64,000 nucleotides of DNA from Branchiostoma floridae (Eukaryota; Chordata; Leptocardii; Amphioxiformes; Branchiostomatidae), in assembly GCF_000003815.2 (NCBI RefSeq), contig NC_049981.1:7912578-7976577 (forward strand). The letters run 5' to 3'. Below the pieces are notes generated by a model that had not been told where the DNA came from, made no database searches, and worked only from the letters and a program-made list of their open reading frames with translations. Made by a program: the position numbers and the translations under genes. This document shows positions 1 to 64,000 of the stretch, piece after piece. Positions within the stretch are counted from its first letter, which is position 1. Each line of letters starts with the position of its first letter.

Positions 1-774
1 TCAAGGCAAAAATTTATACTAATTATAGGGTTGTCTTGTGTCTACTGAGAAACTAATTTGAAAGTGTTAAAACTGGTACACAGGATTCTTTTCATTGAGC
101 TTTCATCAGTACTGTGGTATTGTTGCTCAAAAGCATGACATAGCAGAGATTGACCTTTTCTCAATTGGCACAGTTTACCATCTTGTACAACATATAGAAT
201 CAAGTTTCATGATTGATTCTTTAATATATGTCACAGTGTCAATGCCGACAACCATGTAGTTATGAAAACTTACCATTGATATCTAATTGTCACTTGTTAG
301 CATGGACTGCATTTGTCAACTTACAGCAGATGTGATAAAGCTGATGTTAACAGTGAAAGGAAGTATCAATTGAATATCTCTGATCAATATTATCATGCCA
401 TATAATAAAAATAGGCTCGATAAGGAAACTTTGTCAAGAAGACAGACAAAAATGTTGTCATTTTAATGCACGGGTCATTGTAGTACAAAGAGCGAGTAAA
501 AGTTTTTGTAGATTTGCCAAGTTCTGAATGTTCCTTTGGATGCTAATTCTTCCCTTTGAAGAGACAAAAATGGGGCCTATGAAACTAATCTTCCCAGTTG
601 TCTCGCAACTGAATAAACACTCAGCTAACTATAGACAAGAATTTTGAGCAAAGGTCTAGAAACCTAACCCCATAGCGTATAGCTCTGCTCGCTACTCAAT
701 GCAACAGCGTAAGAGTGGTTTTGGGTCCAACATCTGAAATTATAACATTGGGAAGGAGAAAGAGAAAGTAAAAA
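1..774. other. GATM 5' flank / probable promoter and 5' UTR
   Basis: No coding potential beyond short chance frames. The stretch before the ATG (about 745-774) is purine-rich and could be leader. No convincing TATA box or CpG island is visible, so the transcription start is not placed. Confidence 0.4.
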
Positions 775-849
775 ATGGAGAGGAGTTTGTTAGTTCTGGC
801 GAGAAGATGTCGAACCATCTGCGAAAGGACTATTACTAGACAAGACAAG
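775..849 (+). CDS. GATM: GATM coding exon 1 (mitochondrial presequence)
   Basis: An ATG in good context (AAAAAATGG, A at -3 and G at +4) follows an in-frame TAA at 769-771. It opens 25 codons beginning [16 protein letters not shown], rich in Arg and hydrophobic residues with no early acidic run after residue 2, as in a mitochondrial presequence. The exon ends AAG|GTAGGA in phase 0, which fits exon 2. Adding it brings the protein to about 427 aa, close to the family length. It is chosen from context, not from cDNA; another upstream exon is possible. Confidence 0.65.
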
Positions 850-3800
850 GTAGGAAGTTCCCTTCACATTTTGATGTGGGCAAAACCACCAGTGATAACC
901 AGCTGAATACCCACTTGCAGAATCAAAAGAAAGAACAAATGAATCAAAACCAACGAGATATTTTCTACTTGTTATGGTATCTGAGTCATCTTTGTAAAGA
1001 TACCCATAGATGTTGTGAAAAACATTTTTAGGAACCCTTTTTAGTCATTCATCCCACCGTTTTGGCAACTTGAAGATACATGTTATCAAACCCATTTCTT
1101 TTACCACCAGTAACCAATGTCTATCACTCTATGCTATCTTGTTCTTGGTGATACGATGATAAAGTACATGTATATCATTTCCTTGCATGGCACCCGACAA
1201 TTTTATTTTGTCACATGCTAATGCAGTATTAATGTGCAGTTGTTCTGGCTTAGAGTCGAAATGTTAAGTGTAACTGAGAAGTCATAAAAATTCCATGTAT
1301 GCAGACTTGATTGATAGACAATTCCTGTCACATTTTAATGTGATGTAATTTTTTGCACTCCACACTTCAAGCAAGGCTATATTTGTAACAATTATTTTAG
1401 AACAGATGTATAGCAATACGTCATAGGGTCTACGTGAATGCCCTTAAAAGATTCAAATAAATCAACTGATTTTTTTACGTCGGAGGATGTTGCATGAAAC
1501 ATATTGTCTTGAAACATCTAATATACATGTATTTATATTGGTGGCAATCTAACTCCTAAGCCTTTTTGGCCGTGGTGTTGTTTTCGGAAAGGATACATAC
1601 CATGTCAAGCTATGCAATGGTATACACCCACGTGCACGAACGCGTGCCTAGCTGACATCAAGAGCGCATTGTTTAGTGCTATGTGCAAGGCCACACACTT
1701 TTCGCGCCAATAAACAACCTGATACGAGCTATCCATAACAACGCTGGGGTATTAGTTTCATCGTTAGTATTGAGGTAGGAGGGTCTCCAGTGAATGGCAT
1801 GGCAGTATCTCTCTCTCTCTCTCTCCCTTCATACCATGCTCTACCATTCATGTCATCAGCATAAAGTAAAACGTTGACTGACGTAAGATATTCAAATCTC
1901 TTTGCCATCCAGAATCATTTCTTTATAAGGTTCTAGACTAAGTGTATATTTAACAAATTAAAATTCACAAATTATTGTCTTTTTGTTCATTTCCTCAGTA
2001 ATTTGCAAAAAGAAGTCCCTATAATGTTGTTGGCAACCATTTTGCTTCCTCCATCTTTTTTCCATAGAATTCATTATAATCATAATTTTATACCTTGAAA
2101 AAGCATAGTCTTTTCACAGTTCACAGCAGACCCCAGAAACGGTAGCGGACAATGCCCTTCGCATAGAGCGGAACATTAAGCCACAATGCCATCGGGATTT
2201 GACTGCATGGGTTTGAAAGACCGCCCAAAAATCAATACAGCTTTGGTCCCTTCCCAGGCAAGCCTTAAAAGCCTTGAACATTCTGGAATGTATAATCATC
2301 CAAGTAGACTGAATTGAACCTGAAGTCAGCGTTGGTTGCATATCATCTACTCACATCATACAGTCATGATTATGCTTAGACAAGAATTGAAATATTCCAG
2401 ACCAGGGATGCTTGTGCACATTTGACTGGAGCTGTGCACCTGATTTTCTACTGTTAGTGCCCTGATTCACTTGGATACTTCAAATGTGTAGAGTTACAAA
2501 CTTGAAGGCACATGACTATATCATACATTAGTAGTAATATCTGTGACATTGAAAAGATTTCATTCTCTAAGTTAAGTTAAGTTAGTTAGCTTTAAAATTA
2601 TATTCAAGTTTTTATTACTGAGAAGCAGTATGGATTGTGCTTAGGTTGTTTTATGCTAGACCTAAAATGTTTTCGTGTCTTCCTATGGTTTTTTTTTATA
2701 GATAATGGGTACCAGTACCCAGGCTATTCCCAAAATGAATTTCGAGCCCTGGTTATATGTACATGTAGTCCCATGCCAAATACATGTACCAGATTGACTT
2801 TAGATACTCTGTGTGTGGTCTTATGTATTTCCACACACCATTAATAATTCCCTGTACTGCATGTGGAATGCAATATACAATGTAATACAAGTCAGTAAAT
2901 TTTGGCTTGCAATTCATCAGAATTCAAGAAAAATTTGTAGTCCAATTATGCTTGTCTGATGAAAATAGAATAGAAAATAGCTGCCAGAAGATATAACATT
3001 TGTGTCACCTGTTTTTTCCCATATGATTTATGATACCATTATATGAGATCTTCTTATTCCTCATGATAAAAAGTAAGTATCACAAAAAGCATGAATATTA
3101 ACAGTACCTGACTAGCTGTGATGTTTGAATGTATTTGATGGAATGATAATGCATTTTACTGTGAACACAAGAGGAATGGCAGGGCTCAAAATACTTTTTT
3201 CTGCACTGGTGCAGGTAACGTTGAAAATTGCCTGCACCAGACAAATTTTACCTGCACCACTCTGAATTTAGGAAGTATGGATCATGCTAAAATTGTTCAG
3301 GAACCATTGGTATTTTTTCTTTTATACTTTATGGTGGTAACAGTCAATGCAGCTACTGTCAGTGAGCTAGTATTAGTAGTAACAATCCGTATACAGCTAC
3401 ATTATAGGACATGTATAAAACCCAGCACATGGACCAGTGCAGTTTAGGTGCAGGTAGACACCAGAAAGACCTGCACAGCTCCAATTTTACCTGCACTAGC
3501 CTGCATATGCAGGTGGTATTTTGAGCCCTGAATGGATTTTGGCAACATAACAGATGACATGTGTCACAGACTTCCTCCCCTCACCATGACTTGGATATGT
3601 AATATTCAGGAATGAAGTAATAGACATTTCTACTGCACCAATCTTCAGGGAAATCAAAAACATTCCTGGACATAGATTCAAATGTGGGCCTCAAATTGAT
3701 CACTTTTTGCTTTCAAACTCTACCTACCAGCCACCAGAAAACAACACAAGAAAAAACATCCATTCAAAACATTTCCCAACATATATATTGCCCTGTTCTC

Positions 3801-6800
3801 CATGGTTTATTCATAATTGCTCAGGCCCTGTAAAAGAGTGATATTTGCAAGTATTTATTCCCTCATTGCCAGTCATCCCTACATGCTGACCCCATAGTAT
3901 AAATTGACCAACTACTGGTACAATTTGTAGCTCATTTCATGCCTCATTAACTCCTACCCAGGCCTAAAGCCTTAAAGCCAGACCTTGATCATACCCATAT
4001 GTGTTCATCTTGGCATTGCCAAGCTAGCTTTTCTTGACCTTTGAAGTATAGGACTCACTCTGCATACTTCTGTTTTAAGAGTAAGGCACTAGACAACAAT
4101 ATCCCTTTTGATACAGCTGTTCTTTGTGGATAGGCTTGAGTCATTGAAAGTACCAAAAAGGCCACCAAAATTTTTACAATGGATTGACTTTATGTCATTT
4201 GTTTTTCCTACTAATCATCCTTTCCGAAAAGGCAAATGGTCCTCCAGTCTTTTTCTCCTCTCTCAAATTCAAAAAGACAGCAGAGAAAGCTTTCAGCCAC
4301 CGAGACATTTGTACATTCCCAGCAAGATTGGAGCTAATTATATCAGACTGGTATTTGGCCAAGATAAAACATGTCTTTTTCTGAATACCACTCAATGCCA
4401 AAATCCATATATTTCCCCCATTTGTAGAGCTCTTTAGTCATTGCCTTTTACTATTTATACCAGTCTGAACTAAAGAAAAATCTGTTTCATACAACAAGGG
4501 GGACTATGTAGAATTATCATGATCTACCTGGTCTGACTATAAGCTTACTTTGTAAGTCAACGTTTGTAAGTTGTAGGTTTATGTATATAGGGTACAGGTG
4601 TAGGGTAAGACTGGTGCAACGGCCATGCTTGCTTTGTATTTGGGAGATTATCATGAGTTTGATCCGAGTTGGACCCAATGTGTTTTGGTTACAATGTCAC
4701 CATTGCCAAAAACATTTTTACAAAATTCCCAAATTGTATGAAAATTATGTATACAGTGTTTGTTTACAGAAGTGCATAGCTTGGAGATTTTCTTCCCAAA
4801 AATGCAGGAAATAGCATTACAGATGGCTAGCATTTCCGTGGGAGCATGCCCCCAGAAATTCCCCCAAGATTCTCACGGTCACTACTTTGGCTTGCTACAT
4901 GGGAATGTTACCTTGGAGCACTCCTTTGGAATGCAGTTGATTACAGTCTGGATATAGCCAGGATAATTTTTTTTGTGAGCAGTTTCATCAACTTGCCTCC
5001 AAGGCTAGACTTTAGACTTGTAATAGTATGCCAGAGTTCAGATACCTCATACCTCCATAAAATATTCTGATTATGCAAATGACTTGCACATCCAGAGCAA
5101 GCTGCTAGGGAGCCCAAACATACATTACTTCTTCCTTACACCACAAGCCATTTTGCCACAAAAAAAATCAAGACTATAGCATGTCCAGGTCAAAAGATAC
5201 AAAAAAATCGAGGTTCTGCAGCAGTACCAAGGTCACACACCAGGGGGCCCAAAATCAACCCTGACCCCTTTGTCTTTCCAACACCTACCCATATACCAAA
5301 TATCATTACAATCCATACAGAGGTGCAAGAGTTATGCTGACCACAAATATCCAGAAACACAAAGACACACATACACACACATACACACACACACGCACAC
5401 AGACACACCAAAAACTATACCTCCATTTTTCATGGAGGTAATGAATAAGGATTGCAGTCACGTAGGGTTTGCTTTTCCAGGTTTACTATCACTACATGTT
5501 TCTGACATGAAAGTCCTGCAGGCATATTAAAAGCTACTATCTCGCTGAAGGCCTCTGCTGAATTTACAGGTGACTTGACAAGCCCTGCATGGTTNNNNNN
5601 NNNNNNNNNNNNNNNNNNNNNNNNNNNNNNNNNNNNNNNNNNNNNNNNNNNNNNNNNNNNNNNNNNNNNNNNNNNNNNNNNNNNNNNNNNNNNNNNNNNN
5701 NNNNNNNNNNNNNNNNNNNNNNNNNNNNNNNNNNNNNNNNNNNNNNNNNNNNNNNNNNNNNNNNNNNNNNNNNNNNNNNNNNNNNNNNNNNNNNNNNNNN
5801 NNNNNNNNNNNNNNNNNNNNNNNNNNNNNNNNNNNNNNNNNNNNNNNNNNNNNNNNNNNNNNNNNNNNNNNNNNNNNNNNNNNNNNNNNNNNNNNNNNNN
5901 NNNNNNNNNNNNNNNNNNNNNNNNNNNNNNNNNNNNNNNNNNNNNNNNNNNNNNNNNNNNNNNNNNNNNNNNNNNNNNNNNNNNNNNNNNNNNNNNNNNN
6001 NNNNNNNNNNNNNNNNNGCAGGCAAAGTGAATTTGTGGGGAGAATTGTGTTCCTGCGGAATGCAGATGGAATACATCTTAAAGTGGTTATAGAGCTAAAG
6101 GGAAATGTGGTTAAACTCTAGTACTTTAAGGCATGACTATTTGAAGTATTTCTTGTTCTTTTCTAAGCTGGTATTGGATACCTTAACTTATAGTTGGTAT
6201 GTTCACCAGTTTATTACCTAAAGTTTATGTTTTTTGGGCATTTTCCAGAACATTGGTAGTTGTCTGCAAAATGAAGAAATGATTAGATTATGGGCCCCCA
6301 AGCAGCTCTCTACGGTAATGCAGCAGTACTTCTGGTTTTGATATCTGGTATTCTAGACATGATATGGTCATAAGGTTTGATGGTAGATAGCTCTATTCAT
6401 TTTGTACATCATGCAAGGGACTTATGTTGACATGAACACTTATATGTCTTGCTCCAATGAAAGGTGACCTACACGCTGATTTCAGCTTTTCACAAGAAAA
6501 GTTCAAACAAGCAAACTTACAAACACTTGCTGTTTTTCCGCAGCTATGGTCGCGGTCCGTTCACAGCGACCGGGTGCGCCACCAGAGTACCCAGGTTGCC
6601 ATGCAGGACCTTGCCCAAGAAGACAGCGCCAAACCCGAAGATGCCAAACCCAACGAGAGCCCCAAGAAAAACCCTGTCTGCTCCTATAACGAGTGGGACC
6701 CACTAGAGGAGGTGATCGTAGGACGTGTGGAGGGAGCTTGTGTCCCGCCCTTCACTGTGGAGGTCAAGGTCAGAAGGCTTCTTTGTATTTCTCAGATTTT

Positions 6801-9800
6801 CTAATGTAGGTGTCATGTTTGTTTGTTTGTTTATTCTTTATTTAACCCAGGTAAAAGCATATCGCCTGACAGTATACATAAAGTTTAACAAAACCAAATT
6901 AACTTCAATAACATAATCATACATCTATGAAACCAAATTACTTAAGTAGCATAAACATAAAGATTGTACAAAACCAGAATTAAAGTTAGATAACATTAAG
7001 TCATACTACCAAACGAGTGAATCAAAAGTTTAGCCTTAACTTGAGATAGCGCAGGAAATGTAGCAAAAAAAAAAGTGAAATTTGAAATCAGGATTGAATT
7101 TGTATATATATCAATGTTAAGTGCATAAAGGTTTTTGAAAATCACCAGCATTCTGGATGCTTTGATATGTTGTGGCAGTGAGTTCCACATAGATATAGGT
7201 AATAAAGATATTTGGCAAATTACCTCAATGCTGGACGATTGTAGGCCAGAACATGTAAAACTTTCTTAAAGAAATTGAACTTGCGTGTTCTACTAGCTTG
7301 CAAATTTGATGATGGCATTTCAGTACCATGGAAAGTGTAGCAGGTTTCAGTGCTAGAAAGAAAAGTTGTCAGAAGGAGATTTTAGATAACCTTAAATTGA
7401 TTAATGATTAAAAGTAACTAAATGATGGAAAATCTGTCGGCATTTGCCAAAGATTATTCAACAACATTGAGAGGTTTATTTAGGTTCTATCCATTTTGTT
7501 TATTTTAAGCACGTATCTCTACAATTAGCAAACTAAGGGGCTTTCAGTTTTTAGACATCCATTCTTTGTACTTCAAAACTACTTGGAACTTTTAACTTAG
7601 CACATATGTGTGACTTGTATAAAGTTGAAAGCTACTTGCAGTTTCTGCTTCACAATTACCATGAGGAGTGATAGCATGGAGCTGACATTTCCGTTCGTCC
7701 TTGATGTAAAGTACAGTTCTCCCTCTGCTCCGTGTCTATATTTGTCGCCCTGATGCTGAGAGGAATACGGTATATCTTGACAAGGTCAGCCCTGCAGCGT
7801 GTGATTACCACGTCTCTGACGTCAGCGTAGCAATCTCCCGTAATCCTGCGACTCCCCACACAACCTTCAGTAGATTCCTACATCATTTGTCAAACAGTGT
7901 ATAAGAACTGAAGCAGGGCTCGAAATACTTTTTTCTGCATACCTGCACTGGTGAAGGTAACATTGAAAACTGCCTGCACCTGACTAATTTTACCTGCACC
8001 ACTCAGAATTTAGGAAGTATGGATCATACTAAAATTGTTAGGAACCATTGCTATTGTTTTCTTTTATAATTAATAGGTGGTAACAGTCAATGCAGCTAAT
8101 AACAATCCATATACACCTACATTATTGGACAGTTACGTATAAAACCCAGTACATGGACCAGTGCAGGTCAGGTGCAGGTAGACACCAGAAATCTCCAATT
8201 TTACCTGCACTAACCTGCATATGCTGGTGGTATTTCGAGCCCTGCAATGTCTCTCGATACAACAAAGGTTTTTTTATAAACTAGATATATTCTTATTGGA
8301 AATGCTGAAGGGATACTTACATATGACAAAAATAATAATTAGTGTATTTTTTTCAGACACTTACATGTCAAGAATAAGCTGTACATTATATATGTGCCCC
8401 AGTGCACAGGCCAAAATTTTACAGCAGTTCTGTTTGCACAAAAATGCATGTAAACCCAGCACGCATGTTGAGTCCTGAACGATATCAGAACTAAAGTCAT
8501 CCATCCGAGCTGCTTGTTCCAGCTATCTCGTGACCACAGATGGGAAATGTAATACAAGGAAGGGCTGGTACAACTGGTGTTTGTTGAAGAGGGATTTTGT
8601 GAGATGGTGAGAATACTGACTAATGAGGCTGTCAAGGACAAAGTTATAGTAATTCTAATTTCTTGGAAATATTGGGAAACTTGGTAAAAATTTGGGGACT
8701 GCTGTGGAAAAAAATTCTGAACTTTATGACATGAAACTGTCAAAAATATATTTTGATGAGCTAAAATGACAAATTTAACAACCAAATCAGCATGACCTCC
8801 CTAACAATAAGTGTGATGGAAAAAATGTAAAGCTGCCAAGCAAAATGTGGTTGTATTGCAAGTGTGCAAGTGGGTATTTTGAGCACTGAGCCTGTTCACG
8901 ATCCTGACTTTCACCTGTTTCCAGGCAAACACATATGAGAAGAACTGGTCCTTTTTTGTGAAGAACGGAGGAAAGCCATTCCCCAACGAGCACATGAGGA
9001 AGGCTGTGGAAGAGGTGGAAGAGTTCTGCAACATTCTGAAGCACGAGGGCGTCAACGTTCGCCGGCCCGAACCCGTCAACTGGTCCGAGGTGTACAAAAC
9101 CCCCTGGTTTGAATCCCCAGGTAAAGAATCTTGTTTGGTTTCTGTCATGGCATATGTATGAATCAAAAAAGTTTGTTCGCTTTACATAACCATAACACAA
9201 CGCATGTATAGTTTATGAACAAGCCATGTAAATCTTGTAAAAGTTTTTATCCGCTTGCACCGGTAGGTCCCTCAATTCTTTTCAAGAAATGTGGTGTGAC
9301 CTTAAATGTGCTCAAGGTTTAATTCTCCTCTGACAAAAGGCTGTTGGTTTGACATCCATAATCAAAGCTAGGTACTTATTTTCACTTGTGTTGAGGGAGG
9401 AAATCATAGAGTGCCTTTTCTAAGGGCACAACATGTGGACCTACTGTACTAGGGATCCAAATGTTTGTCTAGGCAATAGCCTGAAGTTAAGGACTTTGAC
9501 AACTTGAGACACCTTCTAGATTTTGAAGCTTAATAATTGTGTACTTGAATATCTGGTACTGTTATCTTGGATTATAAAGCCAGATTGTAATCGTTTTCCC
9601 AGGCCTGTATGCGTCCATGCCGCGTGACATCCTATTGTGGTCGGTGATGAGATCATTGNNNNNNNNNNNNNNNNNNNNNNNNNNNNNNNNNNNNNNNNNN
9701 NNNNNNNNNNNNNNNNNNNNNNNNNNNNNNNNNNNNNNNNNNNNNNNNNNNNNNNNNNTTTCTTCGAGTACCGCGCCTACCGCTCCCTCATCAAGGAGTA

Positions 9801-12800
9801 CTTCCAGGAGGGTGCCAACTGGACTACTGCTCCCAAACCTACCATGGCTGATGAGCTGTATGACCAGGTATGCACTTAAGGTCTCATTGATGAGTTTCTT
9901 CTTCCCATAGACTTCTATGTTATAATTCGTGGTTTACACGGGCGCGTTCATAATGAAGCTACGTGAAAGTTTAGCAGATTTTTCATTGTATGTCGAGCAC
10001 ATTTACCCTATATGGTGGAAAAAAATTGCCAACGTCAAATAGACACCAGTTCTTTTTTTATAGCGATTACAAACTACGATTAGTCAATCCCCACAAAAGG
10101 CACTTTTTCGCTTCTAGTGTACAACCGCACCACTCAGAACCCAGGACTGTGTACCTCCGACCTAGCTCGCATCTGCAAAACTTTACCTGCTAATTTCTTC
10201 AGTTACAAACAAGCCTTTACCAATCTAACTTTTGAGATCAGTCCCGCTGGCTAAAACGGAGTTTCTCACCGCTAAAAACACGCGTCCATGCAGCCGTTTA
10301 TTTTTTAGCTCGGATCCTTTTAGGGTACCCACTCGGAGTAATACATCAATGAGACCCTATATTGAATCAAGTACAACATATTTCAAAAGACTCGATGCTA
10401 CAAACAGATTTGTACATATCTTTAGATGTTAGAACTCCCATAGTACAAAAATAGGCAAATACCGTATATTCTCGAATAAAGTACGCACTTTTTTAACTTT
10501 TCAAAATTGAAAAGGTGCTACAAGTTGTTGCCAAAGTTGGGGTGCGTACTTTATTTGAGGTCTCTGCACAGAGAAATGGTAAAAAAAGCCTAAAATAAAG
10601 CAAGGTGGAGCTACACTTCTAGTAATGTTTCAAAACATGCACATTGTTGTTGTCTTGTAGTTGTCTAAACATGAAACAAAGAAATTGTCTAAACATGATT
10701 CACATAAGATTGGCATTTGCATACAATCCTTTTGAGTTAGTGACTTTGACTTGTACAACTGGTTTTTCCTGATTTCTTCTGCCAGTTCTCAGTGATTTTT
10801 ATAATTTGCAGTAGGCAATTCACAAGTTCATAGAGACAATGACAGTGTAAATGCAGGTTATTTCATGCAAAATAACCTGGGGAAAACATCATAAATTTGA
10901 ATTTATCCAGTTAAAAGTCTGTTCAAAATTGGTGGAGAAGGGGTGCGTACTTTATTTGAGTTTTTCCATTTTACCTTTCAGTCCCAAAGATCTGTCTAAG
11001 ACTTGTCCAAAATCAGGGGTGCGTATTTTAATTGGGGTGCGTGCTTTATTCGAGAATATACGGTATATCAAGGACTGCTTTGCTATTAGAAAGAATATCG
11101 AAACTAATGATTAGCCTACTCCATTGTGATACTATATCAATGAATTATGTTAGCCCTAGCAACTAGGTTGTTAAGCTTTATCCTATATCTCTATTTTATA
11201 CTTTGTGTAATAGTCGTTGCCATACATTGTACCATGTACAATTGTCGTAAAAAAAACTATAAAGTTCTTCTAAAAATTCTAAATGAACTAAATACGACCT
11301 CCGTGAGGAGGTACTGTTTTTGCTTTGTGTTTGTCTTTGTGTGTGTCAGTAGATATTTGAATATCATGTTAGTAGTTGGAAGTGAGATGGAGATAGGTGC
11401 TGCTATACATACCATATGATGTGGGAAGGACTGTCACTTTTCTAGAACTATACTTATATATGACTTAATTCTTTAATTCAATCTACTACTGGACAAGTTT
11501 GTAAACTCACAGGAAAAGTTTCTTCAGTTTACAAATCCAGTATAGATTGGATTAAAAAATTAGTCATTAGTGAGAAGTCTTTCCCTCATGATTATTTGCA
11601 TCCTCCTACGCACGGTCCCCAACGGCTAGCTGACTCAGCCTATGGGGCCCTGCTATGTCATGGCCTACCCACAGTTACCTTCAGTTCCTCGTCGCCCTGC
11701 TTATAAATATTAATGAGCTTACCGTTATATGGGCAGTCAGCCGTTGGGGATCGGGCGTAGGAGGATGGTGCTATGTAAGACGTAACATGATTGGCAGATA
11801 GCTTCCCAGCGGCCTTTGCGAGACAGCTTTCAACAACAAAAAGCCCAAGAAAAGCCTATTCTCTGATTGGTTGACAGCTGGTTTGTGGCGACAATCATAA
11901 TAACCGCTGGTAGGCATCTAGATAGCAGGGCCCCATAGGCTAATGCCGTTGGGGACCGGGCGTTAGGAGGATGGACTATTTGCTGGTTTATGTGACTGAA
12001 TAATTGTACTTCCGTGTGTGTACAGGAGTACCCTATGCGTTCTGTTGAGGATCGTCACAAGCTTGCGGCCGAGGGGAAGTTTGTCACCACAGAGTTTGAG
12101 CCCTGCTTTGACGCTGCTGACTTCATGCGTGCAGGGCGAGACATCTTTGCCCAACGGAGCCAGGTACACAGGCAGTTTTGTTTGTTTGCTTGTTTGTTTG
12201 TTTGTTTGTCTGTTTGTTTTAGAGTACAATTAGTGATCTTCCTGGCGTCCACAAATACAAACAGGGCTCAAAATACATTCTTCTGCATACCTGGACTGGT
12301 GTAGGTAACATTGAAAATGACCTGCACCAGACAAATTTTACCTGCACCACTCAGAATTTAGGAAGCATGGATCATACTAAAAACTGTTCAGAAACCATTG
12401 CTATTATTTCTTTTATACTTCATATGTGGTACCAGTCAATGAAGCTAGTAAAAATCCACAATACACCCTGAGAGAGAGAGAGAGAGAGACTTTATTTGTC
12501 CATTAGCTGTGATACAAAATTCTAAATTACTAAAAACCCAGTACATGGACATGTGCAGTTTAGGTGCAGGTAGACATCACAAATACCTGCATTAATATGC
12601 AGGTGGTATTTCGATCCCTCACATTGTACTCTAAAAGTCTCTTCTTATGTGTGCTAGATGTTTTTGTTATCTATAATTTCTTTTAATTTTCATTTTAATG
12701 ATTCTTTTCATAAAACATTATCAAGATGCAGAGAGGAAATAGCATGTATGAAGTAAGGGGAGGTGGCAGTTTAGAACATGCTGATTATAGTTACACCAAA

Positions 12801-15800
12801 TTAGTTTATTTTGTTGATCATCAGTTTTGAGAAGAATCATCATGTTCAACTGAATTGTAAAATCAACATGAAAACTGTATCTCAAGGTCAACTACATGTA
12901 GTCTTCACACCTTGTTACATACAGTATCAGGGAATGAATACTGATTAGATTTTTTTATCTTGGCTGTTTGCTGAAGTATTGCTGGAAGTGTGAGTTTTTC
13001 AGCTTGTATGATGGCATTTCAGTACCATGGAAAGATTCATCATAAATCATCATTCATCATTCCAGATTGTTTTTCATGCTGGAAGTTTTGCTTAAAAAAT
13101 GCCCAGAACTAAGAGAATACATTGCCGTGGCCTCAGCCATTAAATCCAAAATAATACTAATTACATTGATTTATGCATGACCCACTGAGGATGCATACTT
13201 TAAACCAGGTTACCAAATTTATGGCAAAAGCGTGACTGCTTGCTGAATGTTTGCTACGAAATGTCCGCAAACCAAGAATATGAATTGCTATGGCCTTTGC
13301 CATTAACTCCAAAATAATTATACTTATTACAAATTGTTCTATATGATTCACTGACAGCCCATGCTCTTATGACAGCTAGACATTCAGTTCAAATTTATCT
13401 AGATTACAAAGCTTTTGACCTACTGACAATGTATAATTTAGTCAGGTTACCAACTTTATGGGAATCATGTGGCTGCGCCACCACCTTGAGCCAAAAGTTA
13501 CCGAAGGTTTGGTAAGAAGCAATTGTAAAAATGTATAACAAAATAACCTGACCCACTGACAATAATTTATTTAATGCAAATTTTACCCCAGGTTGCCAAC
13601 TTGATAAAAATTGAGTAGACTACCTTGAGCCAAGAGGATACAACATTTCTTAGCAAAAGTTCACAGAACCCCAAAAAATATACTGGTGTCCAAATGAACT
13701 GCCCTAATGACCAATTGTTACGTATGACCCACTGACAGTGCATACTTTCCACCAGGTTACCAACTTCATGGGAATTGAGTGGATGCGTCGTCACCTCGAG
13801 CCAAAGGGTTACAACGTCCACACCATCTCCTTCAAGGACCCGAACCCCATGCACATCGATGCCACCTTCAACATCATCGGTCCGGGGTTGGTCCTCTCCA
13901 ACCCTGACCGACCCTGCCACCAGATCGACATGTTCAAGAAGGCCGGATGGACGATTGTCCACCCTCCCACACCGGAAATGCCGGATGGTAAGTGATATTG
14001 CTTATGTGGGCCACTTAAGCTTAATTTATCATGTGGCAAAAAAGTTGGAGATGGGATGAAGAAAAAGTGTATCTTTTGACAAAAAAGTTTTTTTAGGCTA
14101 CCAGGATTTAAGGTAATTTGCATGACCTGGTATGGCAACAACAGATGCACCTACGCTGTGATTTGGAGCCCCTATACTGTGATTTGGACCCCTGCACTGT
14201 GCTACTTTCTTGTTGTCTTGTAACAAAGATAAAAACAAATGTTGGCTTTCGTGTAATTTTACTAAATTTGTCCCTCAAAATGCAGGAAATAGTGTTTTCT
14301 AAATTCCAAGACCCCCTACAATGCTCACACCTACCTAGTACTGGCACAGCTTACCACATAGCTTTTTTAAGTTGTACAATTTGTCTTGTACATTTTGATG
14401 GAATAGCCAAGTATTTTCCCTGTAATTTCAGAAATTCTGTTATGGTTTTATAAAGCTTATTCAGCCCTTCCATCCTACATGTACTAGGCAGAAAATAGCT
14501 GCGCAATTACAGCCACCAAATGGTGATCGGATATGCGAAATTACTGTAATGGTAATGGTGCTTCACATGCCTAAATCGACATTTAATGAAACAGAACACC
14601 TCAGATACTTACTGTAAACCCATCTACATTTTCGAGGGGACTTGATGTTCAGGTAAAAGAGGAAAGAATATTTTAGCTTTTTTCGAAGTTGTAACAATAT
14701 GCAATGCAAATGCATATCCACTGCAATATAAAATGTGTAAATAAGACGATAGAAAACATTTAAACTTTTGCAGTTAATACTAAATTTAGTGAATTCTGAC
14801 AGTCAATTACAGGTTTAACAAATAATACCATGACAAATGGTGGTACATTTCACCAATGAGAGAGTGGTTGCATGTTTGTCATATATCATTTGCATAATGT
14901 TTTTATTTTGCATTTCTACATTTTGATGGAGGTAGTTGGGGCTCTGGAATCTGTTTGTTAAATCAAGGTGCCAGTTACAACAAATCTATCCATTGGTTGG
15001 TTGATCCATTAATAGATTTACCACACAATTTAGCCATTGTTTGATGGATTGATTGATGGATTGATTGATGGATTGATTGATTGATTGATTGATTGATGAT
15101 CCCCAGGCCATCCCCTGTGGATGTCGTCCAAGTGGCTGTCCATGAATGTGCTGATGATCGATCCAAAGCGTGTCGTGTGTGACAGCAACGAAGTCGCCAC
15201 CCAGAAAATGTTCGAGAAGCTTGGCATCAAGACCATCAAGGTAAAGCTCGGTGGATGTGTGATGTATAGTGCCCTCTGGTGTCTTTTCTCATTACTGCAG
15301 GGAATTTTCCTCTCAAGCAACATTTCACTATTCAAACTCTCTATAGTTGTGGCTCTAATGTAAACGCACATTTTCACAGGAACTTGTTTTATGATGGGAT
15401 GAAAAGTAGGATTTTACAGAATTTTAGATTCGCTATTGAAACAATTCTGTTTTACAGCAGTAATACAATGGAGGCATAGGTGTGACATCTTGATTTGGCA
15501 TTGGAGATTTCGAGGTCACTGACAGCTGCCTAAAGAAGAGGCCATTGCTGTTAAATGCACGCGTTCAGTATATCACTTCAAATAGGTTGATCAATGGTAC
15601 ATTATTTTGCATTATTCGGTATGTGCCCGTAATACACATTTTTACGTATTACATTTATTTTGTGGCCTGTCAGTTAGTAAGGGAGTGTTTCCCTGTACAT
15701 TAGAGGAGACTTGTCTTACATGTACATAGCCTCCTAGTGACATTTCAAAATACTGCAAGCGACAGGTGTAATTTTTGCAGGTGAACCTTCAATGCTGGGA

Positions 15801-16252
15801 GGTAGCATAGCATTTCTGAGTACTGCAATAACATGTATATTTTCATAGGTAAATCTTTGTCATGCCATCTCACTGGGAGGTTAGTTCTAATAGCTTACAT
15901 GTGCCCCTTAGCGACATTTCCTTGTACTGCAAGTAACTGGTGTATGTTGTCACAGGTGGACCTTTGTCATGCCAACTCACTGGAAGGTAGCTTAGCTTAC
16001 ATATGCCCCCTAGCGACATTTCCCTGTACTGCAAGTAACTGGGGTATATTTTCACAGGTGAACCGTCGTCATGCCAACTCCCTGGGAGGTAGCTTAGCTT
16101 ACATAGGCCCCCTAGCAATATTTCCTTGTACTGCAAGTAACTGGTGTATATTTTCACAGGTGAACCTTCGTCATGCCAACTCCCTGGGGGGCGGCTTCCA
16201 TTGCTGGACGTGCGACGTTCGCCGCCGTGGTGGTTTGGAGTCGTACCTGTGA
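775..16252 (+). CDS. GATM: Glycine amidinotransferase (AGAT), mitochondrial, 8 coding exons
   Basis: Transfers the amidino group of arginine to glycine, giving ornithine and guanidinoacetate, the first step of creatine synthesis; the vertebrate enzyme sits in the mitochondrial intermembrane space (established). Coding exons: 775-849, 6544-6768, 8925-9120, 9603-9867, 12026-12163, 13756-13987, 15107-15240, 16160-16252. Phases at the junctions are 0,0,1,0,0,1,0 and all join correctly. The reading matches vertebrate AGAT almost throughout, e.g. [49 protein letters not shown] and [15 protein letters not shown]. The catalytic triad is present as Asp258 (CFDAADF), His308 (PMHIDA) and Cys412 (FHCW) in the reconstructed numbering. 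Exon 4 holds a 100-N gap and one missing base, so the assembled sequence cannot be translated straight through. Reconstructed length is about 427 aa against 423 in human. Identity is near certain; the first exon is inferred. Confidence 0.95.
3180..3530. mobile_element. MITE family A (CAGGGCTC ends), copy 1
   Basis: Inverted ends CAGGGCTCAAAATAC and its complement at 3516-3530. The inside has several GTGCAGGTAA / TTACCTGCAC inverted motifs. It is flanked on both sides by AATGG (3175-3179 and 3531-3535), a possible 5-bp target duplication. Full-length relatives lie at 7914, 12262 and 51789. No ORF; non-autonomous, superfamily not assigned. Confidence 0.8.
5595..6017. other. Assembly gap (423 N)
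   Basis: Run of N inside GATM intron 1. Any open frame drawn through it is meaningless. Confidence 0.99.
6544..6768 (+). CDS. GATM: GATM coding exon 2
   Basis: The acceptor is a pyrimidine tract ending TTTTTCCGCAG. The exon reads [20 protein letters not shown], where QSTQ matches the end of the human presequence region, then a charged linker, then [20 protein letters not shown]. It ends VEVK|GTCAGA in phase 0. The frame stays open upstream to an ATG at 6457, but that part lies before the acceptor and has no similarity to AGAT. Confidence 0.93.
6811..7340 (-). mobile_element. LINE 3' fragment (non-LTR reverse transcriptase tail)
   Basis: On the minus strand the frame reads [20 protein letters not shown] (7131-7190), the WNSLP..I...S....FK pattern at the C-terminus of Jockey/CR1/L2-type reverse transcriptases. 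The 3' side ends in ACCTGGGTTAAATAAAG and an AAAC-repeat tail (6811-6850). It is 5'-truncated in GATM intron 2, and the left limit of similarity is uncertain. Confidence 0.6.
7914..8244. mobile_element. MITE family A, copy 2
   Basis: Ends CAGGGCTCGAAATAC and GTATTTCGAGCCCTG are exact inverted repeats. The body aligns by eye with the copy at 3180 over its whole length. No clear target duplication. Lies in GATM intron 2. Confidence 0.8.
8925..9120 (+). CDS. GATM: GATM coding exon 3
   Basis: The acceptor is TTTCACCTGTTTCCAG. The exon reads [20 protein letters not shown], then a helix with [20 protein letters not shown], then TPWFESP. It ends CCA G|GTAAAG in phase 1. It has the AGAT pattern up to the TP.FES block. 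Confidence 0.95.
9603..9867 (+). CDS. GATM: GATM coding exon 4, broken by an N gap and a 1-base deletion
   Basis: Begins with LYASMPRDI after a TTTTCCCAG acceptor and ends [20 protein letters not shown] in phase 0. The family sequence after MPRDIL is IVVGDEII. Here that block is present but one frame off, so one base is missing around 9632-9636. The N run 9659-9758 sits where family alignment predicts only about 25 coding bases (EAPMAWRSR), so 100 N is probably a nominal gap size. With +1 base and a 25-base gap both exon phases fit. The likely cause is assembly error at a contig end rather than a real mutation. Confidence 0.9.
9659..9758. other. Assembly gap (100 N) inside GATM exon 4
   Basis: Exactly 100 N, typical of a nominal unknown-size gap. 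AGAT alignment predicts about 25 missing bases if no intron lies here. Confidence 0.99.
10460..11065. mobile_element. MITE with TACCGTATATTCTCGAATAA ends
   Basis: Terminal inverted repeat of about 29 bp starting TACCGTATATTCTCGAATAA, with one mismatch at the other end (GTGCGTGCTTTATTCGAGAA then TATACGGTA). Inside are three more GGGGTGCGTACTTTATTTGA-like segments. The TA at both edges is compatible with a TA target duplication (Tc1/mariner-like, inferred). No ORF. Lies in GATM intron 4. Confidence 0.75.
11599..11974. mobile_element. Foldback element with CATCCTCCTA ends and a third internal copy
   Basis: Left end CATCCTCCTACGCACGGTCC continues through CCCAACGG to CCTATGGGGCCCTGCTAT. The right end (11921-11974) is its inverted copy, an imperfect terminal repeat of about 57 bp. 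A further inverted copy of the outer 27 bp sits at 11741-11767, so the element carries three ends. No coding content. GATM intron 4. Confidence 0.65.
12026..12163 (+). CDS. GATM: GATM coding exon 5 (catalytic Asp)
   Basis: The 46-codon phase 0/0 exon follows GTGTGTGTACAG. It reads [20 protein letters not shown] and then [20 protein letters not shown], which carries the catalytic Asp, and ends AQRSQ|GTACAC. A TTTG microsatellite starts just inside the following intron. Confidence 0.96.
12170..12222. repeat. TTTG microsatellite
   Basis: Interrupted tandem TTTG units beginning 7 bases inside the intron after GATM exon 5. Confidence 0.9.
12262..12620. mobile_element. MITE family A, copy 3, with a nested insertion
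   Basis: Same ends and body as the copies at 3180 and 7914. It carries an extra piece at about 12470-12535 that starts with an AG microsatellite and continues ACTTTATTTGTCCATTAGC. That piece is absent from the other copies, so it entered later. Confidence 0.75.
13040..13755 (+). repeat. Degenerate tandem array of the GATM exon 6 acceptor region
   Basis: Three copies of the intron end plus first codons of exon 6 precede the true exon: junction-like points at 13209, 13446 and 13592, then the real one at 13756. Each follows a version of GACCCACTGACA. The copy at 13446 still reads [17 protein letters not shown]. The copies at 13209 and 13592 hit stops (TGA, TAG). Confidence 0.85.
13756..13987 (+). 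CDS. GATM: GATM coding exon 6 (catalytic His)
   Basis: After TACTTTCCACCAG the exon reads [20 protein letters not shown], then [20 protein letters not shown] with the catalytic His, then [20 protein letters not shown] and PPTPEMPD. It ends GAT G|GTAAGT in phase 1. Three degraded copies of its acceptor and first codons lie in the intron just upstream (see findings). Confidence 0.97.
15045..15100. repeat. ATTG/ATGG microsatellite abutting GATM exon 7
   Basis: Tandem TTGATTGA and TTGATGGA units run to six bases before the acceptor AG at 15105-15106. Confidence 0.9.
15107..15240 (+). CDS. GATM: GATM coding exon 7
   Basis: Reads [20 protein letters not shown], then [17 protein letters not shown], ending AAG|GTAAAG in phase 0. 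The acceptor GATCCCCAG is preceded directly by a TTGATTGA/TTGATGGA tandem repeat, so there is no ordinary C-rich pyrimidine tract. Confidence 0.95.
15690..16192 (+). repeat. 102-bp tandem array copying the GATM terminal-exon acceptor
   Basis: Units contain CATTTCC..GTACTGCAAGTAAC, a pyrimidine tract, CACAG and the start of the last exon. Junction-like points fall at 15781, 15849, 15956, 16058 and 16160 (true), with spacings 68, 107, 102 and 102. The last three units lie in one uninterrupted reading frame with the true exon. Confidence 0.93.
16160..16252 (+). CDS. GATM: GATM terminal coding exon (catalytic Cys)
   Basis: After TATATTTTCACAG the exon reads [20 protein letters not shown] and then [10 protein letters not shown] with stop TGA at 16250-16252. 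It contains the nucleophilic Cys of the amidinotransferase fold. The acceptor and the first ~30 coding bases recur in four tandem decoys upstream, at 15781, 15849, 15956 and 16058. Confidence 0.97.
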
Positions 16253-18460
16253 GATCCGTCCACCAACACCGTCCGTCCACAACGTGTCCACATTGTGTGT
16301 GTGATTGAAACTAGCTTGCTGTGAGCCATATACAGTATGTAGGAGTATAGAACAATATGTGTGGGGGTATAAAAGAAATTACCTTGTGTAACATCTGTGG
16401 AAGGACAGGGAGTCTATAATGTATAGGGTCCGAAAAAAGATGTATATGGTTTCAAACAGTAGTGTCAAACAATTTGATTCACCGTCAACATTTGTATTTT
16501 TAAACAAATTTTGAGCATTCTTCGAAATTGATGAATTTCAATTGAGAAAAAATTCAATTGAGTCTTATTAATTGCTAACTCTTTTGATTTTGTATTTTGA
16601 TTGAGGTTTTTGCCATTTCTGGTGTTTACAATCATTTCTACTTGAATACACATCAAAATACATATATTTTGTGGTTTTAGGTACATTGGGGGTCTAGGTG
16701 TATATTTTATAAATTTCTCCCCATTGCTCTTATTGTAGAACTCACAACAAATTTTCAAAACTTGAAGAAATTCTTGGTACATTTATGATTTTTTTCTAAA
16801 CATTTTTGGTTACTCCTAGTATATCAGGTATGTGCATGGGAAAAATACCCTGGTATTAAGCTACATGTAGCTCATGGTTAAAAATGCACATGTCATGCAC
16901 AGTGCTCCATTGGAAATATGTCAAATTTGATGGCCCCTGAGACAAATACAAAACAGATCTGGATATGTTTTAAGCATATTCTAGAAAACAACTGTGAGTT
17001 AGATACCTTTACCTCGCTTATTCACAGTGACTTTTAGTTGTTTGGCAACACCTACACTGTTAGGTGGTGAGATTATTATTGTTTGGAGATGATTGTGACT
17101 GAAATGACCCTTGTTGAGAATGATGGTGATCTGTCCCTCCACAGCTTGTTCCACTGTGTGCAGTGCTCAAGGTGCCGAACTATATTTTGTTCTGTCAATT
17201 GTATTAATGGGCGGGCTCTCGTTTGGTTAAACATACTTCAAAGCCAAATTCAAACATGTTCAACTAACCCCGAGGTCAGGGTCAAACTGGCCTTACCAGG
17301 GTAGTGAATGAGTTCGAGTTTGGCTGGGTTTTGGTCGTACCCCATGGAAAACCAACCACGTAAAGTGAAGTACAAATTATGTGAGTCAGAGCCATTTTTC
17401 TGTTGATTCCATGGGGTTCTACCTTGTACAACTTGTAGCAGAAGTCTTGGTAGAAAATATTATGTCTTGGAGTGTAAATATATAAAGAGAGGAAGAAGAT
17501 GTGTTGAGAACTAGGTTAATGTTGTTTCTCTTTAAATTTGTACATGGCATATTCAATATGTTCTTGTCTCTGTTGGCCCTGCCATGTTGATGTGTGGAAA
17601 AGTTTGTTCTTAAGTTGAGCAGGTGACTTGTATCAAGCCAGTTTGCTTTGCTGAGTCGTATTTCATTGAATTCCTAGGGCAAAATATTACATTATTTTGC
17701 TGAATATGCCAACCAGAATGTTTGTATAGAATTGCCAACCAATGACAGGGTTTCAATCCAGAAAGCAGCCCATCGGCACTAAATGTTGGTGACCAATCAC
17801 GTCATGGTTCTTGGCACAACCAATCTGAATTTAAGTGTTGTGACCAATCACCTCATTGCTCTGGGCACAACCAATCAGTGTTGAAGTGTTGTGACCAATC
17901 ACATCATTGCTCCAGCACTCAATCTTGGTGACCAATCACATCATGTCACACAGTCTGACCAATCAGAAGCCATAGTAGGTCTTTAGATTTTCCTCCTAAG
18001 AAATCAGGATGGAGTTTTAGGGGCCAACAGAGATTAAGGTTATGTGACCCAAGACTTCTGCTATAACTTAAGTTGTCTTCTTGAGGCAAGGTCTTGAAGT
18101 TTGCAAAGAAAGATCACGTTTCTGAGTCTTCAAAAATGGGCACAGTATCAGTAGATGAATAGGTTCCTGGTGATCTGCAATTGTTTCAATTGAAAAGTCC
18201 TACCTACCAGCGGGGTAAGAAAGGCAGCTACACAATATGGCAATGGTAGGTCAGGTCCCTTCACTGTTACACGGTATTGAAATGTTCGTGTGAGTTTGGC
18301 TGATTCTGAATGCTGGCAATTGCTTGCTGATCCACTAAAACCGCTAGCATGGTGCTAAAAGACCTTGTAAACTCATCTTACTAAAGTGATCTTTCACTCT
18401 TGTATTGCTTAAGTTCAAAACAGATTTTCTAGTTGACTAAGTATTGAAATAAAAAAAAAT
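16253..18460 (+). other. GATM 3' UTR / flank
   Basis: Non-coding after the stop at 16252. The first strong AATAAA is at 18448-18453, inside TTGAAATAAAAAAAAATTG, and could be the poly(A) signal, though it is 2.2 kb away. No other gene seen. Confidence 0.35.
17728..17965 (+). repeat. CCAAT-rich degenerate tandem repeat
   Basis: Eight CCAAT motifs in the same orientation in about 230 bp, most as GTGACCAATCAC(A/C/G)TCAT or CACAACCAATC. Units are roughly 50 bp and imperfect. Lies about 1.5 kb after the GATM stop. Confidence 0.8.
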
Positions 18461-21132
18461 TGTCACAGAACATACCAATATATGCACGTGACCCCAGATT
18501 CTAAGGTTTAAGATTCTTTAAGTCAAAACCTTCTTTAGGTCACAATATTATGAAACCATTGTTAAACAGACTTTCAGTTTGGCCTGAAATGTTTAAAATT
18601 GCCCTTTTTCTATTAGGTCTTAGTAATTTTACATAACCCTCAAAATGCTACCTTTTGACTGTCCCCGTACAACCATGCAGTGTAAAAGCACCTATTAGCA
18701 TATTGAGGGTTAAAGAATCCTGTCCACAGCGATTGTTGGACCTGACCTAGCCTGTCCATTTTTTTCTACATCCGAGAAGCGCGTGTCTTAGATTAACTCA
18801 GGTTAAGTTTTTACTGAATGTGATTCTCAATGAGTCAGTAACTTCTTTAACAGGGCCAGTAATGTTCCTTCTTGAATGTGAAACTGAAAGATTTTGTCTG
18901 AATCAATTTTTGTATACAGTTACACCTTGTGTTTCGTATATGATGTTGATTATAAGAATATTAGTAGTGCTTTCGTTATTGTCTGTCCATAAAAATGATC
19001 ACTGGGTCTGAACACAGTAGAAAAAAAATATCATGTTGATTATTTTATATGCTGCTATTTTATGTTACTGCTTTCATAATATAACAATTGTTATATACCA
19101 GCAATTATCATAATTTTGTCTGCAAATTTGAGACTACATTATCATGATATCTTGTGCTGTTTCCAAAACTGCAGCCAGTCCATGGCTTTCTGGTTGGTGG
19201 ACTACAGAATTCACTCAAACAAATTTGAACAATTCTAGATACTGCCCCTCTATGAAGAGAAACAGTTTCTTACAATTTGAATTCTGAAAGCCGACTACAT
19301 GTAGTTGAACATCCATTGTTTTGGAAGGATGGATTGGGAGGAACCAGGATTTGTATCTACCAACTTGTCATTGTGACTACTGTTTTCTAAACTGACAAGC
19401 ATTTCCATGGGGATGCAAGTACATGTACCACTTGAGCAAAAGAGGGATTTGCTTAGCTGAAAAAAAGGTGAATAACCTCGGCCAGAAAAAATGTGGAAGA
19501 GTTCACTTTGAAGGGTAGGTTGCTTGGTGGAAAATGATTTTTTTTTTACTCCGCTCCCTTTTATCTTTTGTGGTACAGTTCCCAATAACTGCCATATATT
19601 GAACATAATTTAAATGTTTTTGAATTTCCTGTATGTGTAGCGCATATTGCCAAGACATTGAATTATATAACTGGTCTATAGTAATCACTAATTTACCAGA
19701 TTGCACGGTACTCTGCATTGACACCTATATCAACACCAGTTAGTCCTAGGGAGCAAAGCGTATCAGTACGGTTTGTTTGAATGTTGTTATAGCTGTCTTC
19801 TATGTTGACATCTATGTTAAGTATAAGAATGGACATAGACTACTGAAAGATTTGGAGTGCCTAATGTACAATGTACTAACACTCATTATTGTTTCGGTTG
19901 GAAAAAAAGGAATTACCCTTGGACAGCAATGTTTTGGATGGTAAAAAATGATTCTTTAAATTTGATTAAGATATGTTGTTTTCAGGAAAATGCCCATTCA
20001 AAACTTTCAATTCTGATTTAAGTGTTTTGAAGTGACTACAAATGTTTGATTTGAAGATCACAGAATTAGAAAAATCTGGTTACACAGTTTGGTAGAATAA
20101 CTGAGTCATAGTAATACATACTAATAACATGAACATGTGTTACTTTCTTGACTGGTCCTTAACATGTATCATGTAAAGATTTGAACTGATTGATTAAAAA
20201 AAATGGGTATGATATCGGGTCAAGACTCTACAGGAGCAGCCTGAACTAAGAAGCAATACGATGAATAGAAATGTGAAATGGTTGTGCACCGATCAATGTT
20301 CACCTAAAGAGGGGGAGTAACATAGAAGCTGAACAAACCTTCATCATCGTCATCAATGATCAGCTGCTACGCAGGTGACTGTAAGTTTCTCCAGTCCAGT
20401 TTGTCAGCCGCATGATGACGGATTTCCTTCACAGGAGCCCTTAACCCTAAAAGTGTCGAATATCTGCATATATAGGGGAGGCACGTGTCAGCTGGTGAAA
20501 TCTAATCAACATTGACATTTGATGAGTTAATGTGCCATTTGAACTTCTTGTTCCACCATTTGGGAGGAAAAGTGCCCTATGATATGTGGGCTGCCTGATA
20601 TATTTCTATAGTTCTTTTCAGGCTCTTCCCCCTACAAGTTTACATTGACATGTGCTGCAGCCTATCTTGAACTAGATTTGAAAGTGCCAACATTTTGTTG
20701 TGGTGTCTGCAAGATGTTGATGTGTTCTTAAAACCACAAACTCAGCAGTAGGTCTAAGTTACAATGAAAAGAGCTTTCGTTTGATGTTTCCTGGGTGTCC
20801 TGGTAAAATAATCTCAATTCAGAGTTCCTCACAAACCGCTCATATGTATCCACCGTGGTAGCTTTTATTTCTCAAGTGGTTCACTTTGCTTTTTAAAAGA
20901 ATAAAGATGAAACTGTGAGTTTACAACGTTTCAACATCTTGTACACAATCCAGAATGAAAAGCCATACAGGCTTGCTCCTGATCTGTACGAAAAAGAAAT
21001 TGTGTCAGAAGAAAAGAAAAAAATATGCTGAAAGTGAGCTTTGTATTCTGCGACTGAAAGACCTTGCATGTTTTTAAGCATAAGACGTTTGTTGAAATGT
21101 GTTTCAATGATTATATTTCAATGAAAAACTAG
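18461..21132. other. Intergenic DNA, no gene seen
   Basis: AT-rich sequence read on both strands. Only short chance frames are present and no repeat family of this window is recognised. Confidence 0.5.
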
Positions 21133-21393
21133 NNNNNNNNNNNNNNNNNNNNNNNNNNNNNNNNNNNNNNNNNNNNNNNNNNNNNNNNNNNNNNNNNNNN
21201 NNNNNNNNNNNNNNNNNNNNNNNNNNNNNNNNNNNNNNNNNNNNNNNNNNNNNNNNNNNNNNNNNNNNNNNNNNNNNNNNNNNNNNNNNNNNNNNNNNNN
21301 NNNNNNNNNNNNNNNNNNNNNNNNNNNNNNNNNNNNNNNNNNNNNNNNNNNNNNNNNNNNNNNNNNNNNNNNNNNNNNNNNNNNNNNNNNNNN
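21133..21393. other. Assembly gap (261 N)
   Basis: Run of N in intergenic DNA. Confidence 0.99.
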
Positions 21394-21639
21394 TGCTGCT
21401 TTCTAAATTTAATATGTGTTTTGTTGACTTTCTAATTGGAAAATCATGCAAAATGTACATGTGTGACTAAAAAGATAACAAAACACACAAAGCGTAAAAA
21501 GATTTTTTCAATCAATAAAATTCATTGAATGTGACTGTAACTGGAAAAATGTGCAAAAACAAAAAAATTATACCACCCAATAAACTACTAGGCTTTTTGG
21601 CCTCATCACCTGGAATGTCTGTCAGTTACAATCCCTGTT

Positions 21640-22480
21640 TTTGGATGGTTTTCAGTACCAAGAACAGGCATATGTCTGTGTGTGTGGATTGTGTGCAGTA
21701 CCAAGGAAAGGTGTGTTATCCAGTGTGTGGATGGTGTTGAGTACGAAGAAGAGGCATGTGGAAGGTGTTCAGCACCAAGGACAGGTATGTTTGTGTGTGG
21801 ATGGTGTTCAGATCCAAAGACAGGTATGTTTGTGTGTGGATGGTGTTCAGCACCAAGGACAGGCATGTTTGTGTGTGGAAGGTGTTCAGCACCAAGGACA
21901 GGCATGTTTGTGTGTGGATGGTGTTCAGCACCAAGGACAGGTATGTTTGTGTGGGGATGGTGTTCAGCACCAAGGACAGGTATGTTTGTGTGTGGATGGT
22001 GTTCAGCTCCAAGGACAGGCGTGTTTGTGTGTGGAAGGTGTTCAGCACCAAGGACAGGCGTGTTTGTGTGTGGATGATGTTCAGCACCAAGGACAGGTAT
22101 GTTTGTGTGTGGATGGTGTTCAGCTCCAAGGACAGGCATGTTTGTGTGTGGAAGGTGTTCAGCACCAAGGACAGGCGTGTTTGTGTGTNNNNNNNNNNNN
22201 NNNNNNNNNNNNNNNNNNNNNNNNNNNNNNNNNNNNNNNNNNNNNNNNNNNNNNNNNNNNNNNNNNNNNNNNNNNNNNNNNNNNNNNNNNNNNNNNNNNN
22301 NNNNNNNNNNNNNNNNNNNNNNNNNNNNNNNNNNNNNNNNNNNNNNNNNNNNNNNNNNNNNNNNNNNNNNNNNNNNNNNNNNNNNNNNNNNNNNNNNNNN
22401 NNNNNNATGTTTGTGTATGGATGGTGTTCAGCACCAAGGGCAGGCATGTTTGTGTGCAAATGATGTTCAATGTTTTTGTG
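21640..22480. repeat. 39-bp minisatellite
   Basis: Tandem units GTGTTCAGCACCAAGGACAG + GTATGTTTGTGTGTGGATG. The first and last units are degraded. The unit is 13 codons long and stop-free in several frames of both strands, so long repetitive frames arise (e.g. GWCSAPRTGMFVC or VLGAEHHPHTNIP). Simultaneous openness on both strands, no start context and no flanking exon make a protein unlikely. N gap 22189-22406 lies inside it. Confidence 0.9.
22189..22406. other. Assembly gap (218 N) inside the 39-bp minisatellite
   Basis: Gap in a tandem repeat, so the true array length is unknown. Confidence 0.99.
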
Positions 22481-22799
22481 TGAAAGGTGTTCATCACCAT
22501 CTATCAGATTAGACTATTAGAATGGACAACAAAAGAGAAAGGGAAAGAGAAATATGTACCTTTCATTGTTGATTTTAGTGGTGGTAAGGTTCCAAAAGAA
22601 CAGCACAATCTTGTGTCATTATATCAACTTTATCCGTAGGCAAGAAACTCTCATGGATTTACACTGGAGGGTTTACACATACATAATGTATTTTCAATAC
22701 TAACATTTAATATTGCAGTGCACTTTGAGCACTGAAATGTACTCAGTGGACCTGTGTCCCATTACATCAAAGCACCCTGGAGGTGAGGGCAGTGTGATA

Positions 22800-23102
22800 T
22801 TGCTGGGTCACAAAACATTCACTCATTCACTATCCGGTTTAGCGTCCAGTCTTCCCTGTCTTGCAGAGGTTGGACGTGTCGCCAAGACGTTTGGGTTTGA
22901 TTGCTGCCCTCCATCCATCTCTGTCAAGGGGGTTAGCTTTTTGCAGTTTCCTAAGATCTTCCTTGACATTGTCTACCCATCTCCTCTTGGGGCGCCCACG
23001 CGGATTCTGGCCCACTACAGACAGGTTCAAGACCTTTCTTGGCCAGTTGTCATGGGACATTCTTTGCATGTGACCATACCAGCGGAGTCTGTTGTAGTGC
23101 AA
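22800..23102 (-). mobile_element. LINE tail: C-terminus of non-LTR reverse transcriptase
   Basis: The minus-strand frame 23102-22839 reads NRLRWYGHMQRMSHDNWPRK then NPRGRPKRRWVDNVKEDLRK. LRWYGH.QRM and GRPK.RW.D..KEDL are hallmarks of the C-terminal end of animal non-LTR reverse transcriptase ORFs. It is followed by a GTGAATGAGTGAATG tail. Only about 90 codons remain; the catalytic RT core is missing. Dead 5'-truncated copy. Confidence 0.8.
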
Positions 23103-23137
23103 AATGTCATGGAGGCTGTGTAAACCTAACCTACACC

Positions 23138-23299
23138 TACGCCAAAAAGTAGTTACTCAAGCAACTGGATATGGTTTTGGAAATGGTCAGACATTTCAAC
23201 TGGAACCACCAGTTTTCATCAGTGACACTAATTCCAGTTGAAACGTCTGACCGTTTCCAAAACTATATCCAGCTGCTTGAGTAACTACTTTTTGGCGTA
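23138..23299. mobile_element. Near-perfect 68-bp inverted repeat (foldback, Penelope-related)
   Basis: Arms 23138-23205 and 23232-23299 differ at four positions, all transitions. The loop is 26 bp. The outer end is TACGCCAAAAAGTAGTTACT. The minus strand carries a hammerhead-like core, CTGATGA - 6-bp hairpin - GAAA (23222-23194). A shorter relative with CTGAAACGTCTGACCGTTTC is at about 56690-56750. Confidence 0.85.
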
Positions 23300-23426
23300 T
23301 CTTATTACCTGGATGTCTAACCTACATCGACGTAACCTACACCTAAGCTGTTCAGATGGCACTCTTTCTGCCAGCCTTCTGGAGCATATCCACCTGCCAC
23401 CTGGTCATGGCATAATAATCTGGGTA

Positions 23427-24225
23427 CCACCTGGGATCACAGAGAGGCTGTCAGCTTTCTTGAACAGATGAGGCAGTGTATTTATGGTGAGAACACTGCA
23501 GACCCCGACATTACTGAGTCACTTAGCAAATTGAGCTACACCTGGAATAATCTTGGTGATGTCAGAAAGGGCATCAGTTATCATGAACAGGCACTACAGA
23601 TGATGTGGAGCATCTATGGTGAGAACACTGCTCATTTGGAAATGATTGTGTCACTGAACAACTTAGGTGACTCTTGGAAGATAGTCTTGGTGAACTCAGA
23701 AAGGCAATCGGTTATCATGAGCAGGCACTACAGATGATACGGAGTATCTATGGTCAGAACATCTTGGCATGGCAGCCTAGCTTATAATTACCGGTAACAT
23801 CTTGAGCGTCCAATGCAGGCACCTTGGTGATCACAGAAAGGCTGTCAACAATTGTGAACAGGCACTACAGATAATCATCTATGTTGAGAGCACTGCACAT
23901 CCTGACATTGTCACTACACTTTGCAACATGATTTTCACCTGGGAAAAGTTAGGTTATTGCGAAAAGACTGTCAGCTATTTTGAACAGGCACAATGCAGAT
24001 TACCAGCTTTGGTGTCAGCTGAGGTATCCTCTGTGATCACATAAAGGCCGTGAGCTATTTTGAACAGGCACTGAAGATTAGCCAGAGTTTCTATGGTGAT
24101 GACACTGCACATCCTGACAACGCATGGTCACTTTATAACATGGGCACCTGGAGACACCTTGGCGGTCACAGAAAGGCCGTCAGCTATCATGAACAGGCAC
24201 TACAGATGATACGGCACATATAGTG
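23427..24225 (+). pseudogene. TPR-repeat gene fragment (kinesin-light-chain-like), broken
   Basis: Repeats of the form [31 protein letters not shown]..SLNNLG recur at least five times. This is the TPR pattern of kinesin light chain / nephrocystin-3-like proteins, which support protein binding. Reading starts at WDHREAVSFLEQ (23427) and shifts frame near 23680. It is interrupted by stops near 23785 and 24042 and ends ALQMIRHI-stop at about 24223. The jumps fall inside repeats without splice signals, so it is decayed. It may derive from a large TPR/NLR-type family; parent not identified. Confidence 0.75.
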
Positions 24226-24800
24226 CGGGCACGAAACAGTTACTTGCCACTTTGGGTGCCTCCTTAGTCTAAGGTTATGATGAAAGCCCATCAGACAATC
24301 CATGGTGAAAACACCACACATCCTGACATGACATCAGTTTTACTTACCCATTGAGTGCTGCCTACATTTTAGATTGTGACCACAGAAAAGCCGCCTCTGC
24401 TAAGGCGACACGGACTAAGCTGAGGACTTCTTCAACAGCGACAGCAGTTGTTTTATGTTAAGTCAATTGTGCAAACCAGGAAATAAAAGAGACTCTATGT
24501 TAACGCCACCACTGAATGCCCAGTGTGCGGACTTTTGGCTTACAGTGCAACAAAATGCTTAATTATGTTGACTAACATAATCACACCCATGTCTTTGCTG
24601 ACTGTATAAAGAACCAAGGAAATGCAAATTTTTGCCACATTCAAGATCCTTCCAACCATTCTATACACCAAATCTTACCATATGTACCTTGCAATAAAGT
24701 TCATTTGTTCATTCTTACCAATCCCTATGAATTTGAAATTTGATTTCCATCAATTATCATTATTAACTATGTTGCCTTTGTATATCAGAGATTTTATCAC
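24226..24800. other. Decayed flank of the TPR pseudogene
   Basis: Traces such as AENTTHPDM-like and DHRKAASAKATRTKLRTSS-like readings continue to about 24450, then an AATAAA at 24482-24487. Nothing else seen. Confidence 0.4.
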
Positions 24801-25042
24801 NNNNNNNNNNNNNNNNNNNNNNNNNNNNNNNNNNNNNNNNNNNNNNNNNNNNNNNNNNNNNNNNNNNNNNNNNNNNNNNNNNNNNNNNNNNNNNNNNNNN
24901 NNNNNNNNNNNNNNNNNNNNNNNNNNNNNNNNNNNNNNNNNNNNNNNNNNNNNNNNNNNNNNNNNNNNNNNNNNNNNNNNNNNNNNNNNNNNNNNNNNNN
25001 NNNNNNNNNNNNNNNNNNNNNNNNNNNNNNNNNNNNNNNNNN
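24801..25042. other. Assembly gap (242 N)
   Basis: Run of N in intergenic DNA. Confidence 0.99.
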
Positions 25043-26756
25043 GGCAAATTCCACATATTATCTAGTTTTTCATACTTTTTCATCTGCATGAAATTTCAAG
25101 CTGTCACAAAGTCTACAGAAGGGTTTGAAAGCCATGCAAAGAAACTGCATGAAGTCAAATCCGGTTAAACCTTCCCCATACCAACTACAAATCTGCTGCC
25201 AAATGGCTACCTTAGCTGGCTGAAGGTTCACACATGAAAGTACATGAAAATTCCATGCAACATTAACATTGACATACCAGATGCTTACAAAGCTACACAT
25301 GGGAATCTTACAATTGAACATGTTATGTACAGATAATTATGGATTACAATTTTCTTACATGGGTACATAAAATGGAGGTACATAAGGAGGAGGGTAATAC
25401 CAACACCAGATTGTGAACAAAAAGTGAACATCAGAACATCACAATGCTAGTCCATAACATAAAAATGGGATACTTGATATGACTTTTTTGATAATCAGCA
25501 GAACAAGAAATAATCTTTGACAATGTACTATCTATTTTACATCACAATGACAGACACAAAAGGCTACTACTGTATTTTGCACTGCCCAAAACTACCTTAA
25601 AACCTGTTGGATAAAATTTTTCCCTTGCCTCACAAAATCTTAAAACAGCAGATGAGAACCCAATTGGCACAGAGTACAGAGAAGATTTTTTTCCTTTTCC
25701 AAGATTTCATCAAAGAAAGGACAATTTGAACGTAGTGCTACCATATGTCGTCTGATTCGTTTAAAACGCCATTTTTCCTTAAAACGTTCAGACAGAGCCA
25801 AATCTTGAGCCTATGTTCTTATGAGTCATGCAAGCATGAAATCTGCTGAGGTCTGCAGTGAAGAATTGTGCATTACGTCCTACACTTAAGTCCTCTCTGC
25901 CTTCTAAGACATACACTTGGCAAAGCAGACGACATTGGGCACGAAATATGCTGCACTACGTTAGTCATGTCTTTTACCAAACCCACCCACCTATCTACAC
26001 AAGATTTTTTTTTCAATTTCCTTTGGAAATGAGAACCTTGTCTACACACTGACTTGAGGGTTTCAAAACCAGCTAAAAGTTGTACCAAACATAAAGATAG
26101 CTGTCAACACAAGGATGTTTCCACTTGTTGATGTACATGTAAAGACATTATGGGATAAAGGTGCTTAATCATGTACGATGTACATGTATAATATGAAGTG
26201 CTTCATTCTCATTTGCATCATGCTCATCTAGCTAAGTTACACATGTGCCATTGTAGCTAATGTATTTTACTTTTCATAGCTGCTTCATAACTAGTGCTAT
26301 AATAAGTCATGTTACATATCTTATTAATAGGTAGTTGCCTTACCTACGCATCTCAAGACTTCACTGATTCCTTTAAGATTGTTTGAAGAAAGACAGGCTG
26401 AATTGTTCTTAAATCTGCTTTTCTTGAACGTTTGTGTTTGCATCATCATGATCTTTTCTTCATCTGAACAATCTTGCTATCTTTCTACAGTTTTGAGTAT
26501 CTGTCATCTACACATGCACATCAAGCTCAATCACCCCTATTTCTAAGTATGTTACTCCTATGATGAGTTGCTTCGATCTGCACCAGGACAGGTCTATTGT
26601 TAGAAATAGGGGTGGTCAGACTCCATGGTACAAGAGATGAGTCTATGCTTGCATCGTTTGCGTAGGTTTCACACTTTGTTGCAGGCCACAAACACAAGCC
26701 AAAAACACAAGCTAGTCTCCGCCGCGCCCCGCTGTCGGCCTGTCGGCTGCCTCCAT
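25043..26756 (-). other. Probable TMOD 3' UTR / 3' flank
   Basis: No coding exon recognised. Lies downstream of the proposed TMOD stop at 26757-26759. I see no clear minus-strand AATAAA close to the stop, so the transcript end is not placed. Confidence 0.35.
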
Positions 26757-26818
26757 CTACTCTTGATCCTCCTCCTCTTCCAAATCCTCCGTGGGAAGGC
26801 CCAAGCGGCGACGACGAA
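26757..26818 (-). CDS. TMOD: TMOD terminal coding exon 10
   Basis: Acceptor TTGCTGTTTTAG. Joined in phase to exon 9 it gives NNDL-VRRRRLGLP, parallel to NNNDLVRKRRL of vertebrates, then an acidic end (TEDLEEEEDQE) and stop TAG at 26757-26759. The 62 bases plus one carried base make exactly 21 codons. The basic start fits well; the short acidic tail differs from vertebrate ends. An alternative last exon could hide in the N gap 29156-29803. Confidence 0.65.
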
Positions 26819-29800
26819 CTAAAACAGCAACGAAATACAGCGTAAATTCTCAGCAACTGTTATACTGTAAATACAGACATGTTTGCGGTGGTTTCATATT
26901 CATGGTTTTTGCGGTGGCCACTTCAACGCGAACTTAAAACCACCGCAAACATTTATCCATTATATTTTTTTACTACAGTCTATGGCACTACCGCGAACTT
27001 AAAACTGCCGCATTTTCCTGCTAACGTGAAATTAAATCCCCGCGAACTTAAATGCATTTACAGTACTAGACCTGTGCTGTGCCTTTTCCATTCTTACATG
27101 TATCTTATGAAGTTCAAAAAAGAGTTTTTACTACATACAAAACAAGCAATTACTGTCCTTATAAGAACTTCATATAAAAGTAAGATAATAACAGCAACCA
27201 AAATAACAATACATGTTCCTTAACATTCATGTAAACATATTACAATTTCTAGTACATGTGTGCATGTATGTACATGTACATGTAGCAAGTTTTCAAACAA
27301 TCAAAGCAAAGTTACCTCTAAATCTGTCATTTGGAATGTTGATTACACACACACACAGTAAGGGTGGGTACCGGTACAAGAGATTCATATACAGGTACAG
27401 GTACGGTCCAAATCCATAGACCAGGTCCTGGTCCGGACCTGAACCTGCACCTAATTGTCTTTGAAAACTTGTAAATTGGCAATACTCAAAACATTATTAA
27501 TGGTCCAGGATGCTACAAAGGAATCTTTATCAAAATTATGTAAACAGCACTAATGCTTCTGTTAATTAAAACCAAGTTTGACTGTACAAATTTGATAAAA
27601 ATGACTATCAACTCTCCTCTACTTGTCTCTAGTTATTTTCTTGGGCTGGTAAGACCTCCTGCTGGTAGAATTTGTTCATTTTCAAATTGGTCCCAAATCC
27701 AGTCCACTGATTTTTTCAGATCTGTTTTTTCCAGACCAGTCCAGCAAGAAATAAAAACGGTTTTGTACCGGTACACAGTACCGTTACCCACCCCTAACAC
27801 ACAGGCATGGTTTTGTAAGGCGCAACAAGTAGAACAAATACTGTAGTTTTTAATACGGGATGTATGGATGTATACATTTCACAACCTTTTAATTCTACCA
27901 AATTAATGGGGCTATAACTTTGCTATAGCTGAAGCCTGTTATGATAGAGGAATAAAAGATCAGGTTATTGAGTAATAGGAGTAAAAACAGAAAGAATGAA
28001 AAGCTGCCTGAAAGAATAAATAAGCAATGGTGATGACAGGAAAGTTTTAGGACAGACATGTACAAAAAGTCATGTATATTTAAGTTTTGCACACATGTAT
28101 TATGCAGTCTAACATGGGCTTTTAAAACATTGGTTACTCACTAACACTATCCTGGTTTACTTTTGCAAAGAAAATAAAATGACTACTAATCTACTAGGGC
28201 TCTCTCCAGCACTAAAACTTTCTCCATCCTCTTAGTGTAGCCAGTGCTAGAAGCACTGTAGATGGGTGTGGGACATGTAACATGTTTCCTGTCAGTTTGG
28301 AAAGTGAAGCCTCTGAAATGCTACTTCTGGCAATTTAAGGGGGAAGATTTAAAATGGCTTCATCTTAATTTTGTTCAAGTTTTAAGACACTGTTGACAAC
28401 CTGATGAAAATGTCAATATGTTGTTATGTTTTTTCAGTCAAGGAGGACAGAATGGTTGAAATTTTGTGTCTATAAATCCAGGAAGGCAAGTTGGATACTG
28501 GAGAACCCCACAATCTACATTTTGTACATTGAACATGTACCTACACTGCTTTTACCATTTCATCAAGTTATTACAATCAAACCTGGTGGTTGGCCAGGCA
28601 GGTTTGACTGTACTACAAGTACATGTTGTATTCTAACTATACAGGTTAGAAACATTGACTAAGAAGTCGTTTATTTCTGGGTGTCCGTCCTTACTGAAGC
28701 TTGTTGAAAACCCCTTTGTGACTAATCCAGGATGCCCATTCGTCGTTGCCGGACTAAAGAGTGACAAAACAGTACAAACAACGGCAAAGAGACAGACAGA
28801 CAAGAAAAACAGAAAAAGAGTAAATAACATTCACATTTGCAAGAATTTGGTAAGTGATTTTTGCCTATGGTTACACATAGTGGCATAATAAATCATCTGA
28901 ACTTACTGCTATTCCTTTTTCAGGTAATGCAAATATACCTGTATATACTTTGCTTGTAACTATCAACATGTATGTTATGTACCACTTGCCACTGGATGGA
29001 GTCCAATACAGCATTTCTATACCTATAATTTTATCCATCAAATATGATCGATGTATAAAATAGTATGATTTGAGAGATACATTTGTATTTCAAAACACAA
29101 AAAAACTTATACACACATTCCTTTATCAATGAAATTTGTTAAAACTACTAATCTGNNNNNNNNNNNNNNNNNNNNNNNNNNNNNNNNNNNNNNNNNNNNN
29201 NNNNNNNNNNNNNNNNNNNNNNNNNNNNNNNNNNNNNNNNNNNNNNNNNNNNNNNNNNNNNNNNNNNNNNNNNNNNNNNNNNNNNNNNNNNNNNNNNNNN
29301 NNNNNNNNNNNNNNNNNNNNNNNNNNNNNNNNNNNNNNNNNNNNNNNNNNNNNNNNNNNNNNNNNNNNNNNNNNNNNNNNNNNNNNNNNNNNNNNNNNNN
29401 NNNNNNNNNNNNNNNNNNNNNNNNNNNNNNNNNNNNNNNNNNNNNNNNNNNNNNNNNNNNNNNNNNNNNNNNNNNNNNNNNNNNNNNNNNNNNNNNNNNN
29501 NNNNNNNNNNNNNNNNNNNNNNNNNNNNNNNNNNNNNNNNNNNNNNNNNNNNNNNNNNNNNNNNNNNNNNNNNNNNNNNNNNNNNNNNNNNNNNNNNNNN
29601 NNNNNNNNNNNNNNNNNNNNNNNNNNNNNNNNNNNNNNNNNNNNNNNNNNNNNNNNNNNNNNNNNNNNNNNNNNNNNNNNNNNNNNNNNNNNNNNNNNNN
29701 NNNNNNNNNNNNNNNNNNNNNNNNNNNNNNNNNNNNNNNNNNNNNNNNNNNNNNNNNNNNNNNNNNNNNNNNNNNNNNNNNNNNNNNNNNNNNNNNNNNN

Positions 29801-32800
29801 NNNGGTTTGAAACATATTAGACAGAACTGGACCCTGTAATAAGAGTTACAGAATTGTACATGGAACGTTGAAAGAATACGTTTCAATAAGGATCTTGTAT
29901 CCAATAAAGACCTTTACAAAACCTCTTATACATATATATATATATGTGTGTGTAAAGACATTTTCCTGTGGATTTATTATGACCTCAATTATGTAATCTG
30001 AATCCTATTTTGTTTGCCTCTTACCTCAGAACTTCAATGAAAAGTGGCTGCCAGGAGGGCTTTATCATGAATAAACAAAGGCTCAAGCAAAGTTCCAGTT
30101 GGGCCATGTTCATTTGATTATATGAATGACATCCTCTGACAACTCCAAAAAAGATGCGAGCAGGCGAATAAAAAAAAGTTTGGCAAAAAAAGTTGCCTTC
30201 AGTATGAAAATGGTCAAAAAGGTAGAACATACAAATTCTCAAGTTTCCACAGACAATCAGGTCCGGCCCTGTACCTGATCCTCTGGACCTGAACGGGACC
30301 TATACCTGAATTTTCTGTAATAGTACCCACCCCTACCTTTTTTTTCTGACCTTTACTATCTTAATCTTTCACTTTAGATTTATTTTCGCATTCTATGGTA
30401 TTAGTTATCTGTTTTCTAATCCTTTTTTCTTTTAATCTATGGCATATATGTGCTCATTTTAAAGCTGCTTTGCACAATTTATTATGTGGTCAAAAACTTT
30501 TTTTTTTTGGAAACGGCCGAAAGTTGATGCAAGCTCAGATGTCATCCAAATAATCAAATCAACATGGCCTTAGATGTAATCAAATTGACTTATTCTGCCA
30601 GGTCATTCTAAGGGAATAATGGCTGGGTCACTCAAAATGTCCAGAAGTAGAGTTGTAGAGATTTAGTTGTTTTGGCAAAAGGGAAACTTACCCAGATCGT
30701 TGTTGCGAGTTAGGGAGTGGTCAGCGGAGTCCCGGGGTCCGGGGAACTCGAAGCTGTAGCCAAACTTCAGCACGACCCTGTTCTTTCTCAGCATGTCCGC
30801 GATGGCCATCTCACACCCGTTACCCAAAGAGTGCCGCTGCACAACATTAAAACACAAACAGTTAAAGGGGCCCAGAGCGATTTTTAGAGCATTAAAATTG
30901 GAAATATTCTGGATGAGACAATCAGTACGATATTGACATTTACTTCACCATTCTAGCACATTTGTATCATTATTTCATACTTTCAGCGTTTAAAAGGATG
31001 CACAAACATGTCGGAAACGGACCTACAGATGAGTTAAATCAATCAAGGAGATGGTATACGTACATACCTGATTTGCTATTCTAATTTCTGTCAGTGTTGG
31101 GTGGTTGACCACTGACTCCATTATTTTCTGTAGGGAAAAGACAACAAAATTTCCGTGAATAGTTCATCAGCTTGGTACGTCACTGAATAAAGAGACTCTT
31201 TTTGCACAACCATTGTAAATAATTTGCAAAAGGCTGTCTGTACATATGTAAATACTTTGTTTTGTGACCGCATCTGAACTGTGAGCAGCGACACCTGTCC
31301 TGCAGTACAATGTAAACAGAATTGCCCTGAAGATGGTGACAGACTGTCACCGATACGCTGGTAAGAATAAACCAATGGTTGTGTAAAAAGAGTCTCTTTG
31401 TTCTTTGACAACGAAATTTATCTTTAATTTCTCTACCATGACTTATCTAAACATTGAGGTAAAATTCTTGAATTTTGACAGCCCTTCTGGATGCTTTGCA
31501 AATCTCTTACATGTACCTTTAGCAATAAACTAATTCTACATGACAATTGCCAAAATCACACCAAATAACCTGCTTTTAAGCTTTTCAGACATCTATCAAA
31601 AAGGATCCATCCTAGAGCGGATCAAACCTTACAGACTGACCATACACACACTGTGTTACACCTACTACATGTAGTGAGGCAGTTTACAAAAAAGGACTTT
31701 TACCTTCATTCCATCGCCAGAAATAAAGTTGGACTCGATGTTGAGTCTCTCCAGAGTGGTGTTTTCCTTCAGTCCTTCTGCTAGAGCCTACAGAACAAAA
31801 TACAGTGTGTTACACATAAGGGAGGTAATACCAGCTACACAGATACAGATGCAGAAGCTGGTGTGTTACACATAAGGGTGGTAATACCAGCTACACAGAT
31901 ACAGAAGCTGGTGTGTTACACATAAGGGAGGTAATACCAGCTACACAGATACAGAAGCTGGTGTGTTACACATAAGGGAGGTAATACCAGCTACACAGAT
32001 ACAGAAGCTGGTGTATTACACATAAGGGAGGTAATACCAGCTACACAGATACAGAAGCTGGTGTATTACACATAAGGGTGGTAATACCAGCAACACAGAT
32101 ACAGAAGCTGGTGTGTTACACATAAGGGTGGTAATACCAGCTACACAGATACAGATGCAGAAGCTGGTGTGTTACACATAAGGGAGGTAATACCAGCTAC
32201 ACAGATACAGATGCAGAAGCTGGTGTGTTACACATAAGGGAGGTAATACCAGCTACACAGATACAGATGCAGAAGCTGGTGTGTTACACATAAGGGAGGT
32301 AATACCAGCTACACAGATACAGAAGCTGGTGTGTTACACATAAGGGAGGTAATACCAGCTACACAGATACAGAAGCTGGTGTGTTACACATAAGGGAGGT
32401 AATACCAGCTACACAGATACAGAAGCTGGTGTGTTACACATAAGGGAGGTAATACCAGCTACACAGATACAGATACAGAAGCTGGTGTATTACACATAAG
32501 GGAGGTAATACCAGCTACACAGATACAGATGCAGAAGCTGGTGTATTACACATAAGGGAGGTAATACCAGCTACACAGATACAGATACAGAAGCTGGTGT
32601 GTTACACATAAGGGAGGTAATACCAGCTACACAGATACAGATGCAGAAGCTGGTGTGTTACACATAAGGGAGGTAATACCAGCTACACAGATACAGATAC
32701 AGAAGCTGGTGTGTTACACATAATGGTGGTAATACCAGCTACACAGATACAGAAGCTGGTATATTACACATAAGGGTGGTAATACCAGCTACACAGATAC

Positions 32801-35800
32801 AGATGCAGAAGCTGGTGTGTTACACATAACACTACCACTGGCCGTTACGGTGAAAACGTCCTATAATGGGTGAATGTTGGTGAAACACGGTGAACTACGG
32901 TGAAAATGTGTCACCCGGATTCGCATTGTTCCCATGTAAATATGGAGGGGTGAAAGCGAATCTTGCACCTACGTGACAAAAGAGTAAAACATGGTGAAAT
33001 GAAGGTTTCACCCCTAGTAAAACAAACAGCAATTACGTTATTGTGTGCGTTGTTTCACGAGCGCTAGCGACGTGCCCGGCGCTGTCCAGTCTACAGCACT
33101 GGGACAGAAGACTGCCCGCCCAGTTCCTCAGCGCAAGCCGGGGATTTTTTACGCCCCCTCCGCACGCCGGGCAAATTTTAACGGTTACAGCTCGGCGCTA
33201 TCTGTAACGGCACTGGGACTGAAGACTGCCCGCCTAGTTCCAGGATTTTTTTACGCTTGCGACCGAGTCACATATTTCTGGGTCGGAACCAAAGTTTGAT
33301 TTGCCGCATGCTTGCAAGCACCTCCTTGTTGCAAGTAATTAATTTTTCATTCTGAAATCGAGAGCGCCATGACAGGACTTGTATCTGACAAGGAGACTAA
33401 CCCTCTTTTGTATCGAGAGCTCAGACATCTAAGCGCGTCTAATAAACTTATAAAACACATTTTAAAACATGATAAAACATCGTGTCCGGGCGTTTTACCA
33501 GTCAAATACGGCGCTAAATCGACTCCGGCCGCCATGACGCCCGCTCAGCGTCTGCAAGACGTGCACGTGACCGGAATACGCACCTCTGATTGGTTGATCC
33601 TACGGCTGTAGGGGGTTCCCCACTATGATCTGCGCTCTGATTGGTCGAGCTGCAGAATTCTTTCTTTGCTGCCCCATGATGCCTTGCGCCCACCCGCGCG
33701 TCAAACAAAATTTCTTTGTATGAAAAATGCTACATTTCTACGCACAAAAACGCTATATTCCAATTACATTGCAATATTCTCGTAAAGAAATACACAATTA
33801 CAATAGTCTTTCGAGAAAGTATGCATTTATATCCGCATTTATGGGAGAATTTAAGCTGGGAATTTCAAGATACGGCCACGGAAAATTACGGCTCCCGACA
33901 ACAACAACAACAAAACTTACTCAGAGGATCTAAAAAAGACGTAGAATATATTTCCTAGTGTTGCACATGCAGTAAAACTATGAGTTATTGGAAGATTTTC
34001 CTGCATGGATGATTCGGGCCGGGTAGAAGCTGCATGACCGCCAGCCCAGTCCGGTACCTCATGGTATGGTATGCCCAAGGACATTGTATGCATGCCATGC
34101 TGGTTTTACCGTCATTTTTCGGGAAAAGAAACACTCTGGTAGCAAAACTCCCCACGATGTCACCACGGTTTTCGATTGATTTTTTTTAATAGTGTGGATA
34201 GGGTCTAATACCAACCAACAGCGGTAAAATTTCCCCAGCTTGTGCTGATGAACTGGGCGGGCGTTCTACACTCCCAGCACCGGCTAGATAGCGGCGGGCT
34301 ACCGATGGTATGTTTTTTTGTCTATGGAGTTGCGCGCGCCCGTACCATGACACCTTTCACCGGAGGTGTTAATTTCAGCGGGGTGAAACACGGTGAATTT
34401 TCTATTGTGTTCTGGTGCAAAGTAAACACTTGGCATTTCACCCCATCCTTGCATAATCTACTCAAAATATGTGATAATTGCTCAAAATTAACCCCTTGCA
34501 GAGTAAACATAAAAGGGGTGACTTTGACTCAGAACAATCATAGTACCGATTTTAACCGTACTTTCACTACCATTCACCCATTATAGGACGTTTTCACCGT
34601 AACGGCCAGTGGTAGTGTAAGGGAGGTAATACCAGCTACACAGATACAGAAGCTGGTGTGTTACACATAAGGGTGGTAATACCAGCTACACAGATACAGA
34701 AGCTGGTGTATTACACATAAGGGAGGTAATACCAGCTACACAGATACAGAAGCTGGTGTATTACACATAAGGGTGGTAATACTAGCTACACAGATACAGA
34801 AGCTGGTGTGTTACACATAAGGGTGGTAATACCAGCTACACAGATACAGAAGCTGGTGTGTTACACATAAGGGAGGTAATACCAGCTACACAGATACAGA
34901 AGCTGGTGTGTTACACATAAGGGTGGTAATACCAGCTACACAGATACAGATACAGAAGCTGGTGTGTTACACATAATGGTGGTAATACCAGCTACACAGA
35001 TACAGAAGCTGGTGTATTACACATAAGGGAGGTAATACCAGCTACACAGATACAGAAGCTGGTGTATTACACATAAGGGTGGTAATACTAGCTACACAGA
35101 TACAGAAGCTGGTGTGTTACACATAAGGGAGGTAATACCAGCTACACAGATACAGATGCAGAAGCTGGTGTGTTACACATAAGGGAGGTAATACCAGCTA
35201 CACAGATACAGAAGCTGGTGTGTTACACATANNNNNNNNNNNNNNNNNNNNNNNNNNNNNNNNNNNNNNNNNNNNNNNNNNNNNNNNNNNNNNNNNNNNN
35301 NNNNNNNNNNNNNNNNNNNNNNNNNNNNNNNAGCTACACAGATACAGAAGCTGGTGTGTTACACATAAGTGGTGGTAATACCATGCTACACAGATACAGA
35401 TACAGAAGCTGGTGTGTTACACATAAGTGGTGGTAATACCAGCTACACAGATACAGAAGCTGGTGTATTACACATAAGGGTGGTAATACCAGCTACACAG
35501 ATACAGAAGCTGGTGTGTTACACATAAGGGAGGTAATACCAGCTACACAGATACAGAAGCTGGTGTATTACACATAAGGGTGGTAATACCAGCTACACAG
35601 ATACAGAAGCTGGTGTATTACACATAAAGGTGGTAATACCAGCTACACAGATGCAGAAGCTGGTGTGTTACACATAAGGGAGGTAATACCAGCTACACAG
35701 ATACAGAAGCTGGTGTGTTACACATAAGGGAGGTAATACCAGCTACACAGATGCAGATACAGAAGCTGGTGTGTTACACATAAGGGAGGTAATACCAGCT

Positions 35801-38800
35801 ACACAGATACAGAAGCTGGTGTGTTACACATAAGGGAGGTAATACCAGCTACACAGATGCAGATACAGAAGCTGGTGTGTTACACATAAGGGAGGTAATA
35901 CCAGCTACACAGATACAGAAGCTGGTGTGTTACACATAAGGGAGGTAATACCAGCTACCACTGGTGGGCCCGATAATGTCGAAATAATGTCAATCGGACA
36001 GAAAACCCTCCAAAGACATTCTGATTTTTCCGGATATTTTCGAGACATTTTCCAAGAATGTATTTTCTGGGGTTCGAGAATGTCTTTACAGGGTCTTTTG
36101 GGGAGGGCGTGTGTGTTGTTTTTTCCATTGTTCAGAAAAATGTCTTCCAAATGTCTGGAGAAAAACTGTGAAAACTCGCATGTTAACGAAAATCACGCCC
36201 CCGTTAGTAGCCTGAATACGCTTCGAGCGGCCCGCCTGACTGACTGGCCCAGTCAAAATGGAGGGGCGGCAATTTATTAGCTGGTGACCGCGCACCGCGA
36301 GAGACGTTCCTTTGCGATCGGTGTCCCTACACGGCACCGAGCGATCTGTCCTCATTTCACCTTCCTATTAAACATGTGCGTGATCTGAAGCCACTAGGCC
36401 GTGTAAAATGACCGCCACGGCAGGCAACGGAGCGTTACACAAACTTCCAAACTATAAACTGGACTTACAAAGTATTTGATAAAATCCCACTCTCCAGACG
36501 TTATGCCATGTTCGCCCTTTGATGCCACATGCGACAATGTGACTGTCCTTTTCATTTTCATTTTGAATGTTACAAGAATGTCTTTCCAATATCCTTTGTG
36601 GGAGCAGCGCTGATTGCTGAGTTGTCATGCAAAAATATCCGCTGGTGATCGTTTCCTGCATGCCATGCCATGCCTTGCCTAGGCGTCGAAGTTGAGTGAT
36701 ACTCCGAGCGGCTGTCCTTTTTTGCATTTCCGTAAAATATCTGTACAAGTAACTATTAAATCTACCGTGTTCCCGAAATATATTGTCCGTATTTGCCGTT
36801 GGAAATAAAGCTCATTATCTGCGTCCCACTCACCCGGGCGTTATGTCGTCAGGCTGTTTCACACCGTCCCACGGCATGACGATGTGACAGTCCTTTGAAT
36901 GTATTTTGAATGTTACAAGAATGTCTTTCAAATATCTTGTCTCTTCTCTTTATTTTGGTACAATATATGACATTCAACAGTCAAGTTGACAAACTACTTT
37001 TCCTCGTCAGTCCAGCGCCGCACGGCACTCATACGGCGTGGACAAAGCCGCGCTGCTCTCAGGCGTGGACAACAAGTGTTACGTACAGTCAGGCAAAAAA
37101 AAACATTGCTTTTAATCAAATCGAAGACTAAGTTACTCATATTCAAGTTCTCACGCATAATATCACCGTTGAAAATAAAATCAGGTTAATATTCTTGCTG
37201 AGAACCTTTTCGCCGTCACTTCTGAAACAACATCAGACACGCCGATCGACACAAAGGCGGGAAAAGCGGAGATGGTTGCTATAGGACCGGCGGTTGCTAG
37301 GACGTGATTGGCAGCGGGCTTGAGTCTACCTCACGTGCGCTAGCGCCAGGAATATCAGTAAATTGAGTAATGCGATAAAGAAAAACATTGTGTATCTGTT
37401 TAAAAATTCTCCACGTAATTATTATCAACGTATTAATTTCACGTTTCTGAAAAATATAAACGTCTTATGTTTGATTGGCAATTTATAGGATTTAAAAAAA
37501 ATATTTCAAGGGCTAATATCACCCATCTCACGTTCTAGTGGCGTCCGTGCTAAGTTTTTTTTTTAGCGTTTCTATGAGAGTTGTTATCAGAGGAGTGGCC
37601 GGCCGTGTAGAGGGGAAACATATCATTAACATTTGCGTGGACTGACTCAGGCCCCAGGCCAGTTTCCCGTTGTTGTTTTTTGCCAAATTCTACAATCCCG
37701 GTACCCCCATATGAAGGCTTGGTGGGGGCTAGACAATTCCCGTTGCCGGTATGTTAGAACCATTTCCAACGGTCAGAATCGTGGGGCATGCAATCTTCAC
37801 GACCTTCTTCTAGGGTCTTCTAGCGCTAATTCGCAAACATGTTCTAACCAGTGTCATGCATAGGAAGACAAAAACAAAGCAACTTGTTTTGATAAGACCA
37901 AGGACTGCTTTGACCTTCTTTGTTGTGCAAATACTTTTCGACATTCATCATTGTCTCCCGTGCCTGGCTCAGTGACTGAAGTATCTATGTACATGCAAGG
38001 ACTTGGTACATGTAACAGCCTCTTCATTCAGATCATTTAAAAAATACTAGTATTTTGTTCAATACGAACTTCAATCGGTGGGCAACAATTCCATATACGA
38101 TGTACGTCTAAAACAGAGTTTTTTTTTCCCGGTACCCTTCGAGTTTTCTTCACTGTACGCCGTGGTAGCAAGAAAGTTGAAAAGAGGCCTGAATTGTCAT
38201 TTGTCTTCTAAATGATGCACGAACTACTCGTATTCGCTATCGTAAATTTGTAAGAAAACTGTTTGAAAACTAAGAAAACAATTCGTAGATTTGTCCGAAA
38301 CCTGTTCAGAAACCAAGAAAAAGTGTTATTTTTTTTTAATATCTCTTAATGCGAATTACGATCGAACAAAAATTTCTATATTCGCTCCATGATTTACGAA
38401 TTCAAGTCAAAGTGACCTTTGGTCTGACCGGATTTCTTGTTTTGGCTTGGGATCCGAAGAAGAGGAAAGTCAACCATCGTCGTATTTCCATCTTGTAGAC
38501 AATGGGGCCCGCGGTTGTGACTATGCATGACAATAACCAAGATGGATGTCACAACAAGACAATTTCACAGACTTTTGACAGTTTATACATGACCTTGCAG
38601 TTAATACGAAGATTTAGATATCATATCGACATTTTAAAACCAAACGTCGAAAAAATCGCGTGCTTATTTTCATTCTCAAATATCTAATTAAACAAGGCCA
38701 AGATTACAAGTACAATACACACCTCTTGGTCTGCCTCTAGATTTGCGTCTAGAAATGTTTCAAGTGTGGAACAAACGCCAAATCCAGATCCATTGTTTCA

Positions 38801-41800
38801 CACCCTCCGAGATTGAATAAGACAACATGTCTACAAAAACGCCTGGAACAGACACATCTTTACAGTATCACAAGTTGATTATTTTAGTCCATATTTTAGC
38901 AAAGGGCCCCAGATTGATAAATAGCATTAGTTACATCTGGTAACTCGTATGTTTCATTTTGTTTTTCAGGTACGACGTTTGGAGAAAAGCTATTCATACC
39001 GTTGGGTGTTATCCTTAGGATTGTCATTTTGTTTTGGTCAAGTTCTGTTTGTTAGTGTTTGTTCTGTTTTTTTTTTTTGTAAATCCATTCGACCAGGGAG
39101 GTTGTTTGACTTGCCTTTTGCTAACAACTTACTAACACGTTACGTTCGTACGTACGTACTACAAGCCCAAGGTGTACTTGGGAACGCGTTTTGATGTTTG
39201 AATAACAATACATATCTAATATACACACACACTAACCTCTAACATATATCATATCGATAAATCTGGAAAAATATTTACAAAACACAACAAAATTTCCATC
39301 ACGAACGATGATTTTGATACTCTTCAACACACATCTATAAGAACTAAGGTAAGTCACCTATTGGATTGAGCTGCATCGGACAACGATTCTACTACAGGTC
39401 TACGGTAGGTTTGTGATAAAACAGAAAAAGGAAACTGCGGATTTTGGGGTATGGCTTGACATAGGAAACTTTCTGAATCATCAGAATTTATGTGATTATT
39501 TCAAAGTAGTTGGTACACCCAGCCGTCAGCCTCCAGTCGTCGACTACTTTTCACAGTCCACAATAACCGAATTAGGAATATCAAGGCCTGATAAAAGCTC
39601 CTTGGGAATATGTTGCAATCTCGAATTGGAATAAACGGAATTTAAAACTAATCCATATGTGCATAATGTTATGAACAAAACGTACAAGGCATAAGCATGA
39701 AGAACCAAACAAATGATCCAGTTCACAGTTCCACGCCAATCATCACGGTGTTTACGTTGACGACGTGAGGGTACCAGTCCAGCTGCGTGCACCGGCCCTC
39801 TCTTGACAGTGGCCCCAGTAAAAAGTCGGAAACTTTGATATTTTCTATGGCATTAAAAATTGGTTCAAAAGTAATATAGAGTGCGAAGTCGACTGACAAA
39901 TATATTACAAACACCATGTGTTCTTGAAATGCAATTCGGCATAATGTTTTTGGACTGGATACCTCCAAGTGGAAAGCAAGATATTTGTAAATGCCATGCC
40001 GCAAATGGGAACAAACTTCACCCTGATTTGCATTTAATTTGGCTATTGCTAAAGGGTAAAACAAACATCCTGTACATTCATTCATTATATCAATTGAACG
40101 GAACAATTCGATGAACAGGGAGAACAGTGTTAGTAAAAACAATGACGTTATTATAACGTCCTTAGTAAAAACAAGAAGGTCATAATGTAGTGTTAGGACT
40201 ACCCCGACCATCAAAGTACTTGTAGAACCAAGGACGTTATATCACGTCTTTGGTAGAATTCAATGACGTAAACACTTCGGCAGAACTTCGGTAGAACTCT
40301 GCTGGCTGTTACATGGAGAATAATTTGCCAGGCCGGGAGTTTTGCTACGAGAGGAGTTGGTCGGCCGCGCAGCTCCAGAGGGGAATCCATTATCCTTAGC
40401 GGGGACTGACTCCCCTGGCCAACTTTCCGATTTTTTTCTCGATCCTCGTACCCACATCGGAAGGGCCTGGCGGAGGCTAGACACAAGTCGGCTTGCAGCA
40501 TTCTTCCTTGTGCACTTCTATTCTACGCACCTGTATGTATAAAAGCGTTAATAAAAGCTGTTAATACTCCGTCACAAATGTATACTACGATGTTATACAA
40601 AAACATAGTACATGTAGTATTTTCAAATATGTTATTCAAAGAGTGCTATCGATAACAAAAGAAAACGTGATGCACAATAAACTCGCTACACTTTGCTTTC
40701 AAACGGCCTTTGTTTTCCTCAGCGCGCGCTGTTAGCGTCTTCAACTTACACACAAAACAGTACATAAACATATAACCTCATTAATTCTAGTACTTCATCT
40801 GCATGGTTTCAACCTATCTGGAGCATTTCTGAGTTGAAACACGCAGATTAATAAGAAAGGAGGACGTAGAAAAGATAGCAAATCGTTCGTCTTGTGCCCA
40901 AATCTTTTTCCACATGTACAGCTAAAACCGAGAGCAAAAGAAGAGCTGAAATCTAAGTATGTTGTAAGGGTAATTTCGTGTGGCACTTTGTCGCTAAAAC
41001 GGTATTTCTAACCAAGGAGCTTTTATCAGACCAACAACGTTCACTCAAGGAGGCCCCGGGTCCTTTTTCAACCTCACCACACTCTGTTTTCCCGCCGGTT
41101 TTTGATCGCAGACCGGCCTTTCGCGGGCCCATAAATCAATTTTGACAGGGAGGCGGGGCATGTTCGGTTGATCTTGCCGCTTCCCACGGTCCTGCAGGAG
41201 AAGATGACGTCTGCACAATCCTCCCGAGTGTTCCAACTTCCAAATATGGGAATTGTCGGAAATCTGAGGCAGATCGGTTCTTCCTCGGACTGCCGACAAT
41301 TGGGTCGGGGAAAATCGGAGCGGTGACGTCATGCCTAAGTCATTTGCATAGCAAGCCGTCCTGAAGGGTAAACAAATGATGAATCGCAGCGCTGCGTGCG
41401 TGGTCCAAGCGGGACTTCCCTGTTTTATCTGCCGCGTTTTCGGTTGATTTTTATTTGTTTACGTCGACAGGCAGGCGTAATATTAATGTTTCGTTAGCCT
41501 GGTGAACAATAAAATGTAACGTAACATCAACAAAATCCACTCATATTTTCATAACGAAATTTACAGTTCACAGCTATCAAACGTAACGTTAAGTCACTTT
41601 CACTGTTAACGTCACGGTATCCGATGTTTATGCCTGACCAAGTGACAAAGTAAGTCTTCACCTTGTCCCAACGACGATCAAAGTTGACCGAGGATTTTTT
41701 TACCATAAGTTACTGGACAGGTAAGGGTTTTACCGCGGCATTTAGCATTGGTTACGCGATCTCTAGCCGTGGCAGTTCGGGGACGGGCAGTCCGGCGGGC

Positions 41801-44800
41801 CGCGGCATTACGGCATCACTGGGCGCTTGGGGGCAGGCACAAAGCAAAAAGTACTTGTCTTTCACAGAGGGCGGGGAGCAATTAATTATCAGGAAGACGC
41901 TAACGACTTAATGAGTACTTATTGTTCTAAATAATGGATGGTCTCCGAGGGGAGTCCCTTCCATACGTGTTGAGAGAGGATGTAAACAAAATGTCTTTCA
42001 CGGGTTAAAAATATGTAGTTGAGTTTTTAAAATGTCTCCTTCGGGTTCTCCCGTTTTGGAATGTCTTTGGAGGGTCTTCTGTCCGATAGACATTTTTTCG
42101 ACATTATAGGCCCCACCAGTGTACACAGATGCAGATACAGAAGCTGGTGTGTTACACATAAGGGAGGTAATACCAGCTACACAGATACAGAAGCTGGTGT
42201 GTTACACATAAGGGTGGTAATACCAGCTACACAGATACAGAAGCTGGTGTGTTACACATAAGGGAGGTAATACCAGCTACACAGATACAGAAGCTGGTGT
42301 GTTACACATAAGGGAGGTAATACCAGCTACACAGATGCAGATACAGAAGCTGGTGTGTTACACATAAGGGAGGTAATACCAGCTACACAGATACAGAAGC
42401 TGGTGTGTTACACATAAGGGAGGTAATACCAGCTACACAGATGCAGATACAGAAGCTGGTGTGTTACACATAAGGGAGGTAATACCAGCTACACAGATAC
42501 AGAAGCTGGTGTGTTACACATAAGGGAGGTAATACCAGCTACACAGATACAGAAGCTGGTGTGTTACACATAAGGGAGGTAATACCAGCTACACAGATAC
42601 AGAAGCTGGTGTGTTACACATAAGGGAGGTAATACCAGCTACACAGATACAGAAGCTGGTGTGTTACACATAAGGGAGGTAATACCAGCTACACAGATGC
42701 AGATACAGAAGCTGGTGTGTTACACCAAGTGGTGGCTATGTCAGCAATACAGATAAAGGGGATGTGTACTGACCAGAGCCACCTTGTCGTTACTACGTGT
42801 GGACGCCATACTGAGGTACTTCAGGTTTGTGTTGTTGGCCAGGGAGCTACAGATATCTCCCAGCGTCGGGATGGCGATGTTCTGTAAACAAACAAGTAAG
42901 AGAATAAACAAGAAATAAGCGAGTAAGTATGTTTGCGGCATGTTGGCCCTGGAGCCGAGGAGCTGGTCTGTGTAGGGACTAGGTAGGTAGGTACATTTTA
43001 CATTTTCAGGTCTACATGTCTATCACTTTTGTAATCATTTCAGAAACTCCATCTTAATAGATCCACTGACCTTAAGAAAAGTAAAACAACCTATAAAGAG
43101 TGCAACAATAATCATAATAAACATATGGAATGAGATTTCTTAATCACCTTGATGGTTAAGGTTGGAGAGAACAAGCCATCATATTAGTGATGACTTTAAA
43201 GACAACTCCATTTCAACATTCCCCAGAGCTTATGAAATGAAAACAACCTTGAAGAAGTGCAACAATAATCTTAAGAAGCATATGGACAGAGGTTTCTTAC
43301 TCACCTTGATGTTGTTAAGGTTCAGGTCAGTGAGATCCGAGTCGTTGTCCTGCAGTTTGGTCAGGCTCTCGTGAGGGTCGGTGGTGTTGGGCGGCTCCGA
43401 CTGGACCTGAGGGTATGCTGTGCACTTCACAACAGCTAGGAGGCGCCGAGGAACACAAACATGATTGTAAGGCATAGAATCTAGTACCACTACAAGTCAA
43501 AGCATAACGCTTCACTGCAGAAACTGTACATGCGATGACTTGCCAGAAATTTTGTATATTGCCATTGTTTGTATACAAATAATCTTAAGTGGGCTTAAAA
43601 AAGGAAAAGTTCAAAATCTTCACAGAAGTCTAATTCTTATCATCTTAAAATACATTTCTTTCTACACAACCAATCTTAACTTCCTCAATGATATTTTGAC
43701 TGCTTTCAGTTGTATTGATGGGGGACATTGTTGTTGAGCCAAGCAGGAATTAGTTTTGTCATTTCTCGTATGGTACAGAGTGGCCAGAAGTGTGACGTAT
43801 ACTGATACTTTAACTAGAGATTCTGGTATTGATTTTGAGGACTTACAAAACGCAATGCTAGACAGGGCTTTATGAAGTAAAATATGTACTAGCCTGGTTC
43901 CGGTCGATAATGTATGTATGTACATGTATGGACAGGAATTGTAATGGACTTTGCTATTCCTAACTGCATGGTAACATTGTCAAGGCCAGAGGGGTGCAGT
44001 CCCCAATGTGCCAGACTCTTGTAATACTTACAGCGGAAACCTTCCTTGTTGGCGATTTCTCCAGAAGCAAGAGAGGCATAGTACTGGTCGTTGGACATGA
44101 GCGTGTGCATCCCAAGGATGGCTGCAAGAAACAAGAGGACAAGTGTACATGTGTGTTCTTCTAACAATCTAGCATAGGTTCAATGAGGAATATTGAATGT
44201 AAAAAAGATACTGATAAAAAAATTTACACCATGAAAAGAACACTGATAACACTAAGTATGAAACAAAAATTAGTGGCAAGGTGTTGTCAGTGATTAAACC
44301 CTCTTTGAATTCTTTTTCTTTTTACAGTCAAACTTTTACATAAGTACCTCTACATGAGGACAGACTGACCATTGATATACAGTCAAATCTGTACAAGTGA
44401 CCACTCGTACATAAGGACCACCTGGCCATTGATATGCAGTCAAACCTGTACAAGTGACCACCCGTACATAAGGACCACCTGGCCATTGATATGCAGTCGA
44501 AACCTGTACAAGTGACCACCTCTACATAAGGACCACCTGGCCAACGTTTTGTAGACCGGTACATGGATAGGTGCAATGAACCTAATGTTGTCTACCTACA
44601 GTATGGTTTACTTTATGGAATAGATAAAGCAGAAGTTACTGACCAGCCAAGTCACACAGCTCTCCGTCAGTGGCTTCCTTCAGTGCCTCCTCCAACTCTG
44701 GGTCCAGGACTGGGTCATCTCCTTCATCCTCATCTTTCACTTCCTTCTTCACAAACGCTTTCCCTGAACAAGGAACATAAAGAAATCTCTTTATGTCATG

Positions 44801-47629
44801 CCTGGGCTGCAAAAACGTTCAATATCGCACAGGTTCGAAAGGCATATCACACGGGCTCCATTTAAATAAATTGAACTGTTTCGAGCGGGCCGAGTGCGGT
44901 GGCATCGAAAGTTCGAATACCGGATTCGGACGTTGGAACATTACTGTCATGCCTGGGCCGCGATAATGTTTGATATAGGACGATCCTTCCCGCGGTCGGG
45001 CTGGGACCGAGGGTGATGCGGAATACACCTTGTTGTGTTCTACATGTATCACACAGGCTTCGAAGTTTTATCACCCTGAGGCTTCCATCGAATAATTCAA
45101 ATGGTTTCTGAGCACGCCGAATCCGGCGTGGTCGAAAATTCGAATACCTGATTCGGACGTTGGAACATTCCTATTGAAACAATTTTTGTTCGTGGGCACC
45201 AAATTTGTTCAACTTCTAGCGCATTTTGCATCAAAACAGGTGATATGGAATACACCGTGTTGTAATCTATATGTACACCTGCTCCAAATTTTCCCCTTGT
45301 GTCTTACTCATCACATTATCAAACCATTACTAATAGAACACTTTCATGTACCCTACAGTAATGTTAATGGCAACAATCTCATTTTCCGGTTGAAAGCATC
45401 AGGATTTGCTGGTTAATTCCTTCATCCCCAGTAGCAATTATTGACCCGAGATGAGCAGAGGCCAAAGAAATGATTCTTTAGCCCTTAAGACTATAGGGCC
45501 TTCAAACACCAGTATAAAGGTGTCTCCAAGATTGCAGTGACAGTAGAGGGATAAGGGTTAAGCTATAGTTAAGGTGGGTATTGAAGAACCTAATTTCATC
45601 ATTGAGTACCTCAAACAAGGCTGTTATGTTTACAGACATTTAGTTGCATAACAAACACTGAATTTTTGGTCAAAGCTGCATTCATCACACCCTTTGTATC
45701 TGATTTCTCGACAAAACCATCCAGCTTTTCACTACATACGGACATACATTTTTGTGATGTTTTGTGATGTTTTTGTGATGTTAGAAGGAGAATTAATTTT
45801 TTTTTGTCAGTGAAGGTGCAGAAATTTGGGTGGAATTCGGTGGCCTCTTCAAACAGCTCTTTTCTTTCGTGATCATAGAAAGAGCAGTTTGACATAAATC
45901 TACATAAATCTATTTATAATAGTAGTAGAAGAACTTTGTTACAATGAGTCAAAGAAATTTCTGAAGGTAGTGGTCATTCCTTCCTGTTCTATTCATGTAA
46001 CTCACTTAGTGATATTAGATCTATGTCAGGCTTTTAGCCAGCCAGGCATGCATCAACTTTTCTTAGAATAACAAGAAATTTGATGCCCCTGGACGCCCTA
46101 TCCTGGGGAGAAAATCCTCTGACAAGCATGAAATTCTGATTGACCAGGCATGCTACCAGGTCAGTCTTCTACTGTGACATCTGTAACAGTATTTTTGCCT
46201 CTTGGGATATCTTAGAATGCACTGTTTTAACTTAAAATCATCAAAAACTCTGCACCATGCAGGGTGGATGCCCCCAGACCCCCCTACAATAGTCACTTAC
46301 CGCGACTCACCAATAAGTTTGGACCCCCTATGATAAAATCCTAGCTAAAAGCCTGATCTATGTGTACAATGATTGAGATCTATTAGATATAGTAATGTAC
46401 CCTTCTTCTCTCCGGTGAACGGAATCAGATCCTCCCGATCCTTGTACTCCCTTGCCGACTTCTCCAGGTACTTAAGAAGATGCTCGCGGTCAAGCTTCCC
46501 TGTCGGTGCCTTCTTCGTCTGGTCATGTTGTCTCAAGCCAACGGGCAACAAGTCATTCTGTAATGCACGTGTCAGAAATAAAACTGTATGAACTGAGACG
46601 GGGGCCGATACTGCACCTTTGACCCTTTGCTGACGTCACACTTCCAGTCCGGATGTGTGACTTAGGTATTGGGTCATTCAACTTGAGAAGGATCAGAGGA
46701 CTGATCGAAAGCTTGTTGGTAAGCACTTTATTTTATATTCGGATATAAAGTTTAAAATTGTAACATAAAACTGTATGAAGTTGAAAGCTTGAATAAAGCT
46801 TGAACTTTATAGAATATTTATAAGTTAGTAGTTTCTTGACCTATCATTTTTCTTCTTTTTTCTTTTCTTTTTCAGTGTTTACAAAATACATCATACATGT
46901 ACGTTTTTACAAACAAGCTATTGTACATTTTTTCACATTAATCAGTCTTCAACAAAAGCATATTTTGGCAATTCAACCAAACTAACAAATACTAGTATAA
47001 AACTATTGTCAGGTCCATATTTTGGGTTAGCCTGGGTGCCATCCTAGTACCTCTTCTGCAGCTCCCATACTTTTTGCTTACCTTGCAATTGGTTAAGCTA
47101 AGGGCACAACCTGCCATACATGCAAATACGTACTATTTACGTGCCAAAACGTGGGCAATCTTTTGGGATCCGTAAGTGGTAAGTTCCGCCTCCGTACAAA
47201 CTCGTAGGGAATCCGACGGATTTGGGCACGCGCAGACACACCGTAGAACTTTACGTGCAGGCAAAACTTTGTGTGCCATCGGGCTGCAGATTCGCCACCC
47301 GTACATCATGTCATGCCAGTACGGGCGACACACTCTTGCCAGTCGTTCCCCACGTTTACAGAAATACGTGGCGGACGTTGCCTCCCAAAAAGACGTATGG
47401 ACAAATTGCACGTACGACGGGTTGTGCCGTCAGCTTTACGTAGGGGAGACTTTGCGAGACTAGGATTCGACCCTCGCTAACTTGGTTATTTAGGACTTAC
47501 ATCAGGGTCAAGCTCTGCATTCAACTCCTCCAACTCCTCTTCTGTCATGGAGGACAGGATGGCCTCTTCATCGATGTCCCTATACTTCTCCAAGTCCTCC
47601 CCCAACCCAAACTTGATCAGTCCTGCCAT
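26757..47629 (-). CDS. TMOD: Tropomodulin, 10 coding exons
   Basis: Caps actin filament pointed ends and binds tropomyosin at its N-terminus (established). Coding exons in order: 47629-47501, 46557-46401, 44763-44644, 44121-44032, 43417-43305, 42881-42774, 31787-31704, 31127-31068, 30836-30692, 26818-26757. Junction phases 0,1,1,1,0,0,0,0,1 all join. Total 355 aa against 359 in human TMOD1. Blocks in order: tropomyosin-binding start (EKYRDIDEEAI..MTEEELEEL), actin-binding segment KDREDLIPFTGEKKG, acidic linker, second tropomyosin-binding/helix ATDGELCDLAAILGMHTLMS, then the leucine-rich-repeat cap (LTDLNLNNIKNIAIPTL, STRSNDKVAL, LERLNIESNFISGDGMK, TLTEIRIANQ, LGNGCEMAIADMLRKNRVVL, KFGYSF). 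No leiomodin-type proline-rich/WH2 extension is present. Vertebrate paralogue assignment (TMOD1-4) is not attempted. Confidence 0.95.
26863..27065. mobile_element. MITE family B (TACTGTAAAT, TTCGCGG), copy 1
   Basis: Ends TACTGTAAAT / ATTTACAGTA, with GCGGTGG and CGCGAACTTAAA motifs in both orientations inside. It ends 45 bases before the acceptor of TMOD exon 10. Second copy at 49771-49956. No ORF. Confidence 0.75.
27359..27796. mobile_element. MITE family C (GGGTGGGTACCGG ends), copy 1
   Basis: Left end AGGGTGGGTACCGGTAC; right end GTACCGTTACCCACCCCTA. Subterminal GGTCCGGACCTGAACCTG. Second full copy at 55306-55706, with fragments at 30257-30336 and about 54296-54332. No ORF. Confidence 0.75.
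29156..29803. other. Assembly gap (648 N)
   Basis: Run of N within TMOD intron 9. Confidence 0.99.
30257..30336. mobile_element. MITE family C fragment
   Basis: CAGGTCCGGCCC..CTGATCCTCTGGACCTGAAC ending GTACCCACCCCTA matches one end of family C. The remainder is absent. Confidence 0.6.
30692..30836 (-). CDS. TMOD: TMOD coding exon 9
   Basis: Reads RHSLGNGCEMAIADMLRKNR, then VVLKFGYSFEFPGPRDSADH and SLTRNNDL, ending CTG G|GTAAGT in phase 1. LGN..EM.I..ML and LKFGY.F match the end of the tropomodulin cap; NNDL directly precedes the basic C-terminal helix in the family. Confidence 0.96.
31068..31127 (-). CDS. TMOD: TMOD coding exon 8
   Basis: Acceptor TTTTCCCTACAG; 20 codons KIMESVVNHPTLTEIRIANQ, then GTATGT. 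Phase 0/0. Too short for ordinary ORF calling but a clear leucine-rich-repeat unit of the family. Confidence 0.95.
31150..31415. mobile_element. Foldback repeat family D (Penelope-related), copy 1
   Basis: Terminal inverted repeat of about 27 bp beginning AAAGAGACTCTTTTTGCAC. The + strand holds CTGAAGA followed by a perfect 7-bp hairpin (31335-31351) and GATA, a decayed hammerhead-like core. A relative lies at 62447-62800, with part of the inside inverted. Sits in the TMOD intron 7 next to exon 8. Confidence 0.7.
31704..31787 (-). CDS. TMOD: TMOD coding exon 7
   Basis: Acceptor TTGTTCTGTAG; 28 codons ALAEGLKENTTLERLNIESN + FISGDGMK, then AAG|GTAAAA. One leucine-rich repeat. The minisatellite that fills intron 6 starts within about 15 bases of this acceptor. 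Confidence 0.96.
31797..32828. repeat. 50-bp minisatellite, segment 1
   Basis: Units ACACAGATACAGAAGCTGGT + GTGTTACACATAAGGGAGGT + AATACCAGCT. Variants carry an extra AGATGC/AGATAC hexamer, GTATT for GTGTT, or GGTGG for GGAGG. Each unit has ACCAGCT...AGCTGGT, able to form a hairpin. Not coding despite short open frames. Continues at 34618 and 42122 after two insertions. Confidence 0.97.
32829..34620. mobile_element. DNA transposon with CACTACCACTGG ends (CACTA-like), non-autonomous
   Basis: The element proper is 32830-34617. A perfect 47-bp terminal inverted repeat starts CACTACCACTGGCCGTTACG. It sits in the 50-bp minisatellite, whose intact unit reads CACATAAGGGAGG. The flanks are CACATAA and TAAGGGAGG, so the target duplication is TAA. 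A CACTA terminus plus 3-bp duplication is the EnSpm/CACTA signature (established). Inside are GGTGAAAC/GTTTCACC subterminal repeats and two short frames (33045-33299 and 33369-33611) that match no transposase I know, so it is probably non-autonomous. Confidence 0.88.
34618..35958. repeat. 50-bp minisatellite, segment 2
   Basis: Same unit as 31797-32828, interrupted by a 100-N gap at 35232-35331. Ends exactly at the second transposon. Confidence 0.97.
35232..35331. other. Assembly gap (100 N) in the minisatellite
   Basis: Exactly 100 N, probably nominal. The array length is therefore a minimum. Confidence 0.99.
35959..42121. mobile_element. 6.2-kb DNA transposon with CACTGGTGGG ends (CACTA-like), no transposase seen
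   Basis: Imperfect terminal inverted repeat of about 65-70 bp: left CACTGGTGGGCCCGATAATG, right complement CACTGGTGGGGCCTATAATG, then both continue to CCCTCCAAAGACATTC. Intact minisatellite reads CCAGCTACACAG; the flanks are CCAGCTAC and TACACAG, so the target duplication is TAC. Internal direct repeats occur (about 36497-36600 with 36838-36945; about 37580-37760 with 40340-40500). Base composition is richer in CpG than the surrounding introns. No frame resembles a DDE transposase, so it is either non-autonomous, intron-split or decayed. Confidence 0.85.
42122..42726. repeat. 50-bp minisatellite, segment 3
   Basis: Continuation of the array to 48 bases before the donor of TMOD exon 6. Removing both insertions joins the three segments into about 3 kb of one array. 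Confidence 0.97.
42774..42881 (-). CDS. TMOD: TMOD coding exon 6
   Basis: Acceptor GTTTACAG; reads NIAIPTLGDICSSLANNTNL, then KYLSMASTRSNDKVAL, ending CTG|GTCAGT. 36 codons, phase 0/0. Matches the NIPIPTL..GTRSND block of tropomodulins. Confidence 0.96.
43085..43322 (-). repeat. Direct duplication of the TMOD exon 5 donor region
   Basis: Segment 43085-43164 repeats 43241-43322 with substitutions. Both share (+ strand) GTGCAACAATAATC and CATATGGA, then TTTCTTA.TCACCTTGATG. The copy contains CAAG|GTGATT where the true junction is CAAG|GTGAGT. Offset 157 bp, in intron 5. Confidence 0.85.
43305..43417 (-). CDS. TMOD: TMOD coding exon 5
   Basis: Phase requires the acceptor AAGTGCACAG at 43418-43420. 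The exon reads YPQVQSEPPNTTDPHESLTK, then LQDNDSDLTDLNLNNIK, ending AAG|GTGAGT in phase 0. An alternative CAG four codons further in would break the frame. It begins the leucine-rich-repeat domain. Its donor end is duplicated 157 bp downstream (see findings). Confidence 0.92.
44032..44121 (-). CDS. TMOD: TMOD coding exon 4
   Basis: Acceptor CTTGCAG; reads AILGMHTLMSNDQYYASLAS, then GEIANKEGFR, ending T|GTAAGT in phase 1. Highly conserved tropomodulin block. Confidence 0.96.
44325..44545. repeat. 57-bp tandem repeat, about 4 copies
   Basis: Units start CAGTCAAACCTGTACAAGTG and contain CATAAGGACCACCTGGCC. Starts at 44325, 44380, 44437 and 44494. The CAGTCAAACCTGTA start resembles ends of Tigger/mariner-type elements, which is only a resemblance. 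TMOD intron 3. Confidence 0.85.
44644..44763 (-). CDS. TMOD: TMOD coding exon 3
   Basis: Acceptor TTGTTCAG; reads GKAFVKKEVKDEDEGDDPVL, then DPELEEALKEATDGELCDLA, ending GCT G|GTCAGT in phase 1. The acidic linker is followed by the second tropomyosin-binding helix. Confidence 0.95.
44790..45170. repeat. Diverged direct repeats in TMOD intron 2
   Basis: TCATGCCTGGGC(T/C)GC occurs at about 44795 and 44948. CGAATACCGGATTCGGACGT at about 44914 recurs with one change at about 45140. The segment is GC- and CpG-rich for an intron. Origin unknown. Confidence 0.6.
45171..46400 (-). other. TMOD intron 2 remainder, nothing recognised
   Basis: AT-rich intron with a small TTTTGTGATG tandem near 45750-45782 and no exon-like segment. 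Confidence 0.5.
46401..46557 (-). CDS. TMOD: TMOD coding exon 2
   Basis: Reads NDLLPVGLRQHDQTKKAPTG, then LKYLEKSAREYKDREDLIPF and TGEKK, ending AAG G|GTACAT in phase 1. It corresponds to the pointed-end actin-binding segment. Confidence 0.96.
46558..47500 (-). other. TMOD intron 1 (between coding exons 1 and 2)
   Basis: Includes GCTGACGTCACACTTCC..CCGGATGTGTGAC (46629-46664), a short inverted pair with a CRE-like TGACGTCA and ETS-like core. It also has a CpG-rich segment at about 47140-47470 unlike the rest of the intron. No exon recognised in either. Confidence 0.45.
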
Positions 47630-47647
47630 GGTTCACTGTGTCTCTAT
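47501..47647 (-). CDS. TMOD: TMOD coding exon 1 with start codon
   Basis: Coding 47629-47501 (43 codons), beginning MAGLIKFGLGEDLEKYRDID and ending ELDPD|GTAAGT, phase 0. An acceptor (CTATGTCCTTACAG) places 18 bases of 5' UTR at 47647-47630, so an upstream non-coding exon must exist. Three tandem copies of acceptor + ATG + ten codons lie upstream. Confidence 0.93.
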
Positions 47648-47905
47648 CTGTAAGGACATAGGTGGAACAGTAATGTCAATCCCAACCCAAACTTGATCAG
47701 TCCTGCCATGGTTTCACTGTGTCTCTTATCTGTAAGGACATAGGTAGAACAGTAACAACAATCCCAACCCAAACTTGATCAGTCCTGCCATGGTTCACTG
47801 TGTCTATCTGTAAGGACATAGGTAGAACAGTAACAACAATCCCAACCCAAACTTGATCAGTCCTGCCATGGTTTCACTGTGTCTCTATCTGTAAGGACAT
47901 AAGCA
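47597..47905 (-). repeat. ~80-bp tandem array copying the TMOD start exon edge
   Basis: Copies of acceptor + leader + ATGGCAGGACTGATCAAG + TTTGGGTTGGG have ATG positions at 47629 (true), 47709, 47791 and 47869 on the minus strand (spacing 80, 82, 78). Each copy keeps CTATGTCCTTACAG. Beyond TTGGG the copies diverge from the true exon. Confidence 0.95.
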
Positions 47906-48238
47906 GAACAGTTATTGACAATATTCAGGTGAAACATAATGAGATACTTTTTATTGTCTAGCTACAATGAAATAGTGAATAGTTTGCATTTTCAGCCAAA
48001 CACCCTGCGTCATCCCTCCTGTTCTTGATACCTTGTTGGGTTCTTTTGCATAGCTGTACCATGACATACATGGAACTGTTAGGGACACAACCAGATCTAA
48101 CTTTTACTGGATCAAAAATAAACGTTTTGTCTTAGCTTCCTGTGATTCATAGTAGCAAGCCAGATGTCTTCTTTTAGTTTCTTGTAGTTGTTGATATCAT
48201 TTATCTAAACACAAACTGCAAATGCAACAAACTAAATA

Positions 48239-48412
48239 CAGTAGAAGCCAGTTAATTGCACAACGGATTAACGCACACTTCTGCTAACTGCACAGAATTC
48301 CCAAAGCCCAAACCGGTGCGGTCCAGCTGGATAACTTCGCATAATTGCACCAGTCGGATAATTGCACAAAATTTACTGGCAAATAGGCCGTGCAATTAAG
48401 CGGCTTCTGCTG
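48239..48412. mobile_element. Pogo/Tigger-like MITE
   Basis: Terminal inverted repeat of 23 bp with three mismatches: CAG(T/C)AGAAGCC..TTAATTGCAC. Flanked by TA on each side (48237-48238 and 48413-48414). TA duplication and CAG ends fit the pogo/Tigger group (inference). 174 bp, no ORF. Confidence 0.75.
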
Positions 48413-49770
48413 TACAAATGTACATGTAATTTCGTGTAATGCAAAATCCTGTCTGTTCGCCAAAAATAGTACGCGTACTTCAAACCAGTCATGGCAAACA
48501 CAGTTAAGAACATGTAGAATGGATCCTATGGAAATTTAAAGCCCAAAGCACAGCCGGCACAGGGTGCAGTTGTTATGGAGCTTTAACATGTAGATCACGG
48601 GTCTGGGAGAGAAACCTAAGTCTCCATGTCTTGTGGGGTGGTGTCTGCTCACGGAGGCATCTTTCCTTGCACTAATTAACGTGTTTAGCATATCCTCAGT
48701 GCCATCCGAGATTTGGACAAGGGACTAGAGTTGTTTACCGTACATGCTTGGTGTAAGGATAGGAATGTTGGGGGAGGAGGGTTACATGTAAGACAGATAT
48801 CAATACATTAACATACATAGTTTATGCATCAACTACATACATGTACATTGACCTAATCTAAAATCACTAGTATGCAACATACAAACATTACTAAGTATGT
48901 ATGGTGGACAGATAATTGTATCAAAAGCTAACTAAGAAAAGTCATATAAACACCTAATTTTCACCCCAAAAAACTTTATCTATGTGTAAATCTATTTCCT
49001 GTATACATGGAAGTATGGGAACTTAAGTAGAAGAAACTGGGCCAATGTTTAACAGTTAAAACTAAAAGTGTAGTCTTGTTGGTTTAAAGACCTACACTGT
49101 TAATCTTACCTTAGCTATAGCATTTGTAGGATATAACAGTGAAAAGCCCAGTCAACTCACCCAATTACATATACGCAACACCACTAAATGGAGGTGTGCA
49201 AAACAGTTCGACCACTGCCTATTGACAACATGTGACCAGCCAGGAAAATGCCTGAGGGAAGAAGACTACATTCTACAGTTACAACCTAGCACCATTTAAC
49301 CTTCTAACTCTGCCAAAAGAAGAAAAAAAATTTAATCTACATTGAAATTCAATTATGATACCCAGTAAGGCTTAATACTTTTATGTCTATTCTGTCATGG
49401 TTTGATATTACATTTGTAGATGGGCCATTAGCTGATAGACAATGGTACAGTCCAAATGAACAGACAAAAGTGGCTTATTAAGTCTAACCTTTAAATGTAA
49501 CATATGCAAATTGGATGTGCCTGGGGGACTAGATAGAAAGCAATGTTTGAAAGATTGTTTAAAGAATGGACTGTATAGAAATCAGTAGACAGCAACCCCT
49601 TAGACAAGGGTAAAATATTTTTGAAAAAAAAGGAAAAAGTAAAATGAGTTTGACGCATCAGAAATAAATAAATTTACATAAAAGTAAGACAATTGAAAAC
49701 AAGAATTCAATGTTTCCAACTTGCACACTCATTCTTTTTAGTGTAACAGGTGTCTACAGTTAAAAATAAA

Positions 49771-49956
49771 TACTGTAAATGCATTTAAGTTCGCGGGGAT
49801 TTAATTTCGCGGTAGCGGAAAAAGGGCTTTTCGCAGTAGCACCATGTCTCTTACTACCATGGAAAAATGTTTGCGGTGGTTTTAAGTTCGCGGTGAAGCG
49901 GCCACAAAAACCACCGCGAACATTAAACCACTGTGAAAGTTTTTGCATTTACAGTA
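49771..49956. mobile_element. MITE family B, copy 2
   Basis: TACTGTAAATGCATTTAAGT at the left and ATTTACAGTA at the right, with TTCGCGG/CCGCGAA inside. Same family as 26863-27065. Confidence 0.8.
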
Positions 49957-51788
49957 CTGTACAGCCTCATCAGTGAGACAGCAGCAAATAATGTGACATG
50001 TCATCTATTTTGTGAAACCTGACCAGATGTTACTGGTGATTCATTACTTATGTCATGTAGGGCTCCTACAAGCTTGGGGCATTTTGGAGACAGAGCAGAA
50101 ATAGAGTGGGATCTACACTGCTGCCAACAATACTGTGCAATAACAAAGGAAGGATCTATCAAGCTTAACATCTGCACGATAACAGGTATAACAAGAACTT
50201 CTGTAGGAAAGTGACAGCAGCTACTTTAACAACAATTGAAAAGGGTAATGGTATTGCTGCACAACATGGACAAATCAGACAATACAGGTCATAAGGCCAC
50301 ACCAATTTAATTTGTTGCTTCTCCAATTTTTTTCTGAAAAAAAAAAAAATTGGACTAGAAAATCTTCGACTTGCATAGACTGACAATCACACAAACACAC
50401 TACAAACCTCTGTACTATAGAACAGTATTACATCACCACAAACCAGTCAATTAAGCACACGTTGATACGAGCCAGGTCAATTTCTTAATACTTCATTTGA
50501 GCTTCCGAACAATTAACTACACTAGGTGATACTAGAACCACAACGCCAATGAAAACAATACACCCAAAAGGTAAACAAACTGGTGAAAAATGAAAGGATA
50601 TTGTCATCAGTGCGGAATAAAGGATGCTTGTTTACTAAACACGCTAACATCCGTGGGAAAGCTTTGTTGTCTGCTTGTACATGACCTTTCCTGTCCTCTG
50701 CGCCAGAGGTCGTGACGTCAAGTAACCTTTTGTCGTTATCAGCATGGTAATGGCAACATTTTGTCGCCAATGAAATTTCTTTCACATTGGGAAAACAGAG
50801 AACAAAATTACATGAGGCACTGATAACCAATTAGTAACTTTTTTATTCTCCAAATTGGTGGCAAATGGCCACCTCAGCTGCAAGTTCATTTAGGATATAC
50901 TGAATTGTGAATGGTATAAATTTGTTTCGGTTTGAGAGATCTAAAGCATTTCGGTTGGAACAGACATTGCTAGGAGTATTGATAAAAGTTTGCGGTGGGC
51001 TCATTGCTGATTTTGTAGAAAGTCTGTGTTGCATATTCTGTGACGATTTTGCAGTGGGGAGAGCTCCGTAAAAACTATGAACAGCCAGGACTTTTCAATA
51101 CCTATACATGTAGTTGTAAAACATATAATTATACAATCTATGGTAGACTACCGTAGTATCTTTTGAATCAAGTTAAAGCATGAAAATTACTTCGTATACA
51201 TGTTCATGATACTGCATAACACTAAAATATCAGATTTAACCAAAGCTATAACTATAATATAATATAGTCATATAGTAGATTGATACCTTCTGTTTGATTA
51301 AATACTGGGAGTAAATATTGCATAAGTTAGTAAATATGACCAAAGGTAAAGTAAATATGCTATCTGGATTATCTCCATACAGACAATGGAAGATTAAAGT
51401 CCCACAGGTCAATGTGCAGGATTATGATAAATAATGAATGATAAGGTCATCCAATAAGAACATTAACAGATTATAAGGATTTGGACTGTCAATAGACAAA
51501 GCTACTATACGGTTTAAGCCACTCCAACTGAATAACTTGTTTTCAGCTACATTTTCAGTAGGGAGGGACTATCTCAGTATCTGTTCTTTTCTTGTAATTT
51601 TTTTAGGCTGGCCAAAACTCCAGTGAAACATACAGTTGAACAAAGTAAATGGAAATGCATGAAGATACTTTCAATGTCTTTTTTTGCATAATAGATACAC
51701 TTATCCTTCATTAGATAGGACAAGCAGTGTTTTACTTCAATAGAAAGCACCTATGTGGCTCCAGTGCCTACCCCCCAAAAAAGTCTAT

Positions 51789-52127
51789 CAGGGCTCGAAA
51801 TACTTTTTCTGCATACCTGCCCTGGTGCAGGTAACATTGAAAATTACCTGCACCAGACAAATTTTACCTGCACCACTCTGAATTTAGGAAGTATGGATCA
51901 TACTAAAATTGTTCAGGAACCATTGCTATTTTTTTTCATTATACTTTATAAGTGGTTACGTTCAATGCAGCTAATAACAATCCACATACACCTACATCAT
52001 AGGACATTTCTGTATAAAACCCAGTACATGGACCAGTGCAGGTGGTGCAGGTAGACACCAGAAATACCTGCACAGCTCCAATTTTACCTGCACTAACGTG
52101 CATATGCAGGTGGTATTTCGAGCCCTG
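51789..52127. mobile_element. MITE family A, copy 4
   Basis: Complete copy with exact CAGGGCTCGAAATAC inverted ends. Flanking TCTAT / TCTAA may be a decayed 5-bp target duplication like that of copy 1. Confidence 0.8.
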
Positions 52128-54587
52128 TCTAAGGTTGGCAGGTTTTTCTAGGGTAGGTACGTAGGGAAACAGGAAACACAACATTTTTTTCCAAGGCATA
52201 AATACATATTGCATGTCAGTCAGTGACTGACTCAATCACATGACAAAAGTCTGACACAACAGTAACAGTAACTTTTTCTGCATACCTGCCCTGGTGCAGG
52301 TAACATTGAAAATTACCAACAACAGTAACTGTTATCTACCAATGTGTGTACATTTTATTTATTCACTAAACATTGCACAAGAGTTTGCAAGGAAGCAAAC
52401 TAAACAATTACAAACTGGTACCAAATTAAACAAATTTAATTCTCCAATTTACACAGTTGGAAATTCCATCAGGAAATATAACACTGTCAATTTACCCTAA
52501 TTTTACCGCAACAAATCAATCAACAATGCTTATTACAAAAGTAAGCAATCGACTGAGAAACAAATTTTTCTTCATTAAGAAGTTACGGTATGTTGGAATC
52601 AAGCGTAACCATAAAGCAGAAAAATTTGCTGACAAAGACAATGTACTCTAACATAAAATGATGCAACATTGACTCATCACAAATTGATATCATCATAAAA
52701 CAAATCAAACTCAATAATAAACTAACTTAAAATCAAAAGCACTTATTTTATGATTTTACCTGGGATTTCTCTTAGCGTTTCAGGATGCAAATAAAGTTAC
52801 GACTCAGAGTTTGAATATGTCGGTATCATACGATGTACATATTAGAATTACATGCATGTGCGTCAAACAAAATTACCCCGTAAGGTAACATATCAAATAA
52901 CATCACTGTCCATGTTTTTGACTCGGATAAATAAAGACCTTTCATTTAACCTTTGTAAAGTTTCAATATATAAAGCAAAACGATACATAACACTGCATCA
53001 AGAGTAAGATATTAGTACAGGCAAGGTTTATATGATGGTTGTTAGTGCTTGGACAAATAAAACGATACCTTTGCTACAGCAGACAGCAAGTTGGACTGTC
53101 GGTATTTCAGGGTCGATCACTCACAGAACCAATATGGCAGGAGGGGGGCTATTTTAAACCAGTAAAAGGTCAAAGTTCAAGACAAAGTACAAATATGGGT
53201 GTGGGTGGGGCACAGATTGGGGACATGAAATGGAATCATAAGTCTTAGAGCAAAATCTCTACTAACCTGACAAACGTTCATGTATTGTTCATATCTCCAC
53301 TTATATTGGCTAAGGAAATATCTTTATTTTCACTTTTACTATGGATCAGATGAATGATTTGCTGACAAAATCTCTCTGCTACATACATGTAACATGCACA
53401 TGTAGCAGACATCCTGGAACATTGTACATGACATGTATATGTATATTTACTCTTCTTGTGGTCTCTACCGGTTTCTTCTTCTAGTTATAACCAGCTGGTC
53501 CTGATATAGTTAACAGTACCGTGACAGAAATGTATGTGTATGCAATGTTACTTGAAAGTTGAGTAGAATTACAACAGTTTTTGAGAAGCCAAAAAACAAG
53601 TCAAAGGCAGTCATGGCATTAAATCTTTCAAGCACTTTAAAGTTTAAACAACCGGTTGGCCAAAACACACAGTTTACATATGCCAGGCTAAACTGTACAA
53701 TAGTCCTAGATACTTTGGGTCATAGCTGGCACGGGGTCAAGGCAGATATATGTGTCTGGAGTCATGTAACAGCCAAACTGCCAATTGAAATATAATGGAA
53801 TTCAAGTTTAACTTGTCTAGTACTGGGTACAAGAAAAACAAATGCCATGTACATGTACATACAATATACATGTAATGATGTACTGTAATTGACTTTGTCT
53901 TCTCGGTACCAAACTTTCACGGTCTGAGAAAATTAAACTTGTTCTCTAAATGTTCACGATAGCAACATGTGCGCATAAAAAAAGTCTGAATTTGTCATTT
54001 GTATTTGTTATCAGTAATGATAAGTTAACACTAGAAAGGCAACATTTTTGAAAAAATGCAGGATGTGGGCGAAGGGAAAAGAAAGGAAAAATCGCAAGAA
54101 AAGAAACAACTAGAATGACAACATTTTCGCGAAAATGCAGCAAGTCTTTCCCGTGGCCTTTTTTGAAGTTTAAGTCAAACTATCTTACACACAATAGTAA
54201 TTGCCATTAGGTGCCCCGTATTCTCGGTTCACCCCTATTCTCGGCCTTTACCTGACGTCACGGGTTGTGCTGTGTAGCAATTATAAAGCTGAAATTCATG
54301 ATCAGGTTCAGGTCCGGTACCGTACCGTAGCCTCCATTCCAAATTTGACTTAACGCCGCAGGCGACAGACATCGACGATACAGTATTTGGCTGCCGGTAT
54401 GGTCCGAGGCGTTGACGAGCCCCCCTCCCCACATGGACCGTCCGACCGTTTAAACGCCGTCTTTTGAGGGCAATTAAAAAATAAATAAAAAGGCGTGTAA
54501 ACTGAACGATGCTCTGTTTGCAAGATAAAATTGTTGTAAATATCAAAAAAGAAAAAAAAAAGGACAACTAAAAGAAAGTTGTTCCCG

Positions 54588-54670
54588 CCCGGAATCGAAC
54601 CAGGGTTGACCTAGCGAAAAAAGCGCAAACGTAGCTGGTGCTTTATCCATTCGGCCAAGCTTGCCGTAAC
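54588..54670 (-). tRNA. tRNA-like relic with A and B boxes (probable pseudogene)
   Basis: The minus strand holds an A box TGGCCGAATGG and a B box GGTTCGATTCC; the T stem CCTGG/CCGGG pairs. The 5' acceptor strand (GCAAGCT) does not pair with the 3' strand (CGGGAAC), and the anticodon arm is overlong with a T run. Either a decayed tRNA, an intron-containing tRNA I cannot fold by eye, or the head of a SINE. Confidence 0.35.
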
Positions 54671-54890
54671 GTTATTGCCGGCATTTTAACAGGTACATGT
54701 ATACAAATGCAATGCGTAGCTTGAACACGTCCGTTCACTGTTTAATTTGCAAGATTCCAAGGTCCCATTTTCTGAAGATAATGTTTTTCTGTGCAAATTT
54801 ATCAATCTTGTTCATTCCGTGGCGGGCAACTTCTTCCTTGAGCGCCTGTTTGGTCGAATGCATGGCCGATTTACTGCCGCGTCTCAGCTG

Positions 54891-55175
54891 CTATTATAAA
54901 ACTGGATGCCGAATGACATTTTGTGTTCTCTGCGTTGATAGGTCCAGCTCTGACGTACACCCGAGACAGTCTGAATTTAGGCCAATCAAAAAGCTGGGAA
55001 CGCGGAGTATTTGCTAACAGCTTCCATTTTTCTGAGTTTTGATTGGCTATTATGAAAATGGATGCCGATTGTGTCCTGCGCGTTGATAGGTTCACCTCTG
55101 ACGTACAACCGAGAAAGTGCGACTTTAGGCCAATCAAAAAGCTTGAAACATGGAGTACATGGAGGCTTCCATTTG
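54891..55175. repeat. 156-bp tandem duplication with CCAAT motifs
   Basis: Two copies starting CTATTAT.AAA.TGGATGCCGA at 54891 and 55047. Both include GCGTTGATAGGT, CTGACGTACA and TTTAGGCCAATCAAAAAGCT. No exon; possible regulatory DNA (inference only). Confidence 0.8.
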
Positions 55176-55305
55176 TTTCTGATTTCCGGTGAAATACTTG
55201 TAAGAAAACTATATGTGTGGCTTCGCCCACATAATTACAGTCATCACAGTCAGTGAAAACCGTGAACATAAAAGTACAGCGAAAAAATCAGGAATTACAG
55301 TATAC

Positions 55306-55706
55306 TAGGGGTGGGTACCGGAAAAATTCAGGTCCAGAGGATCAGGTACCAGTCCGGACCTGAACCTGGACCTTATTGTTCGTGAAAACTTGTGTATGGG
55401 CGATACTCAAAACAATGGTCAATTTTGATACAAAGTACTCCCACTGACATGTTCAAACCCTATCTTCATCTAAACAATGCTGTATGTCTGACCGTAAAAA
55501 ATTGGTGGAAATGATTATTAACTCAACCTCTACTTTGTTCTTGAAATTCTCTTTGACTGGCAAGCCCCAAAACTTGTGAACACCTGCTGATATGATTTGT
55601 CAATTTCTTATCCTTCCAAAATCCGGTCCACTGATTTTTTCTGTTCCATTTTTTTTCTCAGACCAGTTCGAGAAGGAAAACAGTTTTGTACTGGTACCCA
55701 TCCCTA
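55306..55706. mobile_element. MITE family C, copy 2
   Basis: TAGGGGTGGGTACCGG at the left, GGTACCCATCCCTA at the right, and CAGGTACCAGTCCGGACCTG subterminal. Aligns end to end by eye with 27359-27796. Confidence 0.8.
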
Positions 55707-55769
55707 ATGTATACCATTATTAATTTGATTAATTTGTAATGGTACACATGTACAATAATGAATGTACAT

Positions 55770-55865
55770 GGACACACACACACAAGTACACGCAGACACA
55801 CACACACACACATACACACACACACACACACACACAAACAAACACACACACACAAGTACACGCAG

Positions 55866-55902
<37 letters not shown>

Positions 55903-55945
55903 TACACATACAAACACACACACACAAGCACATGTAGTCACACAC
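55770..55945. repeat. CA microsatellite
   Basis: Interrupted (CA)n about 170 bp long. Long open frames of THTHTH or CVCVCV type across it are artefacts. Confidence 0.95.
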
Positions 55946-58900
55946 AAACTTGATGCAGTTTATGCTGATAGTCAAGTGCACAAGTCATACGCATTCTTTA
56001 AATTGGCTGAAAACAATTTTAATTCAAGATTATAAAAAGAACTATTTGTCTACCAAAGCACATGTGTGCATGTAATTTCTACAACCCTGCTGAAATAAAA
56101 ATAGGTCCTATTTCATTACGTTGGCGGGTTGACAAGATGCTATTTTGGGCTCAGCCTGACTGAACTAGATCTGACTAGTCTTCTGTTTTGTATCAGATCC
56201 TATCTGCTATCATCTAGAAATCAACAACATACTATAACAACATGAGTCAAACTATAATGCTTTGCCCCACCCCAAAAGAAGCCCAAAATAGATCACTATG
56301 GTGTATTAGAAAAATTTACAAAAAAAACTATTTACATTCTTTGTACATTACATATGGTGTACAATTTTGTACAGGATCATTATGATACATGGCCCTTGGG
56401 ATAAACATTATTAAATTAAACTGTAATTAAAACAACATGAGCTAATTAACTCATTTGCAGTCTTAACTTGTCAATGTCTTATCCTTGTTTCTTTTGGACT
56501 ACTACAAAATTAGGGACTACAAAAAAATTGTCTTCCTTCCATATTTGCATATCAATTCATAGGACAAACCTGTTCTCCTACTTGACCTCTTTTGCATATC
56601 AATTCATAGCTTAATAGCTACAAATGTAGGATATAAAAACTTTTCTGCAACAAGATCTCTCTAGTGTCACTGAAAAAAGACACCGGATGGTGCCTGAAAC
56701 GTCTGACCGTTTCCAAAATCATATCCAGTTGCTTTTTGGCATATGATACATGAAATTGAAGTCCATGAACATTCGGACTTCTGTCTCACAAAGCGAACAT
56801 ACATATACGATTCTGTACAGTAAACACCTTTAACCAAAACACAAGGCTTTATAATGCAAACATTTAAGTCCTTAACACCGACATCTCACCTTACAAAACA
56901 ACATCAAGACATGACAAGATACCGAAAACCTAAGATGTTCCTCACACAAACAATACAACAGGCACTGCACTGCACAAGCAGGTACGGCTGACTTCATCCA
57001 GAAAGAGCACTTAAGAAAATTACCGTGACAAGATAAGAGAAGAAATCGAGAAGTTTTTGTCTCACAAAAAACACCCAAAGATATATCAAAGCAATAATGA
57101 CGTCCTGTTGCAGTACTGTTGACAGCTGCTAGGAGACCTGCGATCTTACTTATCCTTTATTCTACTGACATCCACATCGTCATGTTAGCTTCCATACAGA
57201 TGCTTCCACAACTTCTTATGTTATGTTATCCACATTCATACACACAATGACAGCACTGAAAACACAACCTTCTTGGCAAATTCTAGTTCATTTTGCAAAT
57301 GTATGCACCGAAATGATGACAACTGACCTGACGTCCAGGTAAATGTTTGTACCAGGGTTTTGAACACACTCCAGTGAGCTAAGCCCCTACATCTTCAGGA
57401 CCCCCATGTTGACAGAGAGCATCCTCGACAGAGTCATCTATACACAGTAACTCATGCAGAAAATCACAGGGAATCCGAGAAGTAACACCCCCTCCCAAGG
57501 TTACTTATCTGTTGGTTTGTTGATCTGTATATACTTTGTACATATACTCTGCAGGCAGAAGATTTGGGCTGGGGTTATTTTGTCTTTTTTCCCCAGCATT
57601 TTCTATGATTCTGTGTTCCCTCCAAACATCCTCACAATCCATACTTCTCAAGCTTTGCTGGCCAACGTGTGTGGAAAACACAGACACAAACACACATAAA
57701 CAGATTCATATTAGCCATTCATGTCAACATTTTAAAAATTTTTAAAAACTGCTATACAGACAAGATGGTTGTAGTGTACATAAGAGCCATGTGGAGGACT
57801 ACATACGTATTGCGCTAAATTCAGGAAGGCAACAATGATACAAAATGTGGCCACTCTACAGCATAACCTACATGTACATGTATTATGGGAATAGAATAAT
57901 TTTACATATGAACACAAGGGACTCAAAATAGCTGACCTTATGGAAAGGGCTATACAACCAATAACTACAGACGCTGATAATGCTAAAGAAGAACACATGT
58001 CCATTCACATGACTTGTAATACTGAACTTTGCGTTTTGTGGACAGTGCAAATCGAACAGGCGATCAGCCCACTTGATCAAACACCTGAGTACAAATAGGA
58101 GGCACTTTGCCTTTTGTGTGAGGAACATTTTTATGTCTGTCTGTACAAATAGATCAGACGCTACCCCCATCCCACAATGGTTATTTACCTGTATATCAAG
58201 GGACACTTCAACCATCTACAATTCACAAAGATTTAGCATAAAAACTGGAACAATTCTGAAAACAAAGAAAAGTGTCCTTTGGTCTACAAAAAAGAGTAAA
58301 ACTTCTCATCTCCTTGACCAGGTGTTGGCATTTGAAAGACAGGGAATAAATCAAAAGTTAGAATCAAAACTTTTAAGAGTTATGATAAAACAAGTCAACA
58401 AATATCTTGATATGTACATGTAAGTCAGATGATGGGGTGTTTATACAAGAATACCTGAAGTGCTTTTGAAAAATTTAAAAAATCATTTATCCACACCCTA
58501 CTCCTAGTCGTCTCTAGACTAGTGTGAAACTAGGTCTTAAGGATCAATCAACACACAAAGAAAGACTCTGACTTGATCCCTGTTGTATAGACAACCTGAC
58601 CCAATTCTAACTCCCCTACAAAAAGTGGCTTCCTCTATTTTGGACCACAAGCTAATGAAGCATTTCCACTTCTGCTCAGGAAGTTACTCAAAATTATCAT
58701 GCTTGAATTTTGCTTGTATATTTGTGTTAAGTTATGACTACAAAAGGGCAACAGCAATCAGAAGCTAAACTTTGTTTTCCTGCTAAGAATTAACCCACTA
58801 AATGTTGCGTATACTATATGGTTTGATACTTGCAAGTTTAAAGTTTCAAAAGAGAAGGTTATAGTCAAACATTCAAATTTGCAAGAACATAAATCTCACA

Positions 58901-60780
58901 GTATGATGAACCTCACTCCCCTGGACACCATGTCCCCTATGAGGCCTTGCCTAGTACTTTGCAGATGTAGATTTACGTCATATGATTATCATTAGATGTA
59001 TAAATATATCACATTGAAATTCTTCTGCAGAAGACTAGAGCTGTAATATCGAACTAAACAGAAAAACTTTCAACTATACATGAAATGAGCTATCTACCAC
59101 TTGTACGATGTCATGCCAAAATTCTCAGTCAATGTTTCTATTTTCCCCTCTGAACAATATCCCCTTTATCATGTGATGATTCACCACCTAAATCCCTAAA
59201 CCAACAAAAGCACCACTACAATAGCACAGGGGCTTCTTTCTACAAAAAGTTTTCATTCCTATCTTTTCCCATGGGACATTCTTGTCTACAAATAACAGAG
59301 ATAAATATCTCTACCAAGACCCTTGGAAGAATGACTTAACTCTAGTCCTTGCTCTAGTTCACTAACCAGTCATTATACAGCAAAGGAAAAGGACAACCCA
59401 CTTCTCTGTTTCCTTAACAAATTGAGAGAAAGACTCTTTTCACTGCACTCATAATGTGGGTCATACATTTTTCATGTCACATCCATGTTGTTTGGACAAG
59501 CCTGACCCTTATGAACCATGGAACAATGTTGTGTCTTGTAACCTTCTTCATTTTATTCATAGCCACAACTCAAGCTTCTATTATAGCCTTCCCCAATGTA
59601 TAAATCATATTTAATAACCAATAGATGCCTTTGACTGACATAACCCTATCCTCCAAGTCCAACAATAATTCCTACCATGACTATACAAATGTGTAGGTTC
59701 TACGTGCTGATAATATATAATGCAACACTCAAGGTTAAAAGATTATTGTGTCAATGATAATTGTGGTCATAAATTTTACATGAACAAAAGCCCTCAGACC
59801 ATGCAATTCAGGATAATACCAGTATACCATATCAAACAATGAAAGCATTTCCACCAAATTATCAGGAGAATATTACCTGTTAAACGTTACATGTTAACGG
59901 CATTGATGTAAAAAGTAGTTCATAAGATCTGTAGTCACAAATTAGAACAAAACATTTTTGTGGCATGAACACAATTCCACAGGTCGGAATGGTTGAAATA
60001 TTAAATTAAATTGTAAAGATTACTTTGAAGACTCTAAAAATCATACCCATGCAGCATTGACATATACAAGTTCAAGATGCAAACTAACGTTAACGTTACG
60101 TTTACTCTTCCAGAAACTGCAACAAAAAAAACATAAATTTTTACATATATAATATTTACAAATTATTGGCAGTGTTGTAAACTATATGTACAAGTATTAA
60201 CATTGACATTACGCATAAGATCACACAAAAATCCGTATCTTGACACCAAAACCAGCCTGCTTTGCAGATAACTCACGTTTGTCTGTGTAAAAATAACGTT
60301 CATGGCTGTAACTAATATATTTTCCAGACGACGTTTATAGATGGGAGGGGGGTAAACGTCAACTACGACAAAAACAAGCTGTTGATTGCATTTGTATTGT
60401 CTACAGGACAAAATATACAAGATGGCAATATTCTACAAGCTGACGAGAATATAACTATTTTTAGGTCATGTATAAAAACAAGTAACTGTGTTTTATGTGT
60501 TTTGGGGTTTGGCTCGGATACAACAGATGACTTTGAACTCCAACTAGGCGTATACCGTTACATGACATTAGAGATGAAAGCAGGGCTGAAATAAAAACAG
60601 GATGCCTGTGCACACAGTGGCGTTAACCCTGAACCAAAAGGTAACAGCAAATCTCGACGTTATGTCGCCTGTACCATCGCAGAGCGCCAGAGAAATTTTA
60701 GGAATGAGAAAGTGTGTCATATATAGGACGGCCGCCCCCTCCCACTCCCCTAAAAATCTTGCCCCAACACAGGCCATTTC
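55946..60780. other. Non-coding DNA upstream of TMOD, no gene seen
   Basis: Read on both strands. Only short chance frames, a Penelope-type fragment at 56690-56750 (CTGAAACGTCTGACCGTTTC), and AT-rich sequence. Confidence 0.5.
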
Positions 60781-60826
60781 GGAGCATATTTCTACATTTT
60801 GCACGGTTGATAGCAATGTTTCCTAC

Positions 60827-60985
60827 CTTTTGTGCGTCTGTTGAATGAAGTGGAGTTGAGAGAACGGTTGAACGGTGATTGTTTAGGGTGTTAGAGCTGA
60901 AAACAAGCGTCCGTTCCTGACGCCCGGCCCCAAGGATCTGGTTTCCGCTTTCCGCTGACAGCAAATCTCACGGATTCTCGCGAGA
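60827..60985 (-). promoter_or_regulatory. Candidate TMOD promoter and non-coding first exon
   Basis: The palindrome TCTCGCGAGA (60976-60985) is a known core element of TATA-less animal promoters. On the minus strand the next 150 bases are GC-rich, lack a coding frame and end ACAAAAG|GTAGGA, a good donor at 60827/60826. TMOD needs an upstream non-coding exon because its start exon opens with an acceptor. The link across 13 kb is inference; the exon could belong to another transcript. Confidence 0.35.
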
Positions 60986-61036
60986 CTAGGCGAGACTTAA
61001 GGAAAGTAGTATAGAATGCTGTATGAATAACCATTC

Positions 61037-61305
61037 ATGGAGGACGTGTTGTTACCTCGATTGCATTTGGTGTGTCTGTATGCCTGTCCACCTTCCACGC
61101 CTGTGGAAGGTGGACGTCGCCGAGGACGGCAGCGAAAAGCCTGGCAGGATAACATCGCTGACTGGACGGGCCTCAGCCTACAGGAGAGACTAACCCTGGC
61201 TAGGGATAGAAGAACCTGGAGGCAACTCTCGATCTTCATGTCTACCTTGTCCCCCCAACGACCTGGAGGTCAAGGGACTAGGTAGGTAGGTAGGTAGGTA
61301 GGTAT
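61037..61305 (+). mobile_element. LINE tail: second non-LTR reverse transcriptase C-terminus
   Basis: Reads GGRRRGRQRKAWQDNIADWT then GLSLQERLTLARDRRTWRQL, the basic GR.R..W.DNI..W..L......A.DR..WR pattern at the end of LINE ORFs. It is followed by an AGGT microsatellite (61278-61303), a typical LINE 3' tail. Different family from the tail at 22800. Catalytic domain missing. Confidence 0.8.
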
Positions 61306-62446
61306 GCCTGTGTTTGGTAAAGGCACGGCAAATAAACAAAAGTAGCGGGTTCTACACTGGTGTTCCAGTGCTGAATCAACGGTCAAATACGCCTCAGCAC
61401 TTCGTGCCCAGTGCTGAAGAAAGTTCAGCACTTGTTTTCCAGAGAAAAAAAAACTTTGCAACAGACCGGAGTCAGCTTACAGATGTGCCCTATATGGCAG
61501 AGACTGTCATTCTCATATAGGACTGTTTAGCCACAGTCGACGCTGTAGGGCTGATATCAATTAGGATTTACCATCGTCTATATTGACCGAACGATCAGTA
61601 CCAAGGACAGGCCAGCTATATCTACTCAACTATTACAATACCTGCGAAACCTCTTCTTCACATGTATCTTTCTGCAGTTTTATTGTTTAAAAAACAAACA
61701 ATATTATATGATAATACACGGAAATGTGATTACACCATATTTCTAGGTGAATTGCAGAACCTCTTGCTTACCCCTCATGTCTATGTCAACACAATAACTC
61801 TGGAATTCCTGGATGCATAGTGTTTATGTTAGACAGGTGTTGATATGACCTATAAAGTAGATGTGGAGCTCCCTTAATTAGTTAGCAAAGTTCATTGGCA
61901 CTCCAGCGGAACTTCCATTTTTGACATCCCGTGTTCTAAACATCCTAATGTAACGCAACAAGAGAATTCATGGAAGCATCTTCATGATACACATGTTGGT
62001 ATATTCTGTAGGACTTAAGGAAGAAACAATTAGATTATTGGCCCAGATGCACACCGACAGCGCTCTCACAAACGAATAAAAGCGAAACCGCAAGAGGTGG
62101 TCGAGATTTGTGGGGGGGGGGGGGTGTAAGGGGGTAGCAAGTCTCTAACTTTTGCCCTGGAGGTCGAGATCGCCAGTGATTTTGCCCCGGGGAGGGTGGT
62201 TAAGGGGCGGGGGTGCTTGTATGGGCAAGATCACCGAGACACCGTCCTTATAGGGTTGTATAAGGGATTATGGTTTAGTGTTGACAGATCATGAGGTTAT
62301 ATTAACAAGATTAACAAAGCATTTAAGGTATGCTCTGATTGATCAATAAAAACAACCCCACTTGGCAAAAGCACATTTTTTAATTACCTCAAACAACAGA
62401 GATGGATTTACTTTCTACAAAACTGTGTACAATCAATGTGACTCCG
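61306..62446. other. Non-coding DNA with a poly-G run
   Basis: No gene recognised. A G homopolymer of 13 lies at about 62112-62124, followed by a G-rich strand segment to about 62215. Confidence 0.5.
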
Positions 62447-62800
62447 TGAATAGTTTCATCAGATTGGTACGTCACTGAATACAGACTCTTTTTACACAAC
62501 CAATGCTTTATTCACACCAAGTTGACGTTTCGGTGACCTTCTTCAGGGCAATTCTGACTGGTTAACATTGTACTGGAGGACAGGTGTCGCTGCTCACAGT
62601 TCAGATGCAGTCACAAAATGTAACATTTTACATATGTACAGACACCTTTATGTAAAATATTTACAATGCGGTCCCAAAGGCAAAGGAGTGTATAACATCC
62701 ATAACAGTTGTCATTTGCCCTGAAGAACGTGACAGACAGTCACTAAAACGTCGGTGAGAATAAAGCATTGGTTGTGTAAAAAGAGTCTCTTTATTCAAAC
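62447..62800. mobile_element. Foldback repeat family D (Penelope-related), copy 2
   Basis: Inverted arms CACAACCAATGCTTTATTC / GAATAAAGCATTGGTTGTG. Each arm carries a CTGAAGA core: minus strand 62546-62528 with GAAAC, and plus strand 62720-62748 with a 5-bp hairpin. The inside contains AGGTGTCGCTGCTCACAGTT, inverted relative to 31150-31415. Confidence 0.75.
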
Positions 62801-62960
62801 AATGTGACTGCATTATGCTGAGGGGACTTAACAAATTCAATAAAATGCATTTCATGGTACTGTAAAATAATAGTAATTCTTCAATCATAAAAAGCTGCAG
62901 AATCTGAAGATAGAAGTAACTGCTAAGTTCCATATAGCAGGTTTAAAACATTCAGTAAGA

Positions 62961-62977
62961 CCCCCCCCCCCCCCCCC
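62961..62977. repeat. Poly-C run
   Basis: Homopolymer of 17 C; length likely unreliable in the assembly. Confidence 0.9.
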
Positions 62978-63242
62978 TGGAAATCAAGTAGCTGTACGGC
63001 AAGCTAGTGACATTCCAATTTTTGGAAATCAAACATTGGGGGGAGGTATACAATTATAATGGAAATCAAGGGAACTGATCTATTGCACTTTGCAGTGTAT
63101 TCCACAGGGGTAGAGAAGTAGGCCAACATGGCCCCTAATTTCTTCAGGTTGGTTGTTCCCATGGGAATATTATAATCTATCATGTATCATATTGCAAAAG
63201 TTTAAACTTTGTTCCAACACAAAGAAAAGACTCACCATAAAT

Positions 63243-63271
63243 TTTCGGTCGAGCACTCCGACCTTCTTCAG
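63243..63271 (-). ncRNA. Hammerhead-like core after the Penelope ORF
   Basis: Minus strand CTGAAGA, then hairpin GGTCG..CGACC, then GAAA. This is the CUGANGA-stem II-GAAA half of a hammerhead ribozyme, known from terminal repeats of Penelope-like elements. Stems I and III are not convincing by eye. Confidence 0.4.
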
Positions 63272-63288
63272 ATGAAATGATTCGCTGA

Positions 63289-64000
63289 CTAATCCGGAAG
63301 TCGTCGGATGACGTCAGGTAGCAGCGAATCATAAATGGCGGGAAGGCGAAACCTGCCACCATCACGGTTCAACGAGGGTTGATGTGCCCTAATGTAGATA
63401 GCTTCCTTGACACCCCTCACGAACCAATCCTGTTCAGTGTCTAAGATGCGAACTTGGTCCAGAGACACAGAGTGGCCGGGGGATTCGATGTGTATGTGCT
63501 GTGATACCTCTGAAGATGTTGAGCTGCGACGTCTGTGTTCTAAGAACCGGGTTTTTAATGGTCGTTCCGTTTCCCCGATGTATGATTCGGTGCACGGGCC
63601 TCTGATGTTATGTCCGTTACACCGGATGTGGTACACCACACCACACTTGTGTTCTTTGGGTGTCTTGTCCTTAGGCGCCACCAATAGCTGCCTAAGTGTC
63701 CTAGTCGGCCTGAAGCAGGTCTTTATGCCTTGCGAGTTGAAGATTCTACGTAAGGCTTCCGAAACATTCTTCACATAGGGTAATACTACTAACCCTTTAT
63801 TCTGTGTATTGTTCCGATTTTGGTTGCCAGTCCTAGTAGTTTTGGGTGCTGTCGCCCTGGACACTGCCCACTCAGGGTAGCCACACTTACGTAAAGCTTG
63901 AGTTATGTGTTCCTTCTCCCGCTTCCTATCTTCCGGGTTGGTGATAATCGAATCAGCCCTGTGGAATAATGTACTGATGACACCCAATTTGTGCTCTAAT
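63289..64000 (-). mobile_element. Penelope-like element, C-terminal part with GIY-YIG endonuclease
   Basis: Minus-strand frame running off the right edge and ending at a TAG at 63289-63291. It shows EHKLGVISTLFHRAD and YPEWAVSRA (end of the reverse transcriptase/linker), then GLVVLPYVKNVSEALRRIFN, a CGVVYHIRCNGHNIRGPC segment and SYIGETERPLKTRFLEHRR, the GIY-YIG nuclease core with conserved Arg. About 235 residues are visible and no stop interrupts them, so the copy may be young. The reverse transcriptase itself lies beyond the window. A hammerhead-like core follows the stop (63271-63243). Confidence 0.9.

What the first reader, a model, noticed from the sequence alone, without database searches (positions are those of the whole stretch)
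13040..47905. Recurrent small duplications centred on exon-intron junctions in two unrelated genes
Four independent arrays (unit 80-240 bp, different ages) each span a splice junction of GATM or TMOD. Ordinary minisatellites in this window do not. Either junction regions are prone to duplication here, or copies at junctions are retained because they are tolerated by the splicing machinery. I know of no named process for this; it may be a general property of this genome.
Basis: inference. Interest (0 to 1): 0.8.

Follow-up and report, generated by a model that had tools for sequence, protein, structure and literature searches.

The report
Duplicated splice junctions, amphioxus 'mirages'
Short stretches of DNA straddling exon edges have been copied several times in two amphioxus genes while the exon itself stayed intact; such copies already have a name in amphioxus, and there is a new, unproven hint that they favour one kind of splice site.

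Summary
Four short duplications span splice junctions: two GATM acceptors (13755|13756, 16159|16160), the TMOD first-coding-exon acceptor (47648|47647) and a TMOD donor (43305|43304); extra copies lie on the intron side. None of 13 other duplication events in the two gene spans spans a junction. 'No named process' is wrong: these are 'mirages', published for amphioxus Adh3, globins, troponin C and PGBD5. The genome is very probably Branchiostoma floridae.

That test counts every copy in introns but each junction once. Counting founding duplications, loci not picked for mirages give 7 of 31 at junctions against 1.7 expected, P=0.0005; four of the seven are in one myosin, and without it 3 of 26 against 1.3, P=0.13.

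Post hoc: spanned junctions are mostly AG|GT, 12 of 58 AG|GT junctions against 4 of 160 others, P=4e-5, with 7 of the 12 in two genes. Verdict: new members of a known kind, plus a testable lead about AG|GT sites.

The parts
13190..13815 (+). GATM acceptor array: three degenerate upstream copies (junctions 13208|9, 13445|6, 13591|2) plus the exon-attached acceptor 13755|13756
   Evidence: sequence; alignment; score 34; copies
13756..13987 (+). GATM exon whose start is duplicated
   Evidence: match to solved GATM (1jdx, E 7e-43)
15717..16196 (+). GATM last-exon acceptor array, four upstream copies (15780|1, 15848|9, 15955|6, 16057|8) plus the exon-attached acceptor 16159|16160; mainly 102 bp
   Evidence: TRF; sequence; score 55
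16160..16252 (+). GATM last coding exon with stop
   Evidence: ORF
47601..47930 (-). TMOD first-coding-exon acceptor array, three upstream copies (47889|8, 47808|7, 47730|29) plus the exon-attached acceptor 47648|47647
   Evidence: TRF; sequence; alignment; score 50
47501..47647 (-). TMOD first coding exon
43030..43340 (-). TMOD donor duplication: exon-attached donor 43305|43304 and one downstream copy 43148|43147
   Evidence: sequence; alignment 75%; score 32
43305..43435 (-). TMOD exon whose end is duplicated

Best explanation
These are amphioxus mirages: short tandem duplications whose founding unit straddled an exon-intron junction. Shown: the extra copies lie on the intron side; the copy joined to the exon body is the intact one; copies have drifted to different degrees; their splice dinucleotides are mostly kept. 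Inferred: they are born and turn over by ordinary minisatellite processes (replication slippage or unequal exchange), which are intense here. A duplication inside an exon is removed by selection; one straddling a junction survives because the spliceosome still uses the exon-attached site and the copies leave with the intron.
For: Position and direction of copies in all four arrays. Local duplications are common: 12% of the window and 20% of GATM/TMOD intron positions; exonic windows carry copies less often than intronic ones, 20 of 617 against 562 of 6178. Published mirages do not disturb splicing by RT-PCR and show length instability (PMC3087553 passages). The same genome has a globin with a 158-bp x4.2 array over an acceptor, a globin with a 157-bp copy of a donor and an Adh3 with arrays at 4 of 4 fetched junctions, as published for BflGb6, BflGb9 and Adh3 (matched by gene family, position and unit length, not by comparing sequences).
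Against: No RNA data were available, so normal splicing of GATM and TMOD is not shown. Pure tolerance should not lift the junction rate above the intronic founder rate, yet founder counts suggest it is lifted (window 4 of 17 against 0.9; unascertained 7 of 31 against 1.69) and unevenly, towards AG|GT junctions. The species is inferred, not given by a tool.
Confidence: 0.65

Rival explanations
1. Junctions, above all AG|GT junctions, gain or keep duplications preferentially: either such sites promote duplication, or copies that are both acceptor and donor are removed by recursive splicing and so persist.
For: 12 of 58 AG|GT junctions carry copies against 4 of 160 others, P=3.6e-5. Unascertained AG|GT junctions: 5 against 0.74 expected from founders, others 3 against 1.27. 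Dual-specific AGGT sites are enriched in human tandem-repeat genes (PMC10809524, abstract and discussion).
Against: Post hoc; the first six acceptors suggested it. 7 of the 12 are in two genes (L034, Adh3), and both unascertained acceptors and four of the five unascertained junctions are in L034. Donors alone P=0.054. The acceptor GT is a good donor match in only 2 of 6 cases. Arrays that span no junction are not rich in AGGT, 9 of 34 against 6.8.
Confidence: 0.25
2. The arrays are kept because they do something, for example regulate splicing or feed intron gain.
For: Decoy dinucleotides kept in 66 of 70 copies, though copies were chosen to cross the junction; intron-gain model in PMC3087553.
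Against: The -2..+2 core is more conserved than its flanks in only 5 of 8 acceptor arrays (6 of 7 donor arrays), and exonic flanks are nearly as conserved; copy numbers and units differ freely.
Confidence: 0.07
3. Assembly artefact, such as haplotypes or reads joined in tandem.
Against: Copies differ by 3-45% and each array has its own unit; the PGBD5 repeats were confirmed by resequencing.
Confidence: 0.03

Closest known systems
Mirages of amphioxus (Adh3, BflGb6, BflGb9, TnC, PGBD5; PMC3087553 and PMC3902484, passages)
   Same: Tandem copies spanning an exon-intron boundary, acceptors or donors, units in the same range, same genome by inference
   Different: New genes (GATM, TMOD, a myosin on C10); some copies far more decayed (55-68%); splicing and instability not tested here
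Dual-specific (AG|GT) splice-site arrays, human UBC (PMC10809524, abstract and discussion)
   Same: Tandem repeats carrying AG|GT; three of the four window junctions are AG|GT
   Different: UBC units are coding; here the copies are intronic, and use of a site in both roles is unproven
Intron gain by tandem genomic duplication of an AGGT segment (PMC3443670, passages)
   Same: Duplicated AGGT sites
   Different: No new intron is seen here; an existing intron is lengthened

Membership tests
amphioxus mirage | Minisatellite-like repeats that include an exon-intron boundary | tested here: met
   Four of four arrays
amphioxus mirage | Occurs in a cephalochordate genome | tested here: met
   Indirect: globin and Adh3 loci of the same genome have arrays like the published ones; no tool names the species
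amphioxus mirage | Regular splicing is not disturbed | not testable with these tools
   No RNA data; reported for other mirages
amphioxus mirage | Copy-number instability | not testable with these tools
   One assembly only
dual-specific (AG|GT) splice-site array | Repeat carries AG|GT at the junction | tested here: inconclusive
   Met for three of four window junctions, not for the TMOD acceptor (AG|AT)
dual-specific (AG|GT) splice-site array | Same site used as donor and as acceptor | not testable with these tools
   Needs RNA or lariat reads; donor-like context good in 2 of 6 mirage acceptors that start with GT
intron gain by tandem genomic duplication | Duplication creates an intron absent in relatives | not tested
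   Intron positions were not compared with other species

The most novel reading that the evidence does not exclude
Amphioxus mirages are arrays of dual-specific AG|GT splice sites. Junctions that read AG|GT gain or keep tandem copies far more often than other junctions, because copies that are both acceptor and donor can be removed stepwise by recursive splicing, or because such sites promote the duplication itself. Fast-turning minisatellites would then be a standing source of recursive splice sites, microexons and new introns.
Probability: 0.3. Interest if true: 0.75.

Novelty: new member of a known kind. Interest (0 to 1): 0.45.

Why it matters
If the AG|GT bias holds, it would be a sequence rule for where mirages form or persist and would tie minisatellite turnover to recursive splicing and intron gain, testable with amphioxus annotation and RNA-seq.

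Tried and rejected
Whole-array random placement: 7 spanning arrays against 5.96, P=0.38; exon-avoiding placement: 7 against 2.0, P=0.002. The first is too generous and the second too strict for long arrays, so a founder-unit test was used, with founder length at 1x, 1.5x and 2x. In one search the margin M changed the expectation only; the observed counts were fixed at 8 bases.

Selection on AG|GT inside copies: the core exceeds the flanks in 5 of 8 acceptor arrays and 6 of 7 donor arrays, but exonic flanks are nearly as conserved and copies were chosen to cross the junction, so no claim is made. AGGT in arrays that span no junction: 9 of 34 against 6.8 expected, no enrichment; in spanning arrays 8 of 9 against 3.6.

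Genome-wide triple TTTCAGGT pattern: 179 hits against 41 for the reversed pattern. The list stops at 100 rows and a few large arrays dominate it; the comparison patterns did not complete, so it is not used. P-loop pattern: 14 hits at four places, too few. The 2002 Adh paper is not held; I saw its entry in a reference list and later papers' descriptions. Huntingtin paper: passages only; tandem repeats are mentioned, nothing on junctions.

Rows dropped: 26 predicted exons were left out (13 pseudo-exons in the L034 array; 11 under score 20 in the three chromosome stretches; 2 more in C2), and 13 of 227 junctions were too near a sequence end. L040 has the same printed peptides as L033 and was kept out of all counts; of its 16 junctions scored (two from an opposite-strand prediction overlapping an exon) one reached exactly the threshold of 22. 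One counted unascertained event (L033 4490-4790) covers both ends of a predicted exon, a whole-exon duplication; without it the unascertained count is 6 of 30. The five Adh3 events were entered by hand.

Full report
What the window is. The window is bases 7,912,578-7,976,577 of contig C3 in a genome of 513.4 Mb in 431 contigs. It holds GATM on the + strand and a tropomodulin gene (TMOD) on the - strand. No tool names the species. The same genome has a globin with a 158-bp unit x4.2 over an acceptor (L031), a globin with a single 157-bp copy of a donor (L027), and an Adh3 gene with arrays at 4 of 4 junctions fetched (L041). These match what is published for B. floridae BflGb6, BflGb9 and Adh3 by family, position and unit length, so I take it to be B. 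floridae; that the assembly size fits is from memory.

The observation. All four junction-spanning duplications exist; positions and spacings are in the observation check. In each the copy attached to the exon body is the intact one and the extra copies lie in the intron. Best local-copy scores of the four 60-base junction windows are 34, 55, 50 and 32 against a maximum of 19 in 747 shuffles. Identity to the exon-attached copy is 94-97% for the TMOD acceptor, 75% for the TMOD donor and 55-68% for the older GATM array. For the GATM last-exon array it is 68-73% over a stretch that runs past the unit into the exon, with 87% matches between units by TRF. Of 17 duplication events in the two gene spans, 13 span no junction.

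It has a name. [quoted passage not shown] I read passages of PMC3087553 and PMC3902484. They report mirages in Adh3, BflGb6, BflGb9, troponin C and PGBD5, normal splicing by RT-PCR, length instability, somatic instability at Adh3, and a model of intron gain; [quoted passage not shown] The 2002 paper itself is not held.

In the window 4 of 29 junctions are covered by a local copy, 3.48 expected by circular shift, P=0.48. For more loci I predicted exons with a small splice-plus-codon scorer trained on GATM, TMOD, myosin and globin exons. On the 14 internal GATM/TMOD exons, which were partly in its training set, it gave 10 exact, 3 with one edge shifted and 1 missed; a shuffled window gave none at score 15 or more, and the real window gave two unsupported predictions at 20 or more, one of them in a minisatellite. 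Pfam was given peptides of 13 of the 19 exons used from the chromosome stretches, as six queries: two gave a family above the curated cut-off (tetraspanin, RRM), three only hits below it (saccharopine dehydrogenase, cadherin, DUF2975), one none. Over 214 testable junctions 12 carry copies (5.6%), against 562 of 6178 intronic windows (9.1%) and 20 of 617 exonic windows (3.2%); outside the window 8 of 185 (4.3%) against 332 of 5012 (6.6%). By the stated rule the excess is refuted.

Why that test misleads. An array with n copies covers n units of intron but a given junction at most once. The fair question is whether the founding unit straddled a junction. With one founding unit per event placed at random but not wholly in exon, the loci not picked for mirages (eight myosin stretches, and stretches of C3, C1 and C2 outside the window; 168 junctions) show 7 of 31 events at junctions against 1.69, P=0.0005, or P=0.017 with founder length doubled. 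The window shows 4 of 17 against 0.9, P=0.01, but was selected for this. Four of the 7 come from one myosin (L034); without it 3 of 26 against 1.27, P=0.13. One of those three is a whole-exon duplication. An excess is likely but clustered and not secure.

The myosin and Adh3. In L034 (C10:21,154,300-21,159,300) four of six predicted junctions carry copies: arrays of 133 bp x2.9, 90 bp x1.9, 50 bp x22 and 40 bp x2.9. TRF puts the first three over a junction and the fourth 22 bases past one; the alignment test covers all four. The 22-copy unit repeats CAG|GTGAGAGTGGAGCAGGTAAAA, the start of the P-loop exon. In Adh3 the two exons in the 2.4 kb fetched have arrays at all four ends, and the intron between them is almost wholly made of them.

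A possible rule. Mirage acceptors tended to be followed by GT: 5 of 6 against 11 of 108 others (noticed after the fact). With Adh3 added, 6 of 16 GT-start acceptors carry copies against 2 of 94 others (P=9e-5), AG-ending donors 6 of 42 against 2 of 66 (P=0.054), and all AG|GT junctions 12 of 58 against 4 of 160 (P=3.6e-5). Without the window, acceptors are 4 of 14 against 1 of 81 (P=0.0014); in the unascertained loci 2 of 9 against 0 of 69 (P=0.012), both in L034. These tests treat junctions as independent, but 7 of the 12 lie in L034 and Adh3. Against founder expectation, unascertained AG|GT junctions show 5 against 0.74 (four in L034) and others 3 against 1.27 (two from the whole-exon duplication). 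AG|GT sites can act as donor or acceptor; a human study reports an 8.4-fold excess of such introns in tandem-repeat genes and argues that these expansions are less harmful because they can be spliced out. It also reports that such sites are rare among annotated splice sites (PMC10809524, abstract and discussion). Copies keep their splice dinucleotides in 66 of 70 cases, with the bias that copies were chosen to cross the junction. Against the rule: post hoc, small numbers, clustering, donor-like context good in only 2 of 6, and no AGGT enrichment in arrays that span no junction. A genome-wide pattern comparison could not be finished.

Mechanism. Shown: place and direction of the copies, integrity of the exon-attached site, mostly intact decoy sites, spread of ages. 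Inferred: birth by slippage or unequal exchange; survival because the copies leave with the intron. Open: whether junctions, above all AG|GT junctions, are more prone or only more tolerant. Tolerance alone should not lift the rate above the intronic founder rate, so an excess at AG|GT, if real, needs a higher birth rate or slower loss.

Verdict. New members of a known kind, with one lead worth a genome-wide test. Papers: passages of PMC3087553, PMC3902484, PMC3443670 and PMC2206037; abstract and discussion of PMC10809524; others only as listings. In searches I saw no genome-wide count of mirages and no paper linking them to AG|GT; that covers the rows listed from an open-licence library only.

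Noticed in passing
window joined to L003-L012, positions 116346-117858, 129022-129530, 147634-147747: In a cadherin-like gene on the - strand several arrays carry ACAGGTG-type units, up to three AG|GT per unit, one at a low-scoring predicted exon; possible further mirages, not counted.
   Followed up: no
31805-32829, 34618-35958, 42132-42703: The same 50-bp minisatellite unit forms three arrays in TMOD introns; one stops 17 bases from the acceptor at 31787.
   Followed up: partly
15806-16252: The GATM last-exon array is one open frame (102 bp = 34 codons per unit), so use of an upstream copy would add about 34 residues per unit without a stop.
   Followed up: no
44346-44543: A 57-bp array x3.5 lies wholly inside a TMOD intron, about 100 bases from a donor; it spans no junction.
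   Followed up: yes
L034:853-3953 (C10:21,154,300-21,159,300): Myosin gene with copies at four of six predicted junctions, one array of 22 units repeating the start of the P-loop exon.
   Followed up: yes
L033:4490-4790 and L040:2960-3200: A myosin exon has a near copy about 172 bases away in both loci, perhaps an alternative exon.
   Followed up: no
L033 (C9:19.88 Mb) and L040 (C11:2.25 Mb): Two myosin stretches on different chromosomes give the same printed exon peptides, a recent duplication or an assembly effect.
   Followed up: no
9659-9758: A run of exactly 100 N inside a GATM exon, probably an assembly gap.
   Followed up: no
G000:C10:2,995,201-3,078,551: Nine places within 84 kb hold triple TTTCAGGT arrays with a 51-base step (listing cut at 100 rows).
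   Followed up: no
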